Both the position numbers and the translations under genes were made by a program. 64,000 bases of DNA, from positions 1,178,001 through 1,242,000 of the forward strand of contig NZ_AP023180.1 of NCBI RefSeq assembly GCF_013426915.1, in the 5' to 3' direction. This stretch comes from Paraburkholderia sp. PGU19 (GTDB lineage: Bacteria > Pseudomonadota > Gammaproteobacteria > Burkholderiales > Burkholderiaceae). The notes under the pieces are model-generated. The model was not told where the DNA came from, did not search any database, and saw only the letters and a list, made by a program, of their open reading frames with translations. This document shows, one piece after another, positions 1-64,000 of the stretch; position 1 is the stretch's first letter; the number at the start of each line of letters is the position of its first letter.

Positions 1-695
1 GCGAGCTCCGTGACGACGTAGCGCGCCTTCTCCATTCCTTCGATACGCACGGGCGTCACGCGGCCGAACTTCGAATTGTCGGCGACGACGATGACCGTAT
101 TGCCCGCGCCGATCATCCGGCAGCGCACTTCGGCCGCCATGCGCGAGTAATCGGACAACTGTGCGTCCGGCGTGATGCCGCCCGCGCCGATCAGCGCGAA
201 GTCCGCGTGATAGTGCGACAGCTGGGTGATCGTATCGAGGCCGAACGCGGCGTCTTCGTTGTCCGACAGCTCGCCGCCGAGCAGCGTCACGCGATTGTCG
301 TTGCGCCGGCCGAGCAGCAGCGCGATGCGCCAGTCGTTCGTATAGACGGTCAGCCGGTGGCGGTCAGTCAGCGCGCGTGCGACCGCGTGCGTCGTGCTGC
401 CCGAATCGATGATGACCGACGCGCCGTCGGGCACCAGTTGCGCCGCGCGCTCGCCGATTGCGCGCTTCGCGCTGGCATTGGCGGCGTCCCGGGTATCGAG
501 GTCCGGCTCGCGCCGGTCGCTCGACAGCGCGCCGCCGTGCGTCGTCACGATCAGGCCGCGCTCGGCGAGCGCGTTCAGGTCGCGGCGGATGGTCTCGCGC
601 GATACGTTGAGCTCGCGAACCAGCTCGGCGACCGACAGTGCGCCCGTCTTCGTGACCTGAGCCAGAATATATTGATGACGTTGTTCTGCCAGCAT
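1..695 (-). CDS. DeoR-family transcriptional regulator, 3' end outside window
   Basis: Translating the minus strand from the ATG at 693-695 gives MLAEQRHQYILAQVTKTGAL, followed by a DeoR-type helix-turn-helix (VAELVRELNVSRETIRRDL, about residues 21-39) and then the DeoRC sugar-phosphate sensor domain with DSGSTTHAVARAL and GAGGITPDAQLSDYS. The frame stays open to base 1, so the last residues are missing. Members of this family repress sugar or polyol catabolic operons and are released by a phosphorylated sugar. The target operon is not in the window, so the ligand is unknown. The start is chosen because the HTH begins directly after it. Confidence 0.88.
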   Translation of the reverse strand, partial: MLAEQRHQYILAQVTKTGALSVAELVRELNVSRETIRRDLNALAERGLIVTTHGGALSSDRREPDLDTRDAANASAKRAIGERAAQLVPDGASVIIDSGSTTHAVARALTDRHRLTVYTNDWRIALLLGRRNDNRVTLLGGELSDNEDAAFGLDTITQLSHYHADFALIGAGGITPDAQLSDYSRMAAEVRCRMIGAGNTVIVVADNSKFGRVTPVRIEGMEKARYVVTEL

Positions 696-986
696 CGGTT
701 ATGGTGGCCGCTGTCAGGCGGCGAGCGTGTATTCAGGGATCGGGCATGCCCGCGCCGTATTGTATTACGCATGGCGGCACGGCGCGGAAGGAACGTGTGC
801 TGGCTGTGAGCGGACTGTCGGGGCTTCGTCGGCATGCCGTTGGCGGACGGTAGGCGTATGCCCTTCATATGCGCTTTACATGTCCTGAACCGCGCGTGTC
901 GCAACGCTGCGGATGTTCCGCGCGGCGCATCCCTGCTAATCTGAGCGGTCTTTCCTCCCCGATGCGCCCCGTCGAACGAACCGCCG
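696..986. other. divergent intergenic region
   Basis: These 291 bases separate the minus-strand DeoR gene from the plus-strand UbiB-like gene and must hold both promoters. I see no strong operator palindrome or structured RNA. The open frames here read against normal codon use and look like chance frames. Confidence 0.4.
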
Positions 987-2543
987 ATGCCCCCTCTGTT
1001 TCGCCGACTACGACTGCTGTTTCACGCGCTGCGCTATGGCGCGCGTCTCATCTGGCTCGCCGCGCCCGAGCATCACAAGCTGCACTGGATCGTCACGCTC
1101 GTTTCGCGCGTGCACGAATCGCCGGGCGGCCGGGCCGGCGTGCATCGCGCGCTGCCCAACCTCGGCCCGCTGGCGAGCGCGTTCGCCGAATCGCTCGCGC
1201 GCCGCCCCGAACTGGCGACAGGCACGCTGCACGACGCAATCGACGCCGTCAGCCACCTCGAAGCGCCCTTGCCGCCCGACCAGGTCGAGCATGCGATATC
1301 GGCAGCGCTCGGACGCCCGGCATCAATGCTCTTTGCATCAATCGATCTGACGCCCGCGAAAAACGGCTTTGCCGAACAGACGCATGTCGCGCGGCTGATC
1401 GAGCCGATAGACGGGCATCGCGACATTGCGCTCAAGATCGTGCGCGTCGCGCAAGTCCAGGAAATCGCCGACGAGGCCGCGCTGCTGCGCTGGGTCGCGC
1501 GCTGGATGGAGAAGCTCTCGAAGAACGCGCGCCGTCTGCGGCTGCGCGAGCTCGCCAATACCTTCACGCAGGAAATCCTGCGCCGCTTCGATCTGCGCGC
1601 CGAAGCGGCGAACCTGAGTCAGACCGCGCATCATTTCGACGGCGACAAGCGTCTAGCGATTCCAGCTGTGATCTGGGAACTGTGCACCGACCGCACGCTC
1701 GCGATGCAGCATATCGAATCGCTGCCCGCGCTCGATCTCGCTGGTCTGTCGGCGCGCGGCGTGAAGCTCGCGCCGCTTGCCGGGCACATTATCGAAGTCG
1801 TCACCGAGCAGGCGTTCGAGCATGGCTTCTTCCATGCAACGTTCGATGCAGCGCGCGTGCGCGTGAGCATCGAGCCGGACACGCTCGGCCGCATCGTGCT
1901 CGCGGACTTCGCGGTGATGTCGAGTCTGTCGTCGCAGGAGCGCGAGTTTTTCGTGCACGGCGCGACGGCGCTGTTCGACCAGGACTACGGACGGCTCGCG
2001 CATCTGCATCGCGATGCCGGCCATGTGTCGCAGGACACGCGCCCGGAGAAGCTCGAAGCCGAACTGCGCACGCGCGCCGAAGCGCATTTCGCGCCGCAGT
2101 CGCACGAGCGCTCGGCGGGCGCGCTGTTCCATCACCTGCTTTTTGCCGTGCATCCGTTCGGCGGCGATGTGCCGCCACGGCTCGCCGCCGCGCAGCGCGC
2201 GTTCGACCAGGCGGAGATGCTGGCGAACGCGCTGCATCCGGGCGTCGATTCGTGGCAGATCGCGCGCTCGGTGCTGGCTACGCTCGCGCGCCGCGAGTTC
2301 GATCATCGCGGCTGGATCAAGCATCTCGCGCAGGAGTTGCCGCATCTCGCGCATCTCGTGCCGCGCATCCCCCAGCTTGCGGTGCAGTATCTGCAGCATC
2401 GGCACGAAGTCACGACGGTCAGGCAACAGGCCCAGCTAGTCAGCGACGTGCTGATCGAATACCGGCGCACGCGCACGCTGCTGTGGGCATGCACGGTGTG
2501 CGGCGGCCTGCTCGGCGCGATCGCCGCGCTGCTCGCGTACTGA
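987..2543 (+). CDS. UbiB/ABC1-family protein with degenerate catalytic motifs (probable pseudokinase)
   Basis: The 518-residue product follows the UbiB/ADCK layout: NLGPLASAFAESLARRPEL (residues 58-76) matches the family's KxGQ helix, IALKI around Lys150 matches the ATP-lysine strand, FDLRAEAANL (201-210) matches the ERDFxxEAxN signature, and a C-terminal hydrophobic helix (about 495-517) would anchor it in the membrane. Key residues differ: KxGQ is AFAE (65-68), the HADPHPGN catalytic loop is HATFDAARV (283-291), and the metal-binding DFG is DFA (307-309). Family members support ubiquinone synthesis and lipid handling. Here catalysis is doubtful and a lipid-binding or scaffold role is possible. 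It is separated by 115 bases from the EamA gene downstream. Confidence 0.75.
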   Translation: MPPLFRRLRLLFHALRYGARLIWLAAPEHHKLHWIVTLVSRVHESPGGRAGVHRALPNLGPLASAFAESLARRPELATGTLHDAIDAVSHLEAPLPPDQVEHAISAALGRPASMLFASIDLTPAKNGFAEQTHVARLIEPIDGHRDIALKIVRVAQVQEIADEAALLRWVARWMEKLSKNARRLRLRELANTFTQEILRRFDLRAEAANLSQTAHHFDGDKRLAIPAVIWELCTDRTLAMQHIESLPALDLAGLSARGVKLAPLAGHIIEVVTEQAFEHGFFHATFDAARVRVSIEPDTLGRIVLADFAVMSSLSSQEREFFVHGATALFDQDYGRLAHLHRDAGHVSQDTRPEKLEAELRTRAEAHFAPQSHERSAGALFHHLLFAVHPFGGDVPPRLAAAQRAFDQAEMLANALHPGVDSWQIARSVLATLARREFDHRGWIKHLAQELPHLAHLVPRIPQLAVQYLQHRHEVTTVRQQAQLVSDVLIEYRRTRTLLWACTVCGGLLGAIAALLAY

Positions 2544-2658
2544 GGAGTTTTCTAGAAGCGCTTCGTTGCCCACGCTACGCGAGTGCAGCTTCGAACAAGA
2601 CGGCCACGCGCGCTCTGGCCGATACTGCGGGCCTCGTGTCCGCAGTTCGAGTCATCCG

Positions 2659-3540
2659 ATGCTGGTTGTTTTCAATGCCGTTGTTTTCGTCGTCCTGTGG
2701 TCGACGGGCTTCGTGGTCGCGCGCGCGATCAAGCCCTACGCCGATCCGAATCTCTTCCTGCTCGCGCGCTTCGGCGGCACTGCCCTGCTGTTCATGGCGG
2801 CTGCGCTCTTCGCGCGCGTCGAATGGCCGAGGGGCCGTACGCTCGGCAAGCATCTGCTCGCGGGCGCGCTGCTGCAAGGTGTCTATCTTGGCGCGGGCTA
2901 CTGGGCCGTCGCGCAAGGGATGAGCGCGGGCATCATGGCCTTGCTCGGCGCGTTGCAGCCGCTGCTGACGGCGGCCGTCGCGGCGCCACTGTTCGGCGAA
3001 CGTCTGTCGGGGCGCGGCTGGACGGGCATGCTGTTGGGTCTCGCGGGCGTCGCGCTGGTGCTGGAGCCTAAGCTCGCCGCCGCAACGGCGAGCGTCGCGC
3101 CAGATCATGCGGGCAACGTGCCGGAATGGCTCGTCGTGAGCGTGTCGATTCTCGCGGTGTGCGCGATCACGGCAGGCACGCTGATCCAGAAAACCTCGCT
3201 GTCGAAAGCCGATATACGCAGCGCGAGCGCCGTGCAGAACCTCGGCGCGGCGATCGTCGTGCTCGTGTTCGCGCTGGCGCTCGGCGAGCACAGGTGGATT
3301 CCGTCGCCGGCGCTGTGGGTGTCGCTCGCGTGGGGCATCGTGATGCTGTCCGGCGTGAGCGTCACGCTGCTGGTGTGGATGGTCCGGCGCGGCGACGCGT
3401 CGCGCGCGACGGCGCTGCTGTTTCTCGCGCCGCCGCTTGCCGCGCTCGAAGGCTACGTCGGCTTTGGTGAAACGCTGACGGTGGTGCAGGTGGCCGGCTT
3501 CGTCGTCGCGCTGATCGGTGTGCTGCTCGCGCGCTCTTGA
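2659..3540 (+). CDS. EamA/DMT-family transporter
   Basis: The 293-residue product has about ten hydrophobic segments arranged as two EamA repeats, with the familiar opening VVLWSTGFVVARAIKPYADP and the mid-repeat GALQPLLTAAVAAPLFGERL. Drug/metabolite transporters of this type export amino acids, metabolites or toxic compounds through the inner membrane; the substrate cannot be told from sequence. The ATG at 2659 is preferred because the frame upstream (to 2566) codes polar residues before the first membrane helix, whereas MLVVFNAVVF starts helix 1 directly. It ends 61 bases from the convergent L,D-transpeptidase gene. Confidence 0.85.
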   Translation: MLVVFNAVVFVVLWSTGFVVARAIKPYADPNLFLLARFGGTALLFMAAALFARVEWPRGRTLGKHLLAGALLQGVYLGAGYWAVAQGMSAGIMALLGALQPLLTAAVAAPLFGERLSGRGWTGMLLGLAGVALVLEPKLAAATASVAPDHAGNVPEWLVVSVSILAVCAITAGTLIQKTSLSKADIRSASAVQNLGAAIVVLVFALALGEHRWIPSPALWVSLAWGIVMLSGVSVTLLVWMVRRGDASRATALLFLAPPLAALEGYVGFGETLTVVQVAGFVVALIGVLLARS

Positions 3541-3601
3541 TTGCGCTGGCCGGCAGCGGGTTTCTCGCGCCGCTGGCCGAAGCGCCCCTTCGCCCCTCCC
3601 A

Positions 3602-4681
3602 TTAATCCGCCGTGTCGGCGTTCGCCGGCACCTTCGCGCGGACCTTGCCGCTCGGCGCAGGCGACCACGCGGGCCGCGCCTTGCGCTGCGAATCGGCAAC
3701 GACGATATAACGCCCCGCCCACGGCGTCGCGACGCGGTCCGAATGCAGCACCCACAACGAGCGACCGTCGGCGACGAGCGCCTCGTAGTCGCGATCGAGA
3801 ATGCCGTAGTGGTCGAGGAACACGTTCAGCGATGCCGGTATCCGCACGCAACCCTTCGAATGGCGGATGCCGAGAATCGGCTCGAGCTTGTCGGGATCGG
3901 TCGCGTGCATCTGGAAGCGCATCTGCGACATGCCGCCCTTGCCCCAGCCACGCTCGCCCTGCGCCCAGCCGAGATCGAAGATGCGCATGTCGTGCTGGCC
4001 GTAGCCGCGAATGCCGTTCTGGTTCATCGTGCCTTCGGCGCGGAAATCCATGTTGTCCGGCGTGTGCTCGAACAAGCCGAGCGGCGTAATGAAGTGATCG
4101 AACTGGCCCGGCCTCCCCGTCGCGACGGGTGACGCGCCGATCAGCTGCCACGTGTCCGAAGGCGCCGCGCGAAAGTAGATGAAGAGCGCCTGCACGTTCT
4201 CGCTGCGATCGACGAGCACCACATACTCGCCCGACAGATTGCCCAGATCGTTCTGCACGAGCGCCTGCTGCAGACGCTCGCCGTACGCGCGCTGGTCGGA
4301 GGCGGGCACTTTCAGACGGCGCGTCACGCTGCGCGCGAACACGTCACGCATCAACAGCGCGCGGCGCGGGTCCACGCGGCCGGCGGCATCGTGCGCAGCA
4401 ACGGCGGAGGCGTCGACGGCAGCATTGGACGCGACTCGCGGCGCATCGGCGGCAAGCGCGTTTTGCGCGAGCGCGGGAACGGCAAGCGCCGAAGTCAGCA
4501 AAAGCGCTAACGACAATCCGAACGACGACGCCGATCGACGCACGCACGAACGCACGCGCAACACCGACGCGATCACACCGATCGCCCTATCCCCGTTATC
4601 ACTGCGCAGTGTGCCGCTCTGCGCATCCACCCTCTCTCGTGCAGGCGGAATGACTACCCTGTTCTGTTTTTTGCTGGTCAT
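3602..4681 (-). CDS. L,D-transpeptidase (YkuD domain)
   Basis: The 359-residue protein has an N-terminal hydrophobic segment (about residues 54-74, ending ALAQNALA), a linker rich in Ala, and a YkuD catalytic domain. The active-site signature is HSKGCVRIP, with His274 and catalytic Cys278, preceded by the conserved GIRGYGQHDMRIF loop. Such periplasmic enzymes make 3-3 peptidoglycan crosslinks or attach lipoproteins to the wall. The N-terminal 50 residues before the signal segment are unusually long; a GTG at 4576 would give a more normal signal peptide, so the true start may be there. It is convergent with the EamA gene. Confidence 0.85.
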   Translation of the reverse strand: MTSKKQNRVVIPPARERVDAQSGTLRSDNGDRAIGVIASVLRVRSCVRRSASSFGLSLALLLTSALAVPALAQNALAADAPRVASNAAVDASAVAAHDAAGRVDPRRALLMRDVFARSVTRRLKVPASDQRAYGERLQQALVQNDLGNLSGEYVVLVDRSENVQALFIYFRAAPSDTWQLIGASPVATGRPGQFDHFITPLGLFEHTPDNMDFRAEGTMNQNGIRGYGQHDMRIFDLGWAQGERGWGKGGMSQMRFQMHATDPDKLEPILGIRHSKGCVRIPASLNVFLDHYGILDRDYEALVADGRSLWVLHSDRVATPWAGRYIVVADSQRKARPAWSPAPSGKVRAKVPANADTAD

Positions 4682-4954
4682 TTTGTTCGAACGTCACTGC
4701 CAGTCGCCCAACCCGTGCAACCGCTCGTGGCGTGCCGCCGGGCCTCTTCCGGCGCGGAAACGTTGTACCCGCGCCGTGCCTTCGCGCTGTCCGGTATCGG
4801 ACAGCTACTGCATCTGTCGATTTAAAGCCTTAATCGTTCAGATTTAGTTATGGGTATGCCACATTAAACCAGACAATGTGTGATGGCGCATCGAGTTCAG
4901 CGCTTCATGCCATCATCGCCAGTAGTATCTGCGCCATTTGCAAGGAGAATGTCG

Positions 4955-5791
4955 ATGGACCAGCAGCAACGCGCCGCGCGCCAGCGGCAGATTGCAGCCG
5001 AACTGCACGTCGCGGACCATTTCGACGCGGCGCGCGAAATCGAGCGGCGAGTCGCGTTTCTCGCCGATTACCTGCGCGCGAACGGACTTGCGGCCTACGT
5101 GCTCGGCATCAGCGGCGGCGTCGATTCGTCGACGGCGGGACGGCTCGCGCAGCTTGCCGTCGAACGTCTGCGCGACGCGCAATACGACGCGCGCTTCGTC
5201 GCGATGCGACTGCCGTACGGCGTCCAGCACGACGAGGCGGATGCGCAGCAATCGCTGGCCTTCATCCGCCCCGACGACACCTTGACCGTCGACATCCGCC
5301 CAGCCGCCGACGCGATGCTCGCCTCGCTCAGCGCGAGCGGCCTGCCCTTTGCCGACGCGGCGCAACAGGACTTCGTGCACGGCAACATCAAGGCGCGCCA
5401 GCGGATGATCGCGCAGTACGCGGCGGCGAGCGCGCGGCGCGGCATCGTGATCGGCACGGATCACGCGGCGGAATCGGTGATGGGGTTTTTCACGAAGTTC
5501 GGCGACGGCGGCGCCGACGTGCTGCCGCTTGCGGGCCTGACCAAGCGGCGCGTGCGCGCGCTCGCCAGGGCGCTCGGCGCCAGCGACGCGCTCGCGCACA
5601 AGGTTCCGACCGCCGACCTCGAAATGTTGCGCCCTCAACGTCCCGACGAGGACGCCTACGGAATCCGTTACGAGGACATCGACGATTTTCTCGAAGGCAA
5701 GCCCGTGAGCGACGCGGTATTCGACACGGTCATGCGCTTTTACGACAGAACGCGTCACAAGCGCGCGCTGCCATATACGCCATTCGATTGA
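4955..5791 (+). CDS. nadE: ammonia-dependent NAD(+) synthetase
   Basis: NadE adenylates deamido-NAD and replaces the carboxyl with an amide, the last step of NAD synthesis. The 278-residue length fits the single-domain ammonia-dependent form (E. coli about 275); there is no nitrilase-type glutaminase domain. The PP-loop GISGGVDSS is at residues 51-59, and the adenylate and Mg regions GTDHAAESVMGFFTKFGDGG and KVPTADLEMLRPQRPDE are intact. AAGGAG sits 7 bases before the ATG at 4955; an ATG two codons earlier is too close to it to be used. It is a single gene, convergent with the RRM-like gene. Confidence 0.93.
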   Translation: MDQQQRAARQRQIAAELHVADHFDAAREIERRVAFLADYLRANGLAAYVLGISGGVDSSTAGRLAQLAVERLRDAQYDARFVAMRLPYGVQHDEADAQQSLAFIRPDDTLTVDIRPAADAMLASLSASGLPFADAAQQDFVHGNIKARQRMIAQYAAASARRGIVIGTDHAAESVMGFFTKFGDGGADVLPLAGLTKRRVRALARALGASDALAHKVPTADLEMLRPQRPDEDAYGIRYEDIDDFLEGKPVSDAVFDTVMRFYDRTRHKRALPYTPFD

Positions 5792-5807
5792 ACACGCGGC
5801 GCGTGGA

Positions 5808-6077
5808 CTATTTGCGCGGCGGTGTCTCATCGCCGCCGAATGGCACGGCACTCACCTGCAGCGCTACGCCGCCCAGCTGCTTGCCGGTGAACTGCTGCGC
5901 GATGACCTCGGCGACATAGGCTTCGTCGGCTTCGACATCGACCTTCGCATACGCGTTCGACGTGCCCTGCTCGAACACTTCGATGTCTTTTGCATAGTGT
6001 CCGAGTTCGTGGCCGAGAAAATCACGTACTTCCTGCTCGGAGCAAGACTGGGGAATATTCCACACGATGATCTTCAT
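5808..6077 (-). CDS. RRM-like RNA-binding protein
   Basis: The 89-residue product begins MKIIVWNIPQSCSEQEVRDF, where IIVWNIP resembles the RNP2 strand of an RNA-recognition motif. NAYAKVDVEADEAYVAEVI resembles the RNP1 strand and the second helix. No other domain fits in this length. A GTG three codons upstream is possible, but the ATG at 6077 starts the domain cleanly. Small RRM proteins of this kind in betaproteobacteria are thought to act in post-transcriptional control; the targets are unknown. The aromatic residue usual in RNP1 is replaced, so RNA affinity is uncertain. Confidence 0.6.
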   Translation of the reverse strand: MKIIVWNIPQSCSEQEVRDFLGHELGHYAKDIEVFEQGTSNAYAKVDVEADEAYVAEVIAQQFTGKQLGGVALQVSAVPFGGDETPPRK

Positions 6078-6267
6078 ACGCGCCACGCTCTCAGTTGATG
6101 GTGGTCATGCAGCTAGCCGGATTGGCGCTGCATGCCGGACCTCGAAGCCGTGCTGTTTCTGTTCTGTTTCGTAATTGTTTCGACCTTCAGCGTAGCCAGA
6201 AACGTGCCCCGGAGCAACGCAGGCGACACACGGCGCCCGCGGATGGTCCGGCAGGCTCAGGGCAAAC

Positions 6268-6615
6268 TCAGTCTACGTTCTCGACGTTCGCCGCGCTGAC
6301 CCACCAGGCCATCTTGCCTTGCGGCACATGCACGAGCACGGCGGAAGGATCGGCGACGCCGTCGTCAGCGATCTCGCAGACACCGAGTCCGTCAGGCAGA
6401 CGCTTCACGGTGCCGGCATCCTGAAAGAGCGCGAGACGATGCGCGTCGAGCGGTCGCAACTGACTGTACACGTCGTAGCTGATCGCGCCCGGCGTGTCAC
6501 CGCGGATCTGCAGCGCGTCGTCCTTGCCGCATGGCGATGACGCGGCCAGCGCGGCATGACTCGCCGCAAGGCAGCCGAGCGCGGCCACCACGGCCGCGAT
6601 AAATGATTGCTTCAT
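6268..6615 (-). CDS. small secreted protein of unknown function
   Basis: The 115-residue product has a clear signal peptide (MKQSFIAAVVAALGCLAASH, cleavage after AALA near residue 24) and a mature part of about 90 residues with two cysteines (SSPCGK and LGVCEI) that could form a disulfide. I do not recognise the family. GGAGA lies 6 bases before the ATG. It sits 87 bases downstream of the HNH-like gene on the same strand and may share its transcript. Confidence 0.6.
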   Translation of the reverse strand: MKQSFIAAVVAALGCLAASHAALAASSPCGKDDALQIRGDTPGAISYDVYSQLRPLDAHRLALFQDAGTVKRLPDGLGVCEIADDGVADPSAVLVHVPQGKMAWWVSAANVENVD

Positions 6616-6702
6616 GTTAATTCTCCAAGAGGTGACGGTTGGCCGCGCGTCGCGGCGTCCGGGAAAGCGGATTGAACGTGCCGGCGACGGTTGCGACCAG
6701 AC

Positions 6703-7314
6703 TCAGGAGCCATCGCTGCCGATCGACGCGACGCCGCGATCGTCGTCGCACGGCGCGCTGCCGAAGCCCGCATAGTGTGCGGACCAGTTTCCGGCGATGG
6801 CCGCCTGCGCATCGGTTAGCGACATGCGCCCTTCGCACACGCAACGCTTGAGCTTCGCCGTCAGCAACTCCTTGCGACGCTCGCCCTTGTGTCCGCCCCA
6901 CGGCAGCAGATCGAGGTTGTCCTGCGCATCCGGCGATCCGCCCAGCACGATCGGCACGCGCCGATCCAGCGCGTAACGCGTGCCATGCCCGGCATCGATG
7001 CCGCGTTCGGCGAGCAACCGGTCCTTGAGCTCCATCATTTCGTCGAACGGTGGCGAAACCGTGTCGGCGTAGCCGGGCCGGCATATCGTCGTGGCGATGT
7101 TCTGCTGCGAGACGCGCTCGTCGAGCATCGACGCGTCTTGTGCAACCGAAGCCGACGCATGCAGATACAAGCCCGCCGACATCACAACGAGCGCCATGGC
7201 GCGCAGGCGCATCTTTCGCGCGAGGCCCGTGACGCGGCACGCGTCACGCATAGTTGATTCGATCCGACTGATGCTGTACGCCTCGTCGGGCGTGTTCTTC
7301 TTCCCTTCGTTCAT
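6703..7314 (-). CDS. exported protein with an HNH-nuclease-like fold, catalytic His lost
   Basis: After a hydrophobic segment (about residues 36-59, MRLRAMALVVMSAGLYLHAS) the mature part contains ICRPGYADTVSPP (78-90), TRYALDRRVPIVLGGSPDA (112-130), NLDLLPWGGHKGERR, then RCVCEGRMSLTDAQAAIAGNW. This order matches a family of small HNH-type proteins whose core reads YEIDHLVPLELGGSN...NLWP...C.G...L..AQ..IA..W. Here the expected DH is DR (Asp117-Arg118), so the general-base His is missing and nuclease activity is doubtful. The start is uncertain: the ATG at residue 35 or 40 would give a more usual signal peptide. Function is not known. Confidence 0.55.
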   Translation of the reverse strand: MNEGKKNTPDEAYSISRIESTMRDACRVTGLARKMRLRAMALVVMSAGLYLHASASVAQDASMLDERVSQQNIATTICRPGYADTVSPPFDEMMELKDRLLAERGIDAGHGTRYALDRRVPIVLGGSPDAQDNLDLLPWGGHKGERRKELLTAKLKRCVCEGRMSLTDAQAAIAGNWSAHYAGFGSAPCDDDRGVASIGSDGS

Positions 7315-7436
7315 TAATCAGCGCGCCTTTGAGTAGCGCGGAAGAGTTAATTCGCAGGGCAATTAAAACACATCCGGGACGCATGACGTAAATACAGCCA
7401 GAATGAATCGCTTCCGTTTTTCGATGCCGGCGGCAT

Positions 7437-7469
7437 CGAGGGCATCGCTACGGCGCTGCGATGCCCTCG
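7437..7469. repeat. 12-bp inverted repeat, strong hairpin
   Basis: CGAGGGCATCGC is followed after nine bases by its exact complement GCGATGCCCTCG. A second small palindrome (GATGCCGGCGGCATC) abuts it on the left. It lies 60-90 bases past the stop of the S10 peptidase gene on the minus strand and may end or protect that transcript. No T-tract follows on the minus strand, so it is not a textbook intrinsic terminator. Confidence 0.5.
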
Positions 7470-7529
7470 CCGATGGAGTCTTGCCGACGCAAGGAAGCGC
7501 CGCCATGACACGCATCAAAACAGACTCGC

Positions 7530-9194
7530 TCAATGCATCCTGGCCGCCGTGAGCGCCTGCAATGCGCGCACGCGTCCGAGCGCTTCCGTATTGCTCACCG
7601 CCTTGTCGTACATCGCCGCGAGATCGGCCTTCAATGCGGTGCGCGAGCCGCCGTCGAGATAAACCATATGTCCCGACGGATAGAAGCGCGCGGACAGGTT
7701 GTCCCGCACCTGCTGGCTCAGGAGCGGCATCTGCTGCAGATCGAGCACCGTCTGGTAGAACGGCGTGACGAAGTCATAGAACCCGTTCGCCGACAGCACT
7801 TTCAGGTCGACGTTGAGCGCCATCACGGCGGCGAGGTCGCCCGCCGTGTAGAGAATGATGTTGCCCTTGCTGTCGAGGCCCTTCTGCTCGCCCGTCGGAT
7901 CGATATGGCCGAAGTCCCAGAACTTGAACGCCTGATCGTTCAGATCCGTGAACGCCGAGTTCGATGTGAACTTCAACTGCTCGTTCAGATAGACGTTCCA
8001 CATCGTCGTGTAGACGCCCGTGACGGCCGTCATGGTCGGGTCGTTGCCGCCCGAATTCGGATCGATCTTGCCCGCGATGCCCGTTTCGATCGCCGTGACG
8101 CGGCCGTCATACGCGCCGAGCGCAAGCCCCTTCGACTTGAGCAGCGTAGTCAGGAACAGCGAATTGCCCCGGCTGTCGTACCCGGCTATGTCGAGACTCC
8201 ACGCAAGCAGCGTCGCCTTGTCGATGCCCGTGTACTCGCTGAGCTTTTCGACCACGGCGCTATCCGTAGTCGGAAACTTGCGCAACGCGTTCAGGTAGTC
8301 GGTGCGTGCGAACTGCGCGACCTCTTCGACGAACTGACCAAGATCCGTGGGCCGGGGCGCGACGCCGAGTTTCTTGTGATACCACGCGTCCGCCGCGGCT
8401 GTGGGCAGCGCGCCGATGGGATTGCCCGCCTGCGTGTAGTCGAGGATCGACGATTGCAGTGTGATGCCGTTCAGATCGACGCCGTCTTCATGCAGCTTAT
8501 AGGCGAGCACGCAACTGCGCGCCGTGCCATACGATTCGCCGAACAGAAACTTCGGCGAATTCCAGCGGTTGTTCTTCGTCAGATAGCGCTTGATGAACTG
8601 CTTGATCGAGTCCGCGTCCTGATCGACGCCCCAGAAGTCGCGGTTCTTGCGTGGCGCGACGGCGGCCGAATAGCCGGTGCCGACCGGGTTGATGAAAATC
8701 AGGTCGCTCTTGTCGAGCAGGCTGTCCGGGTTGTCTTCCATCTGATACGGCGCGGGCGGCGTGAAGCTCGGCATCGACGTCTTGATGCGGCGCGGCGCGA
8801 ACGACCCCAGCAGCACGAACACCGAGGACGAGCCCGGTCCGCCGTTATAGAAAAACGTGAGCGGACGGCTCTCTTCTTTCTGGTTGTCCTGTGTGAACGC
8901 GACATAGAACATCTTCGCGCTCGGCAGCGAGCTGGATGGATCAACCGTCACCAGATGGCCGGCCGTTGCCGTGTAGTTGATTTTCTTGCCGCCGATCGTG
9001 ATCGAATGCTTCGTGATCGCGGCGCTTTCGCTGGTGTCGGTCACCGAGTCGTCGGGCCCGTTGCCGTATGCGACGGGATCGAAGAACGGGTGGTCGCCGG
9101 CCTTTTGGGACGCGCTCGCCGCAGATGCTTCCTGCGGGGCGTGTGAGTTGTGAGGCGACTGCGGACTGCCGGAAGCTGATTCTGTATTCGTCAT
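7530..9194 (-). CDS. S10-family serine carboxypeptidase-like protein
   Basis: The 554-residue product has the peptidase S10 core: the oxyanion region FFYNGGPGSSSVF (residues 114-126), the nucleophile motif GESYG with Ser221, a probable catalytic Asp474 in FYDFVTPF and His509 in SGHMVYLD. These enzymes remove C-terminal residues at acidic pH. No signal peptide is seen: the N-terminus is a 35-residue Ser/Ala/Gln-rich tail. It lies 99 bases downstream of the S53 peptidase gene in the same direction, so the two may be co-expressed. Bacterial S10 proteins of this type are poorly studied and the natural substrate is unknown. Confidence 0.85.
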   Translation of the reverse strand: MTNTESASGSPQSPHNSHAPQEASAASASQKAGDHPFFDPVAYGNGPDDSVTDTSESAAITKHSITIGGKKINYTATAGHLVTVDPSSSLPSAKMFYVAFTQDNQKEESRPLTFFYNGGPGSSSVFVLLGSFAPRRIKTSMPSFTPPAPYQMEDNPDSLLDKSDLIFINPVGTGYSAAVAPRKNRDFWGVDQDADSIKQFIKRYLTKNNRWNSPKFLFGESYGTARSCVLAYKLHEDGVDLNGITLQSSILDYTQAGNPIGALPTAAADAWYHKKLGVAPRPTDLGQFVEEVAQFARTDYLNALRKFPTTDSAVVEKLSEYTGIDKATLLAWSLDIAGYDSRGNSLFLTTLLKSKGLALGAYDGRVTAIETGIAGKIDPNSGGNDPTMTAVTGVYTTMWNVYLNEQLKFTSNSAFTDLNDQAFKFWDFGHIDPTGEQKGLDSKGNIILYTAGDLAAVMALNVDLKVLSANGFYDFVTPFYQTVLDLQQMPLLSQQVRDNLSARFYPSGHMVYLDGGSRTALKADLAAMYDKAVSNTEALGRVRALQALTAARMH

Positions 9195-9293
9195 GATCGC
9201 TCCATTGAATGCCTGTCTGTGTTACCCACTGTTGCGATGCATTCATCGCCGCCAAAAGCACGGCGCCCGAGCCGCGAGCGCCCGCTCATCAGA

Positions 9294-10853
9294 CTATAAA
9301 GCTGCCGCCACCTTCACACCATTGGGACTGCCCAATCCCGTGCAGGCATCCCAGCCGGTCGTCGCGGTATAACTGCCGTTGTTGCCCTGCGTGATGTCGT
9401 TGCAGGCGCCCGCCGCCTTGTACAGCTTCGGATTGACGAAGCCGACGGGCGTGCCCTTCGCGCCGTTGATGCGCGCGATCAGCGCGGCCCACAGCGGCGC
9501 GACGGCGCTGGTGCCGCCGATCACCGTGTTGTTGCCGTCGACGATCACGTCGTAGCCGGTGAGCGGCGACGCGTCGCCCGCCACGTCCGGCACGCCGCGC
9601 CCCGTCAGCGCGCGCTTGCCTTGCGCGCCCGATACGGATAGCCCTTCCTGCCACGCCGGCACGGGGAACGTGCCGCTCACGCCGCCGCCCGACGCGCCGC
9701 CGTTCGCGCCGTCGTTCCACACCACTTCGTGCGAGACCGTTTGCCCCGAGCCTTGCAGGCTGGTACCGCCGCACGCGAGCACGTAAGGGCTCGACGCAGG
9801 GAAATCGACATGGTCGCTGCCGTCGCCCACGCCGTCGCCAGAACCACTGTCGCCCGATGCCGCACAGACAGTCACGCCAACGGCCGCAGCCGATTGCAGC
9901 ACATCGTTGAACGCGTTCATCGACTGCGCGGTCCACACGCTTTCCGGCGCGCCCCAGCTGATCGAAATCACCGACGGCTTGTTGGTGTTGTCATGCACCG
10001 CCCGGCTGACGGCGTCGATAAAGCCCGCGTCGCTGTTGGTCGTGAAGTACACGGCGAGCGTCGCGCCTGGCGCGATCGCGCCGGCGATCTCGACGTCAAG
10101 CGTGACTTCGCCGTCCGGTCCGTTCGGGTCGCCAGTAGGCTGGTTGCCGCCCTGGTCGACACCGACGGCGACGACTTTGGGCGAGCCCACGCCGAGACTC
10201 GAAAAATAGTTGTCGAGGTCGGCCGTGCGATAGCCGCCGCCCAGTTCGATGATGCCGATGCACTGCCCGCTGCCGTCGCCCTGCGGAAAGCGGTACAGCG
10301 AAGCGAGTTGCAACGGCGTGAACGACGACGCCTGCTGCGCCTTCGCCGGCTGGAATGGCGGACGGATGCGGAAATGCGGCCGCGCCTGCGGGCGGTCGTC
10401 CAGACCGAGCACGGCAGTGACGACGCCATGCAGGTCGTCGGGCACGCTGATGACGCCCGTGCGGCCACGAAACTGGCCCATCGTTTGATGCTCGTAGTGC
10501 TGCAGCTGAACGTCGAACGCCTTCTGGAACTGATCGATCTTGCCGCCCAGCACGACGGTGCGCGCCGACGCGTCTTCACGCACGACCGTCAGCCCGTGCT
10601 GCGCAGCGAAGGCCTTCAGTTTTGCAAGGTCTTCCGCCGATGCGCCGAAACGCTGTTCGAGTTCCTCGCGTGTGAGCGGTCTGGCATCCGCCGCACCCGC
10701 TTCGATCTTTTTCATCATCTGGGCGAACTGCTGCTCGTCCTTGCGGCGCAGCACGACGACGACCTGAATCGTTTCTGACGGATCGCACTGCGCGATCACC
10801 TTCGAACCGGGCGCGAGCGTGCGCTCGCTGCCGGGCAATGGATGCTTCGACAT
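9294..10853 (-). CDS. S53-family (sedolisin/kumamolisin-type) serine-carboxyl peptidase
   Basis: The 519-residue protein starts at the ATG at 10853, preceded by GGGAGA at a good distance. Residues 1-160 form the activation prodomain with TVVLGGKIDQFQKAFDVQL. The catalytic domain has Glu249 and Asp253 in GEVTLDVEIAG and Ser449 in GGTSAVAPLW, plus the C-terminal calcium site around DITQG...GWDACTGLGSP. Such enzymes cleave proteins at low pH and mature by removing the prodomain. Like the S10 neighbour it has no evident Sec or Tat signal, so the export route is unclear. A longer reading frame reaches 11054 but lacks coding character. Confidence 0.88.
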   Translation of the reverse strand: MSKHPLPGSERTLAPGSKVIAQCDPSETIQVVVVLRRKDEQQFAQMMKKIEAGAADARPLTREELEQRFGASAEDLAKLKAFAAQHGLTVVREDASARTVVLGGKIDQFQKAFDVQLQHYEHQTMGQFRGRTGVISVPDDLHGVVTAVLGLDDRPQARPHFRIRPPFQPAKAQQASSFTPLQLASLYRFPQGDGSGQCIGIIELGGGYRTADLDNYFSSLGVGSPKVVAVGVDQGGNQPTGDPNGPDGEVTLDVEIAGAIAPGATLAVYFTTNSDAGFIDAVSRAVHDNTNKPSVISISWGAPESVWTAQSMNAFNDVLQSAAAVGVTVCAASGDSGSGDGVGDGSDHVDFPASSPYVLACGGTSLQGSGQTVSHEVVWNDGANGGASGGGVSGTFPVPAWQEGLSVSGAQGKRALTGRGVPDVAGDASPLTGYDVIVDGNNTVIGGTSAVAPLWAALIARINGAKGTPVGFVNPKLYKAAGACNDITQGNNGSYTATTGWDACTGLGSPNGVKVAAAL

Positions 10854-10874
10854 GGTTGCGATTCTCCCTGTGTC

Positions 10875-10908
10875 GACGGGAGTAGGCGCCTGGGCGCTGA
10901 CTCCCGTC
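10875..10908. repeat. dispersed hairpin repeat, single copy
   Basis: GACGGGAGT and ACTCCCGTC flank an inner pair GGCGCC/GGGCGCT, forming an imperfect 34-bp hairpin. The outer arms and the xGCGCx inner stem match the hairpins of the 93-bp repeats at 18937-19122, so this looks like a diverged member of one repeat family. It lies 22 bases upstream of the S53 peptidase start. Confidence 0.5.
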
Positions 10909-11185
10909 TCATCCAGCATGGTTGCGGCGAATGACTCGGAGCCACGCCTTTGATACACGATGCACCGACGGGCGCTCAAGCGCGCCGTCATGGCACGCGG
11001 CAACGACATCCGTCCGACCAATCCATTCGAACACAGTTCCAACGCTTGCGACACCTGGCCGATCGGCTAGCTTCCGGCATGGGTCAACTCGGGGTTACGC
11101 TGCTCCAGCAGCTTTTACGCTGTTGCGTTACGCTATGCGACCGCGTGCCAGAGAGTGCGCGACTCCAGCAATTCAAGGACCCTCC
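10909..11185. other. divergent intergenic region
   Basis: This stretch separates the S53 peptidase from the DUF1993 gene. It contains three TTACGCT words between about 11094 and 11137, but no convincing operator or promoter box. Open frames crossing it show no coding character. Confidence 0.35.
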
Positions 11186-11698
11186 ATGACCATTTCGATG
11201 TTTCAGGCTTCCATCCCCGTGCTGATTCGCGGCCTGACGAACCTGCAGGCCATTCTCGGCAAGGGACAGGCGCACGCGGCAGAAAAACAGATCGACCCGT
11301 CGGTGCTCACGGGCGCGCGTCTCTTTCCGGACATGCATCCGCTGGCCCGTCAGGTGCACATCGCAACGGATACCGCGAAGGGTTGCGCAGCACGGCTGGC
11401 CGGCGTCGAAGCGCCGAAGTTCGACGACGTGGAGTTCACATTCGACGAGTTGAACGCGCGCATTCAGAAAACGATCGATTATCTGAAGGAGTTCAACGCG
11501 GCGCAGATCGACGGCTCGGAGACACGCGCCGTGACGTTGAAGATGCGTAGCGGCCCGGTCGAGTTCACCGGCCAGTCCTATCTGCTCGGCTTCGCGATGC
11601 CGAACTTCTACTTCCACATCACGACGACGTACGACATCCTGCGCCATAACGGCGTCGAACTCGGCAAGCTCGATTTCCTCGGCAAGCCGAACAGCTGA
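11186..11698 (+). CDS. DUF1993 domain protein
   Basis: The 170-residue product opens MTISMFQASIPVLIRGLTNL and carries the DUF1993 pattern of helices, with HPLARQVHIATDTAKGCAARLAG in shortened form and the closing PNFYFHITTTYDILRHNGVELGKLDFLG read in pieces. The family resembles DinB-like four-helix proteins and has no assigned reaction. CAAGGA lies 7 bases before the ATG at 11186, which fixes the start; the open frame runs further upstream without coding character. It is monocistronic here. Confidence 0.85.
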   Translation: MTISMFQASIPVLIRGLTNLQAILGKGQAHAAEKQIDPSVLTGARLFPDMHPLARQVHIATDTAKGCAARLAGVEAPKFDDVEFTFDELNARIQKTIDYLKEFNAAQIDGSETRAVTLKMRSGPVEFTGQSYLLGFAMPNFYFHITTTYDILRHNGVELGKLDFLGKPNS

Positions 11699-11806
11699 AG
11701 CTGAAGGGAAAGATTGGCGAGTGATGCGCGAACCGGTTCTAACCGGGTTCGCGCATTGCGGCTCAAACGCGGAATAGCGCGTGGCATCACGCGACGTGAA
11801 GGGACA

Positions 11807-12127
11807 TCAGACGCGCGGCTGGAACGCAATGATGCCCATGCCCGCCAGTGTCAGCGCGACGCCCGCGAGATCCCATGCGCTCGGACGCACATGGTCGACG
11901 CACCATAGCCAGAGAATCGCCACGGCCACGTAGACGCCGCCGTATGCAGCATAGACGCGGCCCGCCGCCGCGCCATGAAAGGTCAGCAGCCACGCGAACA
12001 GCGCGAGGCTCAACGCGCCCGGCAACAACAGCCACGTGGGGCCGCCGTCCTTGAGCCAGCGCCAGGGCAGATAGCAGCCGACAATCTCGGCGATCGCGGT
12101 CACAACGTAGAGCAACAGGGTCTTCAT
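11807..12127 (-). CDS. YnfA/UPF0060 family membrane protein
   Basis: The 106-residue product has four membrane helices typical of Ynf[21 protein letters not shown], then [20 protein letters not shown], then a [20 protein letters not shown] segment, and a final [15 protein letters not shown]. The family is related to small multidrug resistance transporters. It acts in the inner membrane, and the natural substrate is unproven. It is convergent with the DUF1993 gene. Confidence 0.88.
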
Positions 12128-12277
12128 CGGCAGGATTGAGGTGATCGGTCAATGCGGCTTCAAGGCTTAGGCCGTGCAGTCTATCGCCTTTATTAACACA
12201 ATCACTTTGCCGGCCGGCGGCGCACCATGCGACATTGACCTTTCATCCTCCATTCAAACGATCACGAGCACGCCAGC

Positions 12278-12451
12278 ATGAGTGTCAAATCGCCCTGTAT
12301 CGACATCTGCAAGTTCGACAGCAAGACCGGCTATTGCATTGGTTGCCTGCGCACGAAGGAGGAATGCAAAGGCTGGAAGAAGATGAAGGACAAGCATCGC
12401 CGCAAGGTCATCGACCAGAAGCCGGAACGCGCGGTGATGGTCCGCAAATAA
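12278..12451 (+). CDS. DUF1289 small cysteine-rich protein
   Basis: This 57-residue gene starts at the ATG at 12278. The product reads MSVKSPCIDICKFDSKTGYC and continues IGCLRTKEECKGWKKM, showing the DUF1289 pattern SPCIxIC...GxCxGCxRTxxE. Five cysteines suggest a metal-binding knuckle. Function is unknown; in other genomes such genes often sit next to metabolic or [Fe-S]-related genes. It is convergent with the LysE gene, 31 bases away. Confidence 0.85.
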   Translation: MSVKSPCIDICKFDSKTGYCIGCLRTKEECKGWKKMKDKHRRKVIDQKPERAVMVRK

Positions 12452-12482
12452 GCACGCAACGCGGGCGCGCTTCACAGGCACA

Positions 12483-13112
12483 TCAATCGAGCGACAGGCG
12501 CAGCGCAAAACCGATCAGCGCGGCGGAGAACGTCCAGCGCTGCACAGACTGCGCGAGCGGATGCGCGCGCACCCAGCCAGCAATCCGCGCGGCGCCGATT
12601 GCGTAGACAGCGTCGAAACACGCGCCGAGCACGACCAGCACGACACCCAGTTCGACCATCTGCCACGCGACAGGCCCCGCTTCCGGACGCACGAACTGCG
12701 GCAACAGCACCGAACAGAACAGCAGCGCCTTCGGGTTCAGCAGATTCGTGAACAACCCTTTGACGAACGCCGTCCGCAACGCGCCGTCGTCGCCTGTCTG
12801 CACGCCGCTCGACGGCAGCGCGAACATCGGCGAGCGGAAAATCTGCACGGCCACCCAAGCCAGATAGATTGCGCCGCCATAGCGCACCACTTCGTAGAGC
12901 CACGGCGCGTTGCGCAGCAGCGCGGCGACGCCGCAAGCGGACAGCGTGACATGCGTCGCGCGCGAAAGACCAAGGCCGACGGCGGCGGCGAAACCATTGC
13001 GCGCGCCGCGTCCGATGCTCGTCTGCAGCACCAGCGCCATGTCCGGTCCGGGCAGCGCAAACACCACGACCAGGGCCGTGACATACATGATCAGAAGATG
13101 AGCGGAAATCAT
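12483..13112 (-). CDS. LysE/RhtB-family amino-acid exporter
   Basis: The 209-residue product starts at MISAHLLIMYVTALVVVFA (ATG at 13112, GAGG six bases upstream; an in-frame ATG at 13136 is less likely). It has six hydrophobic helices and the family motifs LPGPDMALVLQTSIGRGARN and NLLNPKALLFCSVLLPQF. These proteins export amino acids or analogues by proton antiport. The AsnC/Lrp gene is divergent from it across a 134-base spacer, a very common pairing in which the regulator senses the exported amino acid and controls the exporter. Confidence 0.9.
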   Translation of the reverse strand: MISAHLLIMYVTALVVVFALPGPDMALVLQTSIGRGARNGFAAAVGLGLSRATHVTLSACGVAALLRNAPWLYEVVRYGGAIYLAWVAVQIFRSPMFALPSSGVQTGDDGALRTAFVKGLFTNLLNPKALLFCSVLLPQFVRPEAGPVAWQMVELGVVLVVLGACFDAVYAIGAARIAGWVRAHPLAQSVQRWTFSAALIGFALRLSLD

Positions 13113-13164
13113 GGTGAACCTCACGTTTCGAGGCATTCATGATGCATTCGAGTGAGTAGCGAAT

Positions 13165-13206
13165 ATTGGCGATTTTCTACCACTCAGCATCACGAATTGG
13201 CGGATT
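13165..13206. promoter_or_regulatory. direct repeat in the exporter/AsnC intergenic region
   Basis: ATTGGCGATT (from 13165) and ATTGGCGGATT (from 13196) are direct repeats 31 bases apart, about three helical turns, between the divergent LysE and AsnC/Lrp genes. This spacing suits wrapping by an Lrp-type octamer. The role is inferred from position only. Confidence 0.35.
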
Positions 13207-13246
13207 ACCCTAAAATATCTCCATCCCTAAAAGGTTTCCGCTCATC

Positions 13247-13711
13247 ATGAACGAACTCGACAAAATAGACCGCGCCATCCTCGCCGCGTTGCAATCGGAC
13301 GGCCGCATGTCCAACGCGAAACTCGCCGACACGGTCGGCCTCAGCGAAACGCCCTGCGCGCGACGGCTCAAGCGCCTCGAAAACGACGGGTATATCGAGC
13401 GGTATCGCGCGATGCTGTCGCGCTCGGCGCTCGGATATGGCGTCGTGGCGTTCGTGTACGTGCGCTTTGCCGTGCACGATCGCGCCACCGCGACGCGCTT
13501 CGAGCGCGAGGTGCTGGCGATCCCGCGCATCCTGTCGTGCCACAACGTATCGGGCAGCGCCGATTACGTGCTGCAGGTGGTCGCGCGCGATCTCGACGAT
13601 TACGGCACGTTCATGCGCGACGAGATGCGCAGCTTGCCGGGCGTGACGTCGGTGGAATCGTCGCTGTCGCTGCGCGAGGTGAAGGCGAACGGCGGCTTGC
13701 CCTTGAGCTGA
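13247..13711 (+). CDS. AsnC/Lrp-family transcriptional regulator
   Basis: The 154-residue product has the N-terminal winged HTH (LDKIDRAILAALQSDGRMSN, then LADTVGLSETPCARRLKRLE) and the C-terminal RAM ligand-binding domain (VAFVYVRFAVHD to SVESSLSLREVK), including the G-x-x-D turn SGSADYVLQVVA. Members form octamers and respond to amino acids. The divergent LysE-type exporter is the likely target. The start at 13247 directly precedes the HTH. Confidence 0.9.
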   Translation: MNELDKIDRAILAALQSDGRMSNAKLADTVGLSETPCARRLKRLENDGYIERYRAMLSRSALGYGVVAFVYVRFAVHDRATATRFEREVLAIPRILSCHNVSGSADYVLQVVARDLDDYGTFMRDEMRSLPGVTSVESSLSLREVKANGGLPLS

Positions 13712-13800
13712 ACCATGCGACGCAGAGCGCGAAATGCGCGGCGAGTCATGGCATAGTGAGCGCCTCGCCGTCCCGGCACGATGAATCACGGAGCATTGGC

Positions 13801-14034
13801 ATGGACCACGCAGCAGCGCGAGCCGAAGAAACCCGCGCCATGGAGCGCGTTCTGAACGCAACGAAACAGGTGCAGACGGCGTTCGCCGCGCTGCAGTCGC
13901 AATTCCCGCCGGACGGCAGCGGTCGACCATCGCAGATCGCGTTGCAGACTTTCGACGCCGCGCTGCAAGAACTCGAAGACGCCCAATCCGAATTCGACAC
14001 GATCCTCAACGATCTGCTTGACGGCAACCGCTGA
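13801..14034 (+). CDS. small hypothetical helical protein
   Basis: The 77-residue product is rich in Ala, Gln and Glu, without signal peptide or membrane helix, and predicted by eye to be two or three helices (EETRAMERVLNATKQVQTAF and LQTFDAALQELEDAQSEFD). CGGAG lies 9 bases before the ATG at 13801. I do not recognise a family. The composition could fit a small coiled-coil protein. Confidence 0.5.
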   Translation: MDHAAARAEETRAMERVLNATKQVQTAFAALQSQFPPDGSGRPSQIALQTFDAALQELEDAQSEFDTILNDLLDGNR

Positions 14035-14270
14035 GCCGACTACGCGCCGGGCGGCTGATGACGTCCGGCGTAACGCGCGGTGTGGGCATATCCGGATGCC
14101 TCTGACGGGCGCCGCGGTAAAGGCGGGCGTTGCCGGGACTGACAGTTAGTTGCGATTGCAGAAGCCCGCGATCATCACTACCGTGAATGGCAGCGGATTC
14201 AATAAATAAACTTCAGGAATACATCCGCCGCCGCTAAGCTGGCTTCACCTCTTCCAAGGCGAAGCATGTG

Positions 14271-14945
14271 ATGGCGGAACTCTATCTGGTACGGCATGGC
14301 CAGGCGTCCCTCGGCGCCGACGACTACGACCGGCTTTCAGACGTAGGCGAACAGCAAGGCATCTGGCTCGGCGAATACTTCGCGCAGCGCGATATCGCGT
14401 TTGACCGCGTGATGACGGGCACGCTGCGCCGCCATGCGCAGACCCTTGATGCAATCCGGCGCGGCCTCGGTGAGGCGCGTATCGATTGCGAGATCCATCC
14501 TGGGCTCGACGAATACGACTTCCACGCATTGTTTCGCGCGCTTGGTGACGAGCACAGCGCGTTGGCCGAACGCGCCACGCGCAGTCCACGCGATTTCTTC
14601 AAGGCTTTGCGCGAAGTCCTGCAACTGTGGACGCAAGGCGCGCTCGACGGCCGCGCACCCGAAACATGGGACGCGTTCCAGCAACGCGTCTCCGACGCGC
14701 GCGCCGCGATCCAGCAAGGCAGCGGCCAGCGCGTGCTGGTCGTGAGTTCCGGCGGCGTGATCGCCGCGTTGACGCAGCAGGTCTTGCAGGCGCCCGCCGC
14801 CACGGCCATCGCGCTGAACATGCAGATACGCAACAGCAGCGTCAGTCACTACTTCTTCAATCGCGGCATGCTGCATCTGTCGAGCTTCAACGGCATCGGC
14901 CATCTCGACGATCCGCAGCGCAGCGCCTTTCAGACCTATGGCTAA
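14271..14945 (+). CDS. histidine phosphatase superfamily protein (phosphoglycerate-mutase-like)
   Basis: The 224-residue product opens MAELYLVRHGQAS, with the RHG catalytic His motif. The second family histidine region is less clear, because the C-terminal strand reads VLVVSSGGVIAALTQQVL and the usual HGG His is replaced by Ser. The Arg pocket GTLRRHAQTLDAI is present. Activity as a phosphomonoesterase may therefore be altered. A GTG directly upstream (14268) is an alternative start. The stop overlaps the start of the APH-like kinase gene by 8 bases, so the two genes are translationally coupled in the acyl-CoA operon. Confidence 0.8.
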   Translation: MAELYLVRHGQASLGADDYDRLSDVGEQQGIWLGEYFAQRDIAFDRVMTGTLRRHAQTLDAIRRGLGEARIDCEIHPGLDEYDFHALFRALGDEHSALAERATRSPRDFFKALREVLQLWTQGALDGRAPETWDAFQQRVSDARAAIQQGSGQRVLVVSSGGVIAALTQQVLQAPAATAIALNMQIRNSSVSHYFFNRGMLHLSSFNGIGHLDDPQRSAFQTYG

Positions 14946-15999
14946 TCCAGGGCTTAACGCATCGAACGATATGACTTGCGATCACCACGACACCACGCTC
15001 GACCTCGACCGTCTTGCACGATATCTGGAGCAACACGTCGCGGGCTTTCGCGGCCCGTTGCGTGCGACGAAGTTCGCAGGCGGCCAGTCCAATCCGACTT
15101 ATCTGCTCGACGCGCAGAGTGGCCGCTACGTGCTGCGCCGCCAGCCGCCCGGACAGTTGCTGAAATCGGCGCATGCCGTCGACCGCGAATTCCGCGTGCT
15201 GAGCGCGCTCGCCGATACGCCCGTGCCGGTTGCACGCGCCTGGCATCTGTGCGAGGACCGCGATGTACTCGGCAGCATGTTCTACGTGATGAGCTACGAG
15301 GAAGGCCGGATCTTCTGGAACCCGGCGTTGCCCGAAGTGGAGCGCGACGGACGGCGCGACTATTACGCGTCGATCGTGAAGACGCTCGCAGCGTTGCATG
15401 ACGTCGATCCGCAAGCAGTGGGACTCGCCGACTACGGACGCGCGGGCAATTACTTCGAGCGTCAGATTGGTATATGGACGAAACAGTACCGCGCCGCCGA
15501 AACGCAACGCATCGACGCGATGGAAGCGCTGATCGACTGGCTGCCCGCGCACTGCCCTGCCGATGCGCTGCGCGCCTCGCTCGTGCATGGCGACTTTCGC
15601 ATCGACAACCTGATCTTCGCGAGCGACGCGCCACGAGTACGCGCGATTCTCGACTGGGAACTGTCGACGCTGGGCAATCCGCTCGCCGATCTTGCGTACT
15701 TCTGCATGTGCTTGCGGCTGCCCGCGCACGGTCATATCACAGGATTGCGCGGACAGGATCGCGCTGTTCTGGGTGTGCCTGACGAAGAAGAAATCATCGC
15801 CCAGTATTGCGCGCTGCGCGGACTGCCCGCGATCGACAACTGGCCGTTCTACCTTGCGTTCAGCTTCTTCCGGCTTGCGTCGATTGCGCAGGGCGTGAAG
15901 GCGCGCGCACTGCAAGGCAATGCATCGAGTGCGGAGGCACATCAGGTTGGCGCGATGGTCGAGCCGCTCGCGCAACTGGCGGCCGAGTTGATCGCTTAA
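14938..15999 (+). CDS. APH-family phosphotransferase (ACAD10/11-like)
   Basis: The 353-residue product is an aminoglycoside-phosphotransferase-fold kinase. It has the nucleotide lysine strand in YVLRRQPPGQLLKSAHAVDR, the catalytic loop LVHGDFRIDNLIF, and the metal motif ILDWELSTLGNPLADLAYF. Close relatives are fused or linked to acyl-CoA dehydrogenases (ACAD10/ACAD11 type), where the kinase phosphorylates 4-hydroxyacyl-CoA. The acyl-CoA dehydrogenase and SDR downstream support such a role in oxidation of hydroxylated fatty acids. It overlaps the phosphatase stop by 8 bases. An internal ATG at 14971 is an alternative start. Confidence 0.88.
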   Translation: MANPGLNASNDMTCDHHDTTLDLDRLARYLEQHVAGFRGPLRATKFAGGQSNPTYLLDAQSGRYVLRRQPPGQLLKSAHAVDREFRVLSALADTPVPVARAWHLCEDRDVLGSMFYVMSYEEGRIFWNPALPEVERDGRRDYYASIVKTLAALHDVDPQAVGLADYGRAGNYFERQIGIWTKQYRAAETQRIDAMEALIDWLPAHCPADALRASLVHGDFRIDNLIFASDAPRVRAILDWELSTLGNPLADLAYFCMCLRLPAHGHITGLRGQDRAVLGVPDEEEIIAQYCALRGLPAIDNWPFYLAFSFFRLASIAQGVKARALQGNASSAEAHQVGAMVEPLAQLAAELIA

Positions 16000-16041
16000 G
16001 CATTGAACACAATTATCGACGAGAACATGAAGGAGACGACA

Positions 16042-16806
16042 TTGAGCACGAACCTATTTGACCTGACGGACCGTATTGCACTCGTGACGGGCGCGAGCCG
16101 TGGCATTGGCGAAGCGATCGCCAGGCTGCTCGCGCAGCAGGGCGCGCATGTGATTGTGTCGAGCCGCAAGCTCGAAGAATGTGAGCATGTCGCGGCGGAT
16201 ATCCGCGCGGCGGGCGGGAGTGCTGAAGCGTTTGCGTGTCACGTGGGGCGCATGGAGGACATTGAGGCGACATTCGCGCATATTCGCGAGAAGCATGGGC
16301 GGCTGGATATTCTCGTGAATAACGCTGCCGCGAATCCTTACTTTGGGCATGTTCTCGATACGGATCTTGCTGCTTACAACAAGACTGTCGAGGTTAATGT
16401 GCGTGGGTACTTTTTTATGTCGGTGGAAGCGGGCAAGCTGATGAAAGAGCGAGGACGCGGCGCGATTGTTAATACGGCGTCTGTCAACGCGCTAAGGCCT
16501 GGCGACATGCAAGGGATTTATTCGATCACCAAGGCGGCTGTTGTCAACATGACCAAGGTGTTTGCCAAGGAATGTGGGCCGCTCGGGATTCGCGTTAATG
16601 CTCTGTTGCCTGGGCTTACCAGGACCAAATTTGCTGGCGCGCTGTTTGAGAACAAGGATATCTATGACCAATGGGTCAATAGTATTCCGCTGCGCCGGCA
16701 TGGGGAGCCTTCTGAAATGGCAGGGACGGTGTTGTATCTGGTTTCTGATGCTGCCAGCTATACGAATGGGGAATGTATTGTTGTTGATGGAGGACTGACC
16801 GTCTAG
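16042..16806 (+). CDS. short-chain dehydrogenase/reductase (probable TTG start)
   Basis: The product is a classical SDR: the NAD(P) glycine motif GASRGIGEAIA, the NNAA core motif, catalytic Ser in NTASVNALRP, and YSITK with the catalytic Tyr and Lys. The C-terminus ends NGECIVVDGGLTV. AAGGAG at 16030-16035 is 6 bases before a TTG at 16042, giving the typical N-terminus STNLFDLTDRIALVTG; the ATG at 16003 has no matching ribosome site. It lies 42 bases after the APH-like kinase and probably oxidises a hydroxyacyl intermediate of the same pathway. From about 16300 on, codon use is less GC-biased at third positions than in neighbours. Confidence 0.85.
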   Translation: MSTNLFDLTDRIALVTGASRGIGEAIARLLAQQGAHVIVSSRKLEECEHVAADIRAAGGSAEAFACHVGRMEDIEATFAHIREKHGRLDILVNNAAANPYFGHVLDTDLAAYNKTVEVNVRGYFFMSVEAGKLMKERGRGAIVNTASVNALRPGDMQGIYSITKAAVVNMTKVFAKECGPLGIRVNALLPGLTRTKFAGALFENKDIYDQWVNSIPLRRHGEPSEMAGTVLYLVSDAASYTNGECIVVDGGLTV

Positions 16807-16841
16807 GGTTTTTTTGGGGTTTGGATTTATTGGCCCTTGCG

Positions 16842-17498
16842 CTGGCATCCGCGTTTTGTTATCTAGCTTCACGCGTTGCCCCTGTGCGGGGCGGCACCTA
16901 CTTTTCTTTGCCGCCGCAAAGAAAAGTAGGTAAAAGAAAGCGGCTCACACCGCCAGTTCTTGTGTTTGCCTGAGGGCCCCCAACCGGTCTTACGCTTCAC
17001 GCGGCGGCGCGTTTGTTTGCTTGCGTTGCCAACGCACTGAATTGACGCATCACCCGCTTCGGATACCAGTACTCGGGCAAGCGGTAGCGAAAGGTATGCG
17101 CCGCCCAGGTGGCAAACTGTGTGTAGGTAATCGCGTCGTAAAGCGTGGCGCTCTTACAGGGTGGAACGCGTGCGCTATCGGTCCGGAGTAAGGCGTGCGA
17201 GGCACTACAGCCTACACACAGTTTGCCACCTGGGCGGCGGCGGACTATCTGGCACGGCGTGTTGCTACGCGGGGGTGTGAAGCGGGTGAGGCGCACCGCA
17301 AGAGCGCTGGCAACGAACGTGGGTCACGTGATTGCCGTGTGAAGCGTAAGACCGGTTGGGGGCCCTCAGGCAGGAAGAAGGGTTGGCGGTGTTAGCCGCT
17401 TTCTTTTGCCTACTTTTTCTTTGCGGCGGCAAAGAAAAGTAGGTGCCGCCCCGCACAGGGGCGACGCGTGAAGCACGCTAGCGAATCGCGGATGCCAG
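16842..17498. repeat. 656-bp palindromic repeat element, copy A
   Basis: The element begins CTGGCATCC and ends with the complement GGATGCCAG. Its left and right halves are largely inverted copies: each arm carries CCCCTGTGCGGGGC, a hairpin CCTACTTTTCTTTGC/GCAAAGAAAAGTAGG, and GGGCCCCCAACCGGTCTTACG or its complement. A nested inverted repeat (CCCAGGTGGCAAACTGTGTG and its complement) lies at the centre, with non-repeated bases between. No gene is present. It separates the SDR and acyl-CoA dehydrogenase genes of one probable operon. After it, bases 17502-17638 contain a second partial copy of the terminal arm near 17541 and three AAGCACC words. Confidence 0.85.
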
Positions 17499-17638
17499 CG
17501 CAAAAGCCAGAACAACCAAACCAACCGCACCAGGAAAACAAATCGCGGATGCCAGCGCAAAGGCAAACACCCAACACCAGCGCTCGCGCACCAACTACCA
17601 AGCACCAAGCACCAAGCACCAAACAGAGGAAACACATC

Positions 17639-18889
<1,251 letters not shown>

Positions 18890-18936
18890 ATGCGCACACG
18901 GACGCAACGCATCGATGCCCTCGCTTATCATGTCCA

Positions 18937-19122
18937 CTCGCCGTGGGGCCGGTGTAGGCGCTAAAGCGCCAACGCCGGCCGACACGCCATGGGACGGGAG
19001 TAAGCGCTAAAGCGCTAACTCCCCCTCGACTCGCCGTGGGGCCGGTGTAGGCGCTAAAGCGCCAACGCCGGCCGACACGCCGTGGGACGGGAGTAAGCGC
19101 TAAAGCGCTAACTCCCGTCGAC
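18937..19122. repeat. two tandem copies of a 93-bp repeat, each with two hairpins
   Basis: The segment starting CTCGCCGTGGGGCC at 18937 recurs at 19030, a 93-base period with few changes. Each unit contains one hairpin built on GGCCGG...GGCGCT-AA-AGCGCC...CCGGCC and one on GGGAGT-A-AGCGCT-AA-AGCGCT-A-ACTCCC. It fills the spacer between the acyl-CoA dehydrogenase and the LysR gene and ends 14 bases before the LysR start, so transcription of LysR must cross or start in it. Confidence 0.85.
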
Positions 19123-19136
19123 AAGGAAACTCCGCG

Positions 19137-20048
19137 ATGCGTCCACCCAAACTCGATCTGAACCTCTTCGTCGTATTCGAAGCGATCTACGACAAACGCA
19201 ACCTGACGCGCGCAGCCGACATGCTGTTCATCACGCAGCCCGCCGTCAGCAATGCGCTGGCGCGCATGCGCAAGGCGTTCAACGATCCCCTCTTCGCCAG
19301 CACGCCGTCGGGCATGGTGCCGACACCCCTGTCCGAGAACATCATCGGCCGCGTGCGTGAAGCGCTGCAACTGCTGGAGACGAGCGCGACGGAAGGCGAC
19401 GTGTTCGTGCCCGCCGCGTCGGAGCGTACGTTCCGTCTCAGCATGCCCGACCTGACCGAGGCGATTCTCCTGCCCGCGCTCGGCGAAGTGCTGCAGCAGC
19501 AGGCGCCAGGCATGCGCATCGAAAGCTATTTCACGCCGCGCAGCGAAGTGGCCGCCGCGCTCGCGGCGGGCAAGATCGACTTCGCAATCGACGTGCCCCT
19601 CATCGACGATCCGCAACTGCATCAGATGCCACTCGGCAGCGACCGCTACGCGTGCATGCTGCGCCACGACCATCCGTTCGTGGGCGGCACGCTGACCATG
19701 GACGACTATCTCGCGCTCGGCCACATTCAGGTGTCGAGCCGCCGCCAGGGCAGCGGCCTCGTCGATGCCGAATTGCACAAGCTCGGCAAGCGCCGCCAGC
19801 TGCAGATGCGCGTGCAGCACTACATGGTCGCGCCGCTCATCGCGCTGCGCACCGATCTCGCCCTCACCGCGCCCGTGCAGTTGCTGCAACGCTACGACGC
19901 GCGCATCCTGCCGCTGCCGTTTGCGCTCGCGAAGCTCGAATGGCACCTGTACTGGCATCGCAGCGGCGAGCAGGACCAGGCGAACCGCTGGGTGCGCGGC
20001 GAAGTGATCCGGCTGATGAAGGAAATGGCCGAGGCAGGCGGCGTGTAG
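19137..20048 (+). CDS. LysR-family transcriptional regulator
   Basis: The 303-residue product has an N-terminal HTH (LNLFVVFEAIYDKRNLTRAA, then LFITQPAVSNALARMRKAF) and a substrate-binding domain from about residue 95. AAGGAA precedes the ATG at 19137. Gene order suggests control of the acyl-CoA dehydrogenase operon upstream, but LysR genes usually face their targets, so this is uncertain. The NodD/PcpR-like opening (RPPKLDLNLFVVFEAI) is common among aromatic or acyl pathway regulators. Confidence 0.88.
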   Translation: MRPPKLDLNLFVVFEAIYDKRNLTRAADMLFITQPAVSNALARMRKAFNDPLFASTPSGMVPTPLSENIIGRVREALQLLETSATEGDVFVPAASERTFRLSMPDLTEAILLPALGEVLQQQAPGMRIESYFTPRSEVAAALAAGKIDFAIDVPLIDDPQLHQMPLGSDRYACMLRHDHPFVGGTLTMDDYLALGHIQVSSRRQGSGLVDAELHKLGKRRQLQMRVQHYMVAPLIALRTDLALTAPVQLLQRYDARILPLPFALAKLEWHLYWHRSGEQDQANRWVRGEVIRLMKEMAEAGGV

Positions 20049-20219
20049 AACGTTGCCGCACATCAGTGACGGCGGCAGCAACATCTGGTAAGGAAAGGCC
20101 TCTTTTCACGGCTGTTCCGCGTTTTGGAAACAGCCTCTTGCGGCGATCATCGCTTGAATCCGCAGGCGCGCGTGCGTCTTGCGGAGCGACCTGAGCGAAT
20201 CATCGACGTAGAGAAAGAC

Positions 20220-21488
20220 GTGAATACCTTGTTCGCACGAACGGTGCTGTTATCGGTGGCGATGTTGCTTACCGTGCATGTCGGTTATCGGCTGATCGAA
20301 TCGGTTTCTTTAGCCGCCGACGGCTTTCCTTCCAGCCCGCCGCAAGCGGGCGCGTCGTATGCCGCGCGCGAAGACACGTTCCTCGACACGGGCGACGCGA
20401 CGGGCATCGGCCCCGCGCTGTCGATCCGTCCGCGCATCGTCGATCTCGGCGAACCCGTCACGCCGAGCCTGCGCACCGCCGTGTGGAACGCCGCGCCGAT
20501 GTCCGTACCGCTGTCTGCCTCAATCAATGCATTCGCGCTGGCCGACACCGCATCGCCCGATAGCTGGGACGACACGCCCCTCTCCTACGCATACGACCCG
20601 CGCTTCGCGCCGTTGATCCTGTCGCTGCCTGCCGTGTTGATCGCACTGTGCGCCTACTGGTTCTGCCAGCTGCGGCGCAACCTTTGCGAGCTCGCGCAAG
20701 TTGCGCGCAACGCCGACGCAGGCGGCACCGCGCTGCGCGCGCCCGATCGCGGCGTGTGCGACGTGCGCGTGCTCGCGCGCGCGCTGAACGACCTGATGGG
20801 ACGCCACAGCCGGGCGCTCGACGAACAGTCGACGGCGCTCGCCGCGTTCTCGCGGCAGATCGACGCGCGCGTCGCCCGTTTGCGCACGCGTGCGCTGAAC
20901 GTCGCGCAATGGCACAGGCGCGTGGGGTTCATCGAAGATATCGATCTGTTCTCGAACGTCGCGCGTCAGTTCGTCGACGTCGTGGGACGCAGCGAAACGC
21001 AGGCGGCGCAGGTGTGCGTCGATGCGTGGCTGCACGACCGCTTCGTGCACGGCGCCACGCTCGACGACGCGAAGATCGTGCTGCGCCTGAATGCAGGCGC
21101 GGACTTCAAGCTGCCGCGCAACGCGCTGGAGCGGCTCGTCGGCAATCTGGTCGGCAATGCGCTCGCCCACGGCGCGCCGCCCATCGAAATCTGCACGACG
21201 CGCGGCGTGCGCACATGGATGCTGAGCGTGCGCGATCATGGCAACGGCATCAGCGAAAGCGACCTGGCCGCCGCGACGCAGCCGTTCGTGCGTCTCGCGC
21301 CGAATGAGACAAGCGGCGAGACAACCGGCGAACCACACATGGCGCACGGCGAACATTGGGGACTCGGGCTCGCGATCGTCAGCCGGCTCGCGCAGCATTG
21401 CGGCGCAAAACTCAAGCTCGGCAATCATCCCGAAGGCGGGCTGTGGGCGCGCCTGATCGTGTCGATGCCCAAGGCCCGCCTGAATTGA
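20220..21488 (+). CDS. histidine-kinase-like membrane protein lacking the phospho-acceptor His
   Basis: The product (422 residues from GTG at 20220) has one membrane helix near residues 7-25, about 100 periplasmic residues, a second helix (about 129-149), a HAMP-like linker and a C-terminal ATPase domain. The N box (ERLVGNLVGNALAHG), G1 (VRDHGNGI) and G2 (GLGLAIVSR) are intact. The dimerisation helix reads AFSRQIDARVARLRTRAL where active kinases have AFSH-x-LRTPLARLR, so Arg212 replaces the acceptor His. No response regulator is adjacent. It may bind ATP and act as a partner or phosphatase. The frame is open to 20124, but GTG after AGAGAAAG fits better. Confidence 0.7.
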   Translation: MNTLFARTVLLSVAMLLTVHVGYRLIESVSLAADGFPSSPPQAGASYAAREDTFLDTGDATGIGPALSIRPRIVDLGEPVTPSLRTAVWNAAPMSVPLSASINAFALADTASPDSWDDTPLSYAYDPRFAPLILSLPAVLIALCAYWFCQLRRNLCELAQVARNADAGGTALRAPDRGVCDVRVLARALNDLMGRHSRALDEQSTALAAFSRQIDARVARLRTRALNVAQWHRRVGFIEDIDLFSNVARQFVDVVGRSETQAAQVCVDAWLHDRFVHGATLDDAKIVLRLNAGADFKLPRNALERLVGNLVGNALAHGAPPIEICTTRGVRTWMLSVRDHGNGISESDLAAATQPFVRLAPNETSGETTGEPHMAHGEHWGLGLAIVSRLAQHCGAKLKLGNHPEGGLWARLIVSMPKARLN

Positions 21489-21666
21489 CGCTCGCGGGTT
21501 CCTTGGCGGCGCTAACGGGTTTCATGGCGGATATGACCCGGTTGAAAGCAGAGGAAATAAGGCTCTCTTAAGCAGACGCCCCCTAGTCTGTGGCCTTTAT
21601 GCCGCGCTGCAGCGAAATACGACGCTCGACGCGACACGCCCTTTACTCACTTTCACGCCCGACGCC

Positions 21667-22422
21667 ATGGAAAAACTGAATAACGCCGTCGCCAAGGTTC
21701 CCGAGGTCACGCTCGCGTTCTGGATCATCAAGATTGCCGCCACCACGCTCGGCGAAACGGGCGGCGATGCCGCATCGATGTCGATGAGCCTCGGCTATCT
21801 CGTCAGCACGCTGATGTTCGGCGTCATATTTCTGGTCGCCGTGACCGCGCAGATCAAGGCGGACCGCTTCAATCCCATCTTGTATTGGGTCACGATCATC
21901 GCGACGACCACAGTCGGCACGACGCTCGCCGATTTTGCCGACCGCTCGCTGGGCATTGGCTACGCGGGCGGCAGCGCGCTGCTGCTGGGCCTGCTGCTCG
22001 CCTCGCTGCTGGTCTGGTATCGGACGATGGGGTCGGTATCCGTGACCACCGTTTCGTCCTCGAAAGCCGAAATGTTCTACTGGGTGACGATCATGTTCTC
22101 GCAGACGCTCGGCACCGCGCTCGGCGACTGGACAGCCGACACCGCAGGTCTCGGCTATGCCGGCGCGGCGCTGATCTACGGCGGGCTGCTGCTGGCGCTC
22201 GTCATCGCGTACTACGCAACACGGATGCCGCGCACCTTGCTGTTCTGGGCCGCGTTCATCCTGACGCGTCCGCTCGGCGCCGTAGTAGGCGATTTTCTCG
22301 ACAAGCCGATCGCAAACGGCGGTCTCGCGATGAGCCGCTATGGCGCATCGATCGCGCTCGTCCTGTTCATTCTGGTTTGCGGGACGTTTTTCCGGCAGCG
22401 GCCAGCGAAGGTTTCGCACTAG
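21667..22422 (+). CDS. COG4705-type membrane protein with four internal repeats
   Basis: The 251-residue product consists of four related units of about 60 residues, each with two hydrophobic helices and the pattern [FY]W-x(2)-[IF]...T-x-LG-x(3)-[GA]D: FWIIKIAATTLGETGGD, YWVTIIATTTVGTTLADFAD, YWVTIMFSQTLGTALGDW and FWAAFILTRPLGAVVGDF. Conserved acidic and Thr residues inside the helices suggest ion or metal transport across the inner membrane. The family has no established function that I can name with confidence. It is a single gene. Confidence 0.75.
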   Translation: MEKLNNAVAKVPEVTLAFWIIKIAATTLGETGGDAASMSMSLGYLVSTLMFGVIFLVAVTAQIKADRFNPILYWVTIIATTTVGTTLADFADRSLGIGYAGGSALLLGLLLASLLVWYRTMGSVSVTTVSSSKAEMFYWVTIMFSQTLGTALGDWTADTAGLGYAGAALIYGGLLLALVIAYYATRMPRTLLFWAAFILTRPLGAVVGDFLDKPIANGGLAMSRYGASIALVLFILVCGTFFRQRPAKVSH

Positions 22423-22457
22423 CCGCGCAATACCGCCGCGCCGCCCACGCAGCGGCG

Positions 22458-22709
22458 CTAATTCGCAGCATTGCGCCTGTGCAGGCAGTCGTCCGGGCGC
22501 GCCTTGCTGCCCCGCTCCGCGACGGGCACCTTGCAGTTGTCGACGCGCTGGTCGTCGCTTGCCTTGTCGCCTAGACGTTCCTTGAGCGTTTTGGGTTCGC
22601 TTGCCACGGTGTCGTCAAGCGCAACGGCATCGGCCGCGTGCGCTGACGCAGCGCCACCCGTCGCGACCAGCGCAACAAACACATACGCAATGGCGGACGT
22701 TGACGGCAT
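22458..22709 (-). CDS. small exported protein of unknown function
   Basis: The 83-residue product has a signal peptide ending SAHAADA near residue 27 and a short, charged mature part with two cysteines (VDNCKVPV and PDDCLHRR). AAGG lies 8 bases before the ATG at 22709. I do not recognise a named family. It is convergent with the COG4705-type gene, 35 bases away. Confidence 0.55.
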   Translation of the reverse strand: MPSTSAIAYVFVALVATGGAASAHAADAVALDDTVASEPKTLKERLGDKASDDQRVDNCKVPVAERGSKARPDDCLHRRNAAN

Positions 22710-23045
22710 CGCATGCCTTCCCGTGACTGTTGCCCAATCTTAGGTCAACCCGCCGCCGGGAAGATTGCTCACTCAGTCTTCCGCGCGCGCACCACGTCCC
22801 TGCACGCCATTTTTCGTTCCGACGGCAAACCCTGAGGACGATCCCGGCAGCCGCCGCGCTCGCCCTCAGCGACTTCGGAACCCCTCAATCCGACCGTTCG
22901 CCGCGCTGAAACCCGGCGAAACGTGCTACTGGACCGCCTTAAAACCATTGCGCTCATACGCGATAACGATAGCGCTCGATATTATTTGCGCGGCCACGAG
23001 CGGCTCTCTACGATCTCGGCATCTTCAACCGATGACTTCTGAATC
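22710..23045. other. intergenic region upstream of the NlpA-like gene
   Basis: These 336 bases hold the divergent promoters of the small exported protein and the NlpA-like gene. The last 100 bases before 23046 are less GC-rich (for example ATTGCGCTCATACGCGATAA near 22949), as expected for a promoter, but I cannot assign -35 and -10 boxes. No riboswitch-like structure was recognised. Confidence 0.35.
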
Positions 23046-23873
23046 ATGAAAACAACCAGGACGCTCAAGGCCGCACTCTTCTCCGTTCTGCTGACATGCG
23101 GGATCGTGAGCGCACAAGCGGCGCTCGCCGCGGACCAGACGGTACGCGTCGGCATCATGTCCGGCGAAGACGAGGATGTGTGGCGCGCAGTCGCGGCCAA
23201 TGCGGCGAAGCACGGCATCAAGGTCAAGATCACGACCTTCTCCGACTACACGCAACCCAATGAGGCGCTCGCGCAACACGACCTCGACGCCAATTCGTTC
23301 CAGCACAAGCCGTATCTCGATGCGCAGATCGCCGCGCGCCACTATGACATCGTGCCTGTCGGCTTTACCTATGTGCAGCCGATCGGCCTCTATTCGCGCA
23401 AGGTGAAGTCGGTCGCAGCGCTGCCGCAAAACGCGACCATCGGCGTGCCGAACGATCCGAGCAACGAAGGCCGCGCGCTGCTGCTGTTGCAGGCCAACGG
23501 GCTCATCAAGCTGCGTCCCGACGTCGGCCTGCTGCCGACGGCTCGCGACATCGCGGATAACCCGAAGCACATCCAGATCAAGGAACTCGACGCGGGCATC
23601 GTGGGCCGCGCGATCAGCGATGTAGACGCTGCCGTCGTCAACACCGACTGGGCGATCAAGGCGGGCATCCAGATTCCGCAGGAACGCATTGCGCAGGAAA
23701 AGGTGCCGGGCAACCCGTATCGCAACTTCATCGCGGTCAATGCGAAGGATGCGAAGGCCGCATGGGTAAAGACGCTGGTCGACAGCTATCAGCAAACCAA
23801 TGTCGCTTCGTCGATCCTGACCGTCTATCACGGTGCGACGCTGCCCGCATGGGACGGCGCACCGCAGCACTAA
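23046..23873 (+). CDS. NlpA/MetQ-family substrate-binding protein
   Basis: The 275-residue product has a signal peptide (cleavage near ALAA, residue 29) and the NlpA fold: VRVGIMSGEDEDVWRAVA, DANSFQHKPYLDAQI, and GVPNDPSNEGRALLLLQANG. NlpA/MetQ proteins bind methionine or related ligands for an ABC importer. The usual MetQ lipobox is absent (LLTC has no small residue at -1), so it is probably soluble periplasmic. No permease or ATPase gene is next to it; the following gene is another substrate-binding protein. The exact ligand is unknown. Confidence 0.85.
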   Translation: MKTTRTLKAALFSVLLTCGIVSAQAALAADQTVRVGIMSGEDEDVWRAVAANAAKHGIKVKITTFSDYTQPNEALAQHDLDANSFQHKPYLDAQIAARHYDIVPVGFTYVQPIGLYSRKVKSVAALPQNATIGVPNDPSNEGRALLLLQANGLIKLRPDVGLLPTARDIADNPKHIQIKELDAGIVGRAISDVDAAVVNTDWAIKAGIQIPQERIAQEKVPGNPYRNFIAVNAKDAKAAWVKTLVDSYQQTNVASSILTVYHGATLPAWDGAPQH

Positions 23874-23890
23874 CCGCGCGCGCACTCGCC

Positions 23891-24844
23891 ATGTCCATGA
23901 CTAACCGACGTTCGTTCCTGAAACAGTCGCTCGCCGCCGCTGCGGCGGCGGCCGTGCCCGCCGCCTTTGCGCAAGGTTCACCGCGCACGCTGCGCATCGG
24001 TAACCAGAAGGGTTATCTGAATCTGCTGAAGGGGCGCGGCACGCTCGAAAAGCGGCTCGCGCCGCTCAATGTATCCGTGAGCTGGACCGAGTTCTCGGCG
24101 GGCCCCGTGCAACTGGAAGCGCTGAACGTCGGTTCGATCGATTTCGGCGACGTCGGCGAAGCGCCGCCCATTTTCGCGCAGGCGGCGGGCGCGCCGCTCG
24201 CTTACGTGGCGGCAACGGTGACGCGGCCGCAATCCGAAGCCGTGCTCGTGCCGCCGAATTCGCCCATCCGCACGGTCGCGGACCTGAAGGGAAAGCGGAT
24301 CGCGCTCAACAAAGGCAGCAACGTCCACTACTTTCTGGTGAAGCTGCTGCGCCAGCACGGCTTGCAGTACGGCGACGTCAACCTCGTGTTCCTCGCCCCC
24401 GCAGATGCGCGCGCCGCGTTCGAGCGTGCCTCCATCGACGCGTGGGTCATCTGGGACCCGTTCTTCGCCGCAGCGGAGAAATCGCTCGGCGCTCGCGTGA
24501 TTGCGGATGCGAGCGGCGTGGTCGGCAATCGCGCGTACTACTTTTCGTCGCAGACGTATGCCGCGAAAAATGCCGATGTGATCCGCATCGTGATCGAGGA
24601 ACTCAAAAAGGTCGATGAGTGGGGCGGGCAGAACAAGGATCGACTGGCCAGCGAACTCGCGCAGTTGTGGGGCTTGCCGAAACCCGTCGTCGATGTGGCC
24701 GTAGCGCGCCAGCAGTTCGGCACCCAGCCCATCACGCGGGCGGTCCTCGCCGAACAGCAGCAGATTGCGGATACGTTCCTCGAGCTTGGGCTGATTCCAA
24801 AGCATGTGGACGTGCTGAAGGCCGCGCCGCCGAACCTCGCGTAG
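23891..24844 (+). CDS. aliphatic-sulfonate-type ABC substrate-binding protein (SsuA-like)
   Basis: The 317-residue product carries a twin-arginine-like signal NRRSFLKQ followed by an Ala-rich helix and AFAQ. The mature part matches SsuA/TauA: LRIGNQKGYLNLLKGRGTLE, EFSAGPVQLEALNVGSIDFG, GEAPPIFAQAAG and VIWDPFFAAAEKSLGARV. It should bind sulfonates or similar organosulfur compounds in the periplasm. It follows the NlpA-like gene by 17 bases, so they form one transcript. No ssuB or ssuC is in the window, so it must use a permease coded elsewhere. Confidence 0.88.
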   Translation: MSMTNRRSFLKQSLAAAAAAAVPAAFAQGSPRTLRIGNQKGYLNLLKGRGTLEKRLAPLNVSVSWTEFSAGPVQLEALNVGSIDFGDVGEAPPIFAQAAGAPLAYVAATVTRPQSEAVLVPPNSPIRTVADLKGKRIALNKGSNVHYFLVKLLRQHGLQYGDVNLVFLAPADARAAFERASIDAWVIWDPFFAAAEKSLGARVIADASGVVGNRAYYFSSQTYAAKNADVIRIVIEELKKVDEWGGQNKDRLASELAQLWGLPKPVVDVAVARQQFGTQPITRAVLAEQQQIADTFLELGLIPKHVDVLKAAPPNLA

Positions 24845-24920
24845 CGCCACCCGTTTCGCGCGTTGCCGTTACAATCCAGCACTTCGATCGTAACAGGCAA
24901 ACTGCGAGGCACACTGCGCG

Positions 24921-25319
24921 ATGAAATTCCTTTCTGCATCGACACTCGCGGCGGCAATCGCCGTCGCGAGCACGGCTGCGATTGCGGCGGACTCCGGCTC
25001 GAACGATAACCTCAGTTGTGCGATTGGCTATGTGACGGGCGTCGGCGGAGCGGCCGACAGCATGCGCGAATACCTCGCGACGCCCGACCGCGACCGCTAT
25101 CGCTACATTGCCGAGCACCCGATCCAATGCCAGGTGAACGACGAAGGCCGCGCAACCGGCTGCGTCGGCGTCGAGAACCTTCGCAAAGAGAAGGTGAGCG
25201 TGTACGACGAGGTCGACAGCGCGACGATGTCGGTGGTCGCGCGTATCGAACTCGAACATGGCCAGACGTATCCCGTGATTATCGTCGTGCAGAAGAAGGA
25301 CGTGCACTGCGACGATTGA
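24921..25319 (+). CDS. periplasmic protein of unknown function
   Basis: The 132-residue product has a signal peptide (cleavage after AIAA, near residue 23) and a mature region with four cysteines (LSCAIGY, IQCQVND, TGCVGVE, VHCDD) that could form two disulfides. Secondary structure looks mainly strand. I do not recognise the family. It lies 76 bases after the SsuA-like gene in the same direction and could share its transcript. Confidence 0.55.
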   Translation: MKFLSASTLAAAIAVASTAAIAADSGSNDNLSCAIGYVTGVGGAADSMREYLATPDRDRYRYIAEHPIQCQVNDEGRATGCVGVENLRKEKVSVYDEVDSATMSVVARIELEHGQTYPVIIVVQKKDVHCDD

Positions 25320-25352
25320 GTTCGCCGCCCTTCCCCTTCACGTCGAAAACGG

Positions 25353-26684
25353 CTATTCGCTGGTGTCGGCGCCTGCTTCTGCGCTTTGGTCCGCGCTTTC
25401 GTCCGGGTTTTCGTTCGCGCTTTCGTTCGCTAGCGCCGCCGTGATTTCCACCACCATCTGGTCGAGCAACCCCAGCACGGGCGTATAGCTCGTATGCACC
25501 AGATGCAGTTGCCCGTTGAACGTCGCCGCGCCGATCACCTGTTCATCGACGACACCCACCGAAACCGACGGGCCCCAGACCGCGTCGAGCGTGAGCGGGC
25601 CGAACCGGTTCGGCAGATTCACGACGCACAGATTCGTGACCACCGCGTCGTTCGCGAATGCCTGCGCGAAAACGGCTTTCGCGTCGGCCGTTCCATTCAC
25701 GGTATCGAGCAGCGCGTGTGCCGTCAGCACGCGCTCTGCCAGTACCGCCGTCGATTCGATCTCAGCGAACGCCTGTCCGGCGTGGCGCGCGCGGCTCCAC
25801 AGGCTCGCGTCGCGCGGACCGTCGTCGGCGTGAACGACGCCGCTTGCGCACATCGCAAGATGATCGCTGCCGTCGAGCAGGCGACGCCTCAAATCGACGG
25901 GCGATAGCACGCGCGGTTCCCGTTGCGCATCGGCATTCAGAAAGCACATTGCCCGCGTGAACGCCGCGATCAACGCCGACTGAACCGAGGTGCGCTCGGC
26001 CCTTGCGCGCTCTCGCAGCGCGCGCGTCATCGTGGACGTCAGACGCAGCGACTCGACATGCGGCGCCGAACCGTCTGGCCGCCGCATCTCCAGCGGCGCC
26101 CGCATCGGCTCATCCGACGGCACGGGCGCGCTCGAAGGAAGCTTCGGCGCGCCATGCTTCAGTTCGATCAGATGTTCGAGCGCCCTCGTCTCCCCGCTGC
26201 GCATCAGATTTTCGCCTGCCAGCGCGCGCAGCAGATCGCCGAGCAACGATGTCAGCGACAGCCCGTCGCCAATCGAATGATGCGCGACGAGCACGATGAC
26301 CGACCGTGCTTCGCCATGCAGCAGCGTCGCGCGCAGCAGCGGCGGATGCAGCTCATCAAAGGGGTGCGCGATTTGCGCGGCGACTTCATCCGTCCAGTTC
26401 GTCGAACCAACCCGCGCCACTTTCATCGGCACCGAACCATGCGGAACGGGCACGAATGCAGGCGCGCCGTTGCTGTTCCGTTCGACGCGCGACCACACGA
26501 GCGGCGAATGATGCGCGACCAGATCGAGCGCGTCCTGCCACTGATCCACGCGCGTAGGTCCCGACACCTCGCCAACCATGGCGAAATGGTTCGGATGACT
26601 TTGATTCAACAGATAAAAGAACTTTTCCATTGCACCCAGCGAACGCGCGGCGCGGATCATGACGGGTTCGGCTAATGAATTCAT
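25353..26684 (-). CDS. condensation-domain-type acyltransferase (PapA/alcohol acetyltransferase-like)
   Basis: The 443-residue protein has the HHxxxDG motif of the condensation/BAHD superfamily (HHSIGDG, residues 135-141) and a second-half motif LDAVWGPSVSVGV, similar to the family's D-x-x-WG motif. There is no carrier-protein or adenylation domain, so it is a stand-alone acyltransferase that esterifies an alcohol or amine with an acyl-CoA or carrier-bound acyl group. The last 30 residues are a low-complexity Asn/Glu/Asp/Ser/Ala tail. It is divergent from the TIGR03118-type gene. Substrates are unknown. Confidence 0.7.
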   Translation of the reverse strand: MNSLAEPVMIRAARSLGAMEKFFYLLNQSHPNHFAMVGEVSGPTRVDQWQDALDLVAHHSPLVWSRVERNSNGAPAFVPVPHGSVPMKVARVGSTNWTDEVAAQIAHPFDELHPPLLRATLLHGEARSVIVLVAHHSIGDGLSLTSLLGDLLRALAGENLMRSGETRALEHLIELKHGAPKLPSSAPVPSDEPMRAPLEMRRPDGSAPHVESLRLTSTMTRALRERARAERTSVQSALIAAFTRAMCFLNADAQREPRVLSPVDLRRRLLDGSDHLAMCASGVVHADDGPRDASLWSRARHAGQAFAEIESTAVLAERVLTAHALLDTVNGTADAKAVFAQAFANDAVVTNLCVVNLPNRFGPLTLDAVWGPSVSVGVVDEQVIGAATFNGQLHLVHTSYTPVLGLLDQMVVEITAALANESANENPDESADQSAEAGADTSE

Positions 26685-27022
26685 AACGTCCTTCCATGTT
26701 TCGTTGGCGGTTGTATTTCGAAGAACGCCTGACGAATTCCGCTTATTCCGTCAACACGCCAGAAATATCGATGATCGGATGAATAGCACTGGGCGCTTTG
26801 CATTTCAGCACGCGCTGCGAAGTCGCATCGCCACATGCGAAGGCGTGACTGCATGCAACGCTCTAACGCGGTAAGCAAAAAACGTTGGAATAGGCAGACC
26901 GTCACAGTTGTTATGGAAAGAGGTCCTATCTCAAGCGGACCGTCTGAATCGCCCGAGAACATTTCAGTTCTATTTGTTAGCGATCCTCTTTATATGCGTC
27001 ACAACGAATGAGGAAGTCGATG
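26685..27022. other. AT-richer divergent intergenic region
   Basis: These 338 bases between the acyltransferase and the lipoprotein gene are clearly less GC-rich than the coding sequence around them. They should hold two divergent promoters. Short A-tracts (near 26878) and TTTATATG (near 26991) are visible, but no defined operator. Confidence 0.35.
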
Positions 27023-28126
27023 ATGAAGACCTATAGTCCTTTATTCGCAATGTCACTCGCCGGCGTTCTGGCAGCCGGCCTCGCGGCATGCGGCGGCAGC
27101 AACGATTCGCCCGCGCCGCCCACGCCGCCCGCCAGCCCGTTCACGTCGACCGCACTGGTTTCCGACGGCAGCACCGCCGCCGCGCATACTGATCCGAACC
27201 TGCAGAACGGCTGGGGCGTGGCGTTCAATCCGAAGGGCACCTTCTGGGTGTCGGACAATACGACTCACAAGTCGACGCTCTACGACGGCAATGGCGTCGT
27301 GCAGTCCCTCGTCGTGACGATTCCCGATGGCAAGAACGGTCCTGCCGGACCGACGGGCATCATCTTCAATTCCACGACGGATTTCACCATCAGCAGCGGC
27401 GGCAACAGCAGCACCGCTGTCTTCGTCTGGGCTACCGACGCAGGCACGATCGCCGCGTGGTCCCCGAAAGTGCTGCCGACGCAGGCCGTCACCGCATTCG
27501 ATGACGGCAGCGCGGGCGCCAACTACAAAGGTTTGACGGCAGCCGCCGTGAACGGGCAGAACCTGCTGTACGCGGCCGATTTCCATAACGGCAAGATCGA
27601 CGTGTTCAATACCACGTTCACGAAGGTCCAGCTCGACGGACAGTTCAAGGACCCGACGCTGCCGGCGGGCTTCGCGCCGTTCGGCATTCAGGCGATCGGC
27701 AACAACATCTTCGTCACCTATGCGAAGCAGAACGCGACGGCGAGCGCGCAGGTCGTAGGAGCCGGACTGGGCGTGCTCGACGAGTTTGATCTCAGCGGCC
27801 ACTTTGTCAGGCAGTTCGCCGGGATGGGTGGCGTGTTGAATGCGCCGTGGGGCATTGCGCAGGCGCCCGCGAACTTTGGCACGTTGAGCAATGATCTGCT
27901 GGTCGGCAATTTTGGCGACGGCACGATCGAAGCGTTCGATCCGAATAGCGCGAAGGATCTTGGCAAGCTTACGCTGCACGATGGTCAGCCGTTCACGCAG
28001 CATGGGCTGTGGGGGATCAGTTTCGGTAACGACGTCGACAATCAGCCGAAGAACGCGCTGTTCTATGCGGCGGGGCCGAGCAAGACGACGGGGGTGTTTG
28101 GGAGGATCGACGCGGCGGCGAATTGA
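27023..28126 (+). CDS. TIGR03118-family lipoprotein
   Basis: The product is about 367 residues with a lipoprotein signal: MKTYSPLFAMSLAGVLAAGL then AACGG, so Cys becomes the lipid-bearing residue. A proline-rich linker (SPAPPTPPASP) follows. The body shows repeated strand motifs such as NGWGVAFNPKGTFWVSDN, GPTGIIFNSTTDF and LLVGNFGDGTIEAFD, as in the TIGR03118 family of beta-propeller-like proteins. Function is not established. AGGAAG at 27011 is 6 bases before the ATG at 27023; ATGs at 27008 and 27020 are alternatives. Confidence 0.8.
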   Translation: MKTYSPLFAMSLAGVLAAGLAACGGSNDSPAPPTPPASPFTSTALVSDGSTAAAHTDPNLQNGWGVAFNPKGTFWVSDNTTHKSTLYDGNGVVQSLVVTIPDGKNGPAGPTGIIFNSTTDFTISSGGNSSTAVFVWATDAGTIAAWSPKVLPTQAVTAFDDGSAGANYKGLTAAAVNGQNLLYAADFHNGKIDVFNTTFTKVQLDGQFKDPTLPAGFAPFGIQAIGNNIFVTYAKQNATASAQVVGAGLGVLDEFDLSGHFVRQFAGMGGVLNAPWGIAQAPANFGTLSNDLLVGNFGDGTIEAFDPNSAKDLGKLTLHDGQPFTQHGLWGISFGNDVDNQPKNALFYAAGPSKTTGVFGRIDAAAN

Positions 28127-28245
28127 TCGAGGGTTATTGGGGCGCCAGGCGCTGAAAGATTTATGGTTTCGGCCCGAGCGGATGCTGTTGCTGGTTTGGG
28201 TTTGCGGTTTGCTTTTGGTTTGCTAGCGTTGTCCCTGTCTCTGCT

Positions 28246-28554
28246 CTTGGTTGTCTGCGACGCTGGATGGTTTGCTTGTTTTTGCTGCTGGCATCCGCGA
28301 TTTGTTAGCGTGCTTCACGCGTCGCCCCTGTGCGGGGCAATCTCTGCCCTTGGTTGTCTGCGACGCTGGGTGGTTTGCCTGTTTTTGCCGCTGGCATCCG
28401 CGATTTGTTAGCGTGCTTCAAGCGTCGCCCCTGTGCGGGGCGGTATCCGCTCTTGGTTGTCTGCGACGCTGGGTGGTTTGCTTGTTTTTGCTGCTGGCAT
28501 CCGCGATTTGTTAGCGTGCTTCACGCGTCGCCCCTGTGCGGGGCGGCACCTACT
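28246..28554 (+). repeat. three tandem copies of a 103-bp repeat leading into element copy B
   Basis: CTTGGTTGTCTGCGACGCTGG occurs (shortened here to its shared core CTTGGTTGTCTGCGACG) at 28246, 28349 and 28452, an exact 103-base period. Each unit ends with the outer arm of the 656-bp element (GCTGGCATCCGCGATTTG to CCCCTGTGCGGGGC). The third unit runs on into the complete element. Open reading frames across the array are repeat-derived. The short stretch 28127-28245 before it holds no gene. Confidence 0.85.
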
Positions 28555-29149
28555 TTTCTTTGCCGCCGCAAAGAAAAGTAGGCAAAAGAAAGCGGCTCAC
28601 ACCGCCAACATTTCTCTTTGCCTGAGGACCCCCAAAGGGTCTTACGCTTCACACGGTAACGTCCTTGTTCGCGTTCGTTGCCAACGCTTCGAATGAACGC
28701 CTCACCCGCTTCAAACGCCCGCTCAAGGGCTGGCGGCAGCGAATGGTCTCCGCCGCCCAGGTGGCAAACTGTGTGTAGGTTGTCGCGTCGTATAGCGTGG
28801 CGCTCTTACAGGGTGGAACGCGTGCGCTATCGGTCCGGAGTGAGGCGTGTGAGGTGCTACGGCCTACACACAATTTGCCACCTGGGCGGCCGTGGGATAT
28901 CTGGCACGGCGTGCCGCAACGCGGGTGCGTGAAGCGGGTGAGGCGCAGCGCAAGAGCGTTGGCAACGAACGCGAACAGGAAGGTTGCCGTGTGAAGTGAG
29001 GGACCGGTTGGGGGCCCTCAGGCACGAACAAATGTTGGCGGTGTGAGCCGCTTTCTTTTGCCTACTTTTCTTTGCGGCGGCAAAGAAAAGTAGGTGCCGC
29101 CCCGCACAGGGGCGACGCCTGAAGCAGGCTAACGAATCGCGGATGCCAG
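28494..29149. repeat. 656-bp palindromic repeat element, copy B
   Basis: This copy has the same termini (CTGGCATCC and GGATGCCAG), the same two CCTACTTTTCTTTGC hairpins and the same central inverted repeat as copy A. The core is 656 bases compared with 657 in copy A and 655 in copy C once its IS is removed. It lies between the TIGR03118-type gene and ilvD, which converge on it, and carries no gene. Confidence 0.85.
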
Positions 29150-29187
29150 CGCAAAGTCAAAAACACCAAACCGGCATCCAACGAGAA

Positions 29188-31047
29188 TCAATCCTCCAGC
29201 AACGACAAATCCCGCACCGCGCCCTTATCCGCCGACATCACGAGTTTCGCATAGGCCTTCAGCGCAGCTGACACCTTCCGCGGACGCGGCTTGGCGGGCT
29301 TCCAGCCCTTGGCATTCTGCTCTTCACGGCGACGCGCGAGTTCTTCGTCCGACAACAGCACATCGATCGTACGGTTCGGAATATCGATGCGAATGCGATC
29401 GCCATCACGCACGAGGCCAATCGCACCGCCCGCCGCCGCTTCCGGCGAGCAATGGCCGATCGACAGCCCAGACGTACCGCCCGAAAAGCGCCCATCCGTC
29501 AGCAGCGCGCACGCCTTGCCGAGCCCCTTCGACTTGATATAACTCGTCGGGTACAGCATCTCCTGCATGCCGGGACCACCCTTGGGCCCTTCATAACGCA
29601 CGATCACGATATCGCCCGCCTTGACCTTGTCGTTGAGGATGTTCTCCACCGCTTCATCCTGCGACTCCGTCACGTGCGCCGAGCCTTCGAACACCAGAAT
29701 GCTTTCGTCGACACCCGCCGTCTTCACCACGCAACCATCGAGCGCGATGTTGCCTGTCAGCACCGCAAGCCCGCCTTCCTTCGAGAACGCGTGCTCATAC
29801 GAGCGAATGCAGCCTTCCGCACGGTCCAGGTCCAGGCTCGGCCAGCGCGTGTTCTGGCTGAACGCGATCTGGGTCGGAACACCGGCCGGGCCCGCCATAT
29901 AGAACGTCTTGACGGCTTCGTCGTCCGTCAGCGCAATGTCCCACTGCGCAAGTGCGTCCTTGAGCGTCGGCGCATGCACGGTCGGCACGTCCGTGTGCAG
30001 CTTGCCCGCGCGGTCCAGTTCGCCGAGGATGGCCATGATGCCGCCCGCGCGATGCACGTCTTCGATGTGGTACTTGTTCGTGTTGGGCGCGACCTTGCAC
30101 AGCTGCGGCACGATGCGCGACAGACGGTCGATGTCCGTCATCGAGAAGTCGATTTCCGCCTCGCGCGCGATAGCAAGCAAATGCAGGATCGTGTTGGTCG
30201 AGCCGCCCATCGCGATATCGAGCGTCATCGCGTTTTCGAACGCCTTGAAGCCGACCGAACGCGGCAGCACGCGCTCGTCTTCGTTCTCGTAGTACTGGCG
30301 CGCCAGTTCGACGACACGGCGCCCCGCGCGCTTGAACAGTTGCTCACGGTCCGCGTGCGTCGCGACCACCGTGCCGTTGCCGGGCAGCGAAAGACCCAGC
30401 GCTTCCGTCAGGCAGTTCATCGAGTTGGCCGTGAACATGCCCGAGCACGAACCGCAGGTCGGGCAGGCGGAGCGCTCCACTTCGGCGACGTCGGCATCGG
30501 AGTACGACTGGTCGGCTGCGATCACCATCGCGTCCACGAGGTCGAGCTTCTTGAACTCGATCGTGCCCGTCTTCGGATTCGCGAGGCGCGTCTTGCCCGC
30601 TTCCATCGGGCCGCCGGACACGAAGATCACGGGAATGTTGAGGCGCATCGCGGCCATCAGCATGCCCGGGGTGATCTTGTCGCAGTTGGAGATGCACACC
30701 ATCGCGTCGGCGCAGTGCGCATTGACCATGTATTCGACGGAGTCCGCGATGATGTCGCGGCTCGGCAGCGAATACAGCATGCCGTCGTGGCCCATCGCGA
30801 TGCCGTCGTCGACGGCGATGGTGTTGAATTCCTTGGCTACACCACCTGCCGCTTCGATTTCACGTGCGACGAGTTGGCCCAGGTCTTTCAGGTGCACGTG
30901 TCCGGGCACGAACTGGGTGAACGAATTGACCACCGCGATGATCGGCTTGGAGAAGTCTTCGTCTTTCATGCCGGTGGCGCGCCACAGCGAGCGCGCCCCA
31001 GCCATGTTGCGGCCGGCGGTGGAGGTTTTGGAACGGTATGCGGGCAT
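29188..31047 (-). CDS. ilvD: dihydroxy-acid dehydratase
   Basis: IlvD dehydrates 2,3-dihydroxy-3-isovalerate and its homologue in valine, isoleucine and pantothenate synthesis. The 619-residue length is the family's norm. Iron-sulfur and active-site motifs are intact: [40 protein letters not shown] and [20 protein letters not shown]. The start [20 protein letters not shown] is the standard N-terminus. It is a single gene with a 167-base spacer from the P460 gene upstream. Confidence 0.96.
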
Positions 31048-31214
31048 CGTGGTTGTGGGAGAGTTATCGCGGAGAGAAAGCGGGCCACGGGAATAAAGGC
31101 CCCTTATGCGCCCGTGCGAACAACCTCGTGAGTCGCGCCCTGGGCAAACCGCGATTATCCCACACAGCCTTTAGGCGCGTCGCAATCCCACTACCTGGAA
31201 ATCCCCGCCCGCGC

Positions 31215-31763
31215 TTACGGCGCGTACCGCGTGAAGACGTAGTCGCGGTCCTTCACTCGTGCCGCGTGGCAGGCGAAACACGTCTGATGCTGCGCAAGGT
31301 CGGCGGGCTGCCCGTTGATGAAGCGCCCGAACCCCCAACCGCCCGTCGATGCATAGCGTCGCGAGTCCTTCACCATCACCTGCACCGTGGTCGCCTGCCC
31401 CGGCACGGTCGCGGATTCGAAATCGGGTGACTGCTTGCACTTATAAGCGAGCTTCACGAGTATCGTGCCGTCCGGATACGGCAGCGTCGAGCTTTCGATC
31501 GCCTTGATCGCGGCGGGATTGCCCAGCACGACGCGCAGCTCGTCGAGCGGCGCGGCTTCCTCGGCGGGTGCGATCATCTGCCACTTGCGGTATCCGTCAG
31601 GGATGGTGACACCGTAAATTGGCGATGCCGCTTTCGTTGCAGCGGCAGGCCTGGCGGATTCGGCAACTGCCTGATCCGCCGACACGGCGCCGACCAGCAG
31701 CGCCGTGCCGAGGACGACATACGCGGTCCGCGCGAGTCGCATGGGTCGCATGGGATGGCTCAT
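31215..31763 (-). CDS. cytochrome P460-family protein
   Basis: The 182-residue product has a signal peptide (hydrophobic from about residue 13, ending QAVAE near 35) and a single c-type haem site CFACH (162-166) near the C-terminus, in the P460 pattern C-x-x-CH-x(8)DYVFTRY. Family members are periplasmic haem proteins that oxidise hydroxylamine or related nitrogen compounds or protect against them. It begins 11 bases after the stop of the alpha/beta hydrolase gene, so the two form an operon. Internal ATGs at residues 5 and 8 are alternative starts. Confidence 0.85.
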   Translation of the reverse strand: MSHPMRPMRLARTAYVVLGTALLVGAVSADQAVAESARPAAATKAASPIYGVTIPDGYRKWQMIAPAEEAAPLDELRVVLGNPAAIKAIESSTLPYPDGTILVKLAYKCKQSPDFESATVPGQATTVQVMVKDSRRYASTGGWGFGRFINGQPADLAQHQTCFACHAARVKDRDYVFTRYAP

Positions 31764-31774
31764 CGGTCGTCCGA

Positions 31775-32803
31775 TCAGAAACGCGCTACGTCGATGATTG
31801 CGTCGGCGAATGCCTTCGGCGCTTCCTGCGGCAGGTTGTGCCCGACGCCACCGCCGATGTTCCGGTGCGCGTACTTGCCAGTGAACTTCTTCGCGTAGGC
31901 GGAAGGGTCCGGATGCGGCGCGCCGTTCGAGTCGCCTTCCATCGTGATGGTCGGCACGGAAATGGTCGGCGCTGCCGCGAGGCGCTTTTCCAGTTCGTCG
32001 TATTTCGCCTCGCCGCGCGACAGACCGAGACGCCAGCGATAGTTGTCGATCACGATGGCAACGTGGTCCGGGTTAGCGAACGACTCGGCCGTGCGATCGA
32101 ACGTCGCGTCGTCGAAATTCCACTTCGGCGAGGCAAGTTGCCAGATCAGCTTGTTGAAGTCGTGGCGATTCGCGTCGTAGCCCGCATAACCACGCTCCGT
32201 CGCGAAGTAGAACTGATACCACCACGCGAACTCCGCTTTCGGCGGCAGCGGCGCGCGGTTCGCCTGCTGGCTGCCGATCAGATAACCGCTCACCGACACC
32301 AGCGCCTTGACACGCTCTGGCCACAGCGCCGCGATGATGTCCACCGTGCGCGCACCCCAGTCGAACCCGCCCAGCACGGCCTTGTCGATCTTCAGAGCGT
32401 CCATCAGCGCGATGATGTCGACGGCGATCACGGATTGCTGGCCGTTGCGCGGCGTATCCGCAGACAGGAAGCGCGTGCTGCCGTAGCCGCGCAGATACGG
32501 CACGATCACCCGGTAACCGGCGGCGACCAGCAGCGGCGTGACTTCGGCAAAGCTGTAGATGTCGTACGGCCAGCCGTGCAGCAGAATCGCAACCGGGCCG
32601 TTCTGCGGGCCCGCTTCCGCGTAGCCGATGTTCAGCGTGCCCGCATTGATCTGTTTGATCGTATCGAACGAAGCGGCACGTCCGCCCGTCTTGACGCTGG
32701 TCTGCGCATTGGCGAGCCCGCTCAGGCCCAGTTCCATCAGGCTGATACCTGCAATGGTCGTCCCGAGAAGACGACGGCGCCGAGTGTTGATCTGATCCGA
32801 CAT
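31775..32803 (-). CDS. exported alpha/beta hydrolase with epoxide-hydrolase motifs (paralogue 1)
   Basis: The 342-residue product has a Tat-like signal (NTRRRRLLGTT, then a hydrophobic stretch ending ANAQ). The hydrolase core has the HGWP oxyanion motif (76-79), a nucleophile Asp148 in GGFDWGAR, a possible acid Asp291 and His322 in GVGHNLPQ. Asp as nucleophile plus HGxP is typical of epoxide hydrolases and dehalogenases. It is very similar, roughly three quarters identical by eye, to the product at 50079-51122. It is co-transcribed with cytochrome P460. Two recurrent DNA elements lie 200-276 bases upstream. Confidence 0.85.
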   Translation of the reverse strand: MSDQINTRRRRLLGTTIAGISLMELGLSGLANAQTSVKTGGRAASFDTIKQINAGTLNIGYAEAGPQNGPVAILLHGWPYDIYSFAEVTPLLVAAGYRVIVPYLRGYGSTRFLSADTPRNGQQSVIAVDIIALMDALKIDKAVLGGFDWGARTVDIIAALWPERVKALVSVSGYLIGSQQANRAPLPPKAEFAWWYQFYFATERGYAGYDANRHDFNKLIWQLASPKWNFDDATFDRTAESFANPDHVAIVIDNYRWRLGLSRGEAKYDELEKRLAAAPTISVPTITMEGDSNGAPHPDPSAYAKKFTGKYAHRNIGGGVGHNLPQEAPKAFADAIIDVARF

Positions 32804-33002
32804 GTTTTTTTCCTCAGGTACGGTTGCTTGGATGACATCTGCGCGCTCTTGTCAGATGCGCAGCCTGTTGACTCGACAGCACGCGGAACGTGCACAGCGC
32901 GAGCGTCGGCTCAGTGCCTCAGTGCGTTTGGCGCGAACGCCTGTTCGCGCTTCCCGTTCGCAACGCCAGTACGGCTGGCATGGAGGTATTAAACATGTCG
33001 GA

Positions 33003-33029
33003 CGTATCTGCGGTTTGTCCGCAATGTCC
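33003..33029. promoter_or_regulatory. 27-bp element shared with the region upstream of the EHN hydrolase
   Basis: Bases 33003-33029 match 47922-47948 at 21 of 27 positions without gaps. The shared parts are GTATCT, then GTTTGTCCGC, then ATGT, with the differences clustered at positions 8-10. Both copies lie upstream of a minus-strand hydrolase gene, at 200 and 140 bases from the start codon, in the same orientation. Confidence 0.55.
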
Positions 33030-33034
33030 GCCAA

Positions 33035-33079
33035 TGAGTCGTTATGTATCACGCGGCGGCGCAGATACATTGGGATACA
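33035..33079. promoter_or_regulatory. 45-bp dyad, copy 1
   Basis: Half-sites TGAGTC (33035), TGTATC (33045), GATACA (33064) and GATACA (33074) give the spacing 6-4-6-13-6-4-6. The dyad lies 232-276 bases upstream of the alpha/beta hydrolase start (32803), with no other gene start between. The same architecture is found at 36344, 52024 and 54045. Confidence 0.65.
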
Positions 33080-33133
33080 AAAACGTCGTGAATTGCCGTC
33101 CGGGAAGCAGGTTCAACCATCAGGACCGTCTTA

Positions 33134-33580
33134 CTACTTCTTCGCTTCGTCCGCATCGTAGGTGACGTAGAGCTTGGTGTAGCCCTGCGTGTCGAACTGC
33201 CCCGTCCAGCCTTTCGGCAGCGTGACGGCTTCGCCCGTATTCACGACCATCACCGAACCGTCCGATGACGTCAGCTTCACATTGCCCGAAAGAAAATAGA
33301 GGAACTCCGTATAAGGCAGACCTTGCGGACCTTTGATGTCCTCGTGCAACGGACCCGATTTGTACACGCCCGTCTGATAGGCGTTGTCCGGCGAAGTGAA
33401 GGTGACCACGTCAGTACTTCGATTTCCGCTTTCGTCTTTCTTGACCGCGTCGTTACGGTTGAATACCGCGCCCGCGAGTTCGGCCTTCGAAACCTTGACG
33501 GGCTTGATGGTTTCCGCGTGCAAACCCGCTGACGCGATGGCACTGCTCAATGCCAATGCTGCGAAAAATGCCTTGTTCAC
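33134..33580 (-). CDS. exported cupin-domain protein (GTG start)
   Basis: The 148-residue product starts at a GTG at 33580, preceded by AGGA; this gives a normal signal peptide (NKAFFAALALSSAIASAGLH). The frame is open to 33739 but that part lies inside the AraC gene. The mature part is a single cupin with SGPLHEDIKG, YTEFLYFLSGNVKLTSSDG and VNTGEAVTLPKGWTGQFD, closest to the ureidoglycine-aminohydrolase/EutQ-like cupin type (COG3450). The usual metal-binding histidines are reduced. It starts 25 bases after the AraC stop. Function is unknown. Confidence 0.75.
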   Translation of the reverse strand: MNKAFFAALALSSAIASAGLHAETIKPVKVSKAELAGAVFNRNDAVKKDESGNRSTDVVTFTSPDNAYQTGVYKSGPLHEDIKGPQGLPYTEFLYFLSGNVKLTSSDGSVMVVNTGEAVTLPKGWTGQFDTQGYTKLYVTYDADEAKK

Positions 33581-33605
33581 GATGTTTTCCTGTGACTGAA
33601 TGCTT

Positions 33606-34586
33606 CTACAACTGATTACCCGTAAAGCGGAAATCCGATGGCGACACGCCGTATTGCCGCTTGAACAGGCGGCTGAAATGCGCTGCCGTGGTGAATCCGC
33701 ACTGCCATGCAATTTCCTGAATCGAACTGTCGTGCACACCGCGCGTTCGCAGCAACAGCGCCGCGCGCTCGAGCCGCGCCTGCCACAGATACCGCATCGG
33801 CGACATGCCCTTTACACGGAACAGCCGCTGCAAGTGTTGTGACGAAACATGCACGCCGGACGCAATCGAAGCGACATCCAGCCCTGCCTCGCCAAGATGA
33901 CTTTCAATGTAGCGCTTCGCCTGATGGATCAACGCTTCGGGGCATCGCCGCTTCGACCGCGCGCCGGGATCGATCATCGCGAACTCGATGAGTTCGAGCA
34001 GTTGTTCACCCATCATGTTCTGTGCAATGACGCTCGGCGCGGTGGATTGCCGCGCGATGCACTGGATGAGATCGCAGGTCGCGCGAACATCGGGCGACAA
34101 TGCATCGCCGACCAGCGGCCCCGCGCTCGACCGATGCACGCCGCGTTCGCGCAAACGCGCTTTCGGTACGCGCAGCACCGTCATCCGTGCGCGTTCAGGG
34201 AACACTTCGACAAACGGATAGACGGGGTCGATGATGAACATGCTGCCCGCGTCGAAACGATCGACCAGGCCGCGCGATTGCACATGCACATGGCCCTCCG
34301 TCACGAGCTTGACGAACAGCCAGCCGCCTTGCCACGACGGCAATTCCTCGCCGACGGGCGACAGCGTCTGCGTTGCGAGGTCGGCAAGCGAGACGCCGAC
34401 TTCGCCCAGGCGCCAGCTCTTGACGGTCGAGTCGATCGACTGCCGCGGATCGAAGGCGCATTTCAATCCGTGGCTGTTCAACATGATGTGCGACCATCGC
34501 TCGCCCGCGCTCAGACCGGTGTCGAAAGTGATCTCGTGCGTGTCGAAGTGCATGAAAACGTCCCATGAATCAAGACGGACGGGCAT
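33606..34586 (-). CDS. AraC-family transcriptional regulator
   Basis: The 326-residue product has an N-terminal AraC-binding-like domain (about 1-190) and a C-terminal double HTH (about 218-320): IASGVHVSSQHLQRLFRVKG, then IQEIAWQCGFTTAAHFSRLF and KRQYGVSPSDFR. It sits between the aldehyde dehydrogenase and the cupin genes on one strand (68 and 25 base gaps), and probably controls this small operon in response to an aldehyde or its precursor. The ligand is not known. Confidence 0.9.
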   Translation of the reverse strand: MPVRLDSWDVFMHFDTHEITFDTGLSAGERWSHIMLNSHGLKCAFDPRQSIDSTVKSWRLGEVGVSLADLATQTLSPVGEELPSWQGGWLFVKLVTEGHVHVQSRGLVDRFDAGSMFIIDPVYPFVEVFPERARMTVLRVPKARLRERGVHRSSAGPLVGDALSPDVRATCDLIQCIARQSTAPSVIAQNMMGEQLLELIEFAMIDPGARSKRRCPEALIHQAKRYIESHLGEAGLDVASIASGVHVSSQHLQRLFRVKGMSPMRYLWQARLERAALLLRTRGVHDSSIQEIAWQCGFTTAAHFSRLFKRQYGVSPSDFRFTGNQL

Positions 34587-34654
34587 GCGCAGGTCTTTGG
34601 CGCGACCGTAACGAATCGATCACGACGACCGTCACGCCCGCGCCTCTCTGCCTG

Positions 34655-36124
34655 TCATCCAGCCGCCGTCGGCATGAACACTGCCTTGGTTTCGAGGTAC
34701 GCCTCCAGTCCCTCGCGGCCGCCTTCGCGGCCCACTCCTGACAACTTGTAACCACCGAACGGCACATTCGCCGCCAGTTCGATGCCGTTGATGCCAATAT
34801 GGCCTGCCCGGATGCGGCACGCGAGTGCGTAAGCCCGCTCCACGTCGCTGCTATAAACTGAGCCGCTCAGGCCATACGGCGTGTCGTTCGCGATACGCAC
34901 GGCGTCGTCGATGTCGTCATAAGGAAGAATCGACACGACGGGGCCGAAGATCTCCTGCTGCGCAATCGTCATGTCCGGCGTGACGCGAGCGAATACCGTA
35001 GGCTCGACGAAATAGCCTTTCTCGAAGCCGCCATTGCCCGTTCCGCCCAACACCCGTTGCGCGCCTTCCTCGATGCCTCGCTCAATATAGCCGCGCACGC
35101 GATCGCGCTGCACGGCGTTCAATACCGGCCCGATCCGCGTATCGGTCTCGCGCGGGTCGCCGAGCTTCAGCTTCGAAATGATCTCAGCGTACGCGCTGAC
35201 GACCTCGTCATGCTGTGCCCTGGGCGCAAGTATGCGCGTCTGTGCGAAGCAGATCTGGCCGGAAAACGGCATCGTGAACGGCGTCAGCGCTGCCAGTGCC
35301 GAAGGCAGATCGACGTCGTCGAGCAGAATCGCCGCTGATTTCCCGCCGAGTTCCAGCGTCACGCGCGCCAGCCGGTCCACCGCCGCGCGTGCGATCCACT
35401 GCCCCGTTGCGACGCTGCCCGTAAAGCTGATCTTGTCGACATCGCGTGACTGCACCAGTTGCGCGCCCTCGTCGCGGCCCGCCGTGATGACATTCAGCAC
35501 GCCCGGCGGGAGGCCCGCAGCCGCCGCGCATTCCGCGATGATCAGCGCATCGAGCGGACTCTCCGGCGGCGACTTGACGACAACCGTGCAACCCGCAGCC
35601 AGCGCCGCCGCGATCTTGTGCGACACGATCGGGAAGGTTGCATTCCACGGCGCAACCAACGCGGCCACGCCGACGGGTTCGCGGCGAACGCGCGCATGCC
35701 CGCGCCGCGTCGGTCGTGAGTCCTCGAACTCGAACGTCTCTGCGAGCGACGCAAAGAACTCGAAGCGCGTGATGCCCGTGGGAAGCAGGCCGCTCGCGAA
35801 TGTAATTGGCGCGCCGACCTGATCGGTCCACAGTTGCGCGAGCAAGGGCAAGCGCTGGCGGATTTCTTCCGTCAGCCGCTTCAGATAGATGCTTCGCTCA
35901 GCGCCCGATAGCGTCGGCCACGGACCCTTGTCGAACGCCCTGCGCGCCGCCGCGATCGCACGCTCGACGTCCACGGAATCCGCAAGGGGAACCGACATGA
36001 ATGGCTCTTCCGTCGCAGGAGAAATCAGCACATGGCGCGCGTCGGCGTGGCTCAGCACCCATTCGCCATCGATGAAAAAGCGACTGCGGACATTCGACGA
36101 AAGTGCTGTGGAGTACTCGGTCAT
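34655..36124 (-). CDS. aldehyde dehydrogenase
   Basis: The 489-residue product has all ALDH catalytic residues: Asn161 (APWNATFP), Lys184 (VVVKSPPESP), Glu258 (LELGGKSAA) and Cys292 (GQICFAQTR), with the NAD motif FTGSVATGQWIA. It oxidises an aldehyde to the acid with NAD(P). The closest look is to the broad ALDH families used for aromatic or xenobiotic aldehydes, so the substrate cannot be named. The ATG at 36124 is chosen because the 49 residues upstream in frame lack coding character. First gene of a likely operon with AraC and cupin genes. Confidence 0.92.
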   Translation of the reverse strand: MTEYSTALSSNVRSRFFIDGEWVLSHADARHVLISPATEEPFMSVPLADSVDVERAIAAARRAFDKGPWPTLSGAERSIYLKRLTEEIRQRLPLLAQLWTDQVGAPITFASGLLPTGITRFEFFASLAETFEFEDSRPTRRGHARVRREPVGVAALVAPWNATFPIVSHKIAAALAAGCTVVVKSPPESPLDALIIAECAAAAGLPPGVLNVITAGRDEGAQLVQSRDVDKISFTGSVATGQWIARAAVDRLARVTLELGGKSAAILLDDVDLPSALAALTPFTMPFSGQICFAQTRILAPRAQHDEVVSAYAEIISKLKLGDPRETDTRIGPVLNAVQRDRVRGYIERGIEEGAQRVLGGTGNGGFEKGYFVEPTVFARVTPDMTIAQQEIFGPVVSILPYDDIDDAVRIANDTPYGLSGSVYSSDVERAYALACRIRAGHIGINGIELAANVPFGGYKLSGVGREGGREGLEAYLETKAVFMPTAAG

Positions 36125-36343
36125 GATCTTTCCGATTGAAAGTCTTCTACATCTACAGTGAAAGGGTTTCGATCGCGTGATGCCGGGTTGAAACCCACCA
36201 ACGGATTCCGCTAACGCAGGGAACCTGTGACTTTTCAGTGTAGTGATTCGACTCTTTCGGAAATTGTCCAAGGCAATTCGATCGCTTGTCCAAAACGCGC
36301 TTTCTGACTGATGCCTGGTTATAGCCTGGTTTTAGTGCAGGAA
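36125..36343. other. long leader region upstream of the aldehyde dehydrogenase
   Basis: The spacer from the aldehyde dehydrogenase to the truncated sigma-factor gene (36125-36499) is AT-richer than its surroundings and contains the 45-bp dyad at 36344. Apart from this I see no gene and no further repeat. Confidence 0.35.
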
Positions 36344-36388
36344 TATGTCGTAATGTGTCTACAGCGTCTCCGGATACATTCCGTTTCA
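36344..36388. promoter_or_regulatory. 45-bp dyad, copy 2
   Basis: Half-sites TATGTC (36344), TGTGTC (36354), GATACA (36373) and GTTTCA (36383) keep the 6-4-6-13-6-4-6 spacing. The dyad lies 220-264 bases upstream of the aldehyde dehydrogenase start and 112 bases upstream of the truncated sigma-factor gene on the other strand. Confidence 0.6.
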
Positions 36389-36499
36389 AAGACGAATGCG
36401 CGTCCCAGACAAGACAAATACGCCGCATGGACAAGGCATCCGCCAATTTGGAGCGATAGAGTAGACAGTTCCCCTCGGTCATTCCGCTTCCCGATTGCA

Positions 36500-36811
36500 A
36501 TGCAGTGCATAGATCTCTCGCTCGTTCTTCCGGACATGCTTCCCCGGCTCTGGTCTTTCGCGCTACGGCTGACAGAGAACGAATATGAAGCGGAAGAACT
36601 GGTTCATCAGGCCTGTGCGCGCGGGCTTGAAGACTCACACAAGCTGCCTCGCGATACATCGCCGATCGACTGGATGTTCTCGATCATCTATTCGATCTGG
36701 CGCGCCGATCCGATGGGCCACGCGCGGCGGCATTCTACTGCGAAGAAAAGTTCTCTTTGCTCACCACACCTTTTCCAGAAAAACGTTCGCGGAATAGATC
36801 CGCCTGGCTAA
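36500..36811 (+). pseudogene. truncated ECF-type sigma-factor gene (region 2 only)
   Basis: The 103-residue frame begins MQCIDLSLVLPDMLPRLWSF and continues ALRLTENEYEAEELVHQACA and DWMFSIIYSIWRADPM, which matches sigma region 2 of ECF factors (LWRFALRLT...DAEDLVQ..C.RAL...W.F.I...W). Complete factors have 160-200 residues and a region 4 HTH; here the frame degenerates after SIWRADPM and ends. Region 4 is not found downstream in other frames before the USP gene. It may be a remnant, or a small protein that binds core polymerase but not promoters. Confidence 0.6.
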
Positions 36812-36929
36812 GCGTTGTTGAGAAGAGCACCGGAAATCCAGCATCGGATGCATCCGGCTCGCATTACGAATTCCTCACTTTCAATCGGAGTACGATCCGC
36901 TTCGCGCTCCGTTACGGCCTCGAAAGAAC

Positions 36930-37379
36930 ATGTCATCCTTTTCAAGAATGCTGCTCGTCTACGACGGAACGCTCGAAGCGCAAGCCGCGCTGAAACGCTG
37001 CTCGCAATTGTCGCTGGCGTTGTCCGCACACGTCGATGTCGTTTCCGTCGTCGATTCGATCACCGCCAATGCGACTTGTGCAGGCTTGCTGTCGGATCTC
37101 GCGTGCAGCAGTATGGAAGCCCACGCGCAACACGCGCTCGACGTTGCCGTCACGCATCTCATGAATCTCGGCGTCACCGCGCATGGCTTCATCAAGTTCG
37201 GACGCACTATCGACGTGGTTCCGCTGCATGTCGCAGCATTCCATGCCGATATCGTGGTGATCGGCCATCGCGCGCGATCGGGGTTCGCGCGCTGGTGGGG
37301 CGAGCGCCCGGTTCATCTCGATCTGGCCGAACGGCTGCGGGGCGCCGCAATCGTGGCCGTCACCGCGCCCCTTTCGTGA
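36930..37379 (+). CDS. universal stress protein family
   Basis: The 149-residue product has the UspA fold: first strand FSRMLLVYDGTLEAQAALKR, and the C-terminal ATP-loop region ADIVVIGHRARSGFARWW, where the usual G-x2-G-x9-G-[ST] is only partly kept (GHRARSG). ATP binding is therefore doubtful. USPs help survival in stress and low oxygen. It stands alone between the sigma-factor remnant and the amidase gene. Confidence 0.85.
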   Translation: MSSFSRMLLVYDGTLEAQAALKRCSQLSLALSAHVDVVSVVDSITANATCAGLLSDLACSSMEAHAQHALDVAVTHLMNLGVTAHGFIKFGRTIDVVPLHVAAFHADIVVIGHRARSGFARWWGERPVHLDLAERLRGAAIVAVTAPLS

Positions 37380-37429
37380 TGTTTGATGAGGGCGCGTGTG
37401 GACCGGGCGGCAGTTGCCGCCCGGCAAGC

Positions 37430-38830
37430 TCAAACAACAGGGTCGATCGGCGAAGGCGGCACGCCGCGCGCTTCGATCGCTTCGCCCGCCAGCAGACACA
37501 AGTCCTCGCGATAATGCGCCGCGACGATCTGCACGCCGACGGGCACGCCGTCGACCAGTTGCGTCGTGACAGCCAGCCCCGGCAGGCCCATCGCGGGCAG
37601 CGCGCGCATCGTGAGCTGCGCTTCCCATACCCGATCGAAACCTTCGGGGCCACGCTGATCGAGATCGTCGGGAAACGGCAGTTCGCCTGAGACGGGCATC
37701 AGCACCACCCCATACTGATCGAGGAACAGGCGCCACTGACGAACCAGCGTCGAGCGCCGCACCAGCGAACGGCTGATCACATCGGCAGGCAGGCCCTGCA
37801 CTTTCAGACGCGCCGCCGCGACCACAGCAGCCGCGCCCGGATCGCCGTCACGCGCGACGGAATCGGCCAGCGCGTCGAAGCCGTCACCCAGCCATAAGCG
37901 CTCCTGCAATTGCCCGGCTTCACGGATCGACGGCACGTCGTCGATTTCCTCGACGGTCCAGCCTGCATCGACGAGCCGGCGCGCCGAATCGAGCAACGCA
38001 TCCTCGACTTCCTTCGCGATCTGCAAACCGCCAGGGCGCAGGCACAGCGCCGCACGCAGCGGCACGGCGCGCCCTTCCAGCGGCAGCGGCACATACCAGG
38101 GATCGCGAAGATCCGGCGCGGCAAGCGCGAGCAGGCCGAGACGAAGATCTTCGATCGTGCGTCCAATCGGTCCCGCTGCCGACATCAGTTGCGCGCCGAT
38201 CGCGCGTTCCGGCGACGACGCGTTGAACGCCGGCACACGCCCAAAGCTCGGCCTGAGTCCGTGCACGCCGCACGCATAGGCGGGATAGCGGACCGAGCCG
38301 CCAATATCGGTGCCGAGCGCGAGTTGCCCGATCCCTGCCGTGACAGCCGCAGCCGCGCCGCCCGATGAGCCACCCGGCGTGAGCTTTGCATCGCGCGGAT
38401 TCAACGTGCGCCCATGCACCTGGTTCGACGTGAACCAGCGCAGCGCGAAGGTCGGCGAATTGGTGCGACCAAGCAGCACCGCGCCTGCCTTCGACAGATT
38501 GTCCACGGCGGGACTGCTCGTTTCGGCAATCAGGTTTTCCTGCAGACGCGTGCCGTTCGTGGTCGCAAAGCCAGCCTGATCGACGTTGATCTTCACAGTG
38601 ACGGGCACGCCTGCGAGCGGCCCCGGATCTTCGCCGCGCGCGATCGCCTGGTCGATCTCGTCCGCCTGGCGCAGCACCCATTCGGGCTTGTGCGCAACGA
38701 CGGCGTTGATGATGGGGTTCACTGCATCGAGACGCGCCAGCGCGGATTGCGCCGCCTCGCGCGCGGATACCTCACGGCTGCGAACACGCCTCGCGAGTTC
38801 AGCCGCCGACAAGCGCCATAGTTCACTCAT
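37430..38830 (-). CDS. amidase signature-family enzyme
   Basis: The 466-residue product has the Ser-cisSer-Lys triad: Lys80 (VPVTVKIN), Ser155 in GGSSGGAAAAV and nucleophile Ser179 in GTDIGGSVRYPA. The family hydrolyses amides, ureas or carbamates. There is no signal peptide, so it acts in the cytoplasm. It lies 39 bases after the DUF3331 gene on the same strand, so they may be co-transcribed. The substrate is unknown; it is not a GatA, as no gatB or gatC is near. Confidence 0.9.
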   Translation of the reverse strand: MSELWRLSAAELARRVRSREVSAREAAQSALARLDAVNPIINAVVAHKPEWVLRQADEIDQAIARGEDPGPLAGVPVTVKINVDQAGFATTNGTRLQENLIAETSSPAVDNLSKAGAVLLGRTNSPTFALRWFTSNQVHGRTLNPRDAKLTPGGSSGGAAAAVTAGIGQLALGTDIGGSVRYPAYACGVHGLRPSFGRVPAFNASSPERAIGAQLMSAAGPIGRTIEDLRLGLLALAAPDLRDPWYVPLPLEGRAVPLRAALCLRPGGLQIAKEVEDALLDSARRLVDAGWTVEEIDDVPSIREAGQLQERLWLGDGFDALADSVARDGDPGAAAVVAAARLKVQGLPADVISRSLVRRSTLVRQWRLFLDQYGVVLMPVSGELPFPDDLDQRGPEGFDRVWEAQLTMRALPAMGLPGLAVTTQLVDGVPVGVQIVAAHYREDLCLLAGEAIEARGVPPSPIDPVV

Positions 38831-38869
38831 GTTGTCCCCGATAATGATTCGGACTGGAAATGATACGCC

Positions 38870-39307
38870 TCATGCGACAGACTGTTCCGCGTGCGGATCG
38901 AGCGTCGCGGCGAGGATCATCTGATGCCGGTTGGACGGCACATGAAAGTCATGCGCGCGCGGACGAAACACCTCGTCGCCGCGACTGATCGCGCGGCCCG
39001 TCAGCGCGCACACGGCTGCATCGCGCGCGAGTCCGCTGCGCCATATCTGCGCGTTGTATCGCCCCGAGCGGGGATCACTCCATGAGACGCTGATCGTGCA
39101 CGACGACAGCCGCTCCTCGACGACGATATGCGCGGGCCGGGACGGCGCGTCGTACAGGTTCTCAACGACGGGCGACGGGATGCTGACGCGCAGCTTCTTC
39201 AGTGCCGCGTAACGGTTGACTGCGCACGCGTCGCGCTGTTCTGTGGATGGGTCCAGCACATTCAGCAACGTGCGGACCACGATGTTCTCTTCGGATAGCG
39301 CATTCAT
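38870..39307 (-). CDS. DUF3331 domain protein
   Basis: The 145-residue product carries the DUF3331 core: CTISVSWSDPRSGRYNAQIW, then GLARDAAVCALTGRAISRGD and EVFRPRA. The family is mostly known from Burkholderiaceae and has no assigned function. The pattern C-A-L-T-G-x-x-I-x-x-G-D resembles small Zn-knuckle-like segments in other proteins. GGAG precedes the ATG at 39307; the frame upstream to 39394 is not needed. Confidence 0.8.
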   Translation of the reverse strand: MNALSEENIVVRTLLNVLDPSTEQRDACAVNRYAALKKLRVSIPSPVVENLYDAPSRPAHIVVEERLSSCTISVSWSDPRSGRYNAQIWRSGLARDAAVCALTGRAISRGDEVFRPRAHDFHVPSNRHQMILAATLDPHAEQSVA

Positions 39308-39424
39308 CGGCTCATCTCCCGTCCCTGTCGCGGGCCATAGCGTGAAAACGTCTTTGCTCTGACGGCGGCGGCCCTGCGGGACGCATGCCCGCAAGGCCGT
39401 TCGCCATCGTGTATTACGCCGCGA

Positions 39425-39802
39425 TCAACCGCCGCCTTGCTGGCGCAGCGTCAGCTTGCTGACGACGGCCGTGACGCCATGCACCTGCTTTGCCGTTTCG
39501 ACGGCGAGGCGGTCCTGGTCTTCGCTCACAATCTGGCCGGCCAAGGTCACCTGACCCGTCTTCGCATTGCCGAATGCCGTGATCGACGTATCTTCCAGGC
39601 CCTTCGTCTTCAACAGCGTCTTTTGAACGGTCTTCGAGAACGCGCGATTCGCAACGCGAATCGACTTCTTCGACGTAGCAGCGGGAGCGGCCGCCGTTGC
39701 GTCCGTTGCCGATGCTGCCGCGTCCGCAGCGAACACGGGCGTGCAAGAGAATGCGATAACGGCGGCGAGGCCGCTGCCCATCACGAATTGGCGGAGGTTC
39801 AT
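39425..39802 (-). CDS. periplasmic BON-domain protein
   Basis: The 125-residue product has a signal peptide (ending PVFAADA near residue 27), an Ala/Thr-rich linker, and one BON domain (about 50-120): FSKTVQKTLLKTKGLEDTSI, then GQVTLAGQIVSEDQDRLAV and VHGVTAVVSKLTL. BON domains bind phospholipids and are common in OsmY-like envelope-stress proteins. The ATG at 39802 follows AAGGACAAG. A TGTATC direct repeat lies 109-124 bases upstream. Confidence 0.85.
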   Translation of the reverse strand: MNLRQFVMGSGLAAVIAFSCTPVFAADAAASATDATAAAPAATSKKSIRVANRAFSKTVQKTLLKTKGLEDTSITAFGNAKTGQVTLAGQIVSEDQDRLAVETAKQVHGVTAVVSKLTLRQQGGG

Positions 39803-39910
39803 TGTCTTGTCCTTGTCGTTGTAGAAACTGGTTTGCAGGCCGTCGAACGCGCTAACGCCGATGCCTGACAAGGATTAGAAGCGCCGAATGTGTCGTCTGT
39901 TTTTCCTCGA

Positions 39911-39926
39911 CGTATCCAAATGTATC
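39911..39926. promoter_or_regulatory. half of the TGTATC dyad (direct repeat only)
   Basis: CGTATC (39911) and TGTATC (39921) are direct repeats with a 10-base period, as in the full 45-bp dyads, but no matching GATACA pair is seen 13 bases further on. It lies upstream of the BON gene and downstream of the receiver gene. Confidence 0.5.
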
Positions 39927-39986
39927 GGGATTACAGTTGCATTGCATGTGCTCACGCATAACGTCTTCAGAAGCTCGATCTGATCG

Positions 39987-40370
39987 TCATCCGTATCCGA
40001 GCGCACGGCCAATCCACGTCTCCAGTTCCGATGCTTCGATCGGTTTTTCGATCATGCAAAGCGCCGCGCCCGCCTGCACGCGCTCGCGTACGCGAACCGT
40101 GGCGAAGGCGGTAATGAAGATCGTGGGGATACGCATGCCTTTGCGCTCCAGCGTGTCGAGCAGTTCGATGCCGTCCATGTCCGCCATCTGCACGTCGCAG
40201 ACGAGGCAACGCGTGCGTTCGAGCACGTCGGAAGCAAGCAATTCCGCGCCGGATGCGAAGACGCGTGCCTCCCATCCGAACGAACGCACCAGACTGCTGG
40301 CCGCGGCGCGCACGAGGGAATCGTCGTCGACGATGGAGACTAGCTCGTTGTTGTGCAGGGACAAGGACAC
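39987..40370 (-). CDS. single-domain response regulator (receiver only)
   Basis: The 127-residue product (GTG start at 40370; a TTG at 40409 is an alternative) is a complete CheY-like receiver. It has the acidic pocket IVDDDSLV, phospho-acceptor Asp in CDVQMADMDGIEL, Thr in FITAFATV and Lys in MIEKPIE. There is no output domain. Its sequence is of the FixJ group, as is the next regulator upstream. It may be a phosphate sink or a relay partner for the large kinase. The ATACG-type palindrome lies about 87 bases upstream. Confidence 0.85.
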   Translation of the reverse strand: MSLSLHNNELVSIVDDDSLVRAAASSLVRSFGWEARVFASGAELLASDVLERTRCLVCDVQMADMDGIELLDTLERKGMRIPTIFITAFATVRVRERVQAGAALCMIEKPIEASELETWIGRALGYG

Positions 40371-40456
40371 TCTCGCTGATGACCAGGCAAGCGAATGAGC
40401 GGATCCCAATCTTGCCCGGCAGCTTCAGGATAGGGCCCGGCTCACCGGCCCGCCAT

Positions 40457-40472
40457 CATATGATCGTATATG
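40457..40472. promoter_or_regulatory. ATACG-NN-CGTAT-type palindrome, copy 2
   Basis: The core ATATG-AT-CGTAT differs by one base from the perfect palindrome at 41284. It lies in the 137-base spacer between the FixJ-type regulator and the receiver gene, upstream of the receiver. Confidence 0.5.
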
Positions 40473-40507
40473 GCCCTACTTGCCATTTTCCGGCTGGCGG
40501 TGTGCGA

Positions 40508-41170
40508 TTATCGCGGCGTGTGAACGATGCCCAGCGCTTCCATTTTGCGCATCAGTTCCGCGACCGAACGTGAGTTCATCTTGCGCATGGCCTGGCCGCG
40601 ATGAATCTTCGCGGTGATCTCCGCGATACCCATGTTCGCGGCAATCTGCTTGTTCAACAGGCCCGTTGCGACGAGTTGCAGCACTTCGCGCTCGCGCGGC
40701 GTCAGCGACTCCCACGCCGTGCGCATCGTATGCAGCGAGCGATCCGACGCGAGACGGCGCGCGTCGCGCTCCAGTGCGGCGATCACGGCATCGATCATGT
40801 CCTGATCTCGGAACGGCTTGGCGAGAAAATCCATTGCGCCGGCCTTCATCGCTTTCACCGACATCGCAATGTCGCCGTAGCCCGTCATGAAGATGATGGG
40901 CATATGCAGGCGTCCGTCGTCGATCAGCGTTTGCTGCAACGCGAGGCCGCTTTGACCGCGCAACCGCACGTCGAGTACGAGACACGAAGGAATGGCGGGT
41001 TTGTCGGCAGCCAGAAATTCTTCTGTCGACGCAAACGCGCGCACGTCGATATCGATCGAGCGCAACAGGCCCGAGAGCGCGCCACGCACGAGCTCATCAT
41101 CATCGACGACATAAACGAGGCGGGCATCGGACTCAAGGAAACCAGTCTGGAACGGCGTGGAATTGGACAT
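40508..41170 (-). CDS. FixJ/NarL-type response regulator (receiver plus LuxR HTH)
   Basis: The 220-residue product has a receiver (YVVDDDELVRGAL, LVLDVRLRGQSGLAL, FMTGYGD, LAKPFRD) and a LuxR-type HTH (LTPREREVLQLVATGLLNKQ, then IAANMGIAEITAKIHRGQ). This matches FixJ/StyR/TodT-type regulators. The gene lies 134 bases after the stop of the large sensor kinase on the same strand; that kinase is its likely phosphodonor. A perfect palindrome upstream (41284) suggests autoregulation. The ATG at 41170 is preferred over 41212. Confidence 0.92.
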   Translation of the reverse strand: MSNSTPFQTGFLESDARLVYVVDDDELVRGALSGLLRSIDIDVRAFASTEEFLAADKPAIPSCLVLDVRLRGQSGLALQQTLIDDGRLHMPIIFMTGYGDIAMSVKAMKAGAMDFLAKPFRDQDMIDAVIAALERDARRLASDRSLHTMRTAWESLTPREREVLQLVATGLLNKQIAANMGIAEITAKIHRGQAMRKMNSRSVAELMRKMEALGIVHTPR

Positions 41171-41283
41171 CGGTGGTTTTTGCTGTTTTCGATGGCTCGA
41201 ACGTCCGCTCAATCAAGCGGACGACGATGGTAACAAATGCGATCACGACGGTCCACGACGCTCATCGGCGAACACGCGGCAAT

Positions 41284-41297
41284 CATACGATCGTATG
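41284..41297. promoter_or_regulatory. perfect 14-bp palindrome CATACGATCGTATG, copy 1
   Basis: CATACGATCGTATG is its own complement. It lies between the kinase stop and the FixJ-type regulator start, 114 bases upstream of the regulator. Related sequences precede the receiver gene (40457), the thioredoxin-reductase-like gene (48030) and hydrolase 2 (49882). Confidence 0.65.
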
Positions 41298-41304
41298 CGG
41301 CCGC

Positions 41305-44300
41305 TCAAGCGACGAAACGCGGCAGCGTGAACGTCGCGCGCGTGCCTTTCGCTTCGCGCGGCGACAGCGTCAACGTGCCGCCATGGGCTTCGACGATCGA
41401 ATGGCAGATGGCGAGGCCCATGCCCATGCCGTTTTCCTTCGTCGTGAAAAGCGGTTCGAGCAGACGCCCGGCAATCTGCGGATCGATGCCGCTGCCCCGG
41501 TCTTCCACCGACACGCAAACAGGCGCCCCGTCATCCGATGTACAGATCAGTCTCAGCTTGCGTTCGCCCTGCGCGAGCGACGCCATCGCTTCGGCGCCGT
41601 TCGTCAGCAGATTGATGGCGACCTGCTGCAACTGGATGCGGTCGCCGCGCACCTGCACGGCACAGTCGAGACCGCGCAGCTCCAGCGTGATCTTCATCGC
41701 ATCGAGTTGCCCGCCGACGAGCGCGGCCGCCTCACGCAGCGCCTCGTTCAGATCGAGCGTGGTGAATTGCGGCTCTGCCCGGCGCGCCTTCGCGCGCAGC
41801 CCCTGAATGATCGCCCTTGCCCGCGTCGCGCTCAGGCCGATATGCGTGAGCATCGCACGCGTCTCGTCAATCTCGGGCGGATTGCGGTTCAGCCAGCGCA
41901 ACGCCGCGCTCGCCGACGTATCGACGGCAGCGAGCGGCTGACCGACTTCGTGCACGATCGACGCGACCAGCTCGCCCATCGCCTTCAAACGGCTTGCGCG
42001 CTCCAGATCGCCGAGCGCATTGCGCAATTGATCTTCGGCCTTGGCGCGCTGCCGGTTTTGCTCGAACAGCTCTTCATAGAGACGCGCGTTTTCGAGCGCG
42101 AACGCCGCTTGCGAAGCGACGACTTCGAGCAACGCCGCTTTCGCCGATGTGAACACATTTGCCGCGAGATTGTTCTCGATATAGAGCACGCCGACGAGCA
42201 TCGCGTAACGCATCAGCGGCACGCACAGCACCGAGCGTGGACGATGACGCCGCACGTAATCGTCCTGCGCATAGGCGGGCGAATCGCACGCGTCGTCCAG
42301 CACGAGCTTTTCCTGCGTACGCGCGACGGCATGCACGATCGACACAGGCAGCGTCTCCGACGAGAAATCGGCCGCGTCATGCGAGACGACGATGGCGCCG
42401 CCCAGCACATGCGCACGCGCCGCCACGCGCCACACGCCGCGTTGCAACAGCACCAGCGCGCCCTGCTCGGCGCCCGCGCTTTCGAGTGCCGTACGCAACA
42501 GCGTTTCGACCAGACGCGCGGGCACGATGTTGCTGGCAAGCGCATTGGAAATCCGCAGCACGGCCTGAACGTCGAGTTCCTGCAGACGGCTCGCGCCCGG
42601 CGCGCTGCTGTCGGACTCGAAATAGTCCGGGTAGTCGGCCTGCAACTGACGCACCTTGCCCGTCGCGCCCCAGCGCTGCCACGCGCCGCGCGCGTGGTTC
42701 AGATACGCTTGCGCGGGCACCTCTTCCTCGCGCGCGGCATGAAAGCGCGCCGCCAGTTCGGCGGCCAGCGCTTCGACCTGCGTGAAGCCGTGACGGCGTG
42801 CGTGCGATACGGCCCTCGCATACCGTTGCCCGGCTTCGTTCGCGAGGCCCACTGCGCGCAAGTATTCGGCCCGCACCAGTTCACGCCGCGCAACGAAGTT
42901 CATCGGGCATGCGCGAGCCCACACATCGAGTTGATCCATGTAGCGCTGAAGCGCCGCTTGCTGTGCGGCATCGCGCGTGGGCAACGCGAGCAGCGTCAGC
43001 GCGCCGTAGTACGGCAACTCGGCGCGCTCCGCGAACGAGCGTGCAAAGTGCGCGCAGGCATCGGCCCGCCGATGCGACTCGACGGCATCATGCAGATCGC
43101 CGAACAGCAGCGCGCGTTGCATGCGATACACCCAGTAGGCGAGATCCACCAGCGTGACGGGCGCGCCTTCGACAGGCACGGGCGGCGGCTCTTCGTCGGG
43201 GTCCGGCGCGCCATCCTGCAGTGCCGTGACGAACGCCCACTTCGCGAGAAACGATTTGATGACGAGGCGAAAATTCGCATCGCGCACCAGCGCTAGACCT
43301 CGCGCAATCGTCGCGCGCACGTCGCCGAGGAACTCGCCTGCGAACAGCATCCCCGTGACCTGGTTGCTGGGGCAATACATCGCGAAGGTGTGGTCGCCGC
43401 TTTGGACGGCGACATCGAACGCGCGGCGGATGTAGTCGTGCCCCGCTCTCGCCGGCAAGGCCCACGGCACGACGAAGGTGCCGAACACCATATAGACCCG
43501 CGCGCGATAACGCGCGAGGCCACGCTCGTCGACGAGATGCAGCGCCAGCTCACCGAACGGCAACGCGGCCGTATGGTCGCCGTAGCGCGCGCCGAAAATC
43601 TGCTGCATGCACGTGTACACGTTCGCCGACGCATCGGAATGGCCGTGCTCGATCCCGAGATTGACGGCACGCAGCAGCATCAGGTCGACGAGATCCTGAT
43701 CCGTGTAGAGCGCGGGCGGAATCAGATCGGCGAAGATGTCGGTGATCGCGCGGCGCAATGGGTCGGCGACGATCGGCAGGCGGCGCAGCCCGTCGATGCC
43801 ATGCTCGTCGAGCCAGCCGCGCAGACGCGCATATTCGCGGTCGACGTCGTAGACACTCGGGCGCAACGGCACGTCGATGCCCGCTTTGCTCAGGAACGCG
43901 AGCCCCACCTGCAATGCGAGATCGTAGCGGCCGAGCGTCGTGTAGAGTGCCGCGCGCAAGCGAGCCAGGTCCGCGCCGAAGATGCCGTCGCCCGCCACCC
44001 GCTCCAGCGCCGACAGCCGCGCCTCGGCGGGTTCGAGCGCGCCCGTCATGAACTCCGCCTCGCCGCACAGCATGCGGGCCGTCAAGCCATCTTCGCTGGT
44101 GTCGTCGTCGCCGAGAAAGTCGAGCGCCGCGCGAAACAGGCCCAGGGCCGAATGGTGCGCGGTCGCTGCTTTCGCTTGCCGGCCGGCGTCGAGATTGAGG
44201 CGCGCGAAGGCGAGCCGCTCGTCAGGGTCCGTGACGGCGGGCCGCGCGAGATTGATCTGCACGGCCATCGCGAACACGTCTGCCTGTGCGCCGTGATGCG

Positions 44301-46377
44301 CGAGCATGCGCCGCGCGATCTTCAGATGCAGCGGCGCGCGCTCGGCCTTCGGGATCGACGCGTACGCCGCCTCGCGGATGCGGTCGTGCCAGAACACCCA
44401 GTCCTCGCCGTCGCGATAGACGCTGCCCGCTTCGAGCGCGGCGTGCAGGCCCTGAACCGCATCGCAGCTGGGCAGCGCCGAGGCGATGGCGAGCATGTCG
44501 CCCGATGCTCGGTCGCCAAGGCAAGCCAGCGTGCGCAGCACGCACTGCGCGGGCACGGGCAACTGCTCGAGCTTGTGCGTCAGCAGGTCGATGACGTTGT
44601 CCGCGCCGCGATGGCTCATGATGCGTTCGAGATGCCAACCCCACGCGCCTGCTTCGAGGTCGTATTCGAGCGCGCCTTCGTCGGCGAGCACACGCAGCAG
44701 ATGGCGAACGAAGAACGGATTGCGCCCGGTCTTGCGGCCGATTTCGTCGGCCAGCGGCGCGAGCGCGTGCGTGTCCCGATGCAGCGCGAGCGCGATCAGT
44801 TCGCGCAACGCGTGGTCGTTCAACGGTCCCAGTTCGATGCGCAGCGTGTCGCGCGATTGCGCCAGCGGACCGACCCGCAACGGATGATCCGCGCCGACTT
44901 CGTTGCCCCGGAATGCGCCGATGAACAGCAGCGCCACGTCCGCGTGCCTGAACAACCGTTCGAGCACATGCAGCGTGCCGACGTCCGCCCATTGCAGGTC
45001 GTCGAGCAACAGCAGGAGCGGACGCGAGGCCGTCGCAAAGCACGCGATGAGGCGCGCCATGCCTTGCAACACGCGCTCGCGTTCGAGCGAAGGCTGCGGG
45101 TCCGGCGCCTCGCCGATGCCCGGCTGCGAACCGAGCACGGCCGTGAGTGTCGGCAAGAGGCCCGCCAGCGTGCGGCCTGCCGGCCCGGTCGCTTCGCGGA
45201 TACGGTTGCGCCACTGCGCGAATTCGTCGTCGGCGCAACCCAGCACGTATTGCAGCAACGGCTCCAATGCCTGCACGAGGATCGCATACGGTGTCGCGCG
45301 GCGGCCTTCCTCGCTCTTGCCCGCGGCAAGCAGCGGCGCGTCCGTGCGGCGGATGCGCGCGACGGCTTCCTGCAGCAAGGTCGACTTGCCGATACCGGAC
45401 GCGCCGGCGATCCACGCGACGCGCGCCTTGCCGCCGTCAGCGACGGTACGGTAAGCCGTCGTCAATGCTTCAAGTTCTGCTTCACGTCCAAACACACCGT
45501 CGGCACGCTGCAGCGATTGCAGTGCGGCGTGCGTATCGAGCGCAAATGGTGGGATATGCCCAAGACGGTCGTGCAGATCTTCGCACCGGTGCAGGTCGGC
45601 GAGCAGGCTTGCGGCATTGGCGTAACGCTGCCCAGGTGCCTTCTCGAGCAGCTTCATGACCAGATGCGAAAGTTGCTGCGGCACGTGCACGGCGAACTCG
45701 GCGGCCGGACGCGCGCGATGCGTCGCGTGCGCGTGAACGCGCGCGGCGGCATCCGTCGCACTGTCAAACGGCACGATACCCGTCAGCAGTTCATAGAGGA
45801 TGCAACCCAGCGAATAGAGATCGGCCCGTTCGTCGACCCGCAGGTTCATCCGCGCGCCAAGCTCGGGCGCCATATAGCTGAAGCTTGCTTCGCACCATTC
45901 GAAGTCGGCATCGGGCACGCTCGCCATGCCGTTCAGCGCACACGATGCGAAGCCGAAGCCCACCAGCCGGGCCCGGCCTTCTCCGTCGATGAGGAAACTG
46001 CGCGGCATCAGCGCGCGATGGACCACACCTGCCGCATGCATCGCATTCAACGCGGTCGCGAGGCTCACGGCCAGCGCGAAGAATGCCTTCAGGCCAACGG
46101 GACCTTGCATCCGCGCGTGCAACGGCTCGCCGCCCGGGTCGGCCAGCACCAGCAACGCGCCGTTGCCATGCGGCTGCAACGTCAGCGGCACGGCGCACCA
46201 CGCTTCGTGCAACCTGTCGCGCAGTGCGTATTCGCGTTGCAGCGCAGCCAGCTCGGCGGGCGTCGCATTGGCACGGCCAACGACGAGAACGGGCGCAGCG
46301 CTTTCGGCTACGGCCCGTTGCAGTCTGAGCGCTCCCGCGCTGAGTTCAATGAAGTTTCGGGTAAGAAGATCGATCAT
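41305..46377 (-). CDS. fused pseudokinase / AAA-type ATPase / TPR / GAF / sensor histidine kinase
   Basis: The 1690-residue protein has, in order: a Ser/Thr-kinase-like domain (1-270), an AAA_16 NTPase with Walker A GASGIGKST (325-333) and Walker B LLLLLDDLQWAD (455-466 approximately), a long helical TPR-like region (about 640-1230), a GAF domain (about 1260-1420), a HisKA helix with the acceptor His1476 in SIVHEVGQPLAAV, and a HATPase_c domain (NLLTNGAEAM, EDRGSGID, GMGMGLAIC). The kinase domain has HRALMPRS instead of HRDLKPxN and GFG (140-142) instead of DFG, so it is probably inactive. No membrane helix is seen. The FixJ-type regulator and the lone receiver follow on the same strand and are the likely phosphotransfer partners. 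The ATG at 46377 begins the kinase-like domain. Confidence 0.88.
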   Translation of the reverse strand: MIDLLTRNFIELSAGALRLQRAVAESAAPVLVVGRANATPAELAALQREYALRDRLHEAWCAVPLTLQPHGNGALLVLADPGGEPLHARMQGPVGLKAFFALAVSLATALNAMHAAGVVHRALMPRSFLIDGEGRARLVGFGFASCALNGMASVPDADFEWCEASFSYMAPELGARMNLRVDERADLYSLGCILYELLTGIVPFDSATDAAARVHAHATHRARPAAEFAVHVPQQLSHLVMKLLEKAPGQRYANAASLLADLHRCEDLHDRLGHIPPFALDTHAALQSLQRADGVFGREAELEALTTAYRTVADGGKARVAWIAGASGIGKSTLLQEAVARIRRTDAPLLAAGKSEEGRRATPYAILVQALEPLLQYVLGCADDEFAQWRNRIREATGPAGRTLAGLLPTLTAVLGSQPGIGEAPDPQPSLERERVLQGMARLIACFATASRPLLLLLDDLQWADVGTLHVLERLFRHADVALLFIGAFRGNEVGADHPLRVGPLAQSRDTLRIELGPLNDHALRELIALALHRDTHALAPLADEIGRKTGRNPFFVRHLLRVLADEGALEYDLEAGAWGWHLERIMSHRGADNVIDLLTHKLEQLPVPAQCVLRTLACLGDRASGDMLAIASALPSCDAVQGLHAALEAGSVYRDGEDWVFWHDRIREAAYASIPKAERAPLHLKIARRMLAHHGAQADVFAMAVQINLARPAVTDPDERLAFARLNLDAGRQAKAATAHHSALGLFRAALDFLGDDDTSEDGLTARMLCGEAEFMTGALEPAEARLSALERVAGDGIFGADLARLRAALYTTLGRYDLALQVGLAFLSKAGIDVPLRPSVYDVDREYARLRGWLDEHGIDGLRRLPIVADPLRRAITDIFADLIPPALYTDQDLVDLMLLRAVNLGIEHGHSDASANVYTCMQQIFGARYGDHTAALPFGELALHLVDERGLARYRARVYMVFGTFVVPWALPARAGHDYIRRAFDVAVQSGDHTFAMYCPSNQVTGMLFAGEFLGDVRATIARGLALVRDANFRLVIKSFLAKWAFVTALQDGAPDPDEEPPPVPVEGAPVTLVDLAYWVYRMQRALLFGDLHDAVESHRRADACAHFARSFAERAELPYYGALTLLALPTRDAAQQAALQRYMDQLDVWARACPMNFVARRELVRAEYLRAVGLANEAGQRYARAVSHARRHGFTQVEALAAELAARFHAAREEEVPAQAYLNHARGAWQRWGATGKVRQLQADYPDYFESDSSAPGASRLQELDVQAVLRISNALASNIVPARLVETLLRTALESAGAEQGALVLLQRGVWRVAARAHVLGGAIVVSHDAADFSSETLPVSIVHAVARTQEKLVLDDACDSPAYAQDDYVRRHRPRSVLCVPLMRYAMLVGVLYIENNLAANVFTSAKAALLEVVASQAAFALENARLYEELFEQNRQRAKAEDQLRNALGDLERASRLKAMGELVASIVHEVGQPLAAVDTSASAALRWLNRNPPEIDETRAMLTHIGLSATRARAIIQGLRAKARRAEPQFTTLDLNEALREAAALVGGQLDAMKITLELRGLDCAVQVRGDRIQLQQVAINLLTNGAEAMASLAQGERKLRLICTSDDGAPVCVSVEDRGSGIDPQIAGRLLEPLFTTKENGMGMGLAICHSIVEAHGGTLTLSPREAKGTRATFTLPRFVA

Positions 46378-46510
46378 GCGATGACGTTGCAGACACAGCG
46401 ACGGGCATAACAGGCCCGATACTGTACCGTGCCTGTCACCCCGCAACGCCCGTATGTGACGCCGGGCTCATATTGTGACGTCGGGCGATCGCCGGTCGAT
46501 CTTCCCGGGC

Positions 46511-47782
46511 TCAACGCAACGGCCTGAACCCGGCCCGTACTTCCTGGGCGAACAGCAGCGGCTCTTCCCACGCCGCGAAATGGCCGCCCTTGTCGACCTC
46601 GTTGAAATAGATCAGGTTGTGATAGCAACGCTCGGCCCAACTGCGCGGCGCCTGATAGATCTCGCCCGGAAAGACGGTGATTGCAGTGGGCAGCGAGATA
46701 TCGACGGCATTGAAGTTGTTCGAGTGGTCTTCCCAATAGATCTGCGCCGACGAGGTCGCGCTATCTGTCAGCCAGTACAGCGAGATGTCGTCGAGAATCT
46801 CGTCGCGCGTCAACGAACGCTCGGGCACGCCGCCGCTATAGGTCCACTGCGAAATCTTGTCGTACATCCACGCGGCCTGGCCGGAGGGCGAATCGGCGAG
46901 CGCATAGCCAACCGTTTGGGGGCGCGTGACCATCATCGCCGAATAACCGCAGTTGTCGCGATAGAACACGGCGAGCTTCTCGTACGCATTCTTCTCCTTG
47001 GGCGACAGTCCGGCCGGTGCGGGATCGCCGAGCGCCAGCGAGCGCGCGATATCGGCCGGGACGGTGGCGGGCATGTTCACATGAATGCCGATCAAGCCCT
47101 TGACGTGCTGCATCGCCATGCGGTGCGACACCACGGAGCCGCAATCGCCGCCTTGCGACACGAAGCGGGTATAACCGAGCCGCTCCATCAGCACGCCCCA
47201 TGCGCGCGCGATGTGATCCGAGCCCCAGCCCGGCGTGGTCGGCTTGCCCGAAAAACCGAAGCCGGGCACGGACGGCACGACCACATGGAAGGCGTCGTCG
47301 GCACTTGCGCCGTAGGCGGTCGGGTCAGTGAGCGGGCCGATCGCCTTGATCAACTCGAAGATCGAACCCGGCCAGCCATGGGTCATGATCATCGGCATCG
47401 CGTTCTTGTGACGCGAGCGGACATGGATGAACTGGATATCCAGCCCGTCGATCTCCGTCACGAACATCGGCAACGCGTTCAGCTTCGCTTCGCCCTTTCG
47501 CCAGTCGTATTCGCTGCCCCAGTATTGAACGAGCTGCTGCATACGCGCGAGCCGCACGCCCTGGGATTCGTCGGTGACCGTTTCCTTGCCCGGCCAGCGC
47601 GTTTTAGCCAGACGCTGACGTAAATCGGCGAGATCGCTATCGGGGATATTGGCTTTGAATGGACGGATAGTCCCCGCGCTATTCGCGGCGTAAATCGCTT
47701 CGGGAAATAACGCGAATGCGCCCGCTGCCGCCGTGGCGGCCAGCACGTTACGCCGCATCGGCGAGAACGGAGATGAAGACAT
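46511..47782 (-). CDS. exported epoxide-hydrolase-family protein (EHN domain)
   Basis: The 423-residue product has a Tat-like signal (MRRNVLAATAAAGAFALF, ending YAAN), the N-terminal epoxide-hydrolase domain (IRPFKANIPDSDLADLRQRL, LAKTRWPG) and the hydrolase core with HGWPGS (135-140), nucleophile Asp213 in QGGDCGS and His401 in KGGHFAAWE. It should open epoxides or related esters in the periplasm. It is divergent from the thioredoxin-reductase-like gene across 321 bases that contain both recurrent DNA motifs. Related in fold but not in close sequence to the two hydrolases at 31775 and 50079. Confidence 0.88.
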   Translation of the reverse strand: MSSSPFSPMRRNVLAATAAAGAFALFPEAIYAANSAGTIRPFKANIPDSDLADLRQRLAKTRWPGKETVTDESQGVRLARMQQLVQYWGSEYDWRKGEAKLNALPMFVTEIDGLDIQFIHVRSRHKNAMPMIMTHGWPGSIFELIKAIGPLTDPTAYGASADDAFHVVVPSVPGFGFSGKPTTPGWGSDHIARAWGVLMERLGYTRFVSQGGDCGSVVSHRMAMQHVKGLIGIHVNMPATVPADIARSLALGDPAPAGLSPKEKNAYEKLAVFYRDNCGYSAMMVTRPQTVGYALADSPSGQAAWMYDKISQWTYSGGVPERSLTRDEILDDISLYWLTDSATSSAQIYWEDHSNNFNAVDISLPTAITVFPGEIYQAPRSWAERCYHNLIYFNEVDKGGHFAAWEEPLLFAQEVRAGFRPLR

Positions 47783-47921
47783 GCTTTGTCATCCTGTTTC
47801 CAAGGAGTGGGCACCGCTGTGCACGACGATCTGCACGACGATGTGAGCGAACTGGCAGAGCAATGCTTGACCGCTTGCGAAGCGCATGGCCCGCAGCGTC
47901 CCACTCATTAGAAATGACGAA

Positions 47922-47948
47922 TGTATCTCGCGTTTGTCCGCGATGTAC
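47922..47948. promoter_or_regulatory. 27-bp element shared with the region upstream of hydrolase 1
   Basis: This sequence matches 33003-33029 at 21 of 27 positions, with TGTATCT, GTTTGTCCGC and ATGT in common. It lies 140 bases upstream of the EHN hydrolase start. The rest of the 47783-48103 spacer contains one ATACG-type palindrome (48030) and no gene. Confidence 0.5.
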
Positions 47949-48029
47949 CTGTTCGTAACAGCACAGTATTAAAACAGTACGCGTAACTTGAGGTTGCACT
48001 TGGGGATCAAAATAGGCAAGCGTGCATAT

Positions 48030-48043
48030 CATACGTTCGTTTG
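48030..48043. promoter_or_regulatory. ATACG-NN-CGTAT-type palindrome, copy 3
   Basis: CATACG-TT-CGTTTG keeps the left half and most of the right half of the perfect palindrome at 41284. It ends about 60 bases before the start of the thioredoxin-reductase-like gene, a normal activator distance. Confidence 0.5.
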
Positions 48044-48103
48044 GATTGACCCTTGACCCCATAGCCGCGATTATTCCAGCGCAATAGCAAACAGAGGAAT
48101 GCG

Positions 48104-49830
48104 ATGAGTCAGCATCGACACGACAGCGACGATCCACAGGCAGGCGGGCGTCCTTCCTCTATGAAGCCGCAATCGGATTCGAATGCGGCTCCGAAGGCCG
48201 CGCCCGCCGACGACCGTTACCCGCACTTCAGCACCGCCGACATCGAAAAGATGATGCGCTTCGGCATGATTGAGCATTGGCGCTCGGGCGACGTGATGTT
48301 CCGCATCGGCCAGCCGGGACTCGGCATGCGCGTGCTGCTGAGCGGGCGTGCAAGGCTGTCGCGGCGCGATGGGCTCGGCCGGTCGCAGACCATCGTCGAA
48401 CTGGGCGCAGGCCAGTTCCTCGGCGAAGTGGCGCAACTCACCGGCAAGCCCGCGCTCGCCGATGGCCTCGCGCTCGACGACGTTGACGCACTGATGATTC
48501 CGCCACAGCAGATCCGCGACATGCTCGTCGCGGAAGCGCACCTCGGCGAGCGGATCATGCGCTCGCTGGTGCTGCGCCGTTTCGGCCTTGTGCGCGAAGG
48601 CGCCGGCCCCGTGCTGATCGGACGTTCCGGCGATCTCAGACTGCTCGCGCTCGAAGGGCTGCTGCATCGGCTTGGTCATCCGTACTCCGTCGCGGACCCG
48701 CGACCGATTCCGACATCCGCGATCTGCTCGAAGAATGGGGCGTATGGCACGACGATGTGCCCGTCGTCATGCTCGCGGACGGCACGCCGCTGCGAGATCC
48801 CGATGAACGTCAACTGGCCGCGCGCCTGGGCCTGCTGCCCGAACTCGACTCGGCGCGCACTTACGACGTTGCCGTAGTCGGCGCAGGGCCGGCCGGGCTT
48901 GCCGCTGCCGTGTATGCGGCATCCGAGGGTCTGTCGGTGATCGTGTTCGACAGCCATGGCCCAGGCGGCCAGGCAGGCGCCAGCGCGCGGATCGAGAACT
49001 ACCTGGGCTTTTCGACGGGCGTGTCGGGCCGCGAGCTGGCGGCGAACGCGTTCGCGCAAGCAGTGAAGTTCGGCGCGGAAGTCGTGATCCCCACCCGCAT
49101 CGACCGGCTCGACTGCGCGCAGGCACCGCTTCAGCTCGAACTGCAAGGCGGCCAGCGCATCTCGTCGCGCACGGTCGTGATCGCGACGGGCGCGGCATAC
49201 CGGAAGCCCGCCATCGAAGGGCTCGACGAAGTCGCAGGCCGTGGCGTCTACTACTGGGCTTCGTCGATCGAAGGACGTCTGTGCCGAGGCGCGGAAGTGG
49301 TCCTCGTTGGCGGCGGTAACTCGGCGGGACAGGCCGCAGTATTCCTGTCAACACACGCGAGCCGTGTCCACATATTGATTCGCGGCGACAGTCTCGAGTC
49401 GAGCATGTCGCGCTACCTGATCGATCGCATTGCGTCGCTGGGGAACGTGGTGCTGCATACGCGGACCATCGTCGCGTCAGTCAGAAGCGATGAATGGGGC
49501 CTCGAAGCCGTCACATGCAGCACGCCCGAAGGCGAACTCGTATTCGATACGCGGCACCTGTTCCTGTTCACGGGCGCGAACCCCAACACGCAATGGCTGC
49601 GCGATTGCAGCGTCGAGATCGACGACCGGGGCTTCGTCAAAACGGGCCTCGCGGCGGGCGTGCGCGCCGATACGGCATGCTTCGCGTTGCAGACCAACGT
49701 ACCCGGCGTGTTTGCGATTGGCGATGTGCGCAATGCATCGGCGAAGCGCGTTGCGGCGGCGGTGGGCGACGGCGCTGCTGTCGTCGCGGAGATCCATCAG
49801 TTTCTAAGCGCGCCGTTGCCCGTCGCATGA
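48104..49830 (+). pseudogene. cyclic-nucleotide-binding thioredoxin-reductase-like gene, split by a frameshift
   Basis: Two overlapping frames together make one protein of known layout. 48104-48877 codes a cNMP-binding domain (GDVMFRIGQPGLGMRVLLSG, GAGQFLGEVAQLTGKP) and a linker ending GHPYSVADP. 48757-49830 codes the FAD/NADPH oxidoreductase (VAVVGAGPAGLAAAVYAASE, VVLVGGGNSAGQAAVFL, GVFAIGDVRNASAKR). Frame is lost near 48697-48705: the family-like continuation ATDSDIRDLLEEWGVWHDD needs a -1 change. So one base is missing relative to an intact gene. No redox CxxC is visible: the region reads YYWASSIEGRLC. The first frame starts after AGAGGAATGCG. A sequencing error is possible. Confidence 0.78.
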
Positions 49831-49881
49831 GCGCGCGGTTCGCATGAACCGGACGGGTTTGGGGAGAAACCCAGCGTAACC

Positions 49882-49895
49882 TATACGAACGTATG
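49882..49895. promoter_or_regulatory. ATACG-NN-CGTAT-type palindrome, copy 4
   Basis: ATACG-AA-CGTAT (49883-49894) is a perfect inverted repeat around two bases, followed by GCGG as at 41284. It lies 184 bases upstream of the second alpha/beta hydrolase. The rest of the 49831-50078 spacer holds no gene. Confidence 0.55.
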
Positions 49896-50078
49896 CGGTT
49901 GCCCATCCGTATGAATCAGCTGGCTAGATGCAGATTGTATGGAACACATCGACCCCGCAGTCTAATCTTTGCACATCGATGCTTTGAAGCGGCGATCGGC
50001 CATCTTGCCTCGCGTTAGCGGAGCAAGCCGCCCGAACGACTCTGACAAAAAAACTGGTTGAAAAAAAGGAGTACGCAC

Positions 50079-51122
50079 ATGCAAGACACGGTGAATCTGC
50101 GTCGCCGCCGACTGATCGGGACGACTGCTGCAGGCATCGGGCTGCTGGAACTGGGCCTCGGCAACCTCGCGCACGCGCAAGCCACGAAGAGCGCGCACGC
50201 CGCAAAGAAAGCGGCTCACCATACGTCGTTCGATGCGATCGAGCAGATCGACGCCGGCACGCTGAACGTCGGCTACGTGGACATGGGCCCGAAGGACGGC
50301 CAGCCCGTCATCCTGTTGCACGGCTGGCCGTACGACATCTACAGCTTCGTCGACGTCGCGCCGATCCTCGCGGCGGCGGGTTACCGCGTGATCGCGCCGT
50401 TTCTGCGCGGCTACGGCTCGACGCGCTTTCTTGCCAACGAGACGCCGCGCAACGGCCAGCAGGCTGTCGTGGCCGTCGACATCATCGCGCTGATGGATGC
50501 GCTGAAAATCGACCAGGCCATTTTCGGCGCATTCGACTGGGGCGCGCGCACGGCCTGCATCATCGCCGCACTGTGGCCGCAGCGCTGCAAGGGGCTGGTG
50601 TCGGTGAGCGGCTATCTGATAGGCAGCCAGGACGCGAACCGCAAGCCCTTGCCGCCCAAGGCGGAGTTCGCGTGGTGGTATCAGTTCTATTTCGCCACCG
50701 AGCGCGGCGAGCTGGGGTACGCGGCCAACCGCAACGACTTCAACCGGCTGATCTGGCAACTCGCGTCACCGAAGTGGCATTTCGACGATGCCACCTATCA
50801 GCGCACGGCGGCATCGTTCAACAACCCCGATCACGTGGCCGTGGTGATTCACAACTACCGCTGGCGTCTGGGCCTCGTGCAGGGCGAGCCGCAATACGAC
50901 GAGATCGAACAGCGTCTCGCGGCGCTGCCCACCATCGGTGTGCCGACCATCACGATGGAAGGCGATGCGAACGGCGCGCCGCATCCCGATCCGTCCGCGT
51001 ACGCGAAGATGTTCACGGGCAAGTATCAGCACCGCAACGTGAGCGGCGGCATCGGCCACAACCTGCCGCAGGAAGCGCCTCAGGCATTCGCCGAAGCGGT
51101 CCAGCAAGTCGTTCGCCTTTGA
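50079..51122 (+). CDS. exported alpha/beta hydrolase with epoxide-hydrolase motifs (paralogue 2)
   Basis: The 347-residue product has the twin-arginine signal NLRRRRLIGTTAAGIGLLEL, cleaved near AHAQ, then HGWP (81-84), nucleophile Asp153 in GAFDWGART and the His motif GGIGHNLPQEAP. AAGGAG precedes the ATG at 50079; the frame open to 50058 is not needed. It is a close paralogue of the gene at 31775-32803. The OmpR-type regulator gene begins 52 bases downstream, so hydrolase and regulator are likely co-transcribed. Substrate unknown; an epoxide or a lactone-like stress product is plausible. Confidence 0.87.
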   Translation: MQDTVNLRRRRLIGTTAAGIGLLELGLGNLAHAQATKSAHAAKKAAHHTSFDAIEQIDAGTLNVGYVDMGPKDGQPVILLHGWPYDIYSFVDVAPILAAAGYRVIAPFLRGYGSTRFLANETPRNGQQAVVAVDIIALMDALKIDQAIFGAFDWGARTACIIAALWPQRCKGLVSVSGYLIGSQDANRKPLPPKAEFAWWYQFYFATERGELGYAANRNDFNRLIWQLASPKWHFDDATYQRTAASFNNPDHVAVVIHNYRWRLGLVQGEPQYDEIEQRLAALPTIGVPTITMEGDANGAPHPDPSAYAKMFTGKYQHRNVSGGIGHNLPQEAPQAFAEAVQQVVRL

Positions 51123-51174
51123 TCCCCGATGCGTTCAAGCATGACACGCCAATCGTCGCCCCTGACCTGACATC

Positions 51175-51930
51175 ATGGACAAACCCGACCACGTTCTGAT
51201 CATCGACGAGGACCGCGGCATGCGCGAGTTCGTCGCCAGCTATCTGGAGAAAAACGGCATGCGCGTCTCGCTCGCGTCCAGCGGACGCGACATGCACGCC
51301 GTGCTCGACCGGCATACACCCGATGTGATCCTGCTCGACGTAATGCTGCCGGGCGAAGACGGCCTCGCGCTATGCCGCGGGCTGCGCGCCGGGCGTCATC
51401 GTGCCGTACCCGTGATGATGGTGACCGAGCATTGCGACGAGATGGACCGGATCATCGGCCTGGAGATGGGCGCCGACGACTATCTGTCCAAGCCGGTTGC
51501 CGTGCGCGAACTGCTCGCGCGCATCCGCGCGGTGCTGCGGCGCACGCGCATGCTGCCGCCCGGCATGCTGGTGGAGGAATCGACGGAGATGCTGAGCTTC
51601 GGCGACTGGCGGCTCGATACGACGGCGCGCCACCTGCTCGACACCGAGGATGCCGTGGTCGCGTTGAGCGGCGCGGAATACCGGCTGCTGCGCGCGTTTC
51701 TCGATCACCCGCAACGCGTGCTGACCCGCGACCAGCTGCTCAATCTGACGCAACGGCGCAACGCCGAACCGTTCGATCGTTCGATCGACCTGCTGGTCAG
51801 CCGTCTGCGGCAAAGACTCCGAGACGTCGCCCGCGTGCCGCGCTACATCAAGACGCTGCGCAACGAAGGCTATGTGTTTTCGTCGACGGTGAAGGCTGTC
51901 GAGGAAGCGCGCGCGCGGCAGCATGCGTGA
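51175..51930 (+). CDS. OmpR-type response regulator 1 (orphan)
   Basis: The 251-residue product has a full receiver (LIIDEDRGM, ILLDVMLPGEDGLAL with the phospho-Asp, MVTEHCDE, LSKPVAVREL) and a winged-helix output domain (LSGAEYRLLRAFLDHPQRVL, then RSIDLLVSRLRQRLRD and RYIKTLRNEGYVFSS). No OmpR-type kinase gene is near. It is a paralogue of the regulator at 56453-57223. It follows hydrolase 2 and precedes the 45-bp dyad and dipZ-like gene, so it is a good candidate to bind the dyad. Confidence 0.92.
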   Translation: MDKPDHVLIIDEDRGMREFVASYLEKNGMRVSLASSGRDMHAVLDRHTPDVILLDVMLPGEDGLALCRGLRAGRHRAVPVMMVTEHCDEMDRIIGLEMGADDYLSKPVAVRELLARIRAVLRRTRMLPPGMLVEESTEMLSFGDWRLDTTARHLLDTEDAVVALSGAEYRLLRAFLDHPQRVLTRDQLLNLTQRRNAEPFDRSIDLLVSRLRQRLRDVARVPRYIKTLRNEGYVFSSTVKAVEEARARQHA

Positions 51931-52023
51931 TGCGTGTGGCTGTTTCAACGTCGCTGGCGTCTTGCCCGGCATGACGGCGCATTAGGCGTATCTGCATTCA
52001 CCAGACGGCGCCCGGCCGTCGTT

Positions 52024-52068
52024 TGTATCGCCATGTATCCGGCGGCGCAGCCGATACATCGCGATACG
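52024..52068. promoter_or_regulatory. 45-bp dyad, copy 3 (best match)
   Basis: TGTATC (52024), TGTATC (52034), GATACA (52053) and GATACG (52063) make the most regular copy, with one mismatch in 24 half-site bases. It lies 132-176 bases upstream of the dipZ-like start at 52200 and downstream of OmpR-type regulator 1. The spacer 51931-52199 holds no gene. Confidence 0.7.
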
Positions 52069-52199
52069 CAACCCTTCTCTCCTGAAATTCGCCGGATACA
52101 TGTGCGGGCTTTAATCCGTCACAAGGGCACGCGCGAGATCGACATGCGCTGCGTGCAGACCGGTTGAATCAACCGTTTCCGGATCAGGAGGTCGATTCC

Positions 52200-53960
52200 A
52201 TGTTACTCATCGTCATTGCGTTTCTGGGCGGGGTGCTCACCATCCTGAGCCCATGTATCCTGCCCGTCGTGCCATTCGTCTTCGCCCGTTCCGACAAGCC
52301 GTTCGTGACAGGCCGGCTGCCGTTGCTGCTCGGCCTGGCTATCACGTTTGCGCTCGTTACGGGCGTCGGCATTGCTGGCCTGAGCGGCGCCGCGCAACTG
52401 AACCACTACGGGCGCTGGGTGTCGCTCGCGCTATTCGGTGTGTTCGGCGCATCGCTGCTGTTCCCGACGCTGTCGGCGCGTCTGTCGCGCCCGTTCTTCG
52501 GGATCGGCAACCGCGTCGCCGCGCTGTCGCAAATGCGCGGCACGCGTTTTCAGATCGGCTCCGCGCTGCTGCTCGGCGTGGCGACGGGCCTGTTGTGGGC
52601 GCCTTGCGCCGGTCCGATTGTCGGCCTGATTCTCACGGGCGCCGCGCTGCATGGCGCGACCTGGACGACGGCGGCGGCACTGACCGCGTACGCGCTCGGC
52701 GCGGCGAGTTCGCTCGCCGTCGTGTCGGGGCTCGGCAAGCAGGCGCTCGACGGACTCAAGCGGTCGCTCGGTCTCGGTGAGCGTGTGCGCCGCGCGATGG
52801 GCGCGCTGGTGCTGTTGAGCGTCACGGCCATCGGCTTCGGTTTCGATACACGCGCCCTCGCGCAGTTGCCGTCGGCATCGACGACGGGCGTCGAAAGCCG
52901 GCTGGTCGGCCTGCTTGGTTCCGACCATACGCAACAGCCGCGCACGCTGAAGCCGCACATCCAGCGCATCAGCGCGAAGGTGCCGTCCGCGCTGCCTGTC
53001 GAAGGCCATCTGCCTTCGCTCGATGGCGCCGAGAGCTGGATCAACTCGCCGCCGCTCACGAGCGACGCGTTGCGTGGCAAGGTCACCGTCGTCAACTTCT
53101 GGACGTATTCGTGCATCAACTGCCTGCGCACGCTGCCGTATCTGAAGACGTGGTCGGACCGCTATCGTAACGACGGTCTCGTGGTGGTCGGCGTGCATAC
53201 ACCGGAGTTCGCCTTCGAGCACGATCCGTCGAACGTGAAGCGCGCCGTCGCCGACCTCGGCGTTCACTATCCCGTCGCGATCGACAACGGCTACAAGATC
53301 TGGCAAGCGTTCGACAATCAGTACTGGCCGGCGTTCTATATCGTCGATGCAGAAGGCCGCATCCGTTATCACCATTTCGGCGAAGGCGGTTATGCCGAAG
53401 CCGAGAAAGTGATCCAGCAGTTGCTGGCGGAGTCGGGACACACGATGCAGACGCGCGATCTGCCGCCCATTCAGGGCGCCGGTGCGCAGGCGGCCGCAGA
53501 TAACCCGAACGTCGAATCGGGCGAGACCTATGTGGGTTACCAGCAGGCTCGCGGCTTCGCGTCGCCGGAAGACCTCCGGCCCGACGATGTCGCCGCGTAC
53601 ACCGTGCCGTCGCAATTGCCGCTCAATAGCTGGGCATTCGGCGGGAAGTGGATCGTGGGCGGCGAAGCGGCTGTGCTGAACGACGCGCATGGACGCATCG
53701 CCTACCGCTTCCACGCACGCGACCTGCATCTCGTGCTCGGCCCCGGCGTGAATGGCAAACCCGTGCGTTTTCGCGTCACGATCGACGGCGCGGCTCCCGG
53801 CGACTCGCATGGCGCCGATGTCGCCGCCGACGGCAGCGGCGTCGTGACGAGCGCCCGCCTGTATCAACTCGTGCGTCAGCACGACGCCGTGCGCGACCGG
53901 ACCTTCACGATCGAGTTTCTCGATCCGGGCGTGCAGGCTTTCTCGTTCACGTTCGGCTGA
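52200..53960 (+). CDS. DipZ-type fusion: DsbD/CcdA membrane domain plus periplasmic thioredoxin
   Basis: The 586-residue product has a CcdA-like membrane domain (residues 1-215; Cys19 in LSPCILPVVPF and Cys136 in WAPCAGPIVGL), then a periplasmic thioredoxin-like domain with CINC (305-308) in NFWTYSCINCLRTLPYL, and a C-terminal strand-rich domain (about 430-586). This is the order of DipZ proteins. It carries electrons from cytoplasmic thioredoxin across the membrane to periplasmic disulfides, for cytochrome c maturation or repair of oxidised proteins. GGAGG lies 9 bases before the ATG at 52200. It is preceded by a 45-bp dyad. Confidence 0.9.
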   Translation: MLLIVIAFLGGVLTILSPCILPVVPFVFARSDKPFVTGRLPLLLGLAITFALVTGVGIAGLSGAAQLNHYGRWVSLALFGVFGASLLFPTLSARLSRPFFGIGNRVAALSQMRGTRFQIGSALLLGVATGLLWAPCAGPIVGLILTGAALHGATWTTAAALTAYALGAASSLAVVSGLGKQALDGLKRSLGLGERVRRAMGALVLLSVTAIGFGFDTRALAQLPSASTTGVESRLVGLLGSDHTQQPRTLKPHIQRISAKVPSALPVEGHLPSLDGAESWINSPPLTSDALRGKVTVVNFWTYSCINCLRTLPYLKTWSDRYRNDGLVVVGVHTPEFAFEHDPSNVKRAVADLGVHYPVAIDNGYKIWQAFDNQYWPAFYIVDAEGRIRYHHFGEGGYAEAEKVIQQLLAESGHTMQTRDLPPIQGAGAQAAADNPNVESGETYVGYQQARGFASPEDLRPDDVAAYTVPSQLPLNSWAFGGKWIVGGEAAVLNDAHGRIAYRFHARDLHLVLGPGVNGKPVRFRVTIDGAAPGDSHGADVAADGSGVVTSARLYQLVRQHDAVRDRTFTIEFLDPGVQAFSFTFG

Positions 53961-54044
53961 CACCTGGCGGCATCGCTTCAGGCAACGCCACTGCGCTTTC
54001 GCGGCGCAGTGGCGTTTGTCATTGGCAACCCGCTGCCCGAGATT

Positions 54045-54089
54045 TGTACCGCAATGTATATATCCGCGATAGAGAAATACTGGCTTACA
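54045..54089. promoter_or_regulatory. 45-bp dyad, copy 4
   Basis: TGTACC (54045), TGTATA (54055), GAAATA (54074) and CTTACA (54084) keep the exact 6-4-6-13-6-4-6 spacing, with two mismatches in each right half-site. It lies 167-211 bases upstream of the DUF4148 gene. The spacer 53961-54255 has no other feature. Confidence 0.5.
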
Positions 54090-54255
54090 TTCCGGCGCGT
54101 TCTGGAAACAAGCCAGATACGTGAGCGGGTTCAAATAACGACACGCAAGGTTGATTCATGACAGTGCGACTGACCGGGCAGGAAAGCATAAGCAAAGCGC
54201 AATGACCGCCCGGGATGACATCAACGCAGACCCGCTTCACTACTGGAGAATACCC

Positions 54256-54582
54256 ATGAAACTCGTTCAATCCCTCATCGTTGCAGCCTTGATCGCCGCT
54301 CCCGCTGTGTCGTTTGCGCAGTCGAACCAGCCCGTGACCCGCGCCCAGGTGCGCGCCGAACTGGTCCAGTTGCAGCAGGCCGGCTACAACCCGGGGAGCG
54401 ACAACACGCAATATCCGACGAACATCGAAGCCGCGCTGTCGCGTATCCAGGCTGAAAAGGGTGCTGCGTATGGCGGCGTCGCAGCGGGTCAATCGAACTC
54501 GGGCGCGCATCGTGACACCGCGCAAACGCCCGCTCCGCAGCAAGACGTACTCGGCCTCGAACCGATCTACGCGCATTCGTAA
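54256..54582 (+). CDS. DUF4148 family small secreted protein
   Basis: The 108-residue product has a signal peptide (KLVQSLIVAALIAAPAVSFA) and the DUF4148 motif VTRAQVRAELVQLQQAGYNP, followed by YPTNIEAALSRIQAEKG. The family is abundant in Burkholderiaceae, often in many copies per genome, without known function. GGAGAATACCC precedes the ATG at 54256. It lies downstream of a 45-bp dyad and 109 bases before the alpha/beta hydrolase gene. Confidence 0.88.
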   Translation: MKLVQSLIVAALIAAPAVSFAQSNQPVTRAQVRAELVQLQQAGYNPGSDNTQYPTNIEAALSRIQAEKGAAYGGVAAGQSNSGAHRDTAQTPAPQQDVLGLEPIYAHS

Positions 54583-54691
54583 GCGCCACGGCTCCGTTGC
54601 CGATGCATGCATGCGCATGCGTCGCAACGGAGCGCCCAACTGACGCAGCAGAAAAACATCCATCGATAACGCGGTACTCAGGGGCAACACA

Positions 54692-55471
54692 ATGACAAGA
54701 AGCTTCAGGACCATCCTCGCGTTCGCCACGATGCTGTGCGGACTTTTGGCGTTGCAGACTGCGCACGCGGCCACGCAAGCCGACCTCAAAGGCACCAGTG
54801 TCGTTCTCGTGCACGGCGCATTCGCCGACGGGTCGAGCTGGAACCGCGTGATCCCGATACTCGAAGCACATGGGCTGCACGTCGTCGCGGTGCAGAATCC
54901 GCTGAGTTCGCTTGCCGTCGATGTCGCGGCGACGAAGCGCGTCATCGATCAGCAGAAAGGACCTGTCGTGCTGGTCGGTCATTCGTGGGGCGGCGTGGTC
55001 ATCAGCCAGGCGGGCAACGACGACAAGGTCAAGTCGCTCGTCTACGTCGCGGCCTTCGCGCCCGACGCCAACCAGTCGATCGCCGACATCACGCAAGGCA
55101 TGAAGCCACCCGCATGGGCGAATGAACTGCAAAAAGATTCGGCCGGCTATCTGACGCTGTCGGACAAGGCCGTGCGCGACGACTTCGCGCTCGATCTGCC
55201 CGCAGGTCAGCAACGCATCGTCGCCGCGACGCAAGGACCCTGGTTTTCCGGCAGCTTGAACGACAAGGTGACGCAGGCCGCCTGGCACGAGAAGCCGTCG
55301 TACTTCGTGATTCCCGGCCGCGACAAGATGATCGATCCGCGTCTGCAGGCGAAGATGGCGACGCAGATCCATGCGCAGGTGACGCGCGTCGACGCGAGCC
55401 ACGTCGCGATGCTGAGCCAGCCCGAGGCCGTCGCCAACGCGATTCTCGCGGCGGCGCGCAACGCGCGCTAA
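54692..55471 (+). CDS. exported alpha/beta hydrolase (serine type)
   Basis: The 259-residue product has a signal peptide (cleavage after AHAA, near residue 27). The hydrolase core has VLVHGAFADGSSWNRV, nucleophile Ser in VGHSWGG, and His in DASHVAML near the C-terminus. The nucleophile is Ser, so it is an esterase-like enzyme and not an epoxide hydrolase like its neighbours. It precedes the quinone oxidoreductase by 16 bases, so both form an operon. Relatives are annotated as esterases or salicylate-esterase-like (EstC/Pnae group). Substrate unknown. Confidence 0.85.
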   Translation: MTRSFRTILAFATMLCGLLALQTAHAATQADLKGTSVVLVHGAFADGSSWNRVIPILEAHGLHVVAVQNPLSSLAVDVAATKRVIDQQKGPVVLVGHSWGGVVISQAGNDDKVKSLVYVAAFAPDANQSIADITQGMKPPAWANELQKDSAGYLTLSDKAVRDDFALDLPAGQQRIVAATQGPWFSGSLNDKVTQAAWHEKPSYFVIPGRDKMIDPRLQAKMATQIHAQVTRVDASHVAMLSQPEAVANAILAAARNAR

Positions 55472-55487
55472 GGCAGAGGCGCGCTAG

Positions 55488-56456
55488 ATGAAGACCATCA
55501 TGATGGACGGCCCGGGAGGGCCGGAGAAGCTTCGGCTGGTCGAATGCGACGAACCTGTTGCTGGCCCGGGCGAAGCCGTCGTCGAAGTGGATGCCGCGGG
55601 CGTCAATTTCATGGACATCGGCGTGCGGCGCGGCGGCATCTGGTCGACGATGGCGAATCCGAAACCGCTGGGCGTCGAAGGCGCGGGACGGGTGTCGAGC
55701 GTCGGCGACGACGTCGCGGATATCCGGCCCGGACAGCGCGTCGCGTGGGTCTATGCGCCCGGCAGCTACGCGCAGCGTGTCGCGATACCCGCTGCATCGC
55801 TCGTCCCCATTCCTGACGCGATCGATCACACCACCGCTGCCGCCGTGATGATGCAGGGCCTCACGGCCAGTCACTTCGCGACGGACTTCTACCCTGTCCG
55901 CCAGGGCGACATCGCGCTGGTGCATGCGGCGGCGGGCGGCCTCGGGCTGTTGCTCACACAGATCATCAAGCTGCGCGGCGGCATGGTGATCGGGCGCGTG
56001 TCGCATGAAGACAAGGTCGAAGCCGCGCGGCAAGCGGGCGCCGATCACGTGATCGTCGACAGCGAAGGCCGATTCGCCGACGAAGTCATGCGCGTCACCG
56101 ACGGCGAAGGCGTGCACGTCGTCTACGACGGTTCGGGACCGGCGACGTTTCAGGGCTCGCTTGCATCGCTGCGGCGCTCGGGCACGTTCTGCTGGTATGG
56201 GCCCGTGCTGGGCGCGGCCGGCCCGCTTCATATCATGAGCCTGCCGAAGAGCATCAAGATCGGTTACGCGACGTTCGCCGATCACGTCCACACCCCTGCC
56301 CTGCTGCGCGCGCGTGCGAAGCAATTGTTCGACTGGATCATCGCGGGCGTGCTCGACGTGCGGATCGGTGGCGTCTATCCGCTTGCGGATGCTGCGCGTG
56401 CGCACGCCGACATGGAGAGCCGCAGGACCACGGGCAAGCTGCTGCTGATTCCCTAG
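55488..56456 (+). CDS. zinc-free NAD(P)H:quinone oxidoreductase (MDR superfamily)
   Basis: The 322-residue product has the quinone-oxidoreductase layout: N-terminal GroES-like part (VDAAGVNFMDIGVRRGGI, PLGVEGAGRVSSVGDDV), NADPH-binding AAAGGLGLLLTQIIKLRGG and a C-terminal GVYPLADAARAHADMESRRT. The zinc cysteines of alcohol dehydrogenases are absent. It reduces quinones or enones with NADPH. It follows the alpha/beta hydrolase by 16 bases. Its stop codon overlaps the stop of the opposing OmpR-type regulator in the palindrome CTAG (56453-56456). Confidence 0.9.
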   Translation: MKTIMMDGPGGPEKLRLVECDEPVAGPGEAVVEVDAAGVNFMDIGVRRGGIWSTMANPKPLGVEGAGRVSSVGDDVADIRPGQRVAWVYAPGSYAQRVAIPAASLVPIPDAIDHTTAAAVMMQGLTASHFATDFYPVRQGDIALVHAAAGGLGLLLTQIIKLRGGMVIGRVSHEDKVEAARQAGADHVIVDSEGRFADEVMRVTDGEGVHVVYDGSGPATFQGSLASLRRSGTFCWYGPVLGAAGPLHIMSLPKSIKIGYATFADHVHTPALLRARAKQLFDWIIAGVLDVRIGGVYPLADAARAHADMESRRTTGKLLLIP

Positions 56457-57223
56457 GCGATGCAGTTCATCACAGGCGCATGCGATATTTGGCTTTCGAC
56501 ACGCATCACCGCCGCCGAAAACAGATAGCCTTCGTTGCGCAGCGTCTTGATGTAGCGTCCGTCGCGCACGCCGTCCTGGAGCCGTTGACGCACACGGCTC
56601 ACGAGCAGATCGATCGAGCGGTCGAGCAGGTCGGCGTGACGGCCTTGCGTCAGGTTGAGCAACTGGTCGCGCGTGAGCACGCGGTTCGGATGATCGAGGA
56701 ACACCCGCAACAGCCGATACTCCGCTCCGCTCAACGCGACCACCGAGCCTTCGGGGTCGAGCAGACGGCGCGCCGCCGTATCGAGCCGCCACTCGCCGAA
56801 ACGCAGCACGGTGGCCGATTCCGCGACGCGCATGCCGGGCGGCAGCATGTTCGTGCGGCGCAGGACGGCGCGAATGCGCGCCAGCAGTTCGCGGATCGCA
56901 AATGGCTTGGACAAAAAGTCGTCGGCGCCCAGTTCGAGGCCGACGATGCGATCCGCTTCGTCATGACGTGCGGAGATCATGACGACGGGTATCGCGTGAA
57001 ATTCGCCTGCGCGCAATTCGCGGCACAACGACAGGCCGTCCGCATCCGGCAACCTCACGTCGAGGACGATGAGATCGGGCGTGTCGCGTTCGAGCGCCGC
57101 GCGCAAGTCGCGCCCGCTGGACGCGTGCGATACCCGCATGCCGTTGCGTTGCAGATGGATGGCGACGAGTTCGCGGATCTCACGATCGTCATCGACGATC
57201 AACACGTGTTCGAGCTTCTTCAT
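56453..57223 (-). CDS. OmpR-type response regulator 2 (orphan)
   Basis: The 256-residue product is a paralogue of the regulator at 51175: receiver with LIVDDDREI, IVLDVRLPDADGLSL, MISARHDE and LSKPFAIREL, and the winged helix with GAEYRLLRVFLDHPNRVLTR and RYIKTLRNEGYLFSA. All phosphorylation residues are kept. No kinase gene is adjacent. Upstream, at 57328-57354, there is a variant TGTATC/GATACA pair, which suggests that it is controlled by, or controls, the same sites as its paralogue. Confidence 0.92.
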   Translation of the reverse strand: MKKLEHVLIVDDDREIRELVAIHLQRNGMRVSHASSGRDLRAALERDTPDLIVLDVRLPDADGLSLCRELRAGEFHAIPVVMISARHDEADRIVGLELGADDFLSKPFAIRELLARIRAVLRRTNMLPPGMRVAESATVLRFGEWRLDTAARRLLDPEGSVVALSGAEYRLLRVFLDHPNRVLTRDQLLNLTQGRHADLLDRSIDLLVSRVRQRLQDGVRDGRYIKTLRNEGYLFSAAVMRVESQISHAPVMNCIA

Positions 57224-57327
57224 GACTGATTCAACGACTGCGGCTACGGCAAGGCGCGCTGCTTCCGGCTCGTACTGACGGCGTGACGTGCCGGAACAGC
57301 AGCACGGTCATCGCCTTCGTACGCGCA

Positions 57328-57354
57328 TGTATCCGGCCCACACCCGCCGATACA
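57328..57354. promoter_or_regulatory. variant TGTATC/GATACA pair
   Basis: TGTATC (57328) and GATACA (57349) are separated by 15 instead of 13 bases, and the outer half-sites are weak (CGTACG at 57318). A single GATACA follows at 57391. The spacer 57224-57561 lies between the divergent OmpR-type regulator 2 and the LysR gene and holds no gene. Confidence 0.4.
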
Positions 57355-57561
57355 AAACACTGTCTGCGAGCCACTTCACGACATGTGACGGATACATCCC
57401 GCTGCTCAAATGAGCAGCGTCGACACGCGTCACGCCGGGCCACCGGGTGCGGGTTAATGTGCCGCGCATGGTGGCAGGAACGCATCGTTGACACAACAGC
57501 AACTGTGCTCACTCTCCGTTGCCCTGCGGGCAACACTCGGGATTTCATAGGTCTGACAACG

Positions 57562-58491
57562 ATGCGAACAATCAATCACCAGCGCCTGAGATATTTCTAC
57601 GCGGTCCTGACGCAAGGATCGATTCGCGGCGCCGCCGACGACATGAACACGTCGCCGTCGGTGATCACACGGCAGATTCGGCTGCTGGAAGAGGAACTGG
57701 GCGTCACGCTGTTCGAGCGCGGTGCCCGAGGCGCGCGGCCGACGGAACCGGCGGCGCATCTGCTGGAGTTCTGGGAGGGCTATCAGTCGCAGCAGGAGAA
57801 ACTCGAAGACCAGTTGCACGCATTTCGCGGGCTGCGTCATGGGCGGGTGCAGTTGGCCGTGAGCGAAGGATTCGTCGATACGCTGACCGAGGACGTGCTC
57901 GCGCCGTTCTGTGCGAAGTATCCCGCGCTGACGATCGAGATGAGCATGCTGGCTCGCGATGGCATTGTCGAAGAGGTGGCTGAAAGCCGGGCGCATATCG
58001 GGCTGGCTTATAACCCGCCGCCGCATCCGCGGCTTGAGTGTCTTGCGAGTTCGGTTCAGCGGGCGGTTTTGCTGATGCGAAAGGAGCATCCGCTTGCGAT
58101 GCGGAAGCGGGCCGCTACGATTCACGATTTGCGGGCGTTTCCGCTGGCGTTGATGCCGCAGACGTTTGGGATCGGGCATGCGGTGAAGATGCTGGAAGTT
58201 GCCGAAGGCGTGCAGATCGAACCGGCGGTGACGAGTAATTCGCTTGCTGTGCTTAAACGGATGGTTGCTGCGGAGAACTTTGTCACGTTGATTGGGGAGT
58301 TTGCGGCGCGGCGTGAAGTCGCAAGCGGCGAGCTTACGACGTTGCCCGTCGACCATCCTGTTTTTCAGGGTACGCACGCGCGGTTGATCGTGAAGATGGG
58401 GCGTGTGCTTACACCTGGGCCGATGGAATTGGTCAAGTGGATTCAGCGGAGGCTATCGGTGTTTGCGGTGGAAGGTGTCCACGTGCACTAG
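57562..58491 (+). CDS. LysR-family transcriptional regulator
   Basis: The 309-residue product starts at [20 protein letters not shown] and has the [23 protein letters not shown] with [15 protein letters not shown], then a periplasmic-binding-like effector domain. The frame is open to 57283 but that part overlaps promoter sequence. From about 58000 codon use is less GC-biased. Divergent from OmpR-type regulator 2. Target unknown: either the gene itself and the quinone oxidoreductase region, or the pao genes beyond the repeat. Confidence 0.87.
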
Positions 58492-59176
58492 TGGGGGCTT
58501 TGTCTGCGACTGCCGGGCGGGGTTGCTTTGCTCTCTGCGCAGGCATGAGGTTTCGTGGCGCGGACGGTTTTGGTTTGCTTGTGTTTGCGCTGGCATCCGC
58601 GTTTTGTTATCTGGCTTCAGGCGTCGCCCCTGTGCGGGGCGGCACCTACTTTTCTTTGCCGCCGCAAAGAAAAGTAGGCAAAAGAAAGCGGCTCACACCG
58701 CCAGTTCTTGTGTTTGCCTGAGGGCCCCCAACCGGTCTTACGCTTCACACGGCAACGTGTCTGTTCAGCTCGTTGCCAACGCTTCGAACAGATGCCTCAC
58801 CCGCTTCAGATCTCCGCACAAGGGCAAGCGGCAGCGAATGGTTTGTGCCGCCCAGGTGGCAAACTGTGTGTAGGTTGTCGCGTCGTACAGGGTAGCGCTC
58901 TTACAGGGTGGAACGCGTGCGCTATCGGTCCGAAGTGAGGCGTGCGAGGCACTACGGCCTACACACAGTTTACCACCTGGGCGGCCGTGGAATATCTGGC
59001 ACGGCATGATGCAGCGCGGGTGACTGAAGCGGGTGAGGCGCACCGCAAGAGCGGTGGCAACGGACATGGGTCACGTGATTGCCGGGTGAAGCGTAGGACC
59101 CGTTGGGGGCCCTCAGGCAAACACTAGAACTGGCGGTGTGAGCCGCTTTCTTTTGCCTACTTTTCTTTGCGGCGGC

Positions 59177-60650
59177 GTAACTATTCAGCGGTAACCAGAG
59201 GCGAAACGACGACTCCTGTAAAGGCCAGGGCGAGCGCGTCGATCAGCGAACGGCTCTGCTTGCGTAAGGTGGCAAGGTAGGAGCGGATCGTGCAGAACGC
59301 CTCCATACCCGATTCCGAGCGGAAGCACCCGGAGATCTTCTGTTTGAGTTTGGGCATGCGGATATCGCGTTCGGCCTGGTTGTTGTCGAACGGTACGCGG
59401 TGATCGGCAATGAAACGCCACACCTCATCGGCATACTTGTGAAGCCGTGTGAGCAGGTTGCAGGTAAAGCTTTGCCTGATCCTGCCGCGGCGTTCCCGGC
59501 GCCCGGACTCACGTGCCTGCTGCGGATTGAGCTTGCGTGCCTGGGCGATCAGGGCGCGGCTGCGCCGTGTGTAATAGCGTTGGCGCGCCTGACTCAGCGA
59601 GGTGTTTCCTGCAGCCTGACTGAGGTCGACCTCGCGCTTTGCCTGGCAAAGCAGGTCAATCATCTGCTGGGCCCAGCGTTGCTGCGTGGACTCCAGGACA
59701 AACACCAGTTCGCGCAGATGATGAGCATTGCACAGCGCATGCTCACACTCATAGCCGGCATACGGCCGCCAGCCGTCATGGACCGCGACTCCCCTAAAGC
59801 CGGGAAGAATGCCGAAGCTGTCCAGCGCCTCGCTGCCGCGCTTGCGGTGCGCGCCATACCAGCTCAACGCGTGCGTCGAGGCGACATGCAGCCAGCGGGA
59901 CTCGCGCCCCACGCGCATGCAGCTCTCATCGAAATGCACCACGGGTTGCCCGCGTAGCGCCTGCCGGATCTGCTCAACGGCTGGCACCAGTAACTGCGCG
60001 GCCTGATCAATGCTGTGCTGGACGGTTCCCGTAACCACATGCAGACCAAACAGGTCCTTCAGCGCCTGGGCGGTGCGCGCAACCGGCAACTGCTGGTATT
60101 GCGTCAGATAGACGGCTGCGGCGCGAATCTGGGGGCCGTACTGAACCGCCTGGCTCACGCCCTTGGGAAATGCGCCCGAGTGATGCTTGCCGCAGCGGCA
60201 CTGCGCGATCTGCACGCGATGCTCGGTCACCTCAAAGCGCGTGGGTGGCAAATCGATCACCTGACGGCCTTCGGGCAACACGGCCACGCGGGCTGCTGCG
60301 ATGCGTTGGCCACATGCATCGCACACCAGCGCCACCGGGTGAATCTCGATGTGATCGGGTTGCGCGACGCGTTTGAGCGTCTTGCCCTTGTGCCCCGGTT
60401 GCGCGCCAGGCCTGGCCCCGCTCGTGCCGCGCAATGACTTCGGCTTGCGCCTTGGACCATCGCTTGACGGCGGCTTGCTGGAGTTATGACTGTCCTTCTC
60501 AAGCTTTGCCTCGAGCTCGTTCAGACGCCTCACCAGATCAACGATGAGTGCGTCCTTCTGCTCCGGTGTCAGGTCCTTGAGGTCGGGCATCTTCGTCATG
60601 TCCCTCACTATGCACAGCCTGGTAGCAGTTTACAAGCGCTGAATAGTTAC
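59177..60650 (-). mobile_element. complete IS66-family insertion sequence (1474 bp)
   Basis: The element has inverted ends GTAACTATTCAGCG (59177) and CGCTGAATAGTTAC (ending 60650), beginning with the GTAA typical of IS66. It is flanked by an 8-bp direct duplication GCGGCGGC (59169-59176 and 60651-60658), the known IS66 target size. It carries one transposase gene and no accessory tnpA or tnpB, as in the ISBst12-type subgroup. Intact ends and duplication indicate a recent insertion. Confidence 0.92.
59181..60599 (-). CDS. IS66-family transposase
   Basis: The 472-residue product has the N-terminal leucine-zipper-like part (LTPEQKDALIVDLVRRLNEL), the DSHNSSKPPSSDGPRRKPKS segment, the zinc-finger CDACGQ with CRCGKHH, and the DDE_Tnp_IS66 domain (VVHFDESCMRVG, VAVHDGWRPYAGYECEHALC, NAHHLREL, DNNQAERDIRMPKLKQKISG). 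The stop codon lies inside the left terminal repeat. A GTG nine bases upstream of the chosen ATG, or an ATG at 60590, are alternative starts. No frameshift is seen, so it is probably active. Confidence 0.93.
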   Translation of the reverse strand: MTKMPDLKDLTPEQKDALIVDLVRRLNELEAKLEKDSHNSSKPPSSDGPRRKPKSLRGTSGARPGAQPGHKGKTLKRVAQPDHIEIHPVALVCDACGQRIAAARVAVLPEGRQVIDLPPTRFEVTEHRVQIAQCRCGKHHSGAFPKGVSQAVQYGPQIRAAAVYLTQYQQLPVARTAQALKDLFGLHVVTGTVQHSIDQAAQLLVPAVEQIRQALRGQPVVHFDESCMRVGRESRWLHVASTHALSWYGAHRKRGSEALDSFGILPGFRGVAVHDGWRPYAGYECEHALCNAHHLRELVFVLESTQQRWAQQMIDLLCQAKREVDLSQAAGNTSLSQARQRYYTRRSRALIAQARKLNPQQARESGRRERRGRIRQSFTCNLLTRLHKYADEVWRFIADHRVPFDNNQAERDIRMPKLKQKISGCFRSESGMEAFCTIRSYLATLRKQSRSLIDALALAFTGVVVSPLVTAE

Positions 60651-60833
60651 GCGGCGGCAAAGAAAAGTAGGTGCCGCCCCGCACAGGGGCGACGCTTGAA
60701 GCACGCTAACAAATCGCGGATGCCAGCACAAACACAAGCAGACCAAACCGGCGACGCCACGAAGTGAAAGCAACGGAAGCCAGCGCGCGCCCACAAGCAA
60801 CCCAAACCGCCCGCGCCGCGAAGGCGCCACACA

Positions 60834-63068
60834 CTAAACCCTCTCTAAAAGCAGATCCTCAATCATCACCGGCAACCTCCGCACTCTGACACCCGTCGCA
60901 TGATGCACAGCATCCGTAATCGCCGCCGCGACCCCAGCCAGCCCAATCTCGGCAATCCCCCGAGCGCCCAGCTCGTTAAACACAGGATCGGGATAATCCA
61001 GAAACGTCACATCGAGCGCCGGCGTATCCGCATGCGACGCGACAATATAGTCAGCAAGATTGCTATTGATCGGCGCACCGCTTTGCGCGTCATACATCGT
61101 ATGTTCGAAAAGGGCCATGCCAACACCCATCACGACGGCCCCTTCAATCTGATTGCGCCCCGCGCGCGGATTCAGAATCCGCCCCGCGTCGATCACCGTC
61201 ACGATGCGGCTCACGCGCAGCCGCGCCGTCTCCGGCTGCCACGTCACTTCGGCGAAATGCGCGCCATACGAGTAGATCGAATAGTGCTTCTTCAGCGGAT
61301 CGTCGAAGCCGCCCTGCGCGCTGCCCTTACCCGACGCCGCATGCATCTTCGCGGCCTGCAAAATCTGCGCAAACGGCACACCCTTCTCCGCCACATCCGT
61401 CTTGCGATGCACACGTCCCGCGCCGAACGCGAGCGCGTCCTTTTCGGCACCCTTAAATGGCGACTCGTCGACAGCCACCGCGCGCGCCAACACCATGTCC
61501 GTTGCGGCGCGCGCCGCCTGCAGCACTGCAGGAATCACGGAAGCCGTCGCCGCCGAGCCGCCCGATATTGGCCCCACAGGCAGCATCGTATCGCCGAGCA
61601 CGACTTCGATCCTGTCGAGCGGAATGCCCGTGTGCCCCGCAACCAGTTGCGCGAGGATCGTGTACGTGCCCGTGCCGATGTCCTGCGTGCCGCACACCAC
61701 ACGCGCCGTGCCGTCCGCGCGCAGATCGACGCTCGCGTCGGCGGAAAAACGCAGCCCCGGCCACCCGCATGCGCCAACGCCCCAGCCGAGTGTCAGCCCG
61801 TCGCGCGTCATCGAACCGACTTCGGACGTGCGCTGTGCCCAGCCAAACTTCTCCGCGCCCGTCGTCAGACACTCGACCAAATGCCGCGACGAAAACGGCA
61901 AGCCCGTCGATTCGTCCACTTTCGGCTCGTTCCTCAAACGGAATTCGACAGGGTCGATATCGAGCTTGCGCGCCAGTTCGTTCATCGCCGATTCGAGCGC
62001 ATACAGACCCGGCACTGCGCCCGGTCCACGCATCGCGGTCGGCGATCCGACATTACGCCGCACGAGACCTGAACTCACACGCAGATTCGGCACGCTGTAC
62101 AGAAACGGCGTGATCTCGCCACAGCTTTCCTCGTAGTCATCGGCGATCGCGGTGTGATTCACGTAGTCGTGGCGAATCGACGTGAGCTTGCCGCCGCGAT
62201 CAGCGGAAAGACGCATGCGCTGCTGCGTCGTCGGACGATGGCCAACGTTCTGGAACATCATCTTGCGGCTGACGACCAGCTTCACCGGCTGCCCCGTATG
62301 CCGCGACGCAGCCGCCGCGAGCAGCGAATGCGGCCACATCCACAGCTTGCCGCCGAAGCCCGAGCCGAGATAACGCGAGATCACACGCACTTTCTCTTTC
62401 GGCAGGCCGAGCATCTGCATCAGCGTGCCCTGATGGTTCGACACGGCCTGCGTCGTCTCGTAGAAGGTGTAGCCCTCGCCGTCCCACTGCGCGACGGTCG
62501 CGTGCAGTTCGATCGGGTTGTGCGTTTCGACGGGCGTCACATACGTCTCGTCGAGCGTCACTTCGCTTTTGTCGAATGCGGATGCCGCATCGCCGCGCTC
62601 GCTCTGGACATGCGGCTCGCCCTTCGCTTCGAGTTCGTCGCTGACGTCATGCGCCGTCTTTTCATAGCCGACTTTCACGGCGGCCGCGGCGTTGCTCGCC
62701 GCCTCGAAAGTCTCGGCCACGACCGCGGCCACGTACTGGCCGTAATAGCGGATCACGTCGTCCTCGAACGGTGGGCGCGCTTCGTCGACGAAACCCGTCT
62801 CCATCGAATTACCCGAAATGCGATAGAAGCGGCCGACGTTGCCGCGATGCAGAACCACGCGCACGCCGGGCATCGCCTGCGCGGCGGCGAATTCGATCGA
62901 CGTCACACGGCCGCTCGCAATCGTCGCGCACACGGGCACCGCGTACAGCATGTCGGGCAAATCGATATCAGAGGTGTACTGCGCGCGTCCGCTCACTTTC
63001 AGCGGACCGTCGATGCGCGACTGCGGCTGCCCAATGACGGACAGCAAGGAATCGGACACAGTGGACAT
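60834..63068 (-). CDS. paoC: molybdopterin-binding subunit of a PaoABC-like aldehyde oxidase
   Basis: The 744-residue product is a xanthine-oxidase-family large subunit: IGQPQSRIDGPLKVSGRAQY, GSGFGGKLWMWPHSLLAAAA, the MCD-binding TPVETHNPIELHATVA, and the catalytic Glu707 in ARGIAEIGLAG. Its length is close to that of E. coli PaoC (732). PaoABC oxidises many aldehydes to acids in the periplasm. The gene overlaps nothing and starts 22 bases after the paoB-like stop. It is expected to need a PaoD-type chaperone, not seen here. The symbol is by similarity of layout. Confidence 0.88.
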   Translation of the reverse strand: MSTVSDSLLSVIGQPQSRIDGPLKVSGRAQYTSDIDLPDMLYAVPVCATIASGRVTSIEFAAAQAMPGVRVVLHRGNVGRFYRISGNSMETGFVDEARPPFEDDVIRYYGQYVAAVVAETFEAASNAAAAVKVGYEKTAHDVSDELEAKGEPHVQSERGDAASAFDKSEVTLDETYVTPVETHNPIELHATVAQWDGEGYTFYETTQAVSNHQGTLMQMLGLPKEKVRVISRYLGSGFGGKLWMWPHSLLAAAASRHTGQPVKLVVSRKMMFQNVGHRPTTQQRMRLSADRGGKLTSIRHDYVNHTAIADDYEESCGEITPFLYSVPNLRVSSGLVRRNVGSPTAMRGPGAVPGLYALESAMNELARKLDIDPVEFRLRNEPKVDESTGLPFSSRHLVECLTTGAEKFGWAQRTSEVGSMTRDGLTLGWGVGACGWPGLRFSADASVDLRADGTARVVCGTQDIGTGTYTILAQLVAGHTGIPLDRIEVVLGDTMLPVGPISGGSAATASVIPAVLQAARAATDMVLARAVAVDESPFKGAEKDALAFGAGRVHRKTDVAEKGVPFAQILQAAKMHAASGKGSAQGGFDDPLKKHYSIYSYGAHFAEVTWQPETARLRVSRIVTVIDAGRILNPRAGRNQIEGAVVMGVGMALFEHTMYDAQSGAPINSNLADYIVASHADTPALDVTFLDYPDPVFNELGARGIAEIGLAGVAAAITDAVHHATGVRVRRLPVMIEDLLLERV

Positions 63069-63090
63069 GGAAAGAGTCCTCGAAAAAGTT

Positions 63091-64000
63091 TCAGACGGAC
63101 TGCATGACCTGCGTCAATGCATGTATCAGGCAGCGCCTCGACAGTTCGATCTTGAAGCCGTTCTGGCTCTGCGCTTTCGCATTCGCGAGCGCGGCGTCGG
63201 CGGCGCGCGCAAAGCTCGCCGCATTGGGCACGGCGCCCGCGAGTTCGGCTTCGGCTTCGCGCGCATGCCACGGCTTCGTGCCGACGCCACCGAGCGCAAC
63301 ATGCGCGCGCGTGATACGCCCGTCGGCCACATTGACGACGACGGCCGCCGACGCCAGCGCGAATTCGTACGACGCGCGGTCGCGCAGCTTCAGATACAGC
63401 GAGCGACTGCCCGGAATCGGAGGCAAGGTGACATGTGTGACGAGATCGCCCGGTTCGAGCACGGTTTCGCGTTCCGGCGTGTCGCCCGGCAGCAGGTAGA
63501 AATCGTCGATCGGAACACTGCACGCGCCCTTCGTCCCCTGAATCTGAACCGTCGCGCCGAGCGCCGTGAGCGCGACGTTCATGTCCGACGGATTGGTTGC
63601 AATACATGCATCGCTCGTACCGAGTATCGCCATCGTCCGGTTGAAGCCGGTGATCGCGGCGCAGCCGGAACCGGGCGCGCGCTTGTTGCACGGCATGGCG
63701 GTATCGCGGAAGTAGACGCAGCGCGTGCGTTGCAGCAGGTTGCCGCCCGTCGTCGCCATGTTGCGCAATTGCGCGGACGCGCCCGCCAGCAACGCCTGCG
63801 ACAGCACCGCATACGGCTCGTGAATCAGCGGATGCAGCGCGAGGTCGGCATTGCGCACCAGTGCGCCGATACGCACACCGCCGTCATCCGTCACCTCGAC
63901 ACGATCGAGCGGCAAGCGGCTGATATCGACCACGCGCGCCGGTTTCTCCACATCGAGTTTCATCAGATCGAGCAGCGTGGTGCCGCCCGCGAGGAAACGC
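63091..64000 (-). CDS. paoB: FAD-binding subunit of a PaoABC-like aldehyde oxidase, 5' end outside window
   Basis: The minus-strand frame is open to the right edge, where it reads RFLAGGTTLLDLMKLDVEKP, the FAD-binding loop of the family. The inner ATG at 63963 is therefore not the start. The segment TTGGNLLQRTRCVYFRDTAM, then PCNKRAPGSGCAA, matches the [4Fe-4S]-binding insert of PaoB/YagS, which ordinary xanthine-dehydrogenase FAD subunits lack. A paoA-like [2Fe-2S] subunit gene is expected just beyond base 64000. It is the gene immediately upstream of paoC on the same strand. Confidence 0.88.
   Translation of the reverse strand, partial: RFLAGGTTLLDLMKLDVEKPARVVDISRLPLDRVEVTDDGGVRIGALVRNADLALHPLIHEPYAVLSQALLAGASAQLRNMATTGGNLLQRTRCVYFRDTAMPCNKRAPGSGCAAITGFNRTMAILGTSDACIATNPSDMNVALTALGATVQIQGTKGACSVPIDDFYLLPGDTPERETVLEPGDLVTHVTLPPIPGSRSLYLKLRDRASYEFALASAAVVVNVADGRITRAHVALGGVGTKPWHAREAEAELAGAVPNAASFARAADAALANAKAQSQNGFKIELSRRCLIHALTQVMQSV

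Follow-up and report, generated by a model that had tools for sequence, protein, structure and literature searches.

Dyads and genes in the window

The window (the whole stretch analysed here, 64,000 nucleotides of Paraburkholderia sp. PGU19 DNA) contains four 45-bp dyads built on the pattern TGTATC-N4-TGTATC-N13-GATACA-N4-GATACA. The first (33035..33079, minus strand) belongs to an operon encoding an alpha/beta hydrolase (abh1, 31775..32803, minus; Pfam Abhydrolase_1, with a Tat-like signal recognized by eye) and, as its second gene, a cytochrome P460 (31215..31763, minus; PF16694). The second (36344..36388, minus) belongs to an aldehyde dehydrogenase operon, and the third (52024..52068, plus) to dipZ, which encodes a DipZ-like protein with the Pfam domains DsbD_TM, redoxin and Thioredoxin_10 (52164..53960, plus; likely start 52200). 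These three were matched by both model and matrix. The fourth (54045..54089, plus) lies 5' of a DUF4148-like gene (54257) and was not recovered by sequence model R1 in the genome scan. Two OmpR-type response regulators, RR1 (51175..51930, plus) and RR2 (56453..57223, minus), were recognized from the ORF list, Pfam and alignment; they are paralogues, neither with an adjacent kinase.

The original prediction described the four dyads as complete copies with identical spacing. The N13 spacer is indeed the same in all four, but completeness was overstated, since no position in the window matched all 24 fixed bases: the dyads at 52024, 33035, 36344 and 54045 matched 23, 22, 19 and 18, respectively. 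The fifth-best position matched 15, and maxima in 20 first-order Markov shuffles were 14-16. A symmetric matrix built from 28 sites, including 33035 and 52024 and leaving out 36344 and 54045, gave scores of 49.8 (33035), 48.3 (52024), 34.9 (36344) and 24.2 (54045); thus, all four were set apart from the rest of the window by a matrix blind to two of them. The next N13 score was -5.4, so the window holds no fifth N13 copy. All four dyads lie between genes called from the ORF list, 131-231 bp from the start codons chosen in our analysis, which agrees with the predicted 130-270 bases and location outside genes. A comparison with relatives and a genome-wide scan, both suggested at the outset, were also favorable: all four sites are present in 5/5 relatives (36344 being weak in G053, and the 52024 spacer being 13 or 14), and R1 found six matches at E<0.01 in the 11.2-Mb genome, three of them inside the window.

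Two partial forms had been predicted as well. The one 5' of the BON gene stands, as a single clear 16-bp arm (39911..39926, minus; pattern match) followed by GACACA-N9-TCTAAT (39874..39894, minus; positions by hand), a putative promoter-proximal site with its -10 element, the latter 31 bp past the arm. A weak opposed arm lies 3 bp from the 39911 arm (spacing by eye). The other, at 57328, proved to be a dyad instead, weak and with 15 bp between its arms (57318..57364, plus; matrix 9.7, R1 genome-wide E just 0.56). Its N15 spacer is kept in three relatives (G042, G001 and G053), while G020 has a strong N14 dyad and G043 an insertion. Its assignment to RR2 as a half-site was rejected, because the promoter elements face the opposite direction: a third site GACATG-N5-GATACA (57380..57396, plus), supported by promoter patterns and aligned relatives, and a putative -10 TCAAAT (57406..57411, plus) point to a LysR-type regulator gene (57562..58491, plus), which is the probable target judging from the ORF list and promoter direction. 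A known RNA element (no Rfam matches at gathering score) and a tRNA-linked element (no tRNAs) were likewise rejected as identities for the dyad.

A promoter module around the dyad

Promoter patterns in 94 dyads indicate that the dyad is one part of a larger predicted module that also includes a third site and -10 elements at fixed distances. In promoters of type A, an extra GATAC lies 26-27 bp beyond one dyad end (74/94), and 70 of those 74 have a -10-like TNNAAT exactly 9 bp after it. In type B, TATAA(A/C) lies exactly 20 bp beyond the dyad (27/94; 24 by a second pattern). Only four of the 94, among them the dyad of a more distant genome, G222, show neither pattern. Within the window, promoter-pattern analysis placed a third site GACAAA-N5-GATACG (33003..33019, minus) and a putative -10 TTTAAT (32988..32993, minus) at the hydrolase/P460 operon; GATACA (52095..52100, plus) and TTTAAT (52110..52115, plus) at dipZ; and GAAACA-N5-GATACG (54105..54121, plus) and TCAAAT (54131..54136, plus) at the 54045 promoter. 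The first two of these -10 elements lie 41 bp beyond their dyad ends, and the aldehyde dehydrogenase operon has a type B TATAAC (36318..36323, minus) at 20 bp. Among aligned relatives the arms and promoter offsets are kept and the spacer varies in sequence, and the same offsets recur in loci collected by the regulator gene. Searching our genome for a promoter-proximal site without a dyad gave one match, the known 54045 promoter, with a pattern strict enough to miss the 33035 and 52024 promoters as well.

Where a -35 would be expected there is the promoter-proximal site, with 9 bp between its end and the -10. PhoB pho boxes are tandem repeats that likewise replace the -35 at activated promoters and end ~10 bp before the -10; here the third site corresponds to that element and supplements a distal opposed pair. 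The -10 lies 20, 31 or 41 bp from the arm (31 in one promoter), in steps of about one helical turn. Both this placement and these distances speak against the idea that the response regulator acts through the dyad as a repressor rather than an activator, which we consider unlikely even though ArcA, a member of the same family, directly represses 74 operons and activates 11 according to one study (PMC3798270). In that study, ArcA, also an OmpR/PhoB-family regulator with direct-repeat elements, has boxes of two to five elements with one weak opposed pair, at dctA; they differ from the dyads in their 11-bp spacing, variable repeat number and layout and mainly repressive role, whereas the dyads keep one opposed layout at constant promoter offsets. 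ArcA-type 11-bp centre-to-centre repeats were found here in the third site only, the dyad arms having 10 bp.

Regulators, kinase and distribution

RR1 and RR2 both contain a PF00072 receiver and a PF00486 Trans_reg_C winged-helix domain above cut-offs. Residues D11, D13, D55 and K106, which we take by analogy to be the acidic pocket, phospho-acceptor Asp and Lys, are invariant in 6/6 aligned regulators, all of which share DRSIDL(L/M)VSR(L/V)RQRL, presumably the recognition helix by analogy with OmpR. A third, kinase-linked regulator is encoded on another contig, C1, in the gene order GFA, regulator, kinase, with a dyad at its own operon that has one degenerate arm (matrix 9.0; R1 E 1.9e-5). 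The best NCBIfam matches of regulators and kinase are to OmpR/EnvZ of E. coli, at scores below the equivalog cut-offs: 229.5, 222 and 241.3 bits for the regulators with NF007005 (OmpR; cut-off 331) and 178.5 bits for the C1 kinase with NF007004 (EnvZ; cut-off 415). Scores with TIGR02154 (PhoB) were also lower than its cut-off (190.6, 200.1 and 204.7 versus 296.2). The system here further differs from OmpR/EnvZ in its regulon and opposed arms, and separate regulators of ~45% identity coexist with the dyad-linked regulator in the same genomes.

Both dyad arms have the consensus GTATC-N5-GTATC, with half-sites 10 bp apart, and follow the rule given for OmpR sites in PMC9100119, GXXXC half-sites ~10 nt apart. 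These half-sites, the adjoining regulator genes and the co-occurrence of site and regulator support the original suggestion of a pair of winged-helix (OmpR-type) dimers. The best-supported reading of the sequence is that an OmpR-subfamily activator would occupy these promoters as tandem dimers in opposed orientation, together with a promoter-proximal dimer.

The co-occurrence was seen in 58 congeneric genomes: a site with R1 E<=0.01 was present in 46/46 genomes with the regulator versus 4/12 without (Fisher 2.6e-7, uncorrected for phylogeny). Three site carriers have no regulator of at least 61% identity (G022, best E 9.8e-7; G032, 4.3e-7; G045, 2.0e-9), and a fourth genome without one, G026, has a borderline site (E 0.00285); this absence is not strict, because no more than 46 candidates per genome were scored for the regulator. 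A kinase search in these four gave 39% (G022), 52% (G045) and 41% (G026) matches and nothing in G032.

Sites also extend beyond the genus. A motif-first scan of the class returned our own genome and 1 of 273 others, G222, whose site lies directly 5' of a 55% regulator with a kinase next. Among 200 genomes of G222's order, six matches at E<=1e-4 comprised G222 and five others; all five new loci adjoin abh1, abh3, Trx, a response regulator or Ohr, and three of the five hold a 66-67% regulator within the 3-kb locus. Starting from the regulator, we found a site within ~8.7 kb in 60/80 loci (gaps of 6-21 allowed) and at most 200 bp 5' of the regulator in 35/80; the gap was 13 in 68/84 sites, and no shuffled locus passed (0/80, gap 13 only). 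The regulator had at most 58% identity in 16 of the 20 loci with no site. Across alpha-, beta- and gammaproteobacteria, genes for exported hydrolases, DipZ/TlpA thioredoxins, Ohr and GFA proteins recur downstream, and the site also precedes operons encoding an OmpR-type regulator and its EnvZ-like kinase. Having been drawn from related genomes, these sites are not independent of one another.

This distribution bears on whether another local regulator (LysR, AraC or FixJ-type) binds the dyad, the OmpR-type regulator being merely a co-target. LysR genes do recur close to some sites, and the site carriers G022, G032 and G045 would fit such a binder. We nevertheless regard it as improbable: the response regulator, mostly with its kinase, stands beside the site in alpha-, beta- and gammaproteobacteria, with few LysR/AraC matches (in loci chosen by the regulator); motif-first matches in another order adjoin the regulator or partner genes; the 46/46 versus 4/12 contrast counts against it; and tandem 10-bp GXXXC repeats suit OmpR (PMC9100119). 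That the dyads are dispersed repeats or chance matches with no regulatory role can be dismissed almost entirely, short as the arms are and with half of the strong own-genome sites in one 64-kb stretch, given the shuffles, the matrix separation, a reversed-pattern control with 0 matches in 58 genomes, spacer drift against constant arms and promoter offsets, and the same downstream families across orders.

A predicted envelope-detoxification regulon

We consider it highly likely from the sequence that an EnvZ/OmpR-like two-component system targeting envelope detoxification genes uses the dyad as its upstream operator. From sites, spacing, conservation, gene context and co-occurrence we infer binding, phosphorylation and activation as follows. 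The membrane kinase encoded on C1, downstream of GFA and regulator, would phosphorylate the OmpR-subfamily regulator, dimers of which would occupy both tandem TGTATC-N4-TGTATC arms, which lie in opposed orientation with ~13 bp between them. At type A targets, a further dimer on GACACA-N5-GATACR, in place of the -35, would hold RNA polymerase at the TNNAAT -10. At type B promoters (the GFA-regulator-kinase operon and some others), where the dyad ends 20 bp before TATAA(A/C), the arrangement would provide autoregulation. Judging from the target genes, our guess is that the inducing signal is envelope stress, probably of the peroxide, thiol or electrophile kind.

HprSR/MsrPQ, in which a kinase and an OmpR-family regulator protect the envelope from oxidants, offers a likeness drawn from function, homology aside, with other target genes. 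In P. terrae BS001, a cluster of five genes induced by a fungus has cupin and exported hydrolase gene types in common with the loci here, according to two reports (PMC5209427, PMC7186790). No named motif or system matching the dyad appeared among the matches listed from the open-access literature. A bolder proposal, to which we give slightly less than even credence, is an undescribed proteobacteria-wide envelope-stress system with a fixed operator grammar, in which an opposed tandem-dimer pair serves divergent promoters whose -10 lies 20, 31 or 41 bp from the arm, each a whole number of helical turns, and, in this genome, three regulator paralogues have one kinase in common and compete for the same operators.

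What began as a motif seen by eye is now a predicted regulon that reaches from Rhizobium to Pseudomonas and Paraburkholderia and comes with a regulator, a kinase, an operator and the positions of its promoters. In many soil bacteria the dyads are very probably the binding sites of a sensor-kinase-controlled activator of envelope detoxification genes, with exported hydrolases, DipZ-type thioredoxins, Ohr and GFA proteins as the products under its proposed control. The dyads may also offer a natural, strict test of how the spacing and orientation of OmpR-family sites relate to promoter output.

Dyads in the window and in relatives

A search of the whole window returned no exact match to the 45-base pattern TGTATC-N4-TGTATC-N13-GATACA-N4-GATACA, so the complete copies of the original prediction were not found as such. 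The four N13 copies with identical spacing (33035, abh1 hydrolase/P460; 52024, dipZ; 36344, aldehyde dehydrogenase (ALDH); 54045, DUF4148) nevertheless exceeded the shuffled-sequence background. Their symmetric-matrix scores were 49.8, 48.3, 34.9 and 24.2 (next in the window, -5.4), and 36344 and 54045, both left out of matrix building, were among these top four. A sequence-only model built from 34 sites, the two strongest window sites included, missed 54045, which is supported by the matrix and by conservation, and scored the LysR-side dyad at 57328 weakly (E 0.56 genome-wide). By eye, a sigma-factor-like ORF (36311-36811) diverges from the ALDH operon and shares its intergenic region with the 36344 site.

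Across the genome the dyad was more frequent than its control: 4 sites versus 0 for the reversed control at ≤3 mismatches, and 13 versus 2 for the inner pattern at ≤2 mismatches. In the 11.2-Mb genome the model picked out six loci at E<0.01, and this 64 kb holds three of them (P=3.6e-6 for the clustering, naive binomial). Further own-genome sites precede an OsmC/Ohr-family gene (C3:1621880) and a redoxin gene (C3:2219665); another (C1:1840041) stands ahead of a GFA gene, after which come an OmpR-type response regulator (RR) and a HAMP/HisKA/HATPase kinase. At locus L013, CTGTATC-N13-GATACAG (1501-1527) adjoins what by eye are transporter-like genes and an ORF of cNMP-binding type; it is probably either another kind of palindrome or a chance match.

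Conservation in sister genomes was borne out: the abh1, ALDH, dipZ and DUF4148 sites were kept as N13 or N14 in 20 of 20 cases (G042, G001, G053, G043, G020), the lowest scores being 17.6 (ALDH, G053) and 18.4 (DUF4148, G001). Arms were preserved while spacer letters varied. The dipZ spacer is 14 in G001 and G053. On the LysR side, G000 (evidently the own genome), G042, G001 and G053 have a spacer of 15 and G020 one of 14; in G043 an insertion lies at that position. The strict pattern matched 25 of 58 congeneric genomes (own included; control, 0), and the model 50 of 58 at E≤0.01. Among the window dyads, a FixJ-type RR adjoins a 1713-aa protein-kinase/AAA/GAF/histidine-kinase protein (40508-46446).

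Co-occurrence of site and regulator

RR relatives (≥61% identity) occurred in 45 of the 58 congeneric genomes and also in G008, whose copy is split in two. The site was present in 46/46 RR-bearing versus 4/12 RR-less genomes (G022, G032, G045 and, weakly, G026; Fisher 2.6e-7, uncorrected for descent).

Among 274 genomes of the class, the site was found, besides the own genome, only in G222, directly upstream of an RR gene (55%) that is followed by a kinase. An HlyD/MacB-type export pair lies on the opposite side, the site sitting between the two pairs (L076, 6486-9946). Six of 200 genomes in the order of G222 matched; all five new loci carry genes of the predicted regulon, three with an RR in the 3-kb locus. 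A set gathered by regulator first (80 loci kept among at least 590 candidates) had the site in 60 loci with gaps of 6-21 permitted, the gap being 13 in 68 of 84 sites; it lay <800 bp upstream of the RR in 44 of the 80 and within 200 bp in 35, and shuffled loci gave 0/80 (gap 13 only). Some members of the DipZ/Trx, abh, RR, kinase and Ohr set recur at loci of Rhizobium, Pseudomonas, Variovorax and Massilia. TGTAAC-like arms stand beside some RRs of 56-58% identity, and half-sites of this TGTAAC-like type lie upstream of the more distant RRs (L194, L196, L201, L203), a hint that regulator and site may be drifting together.

Promoter geometry and downstream genes

In 94 distinct dyads from 46 sequences (matrix score >15, gaps 12-15), GATAC lay 26 or 27 bp beyond one end in 74, and in two of these the wrong flank also carried GATAC, at 25 or 29; within a 6-bp offset range it occurred in 76/188 flanks versus 10/1692 control windows. 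TNNAAT began exactly 9 bp after GATACR in 70/75 flanks (type A, putative -10 element ~41 bp past the dyad). (C/T)TATAA occurred in 24/94 dyads, always at offset 19, and TATAA(A/C) 28 times over 188 flanks, 27 of them at offset 20, one per dyad (type B). Eight dyads had both promoter kinds and four neither. The regulator-first set, gathered differently yet sharing some close species, had the same geometry (GATAC at 26-27 in 41/168 flanks, TNNAAT at 41-42 in 25, TATAA(A/C/T) at 20 in 9/12 occurrences). Read by hand, the promoters at 33035, 52024, 54045 and 57328 have offsets 26 and 41, 36344 is type B, and the BON promoter has offset 31, the only one of its class; the successive offsets (20, 31 and 41) are spaced roughly one helical turn apart. 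From this arrangement we infer that the system would activate these predicted promoters.

Pattern-fetched sites adjoin genes for abh1, DipZ, Trx, Ohr, GFA-RR and epoxide hydrolase, and synteny is often lacking. On the promoter side, the nearest reference genes at most 900 bp downstream were, for type A (75 flanks), abh (14), Trx (11), DipZ (10), Ohr (8), DUF4148 (6), abh3 (5) and others (8), with none in 13; for type B (27 flanks) they were GFA (11), ALDH (5), RR (3), abh (3) and others (4), with none in one.

Regulators and kinase

Alignment showed phospho-acceptor residues and a putative recognition-helix stretch common to the window regulators RR1 and RR2 and the RR on contig C1. Neither inspection nor domain search revealed a kinase among neighboring ORFs ≥150 aa of RR1 or RR2, and the C1 kinase was the sole close own-genome match (66% to the L104 query; next, 43%); we therefore hypothesize that one kinase serves all three RRs. 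By eye, cyclic-nucleotide-binding-like and thioredoxin-reductase-like halves occupy two overlapping reading frames at 48104-49830, perhaps a frameshift.

OmpR and EnvZ are nearest to the RR and kinase, yet scores fell under both curated cut-offs, and paper searches confined to one open-access library yielded no matching named system. We class the system as distinct within OmpR-family regulation because of its fixed layout of opposed plus proximal sites.
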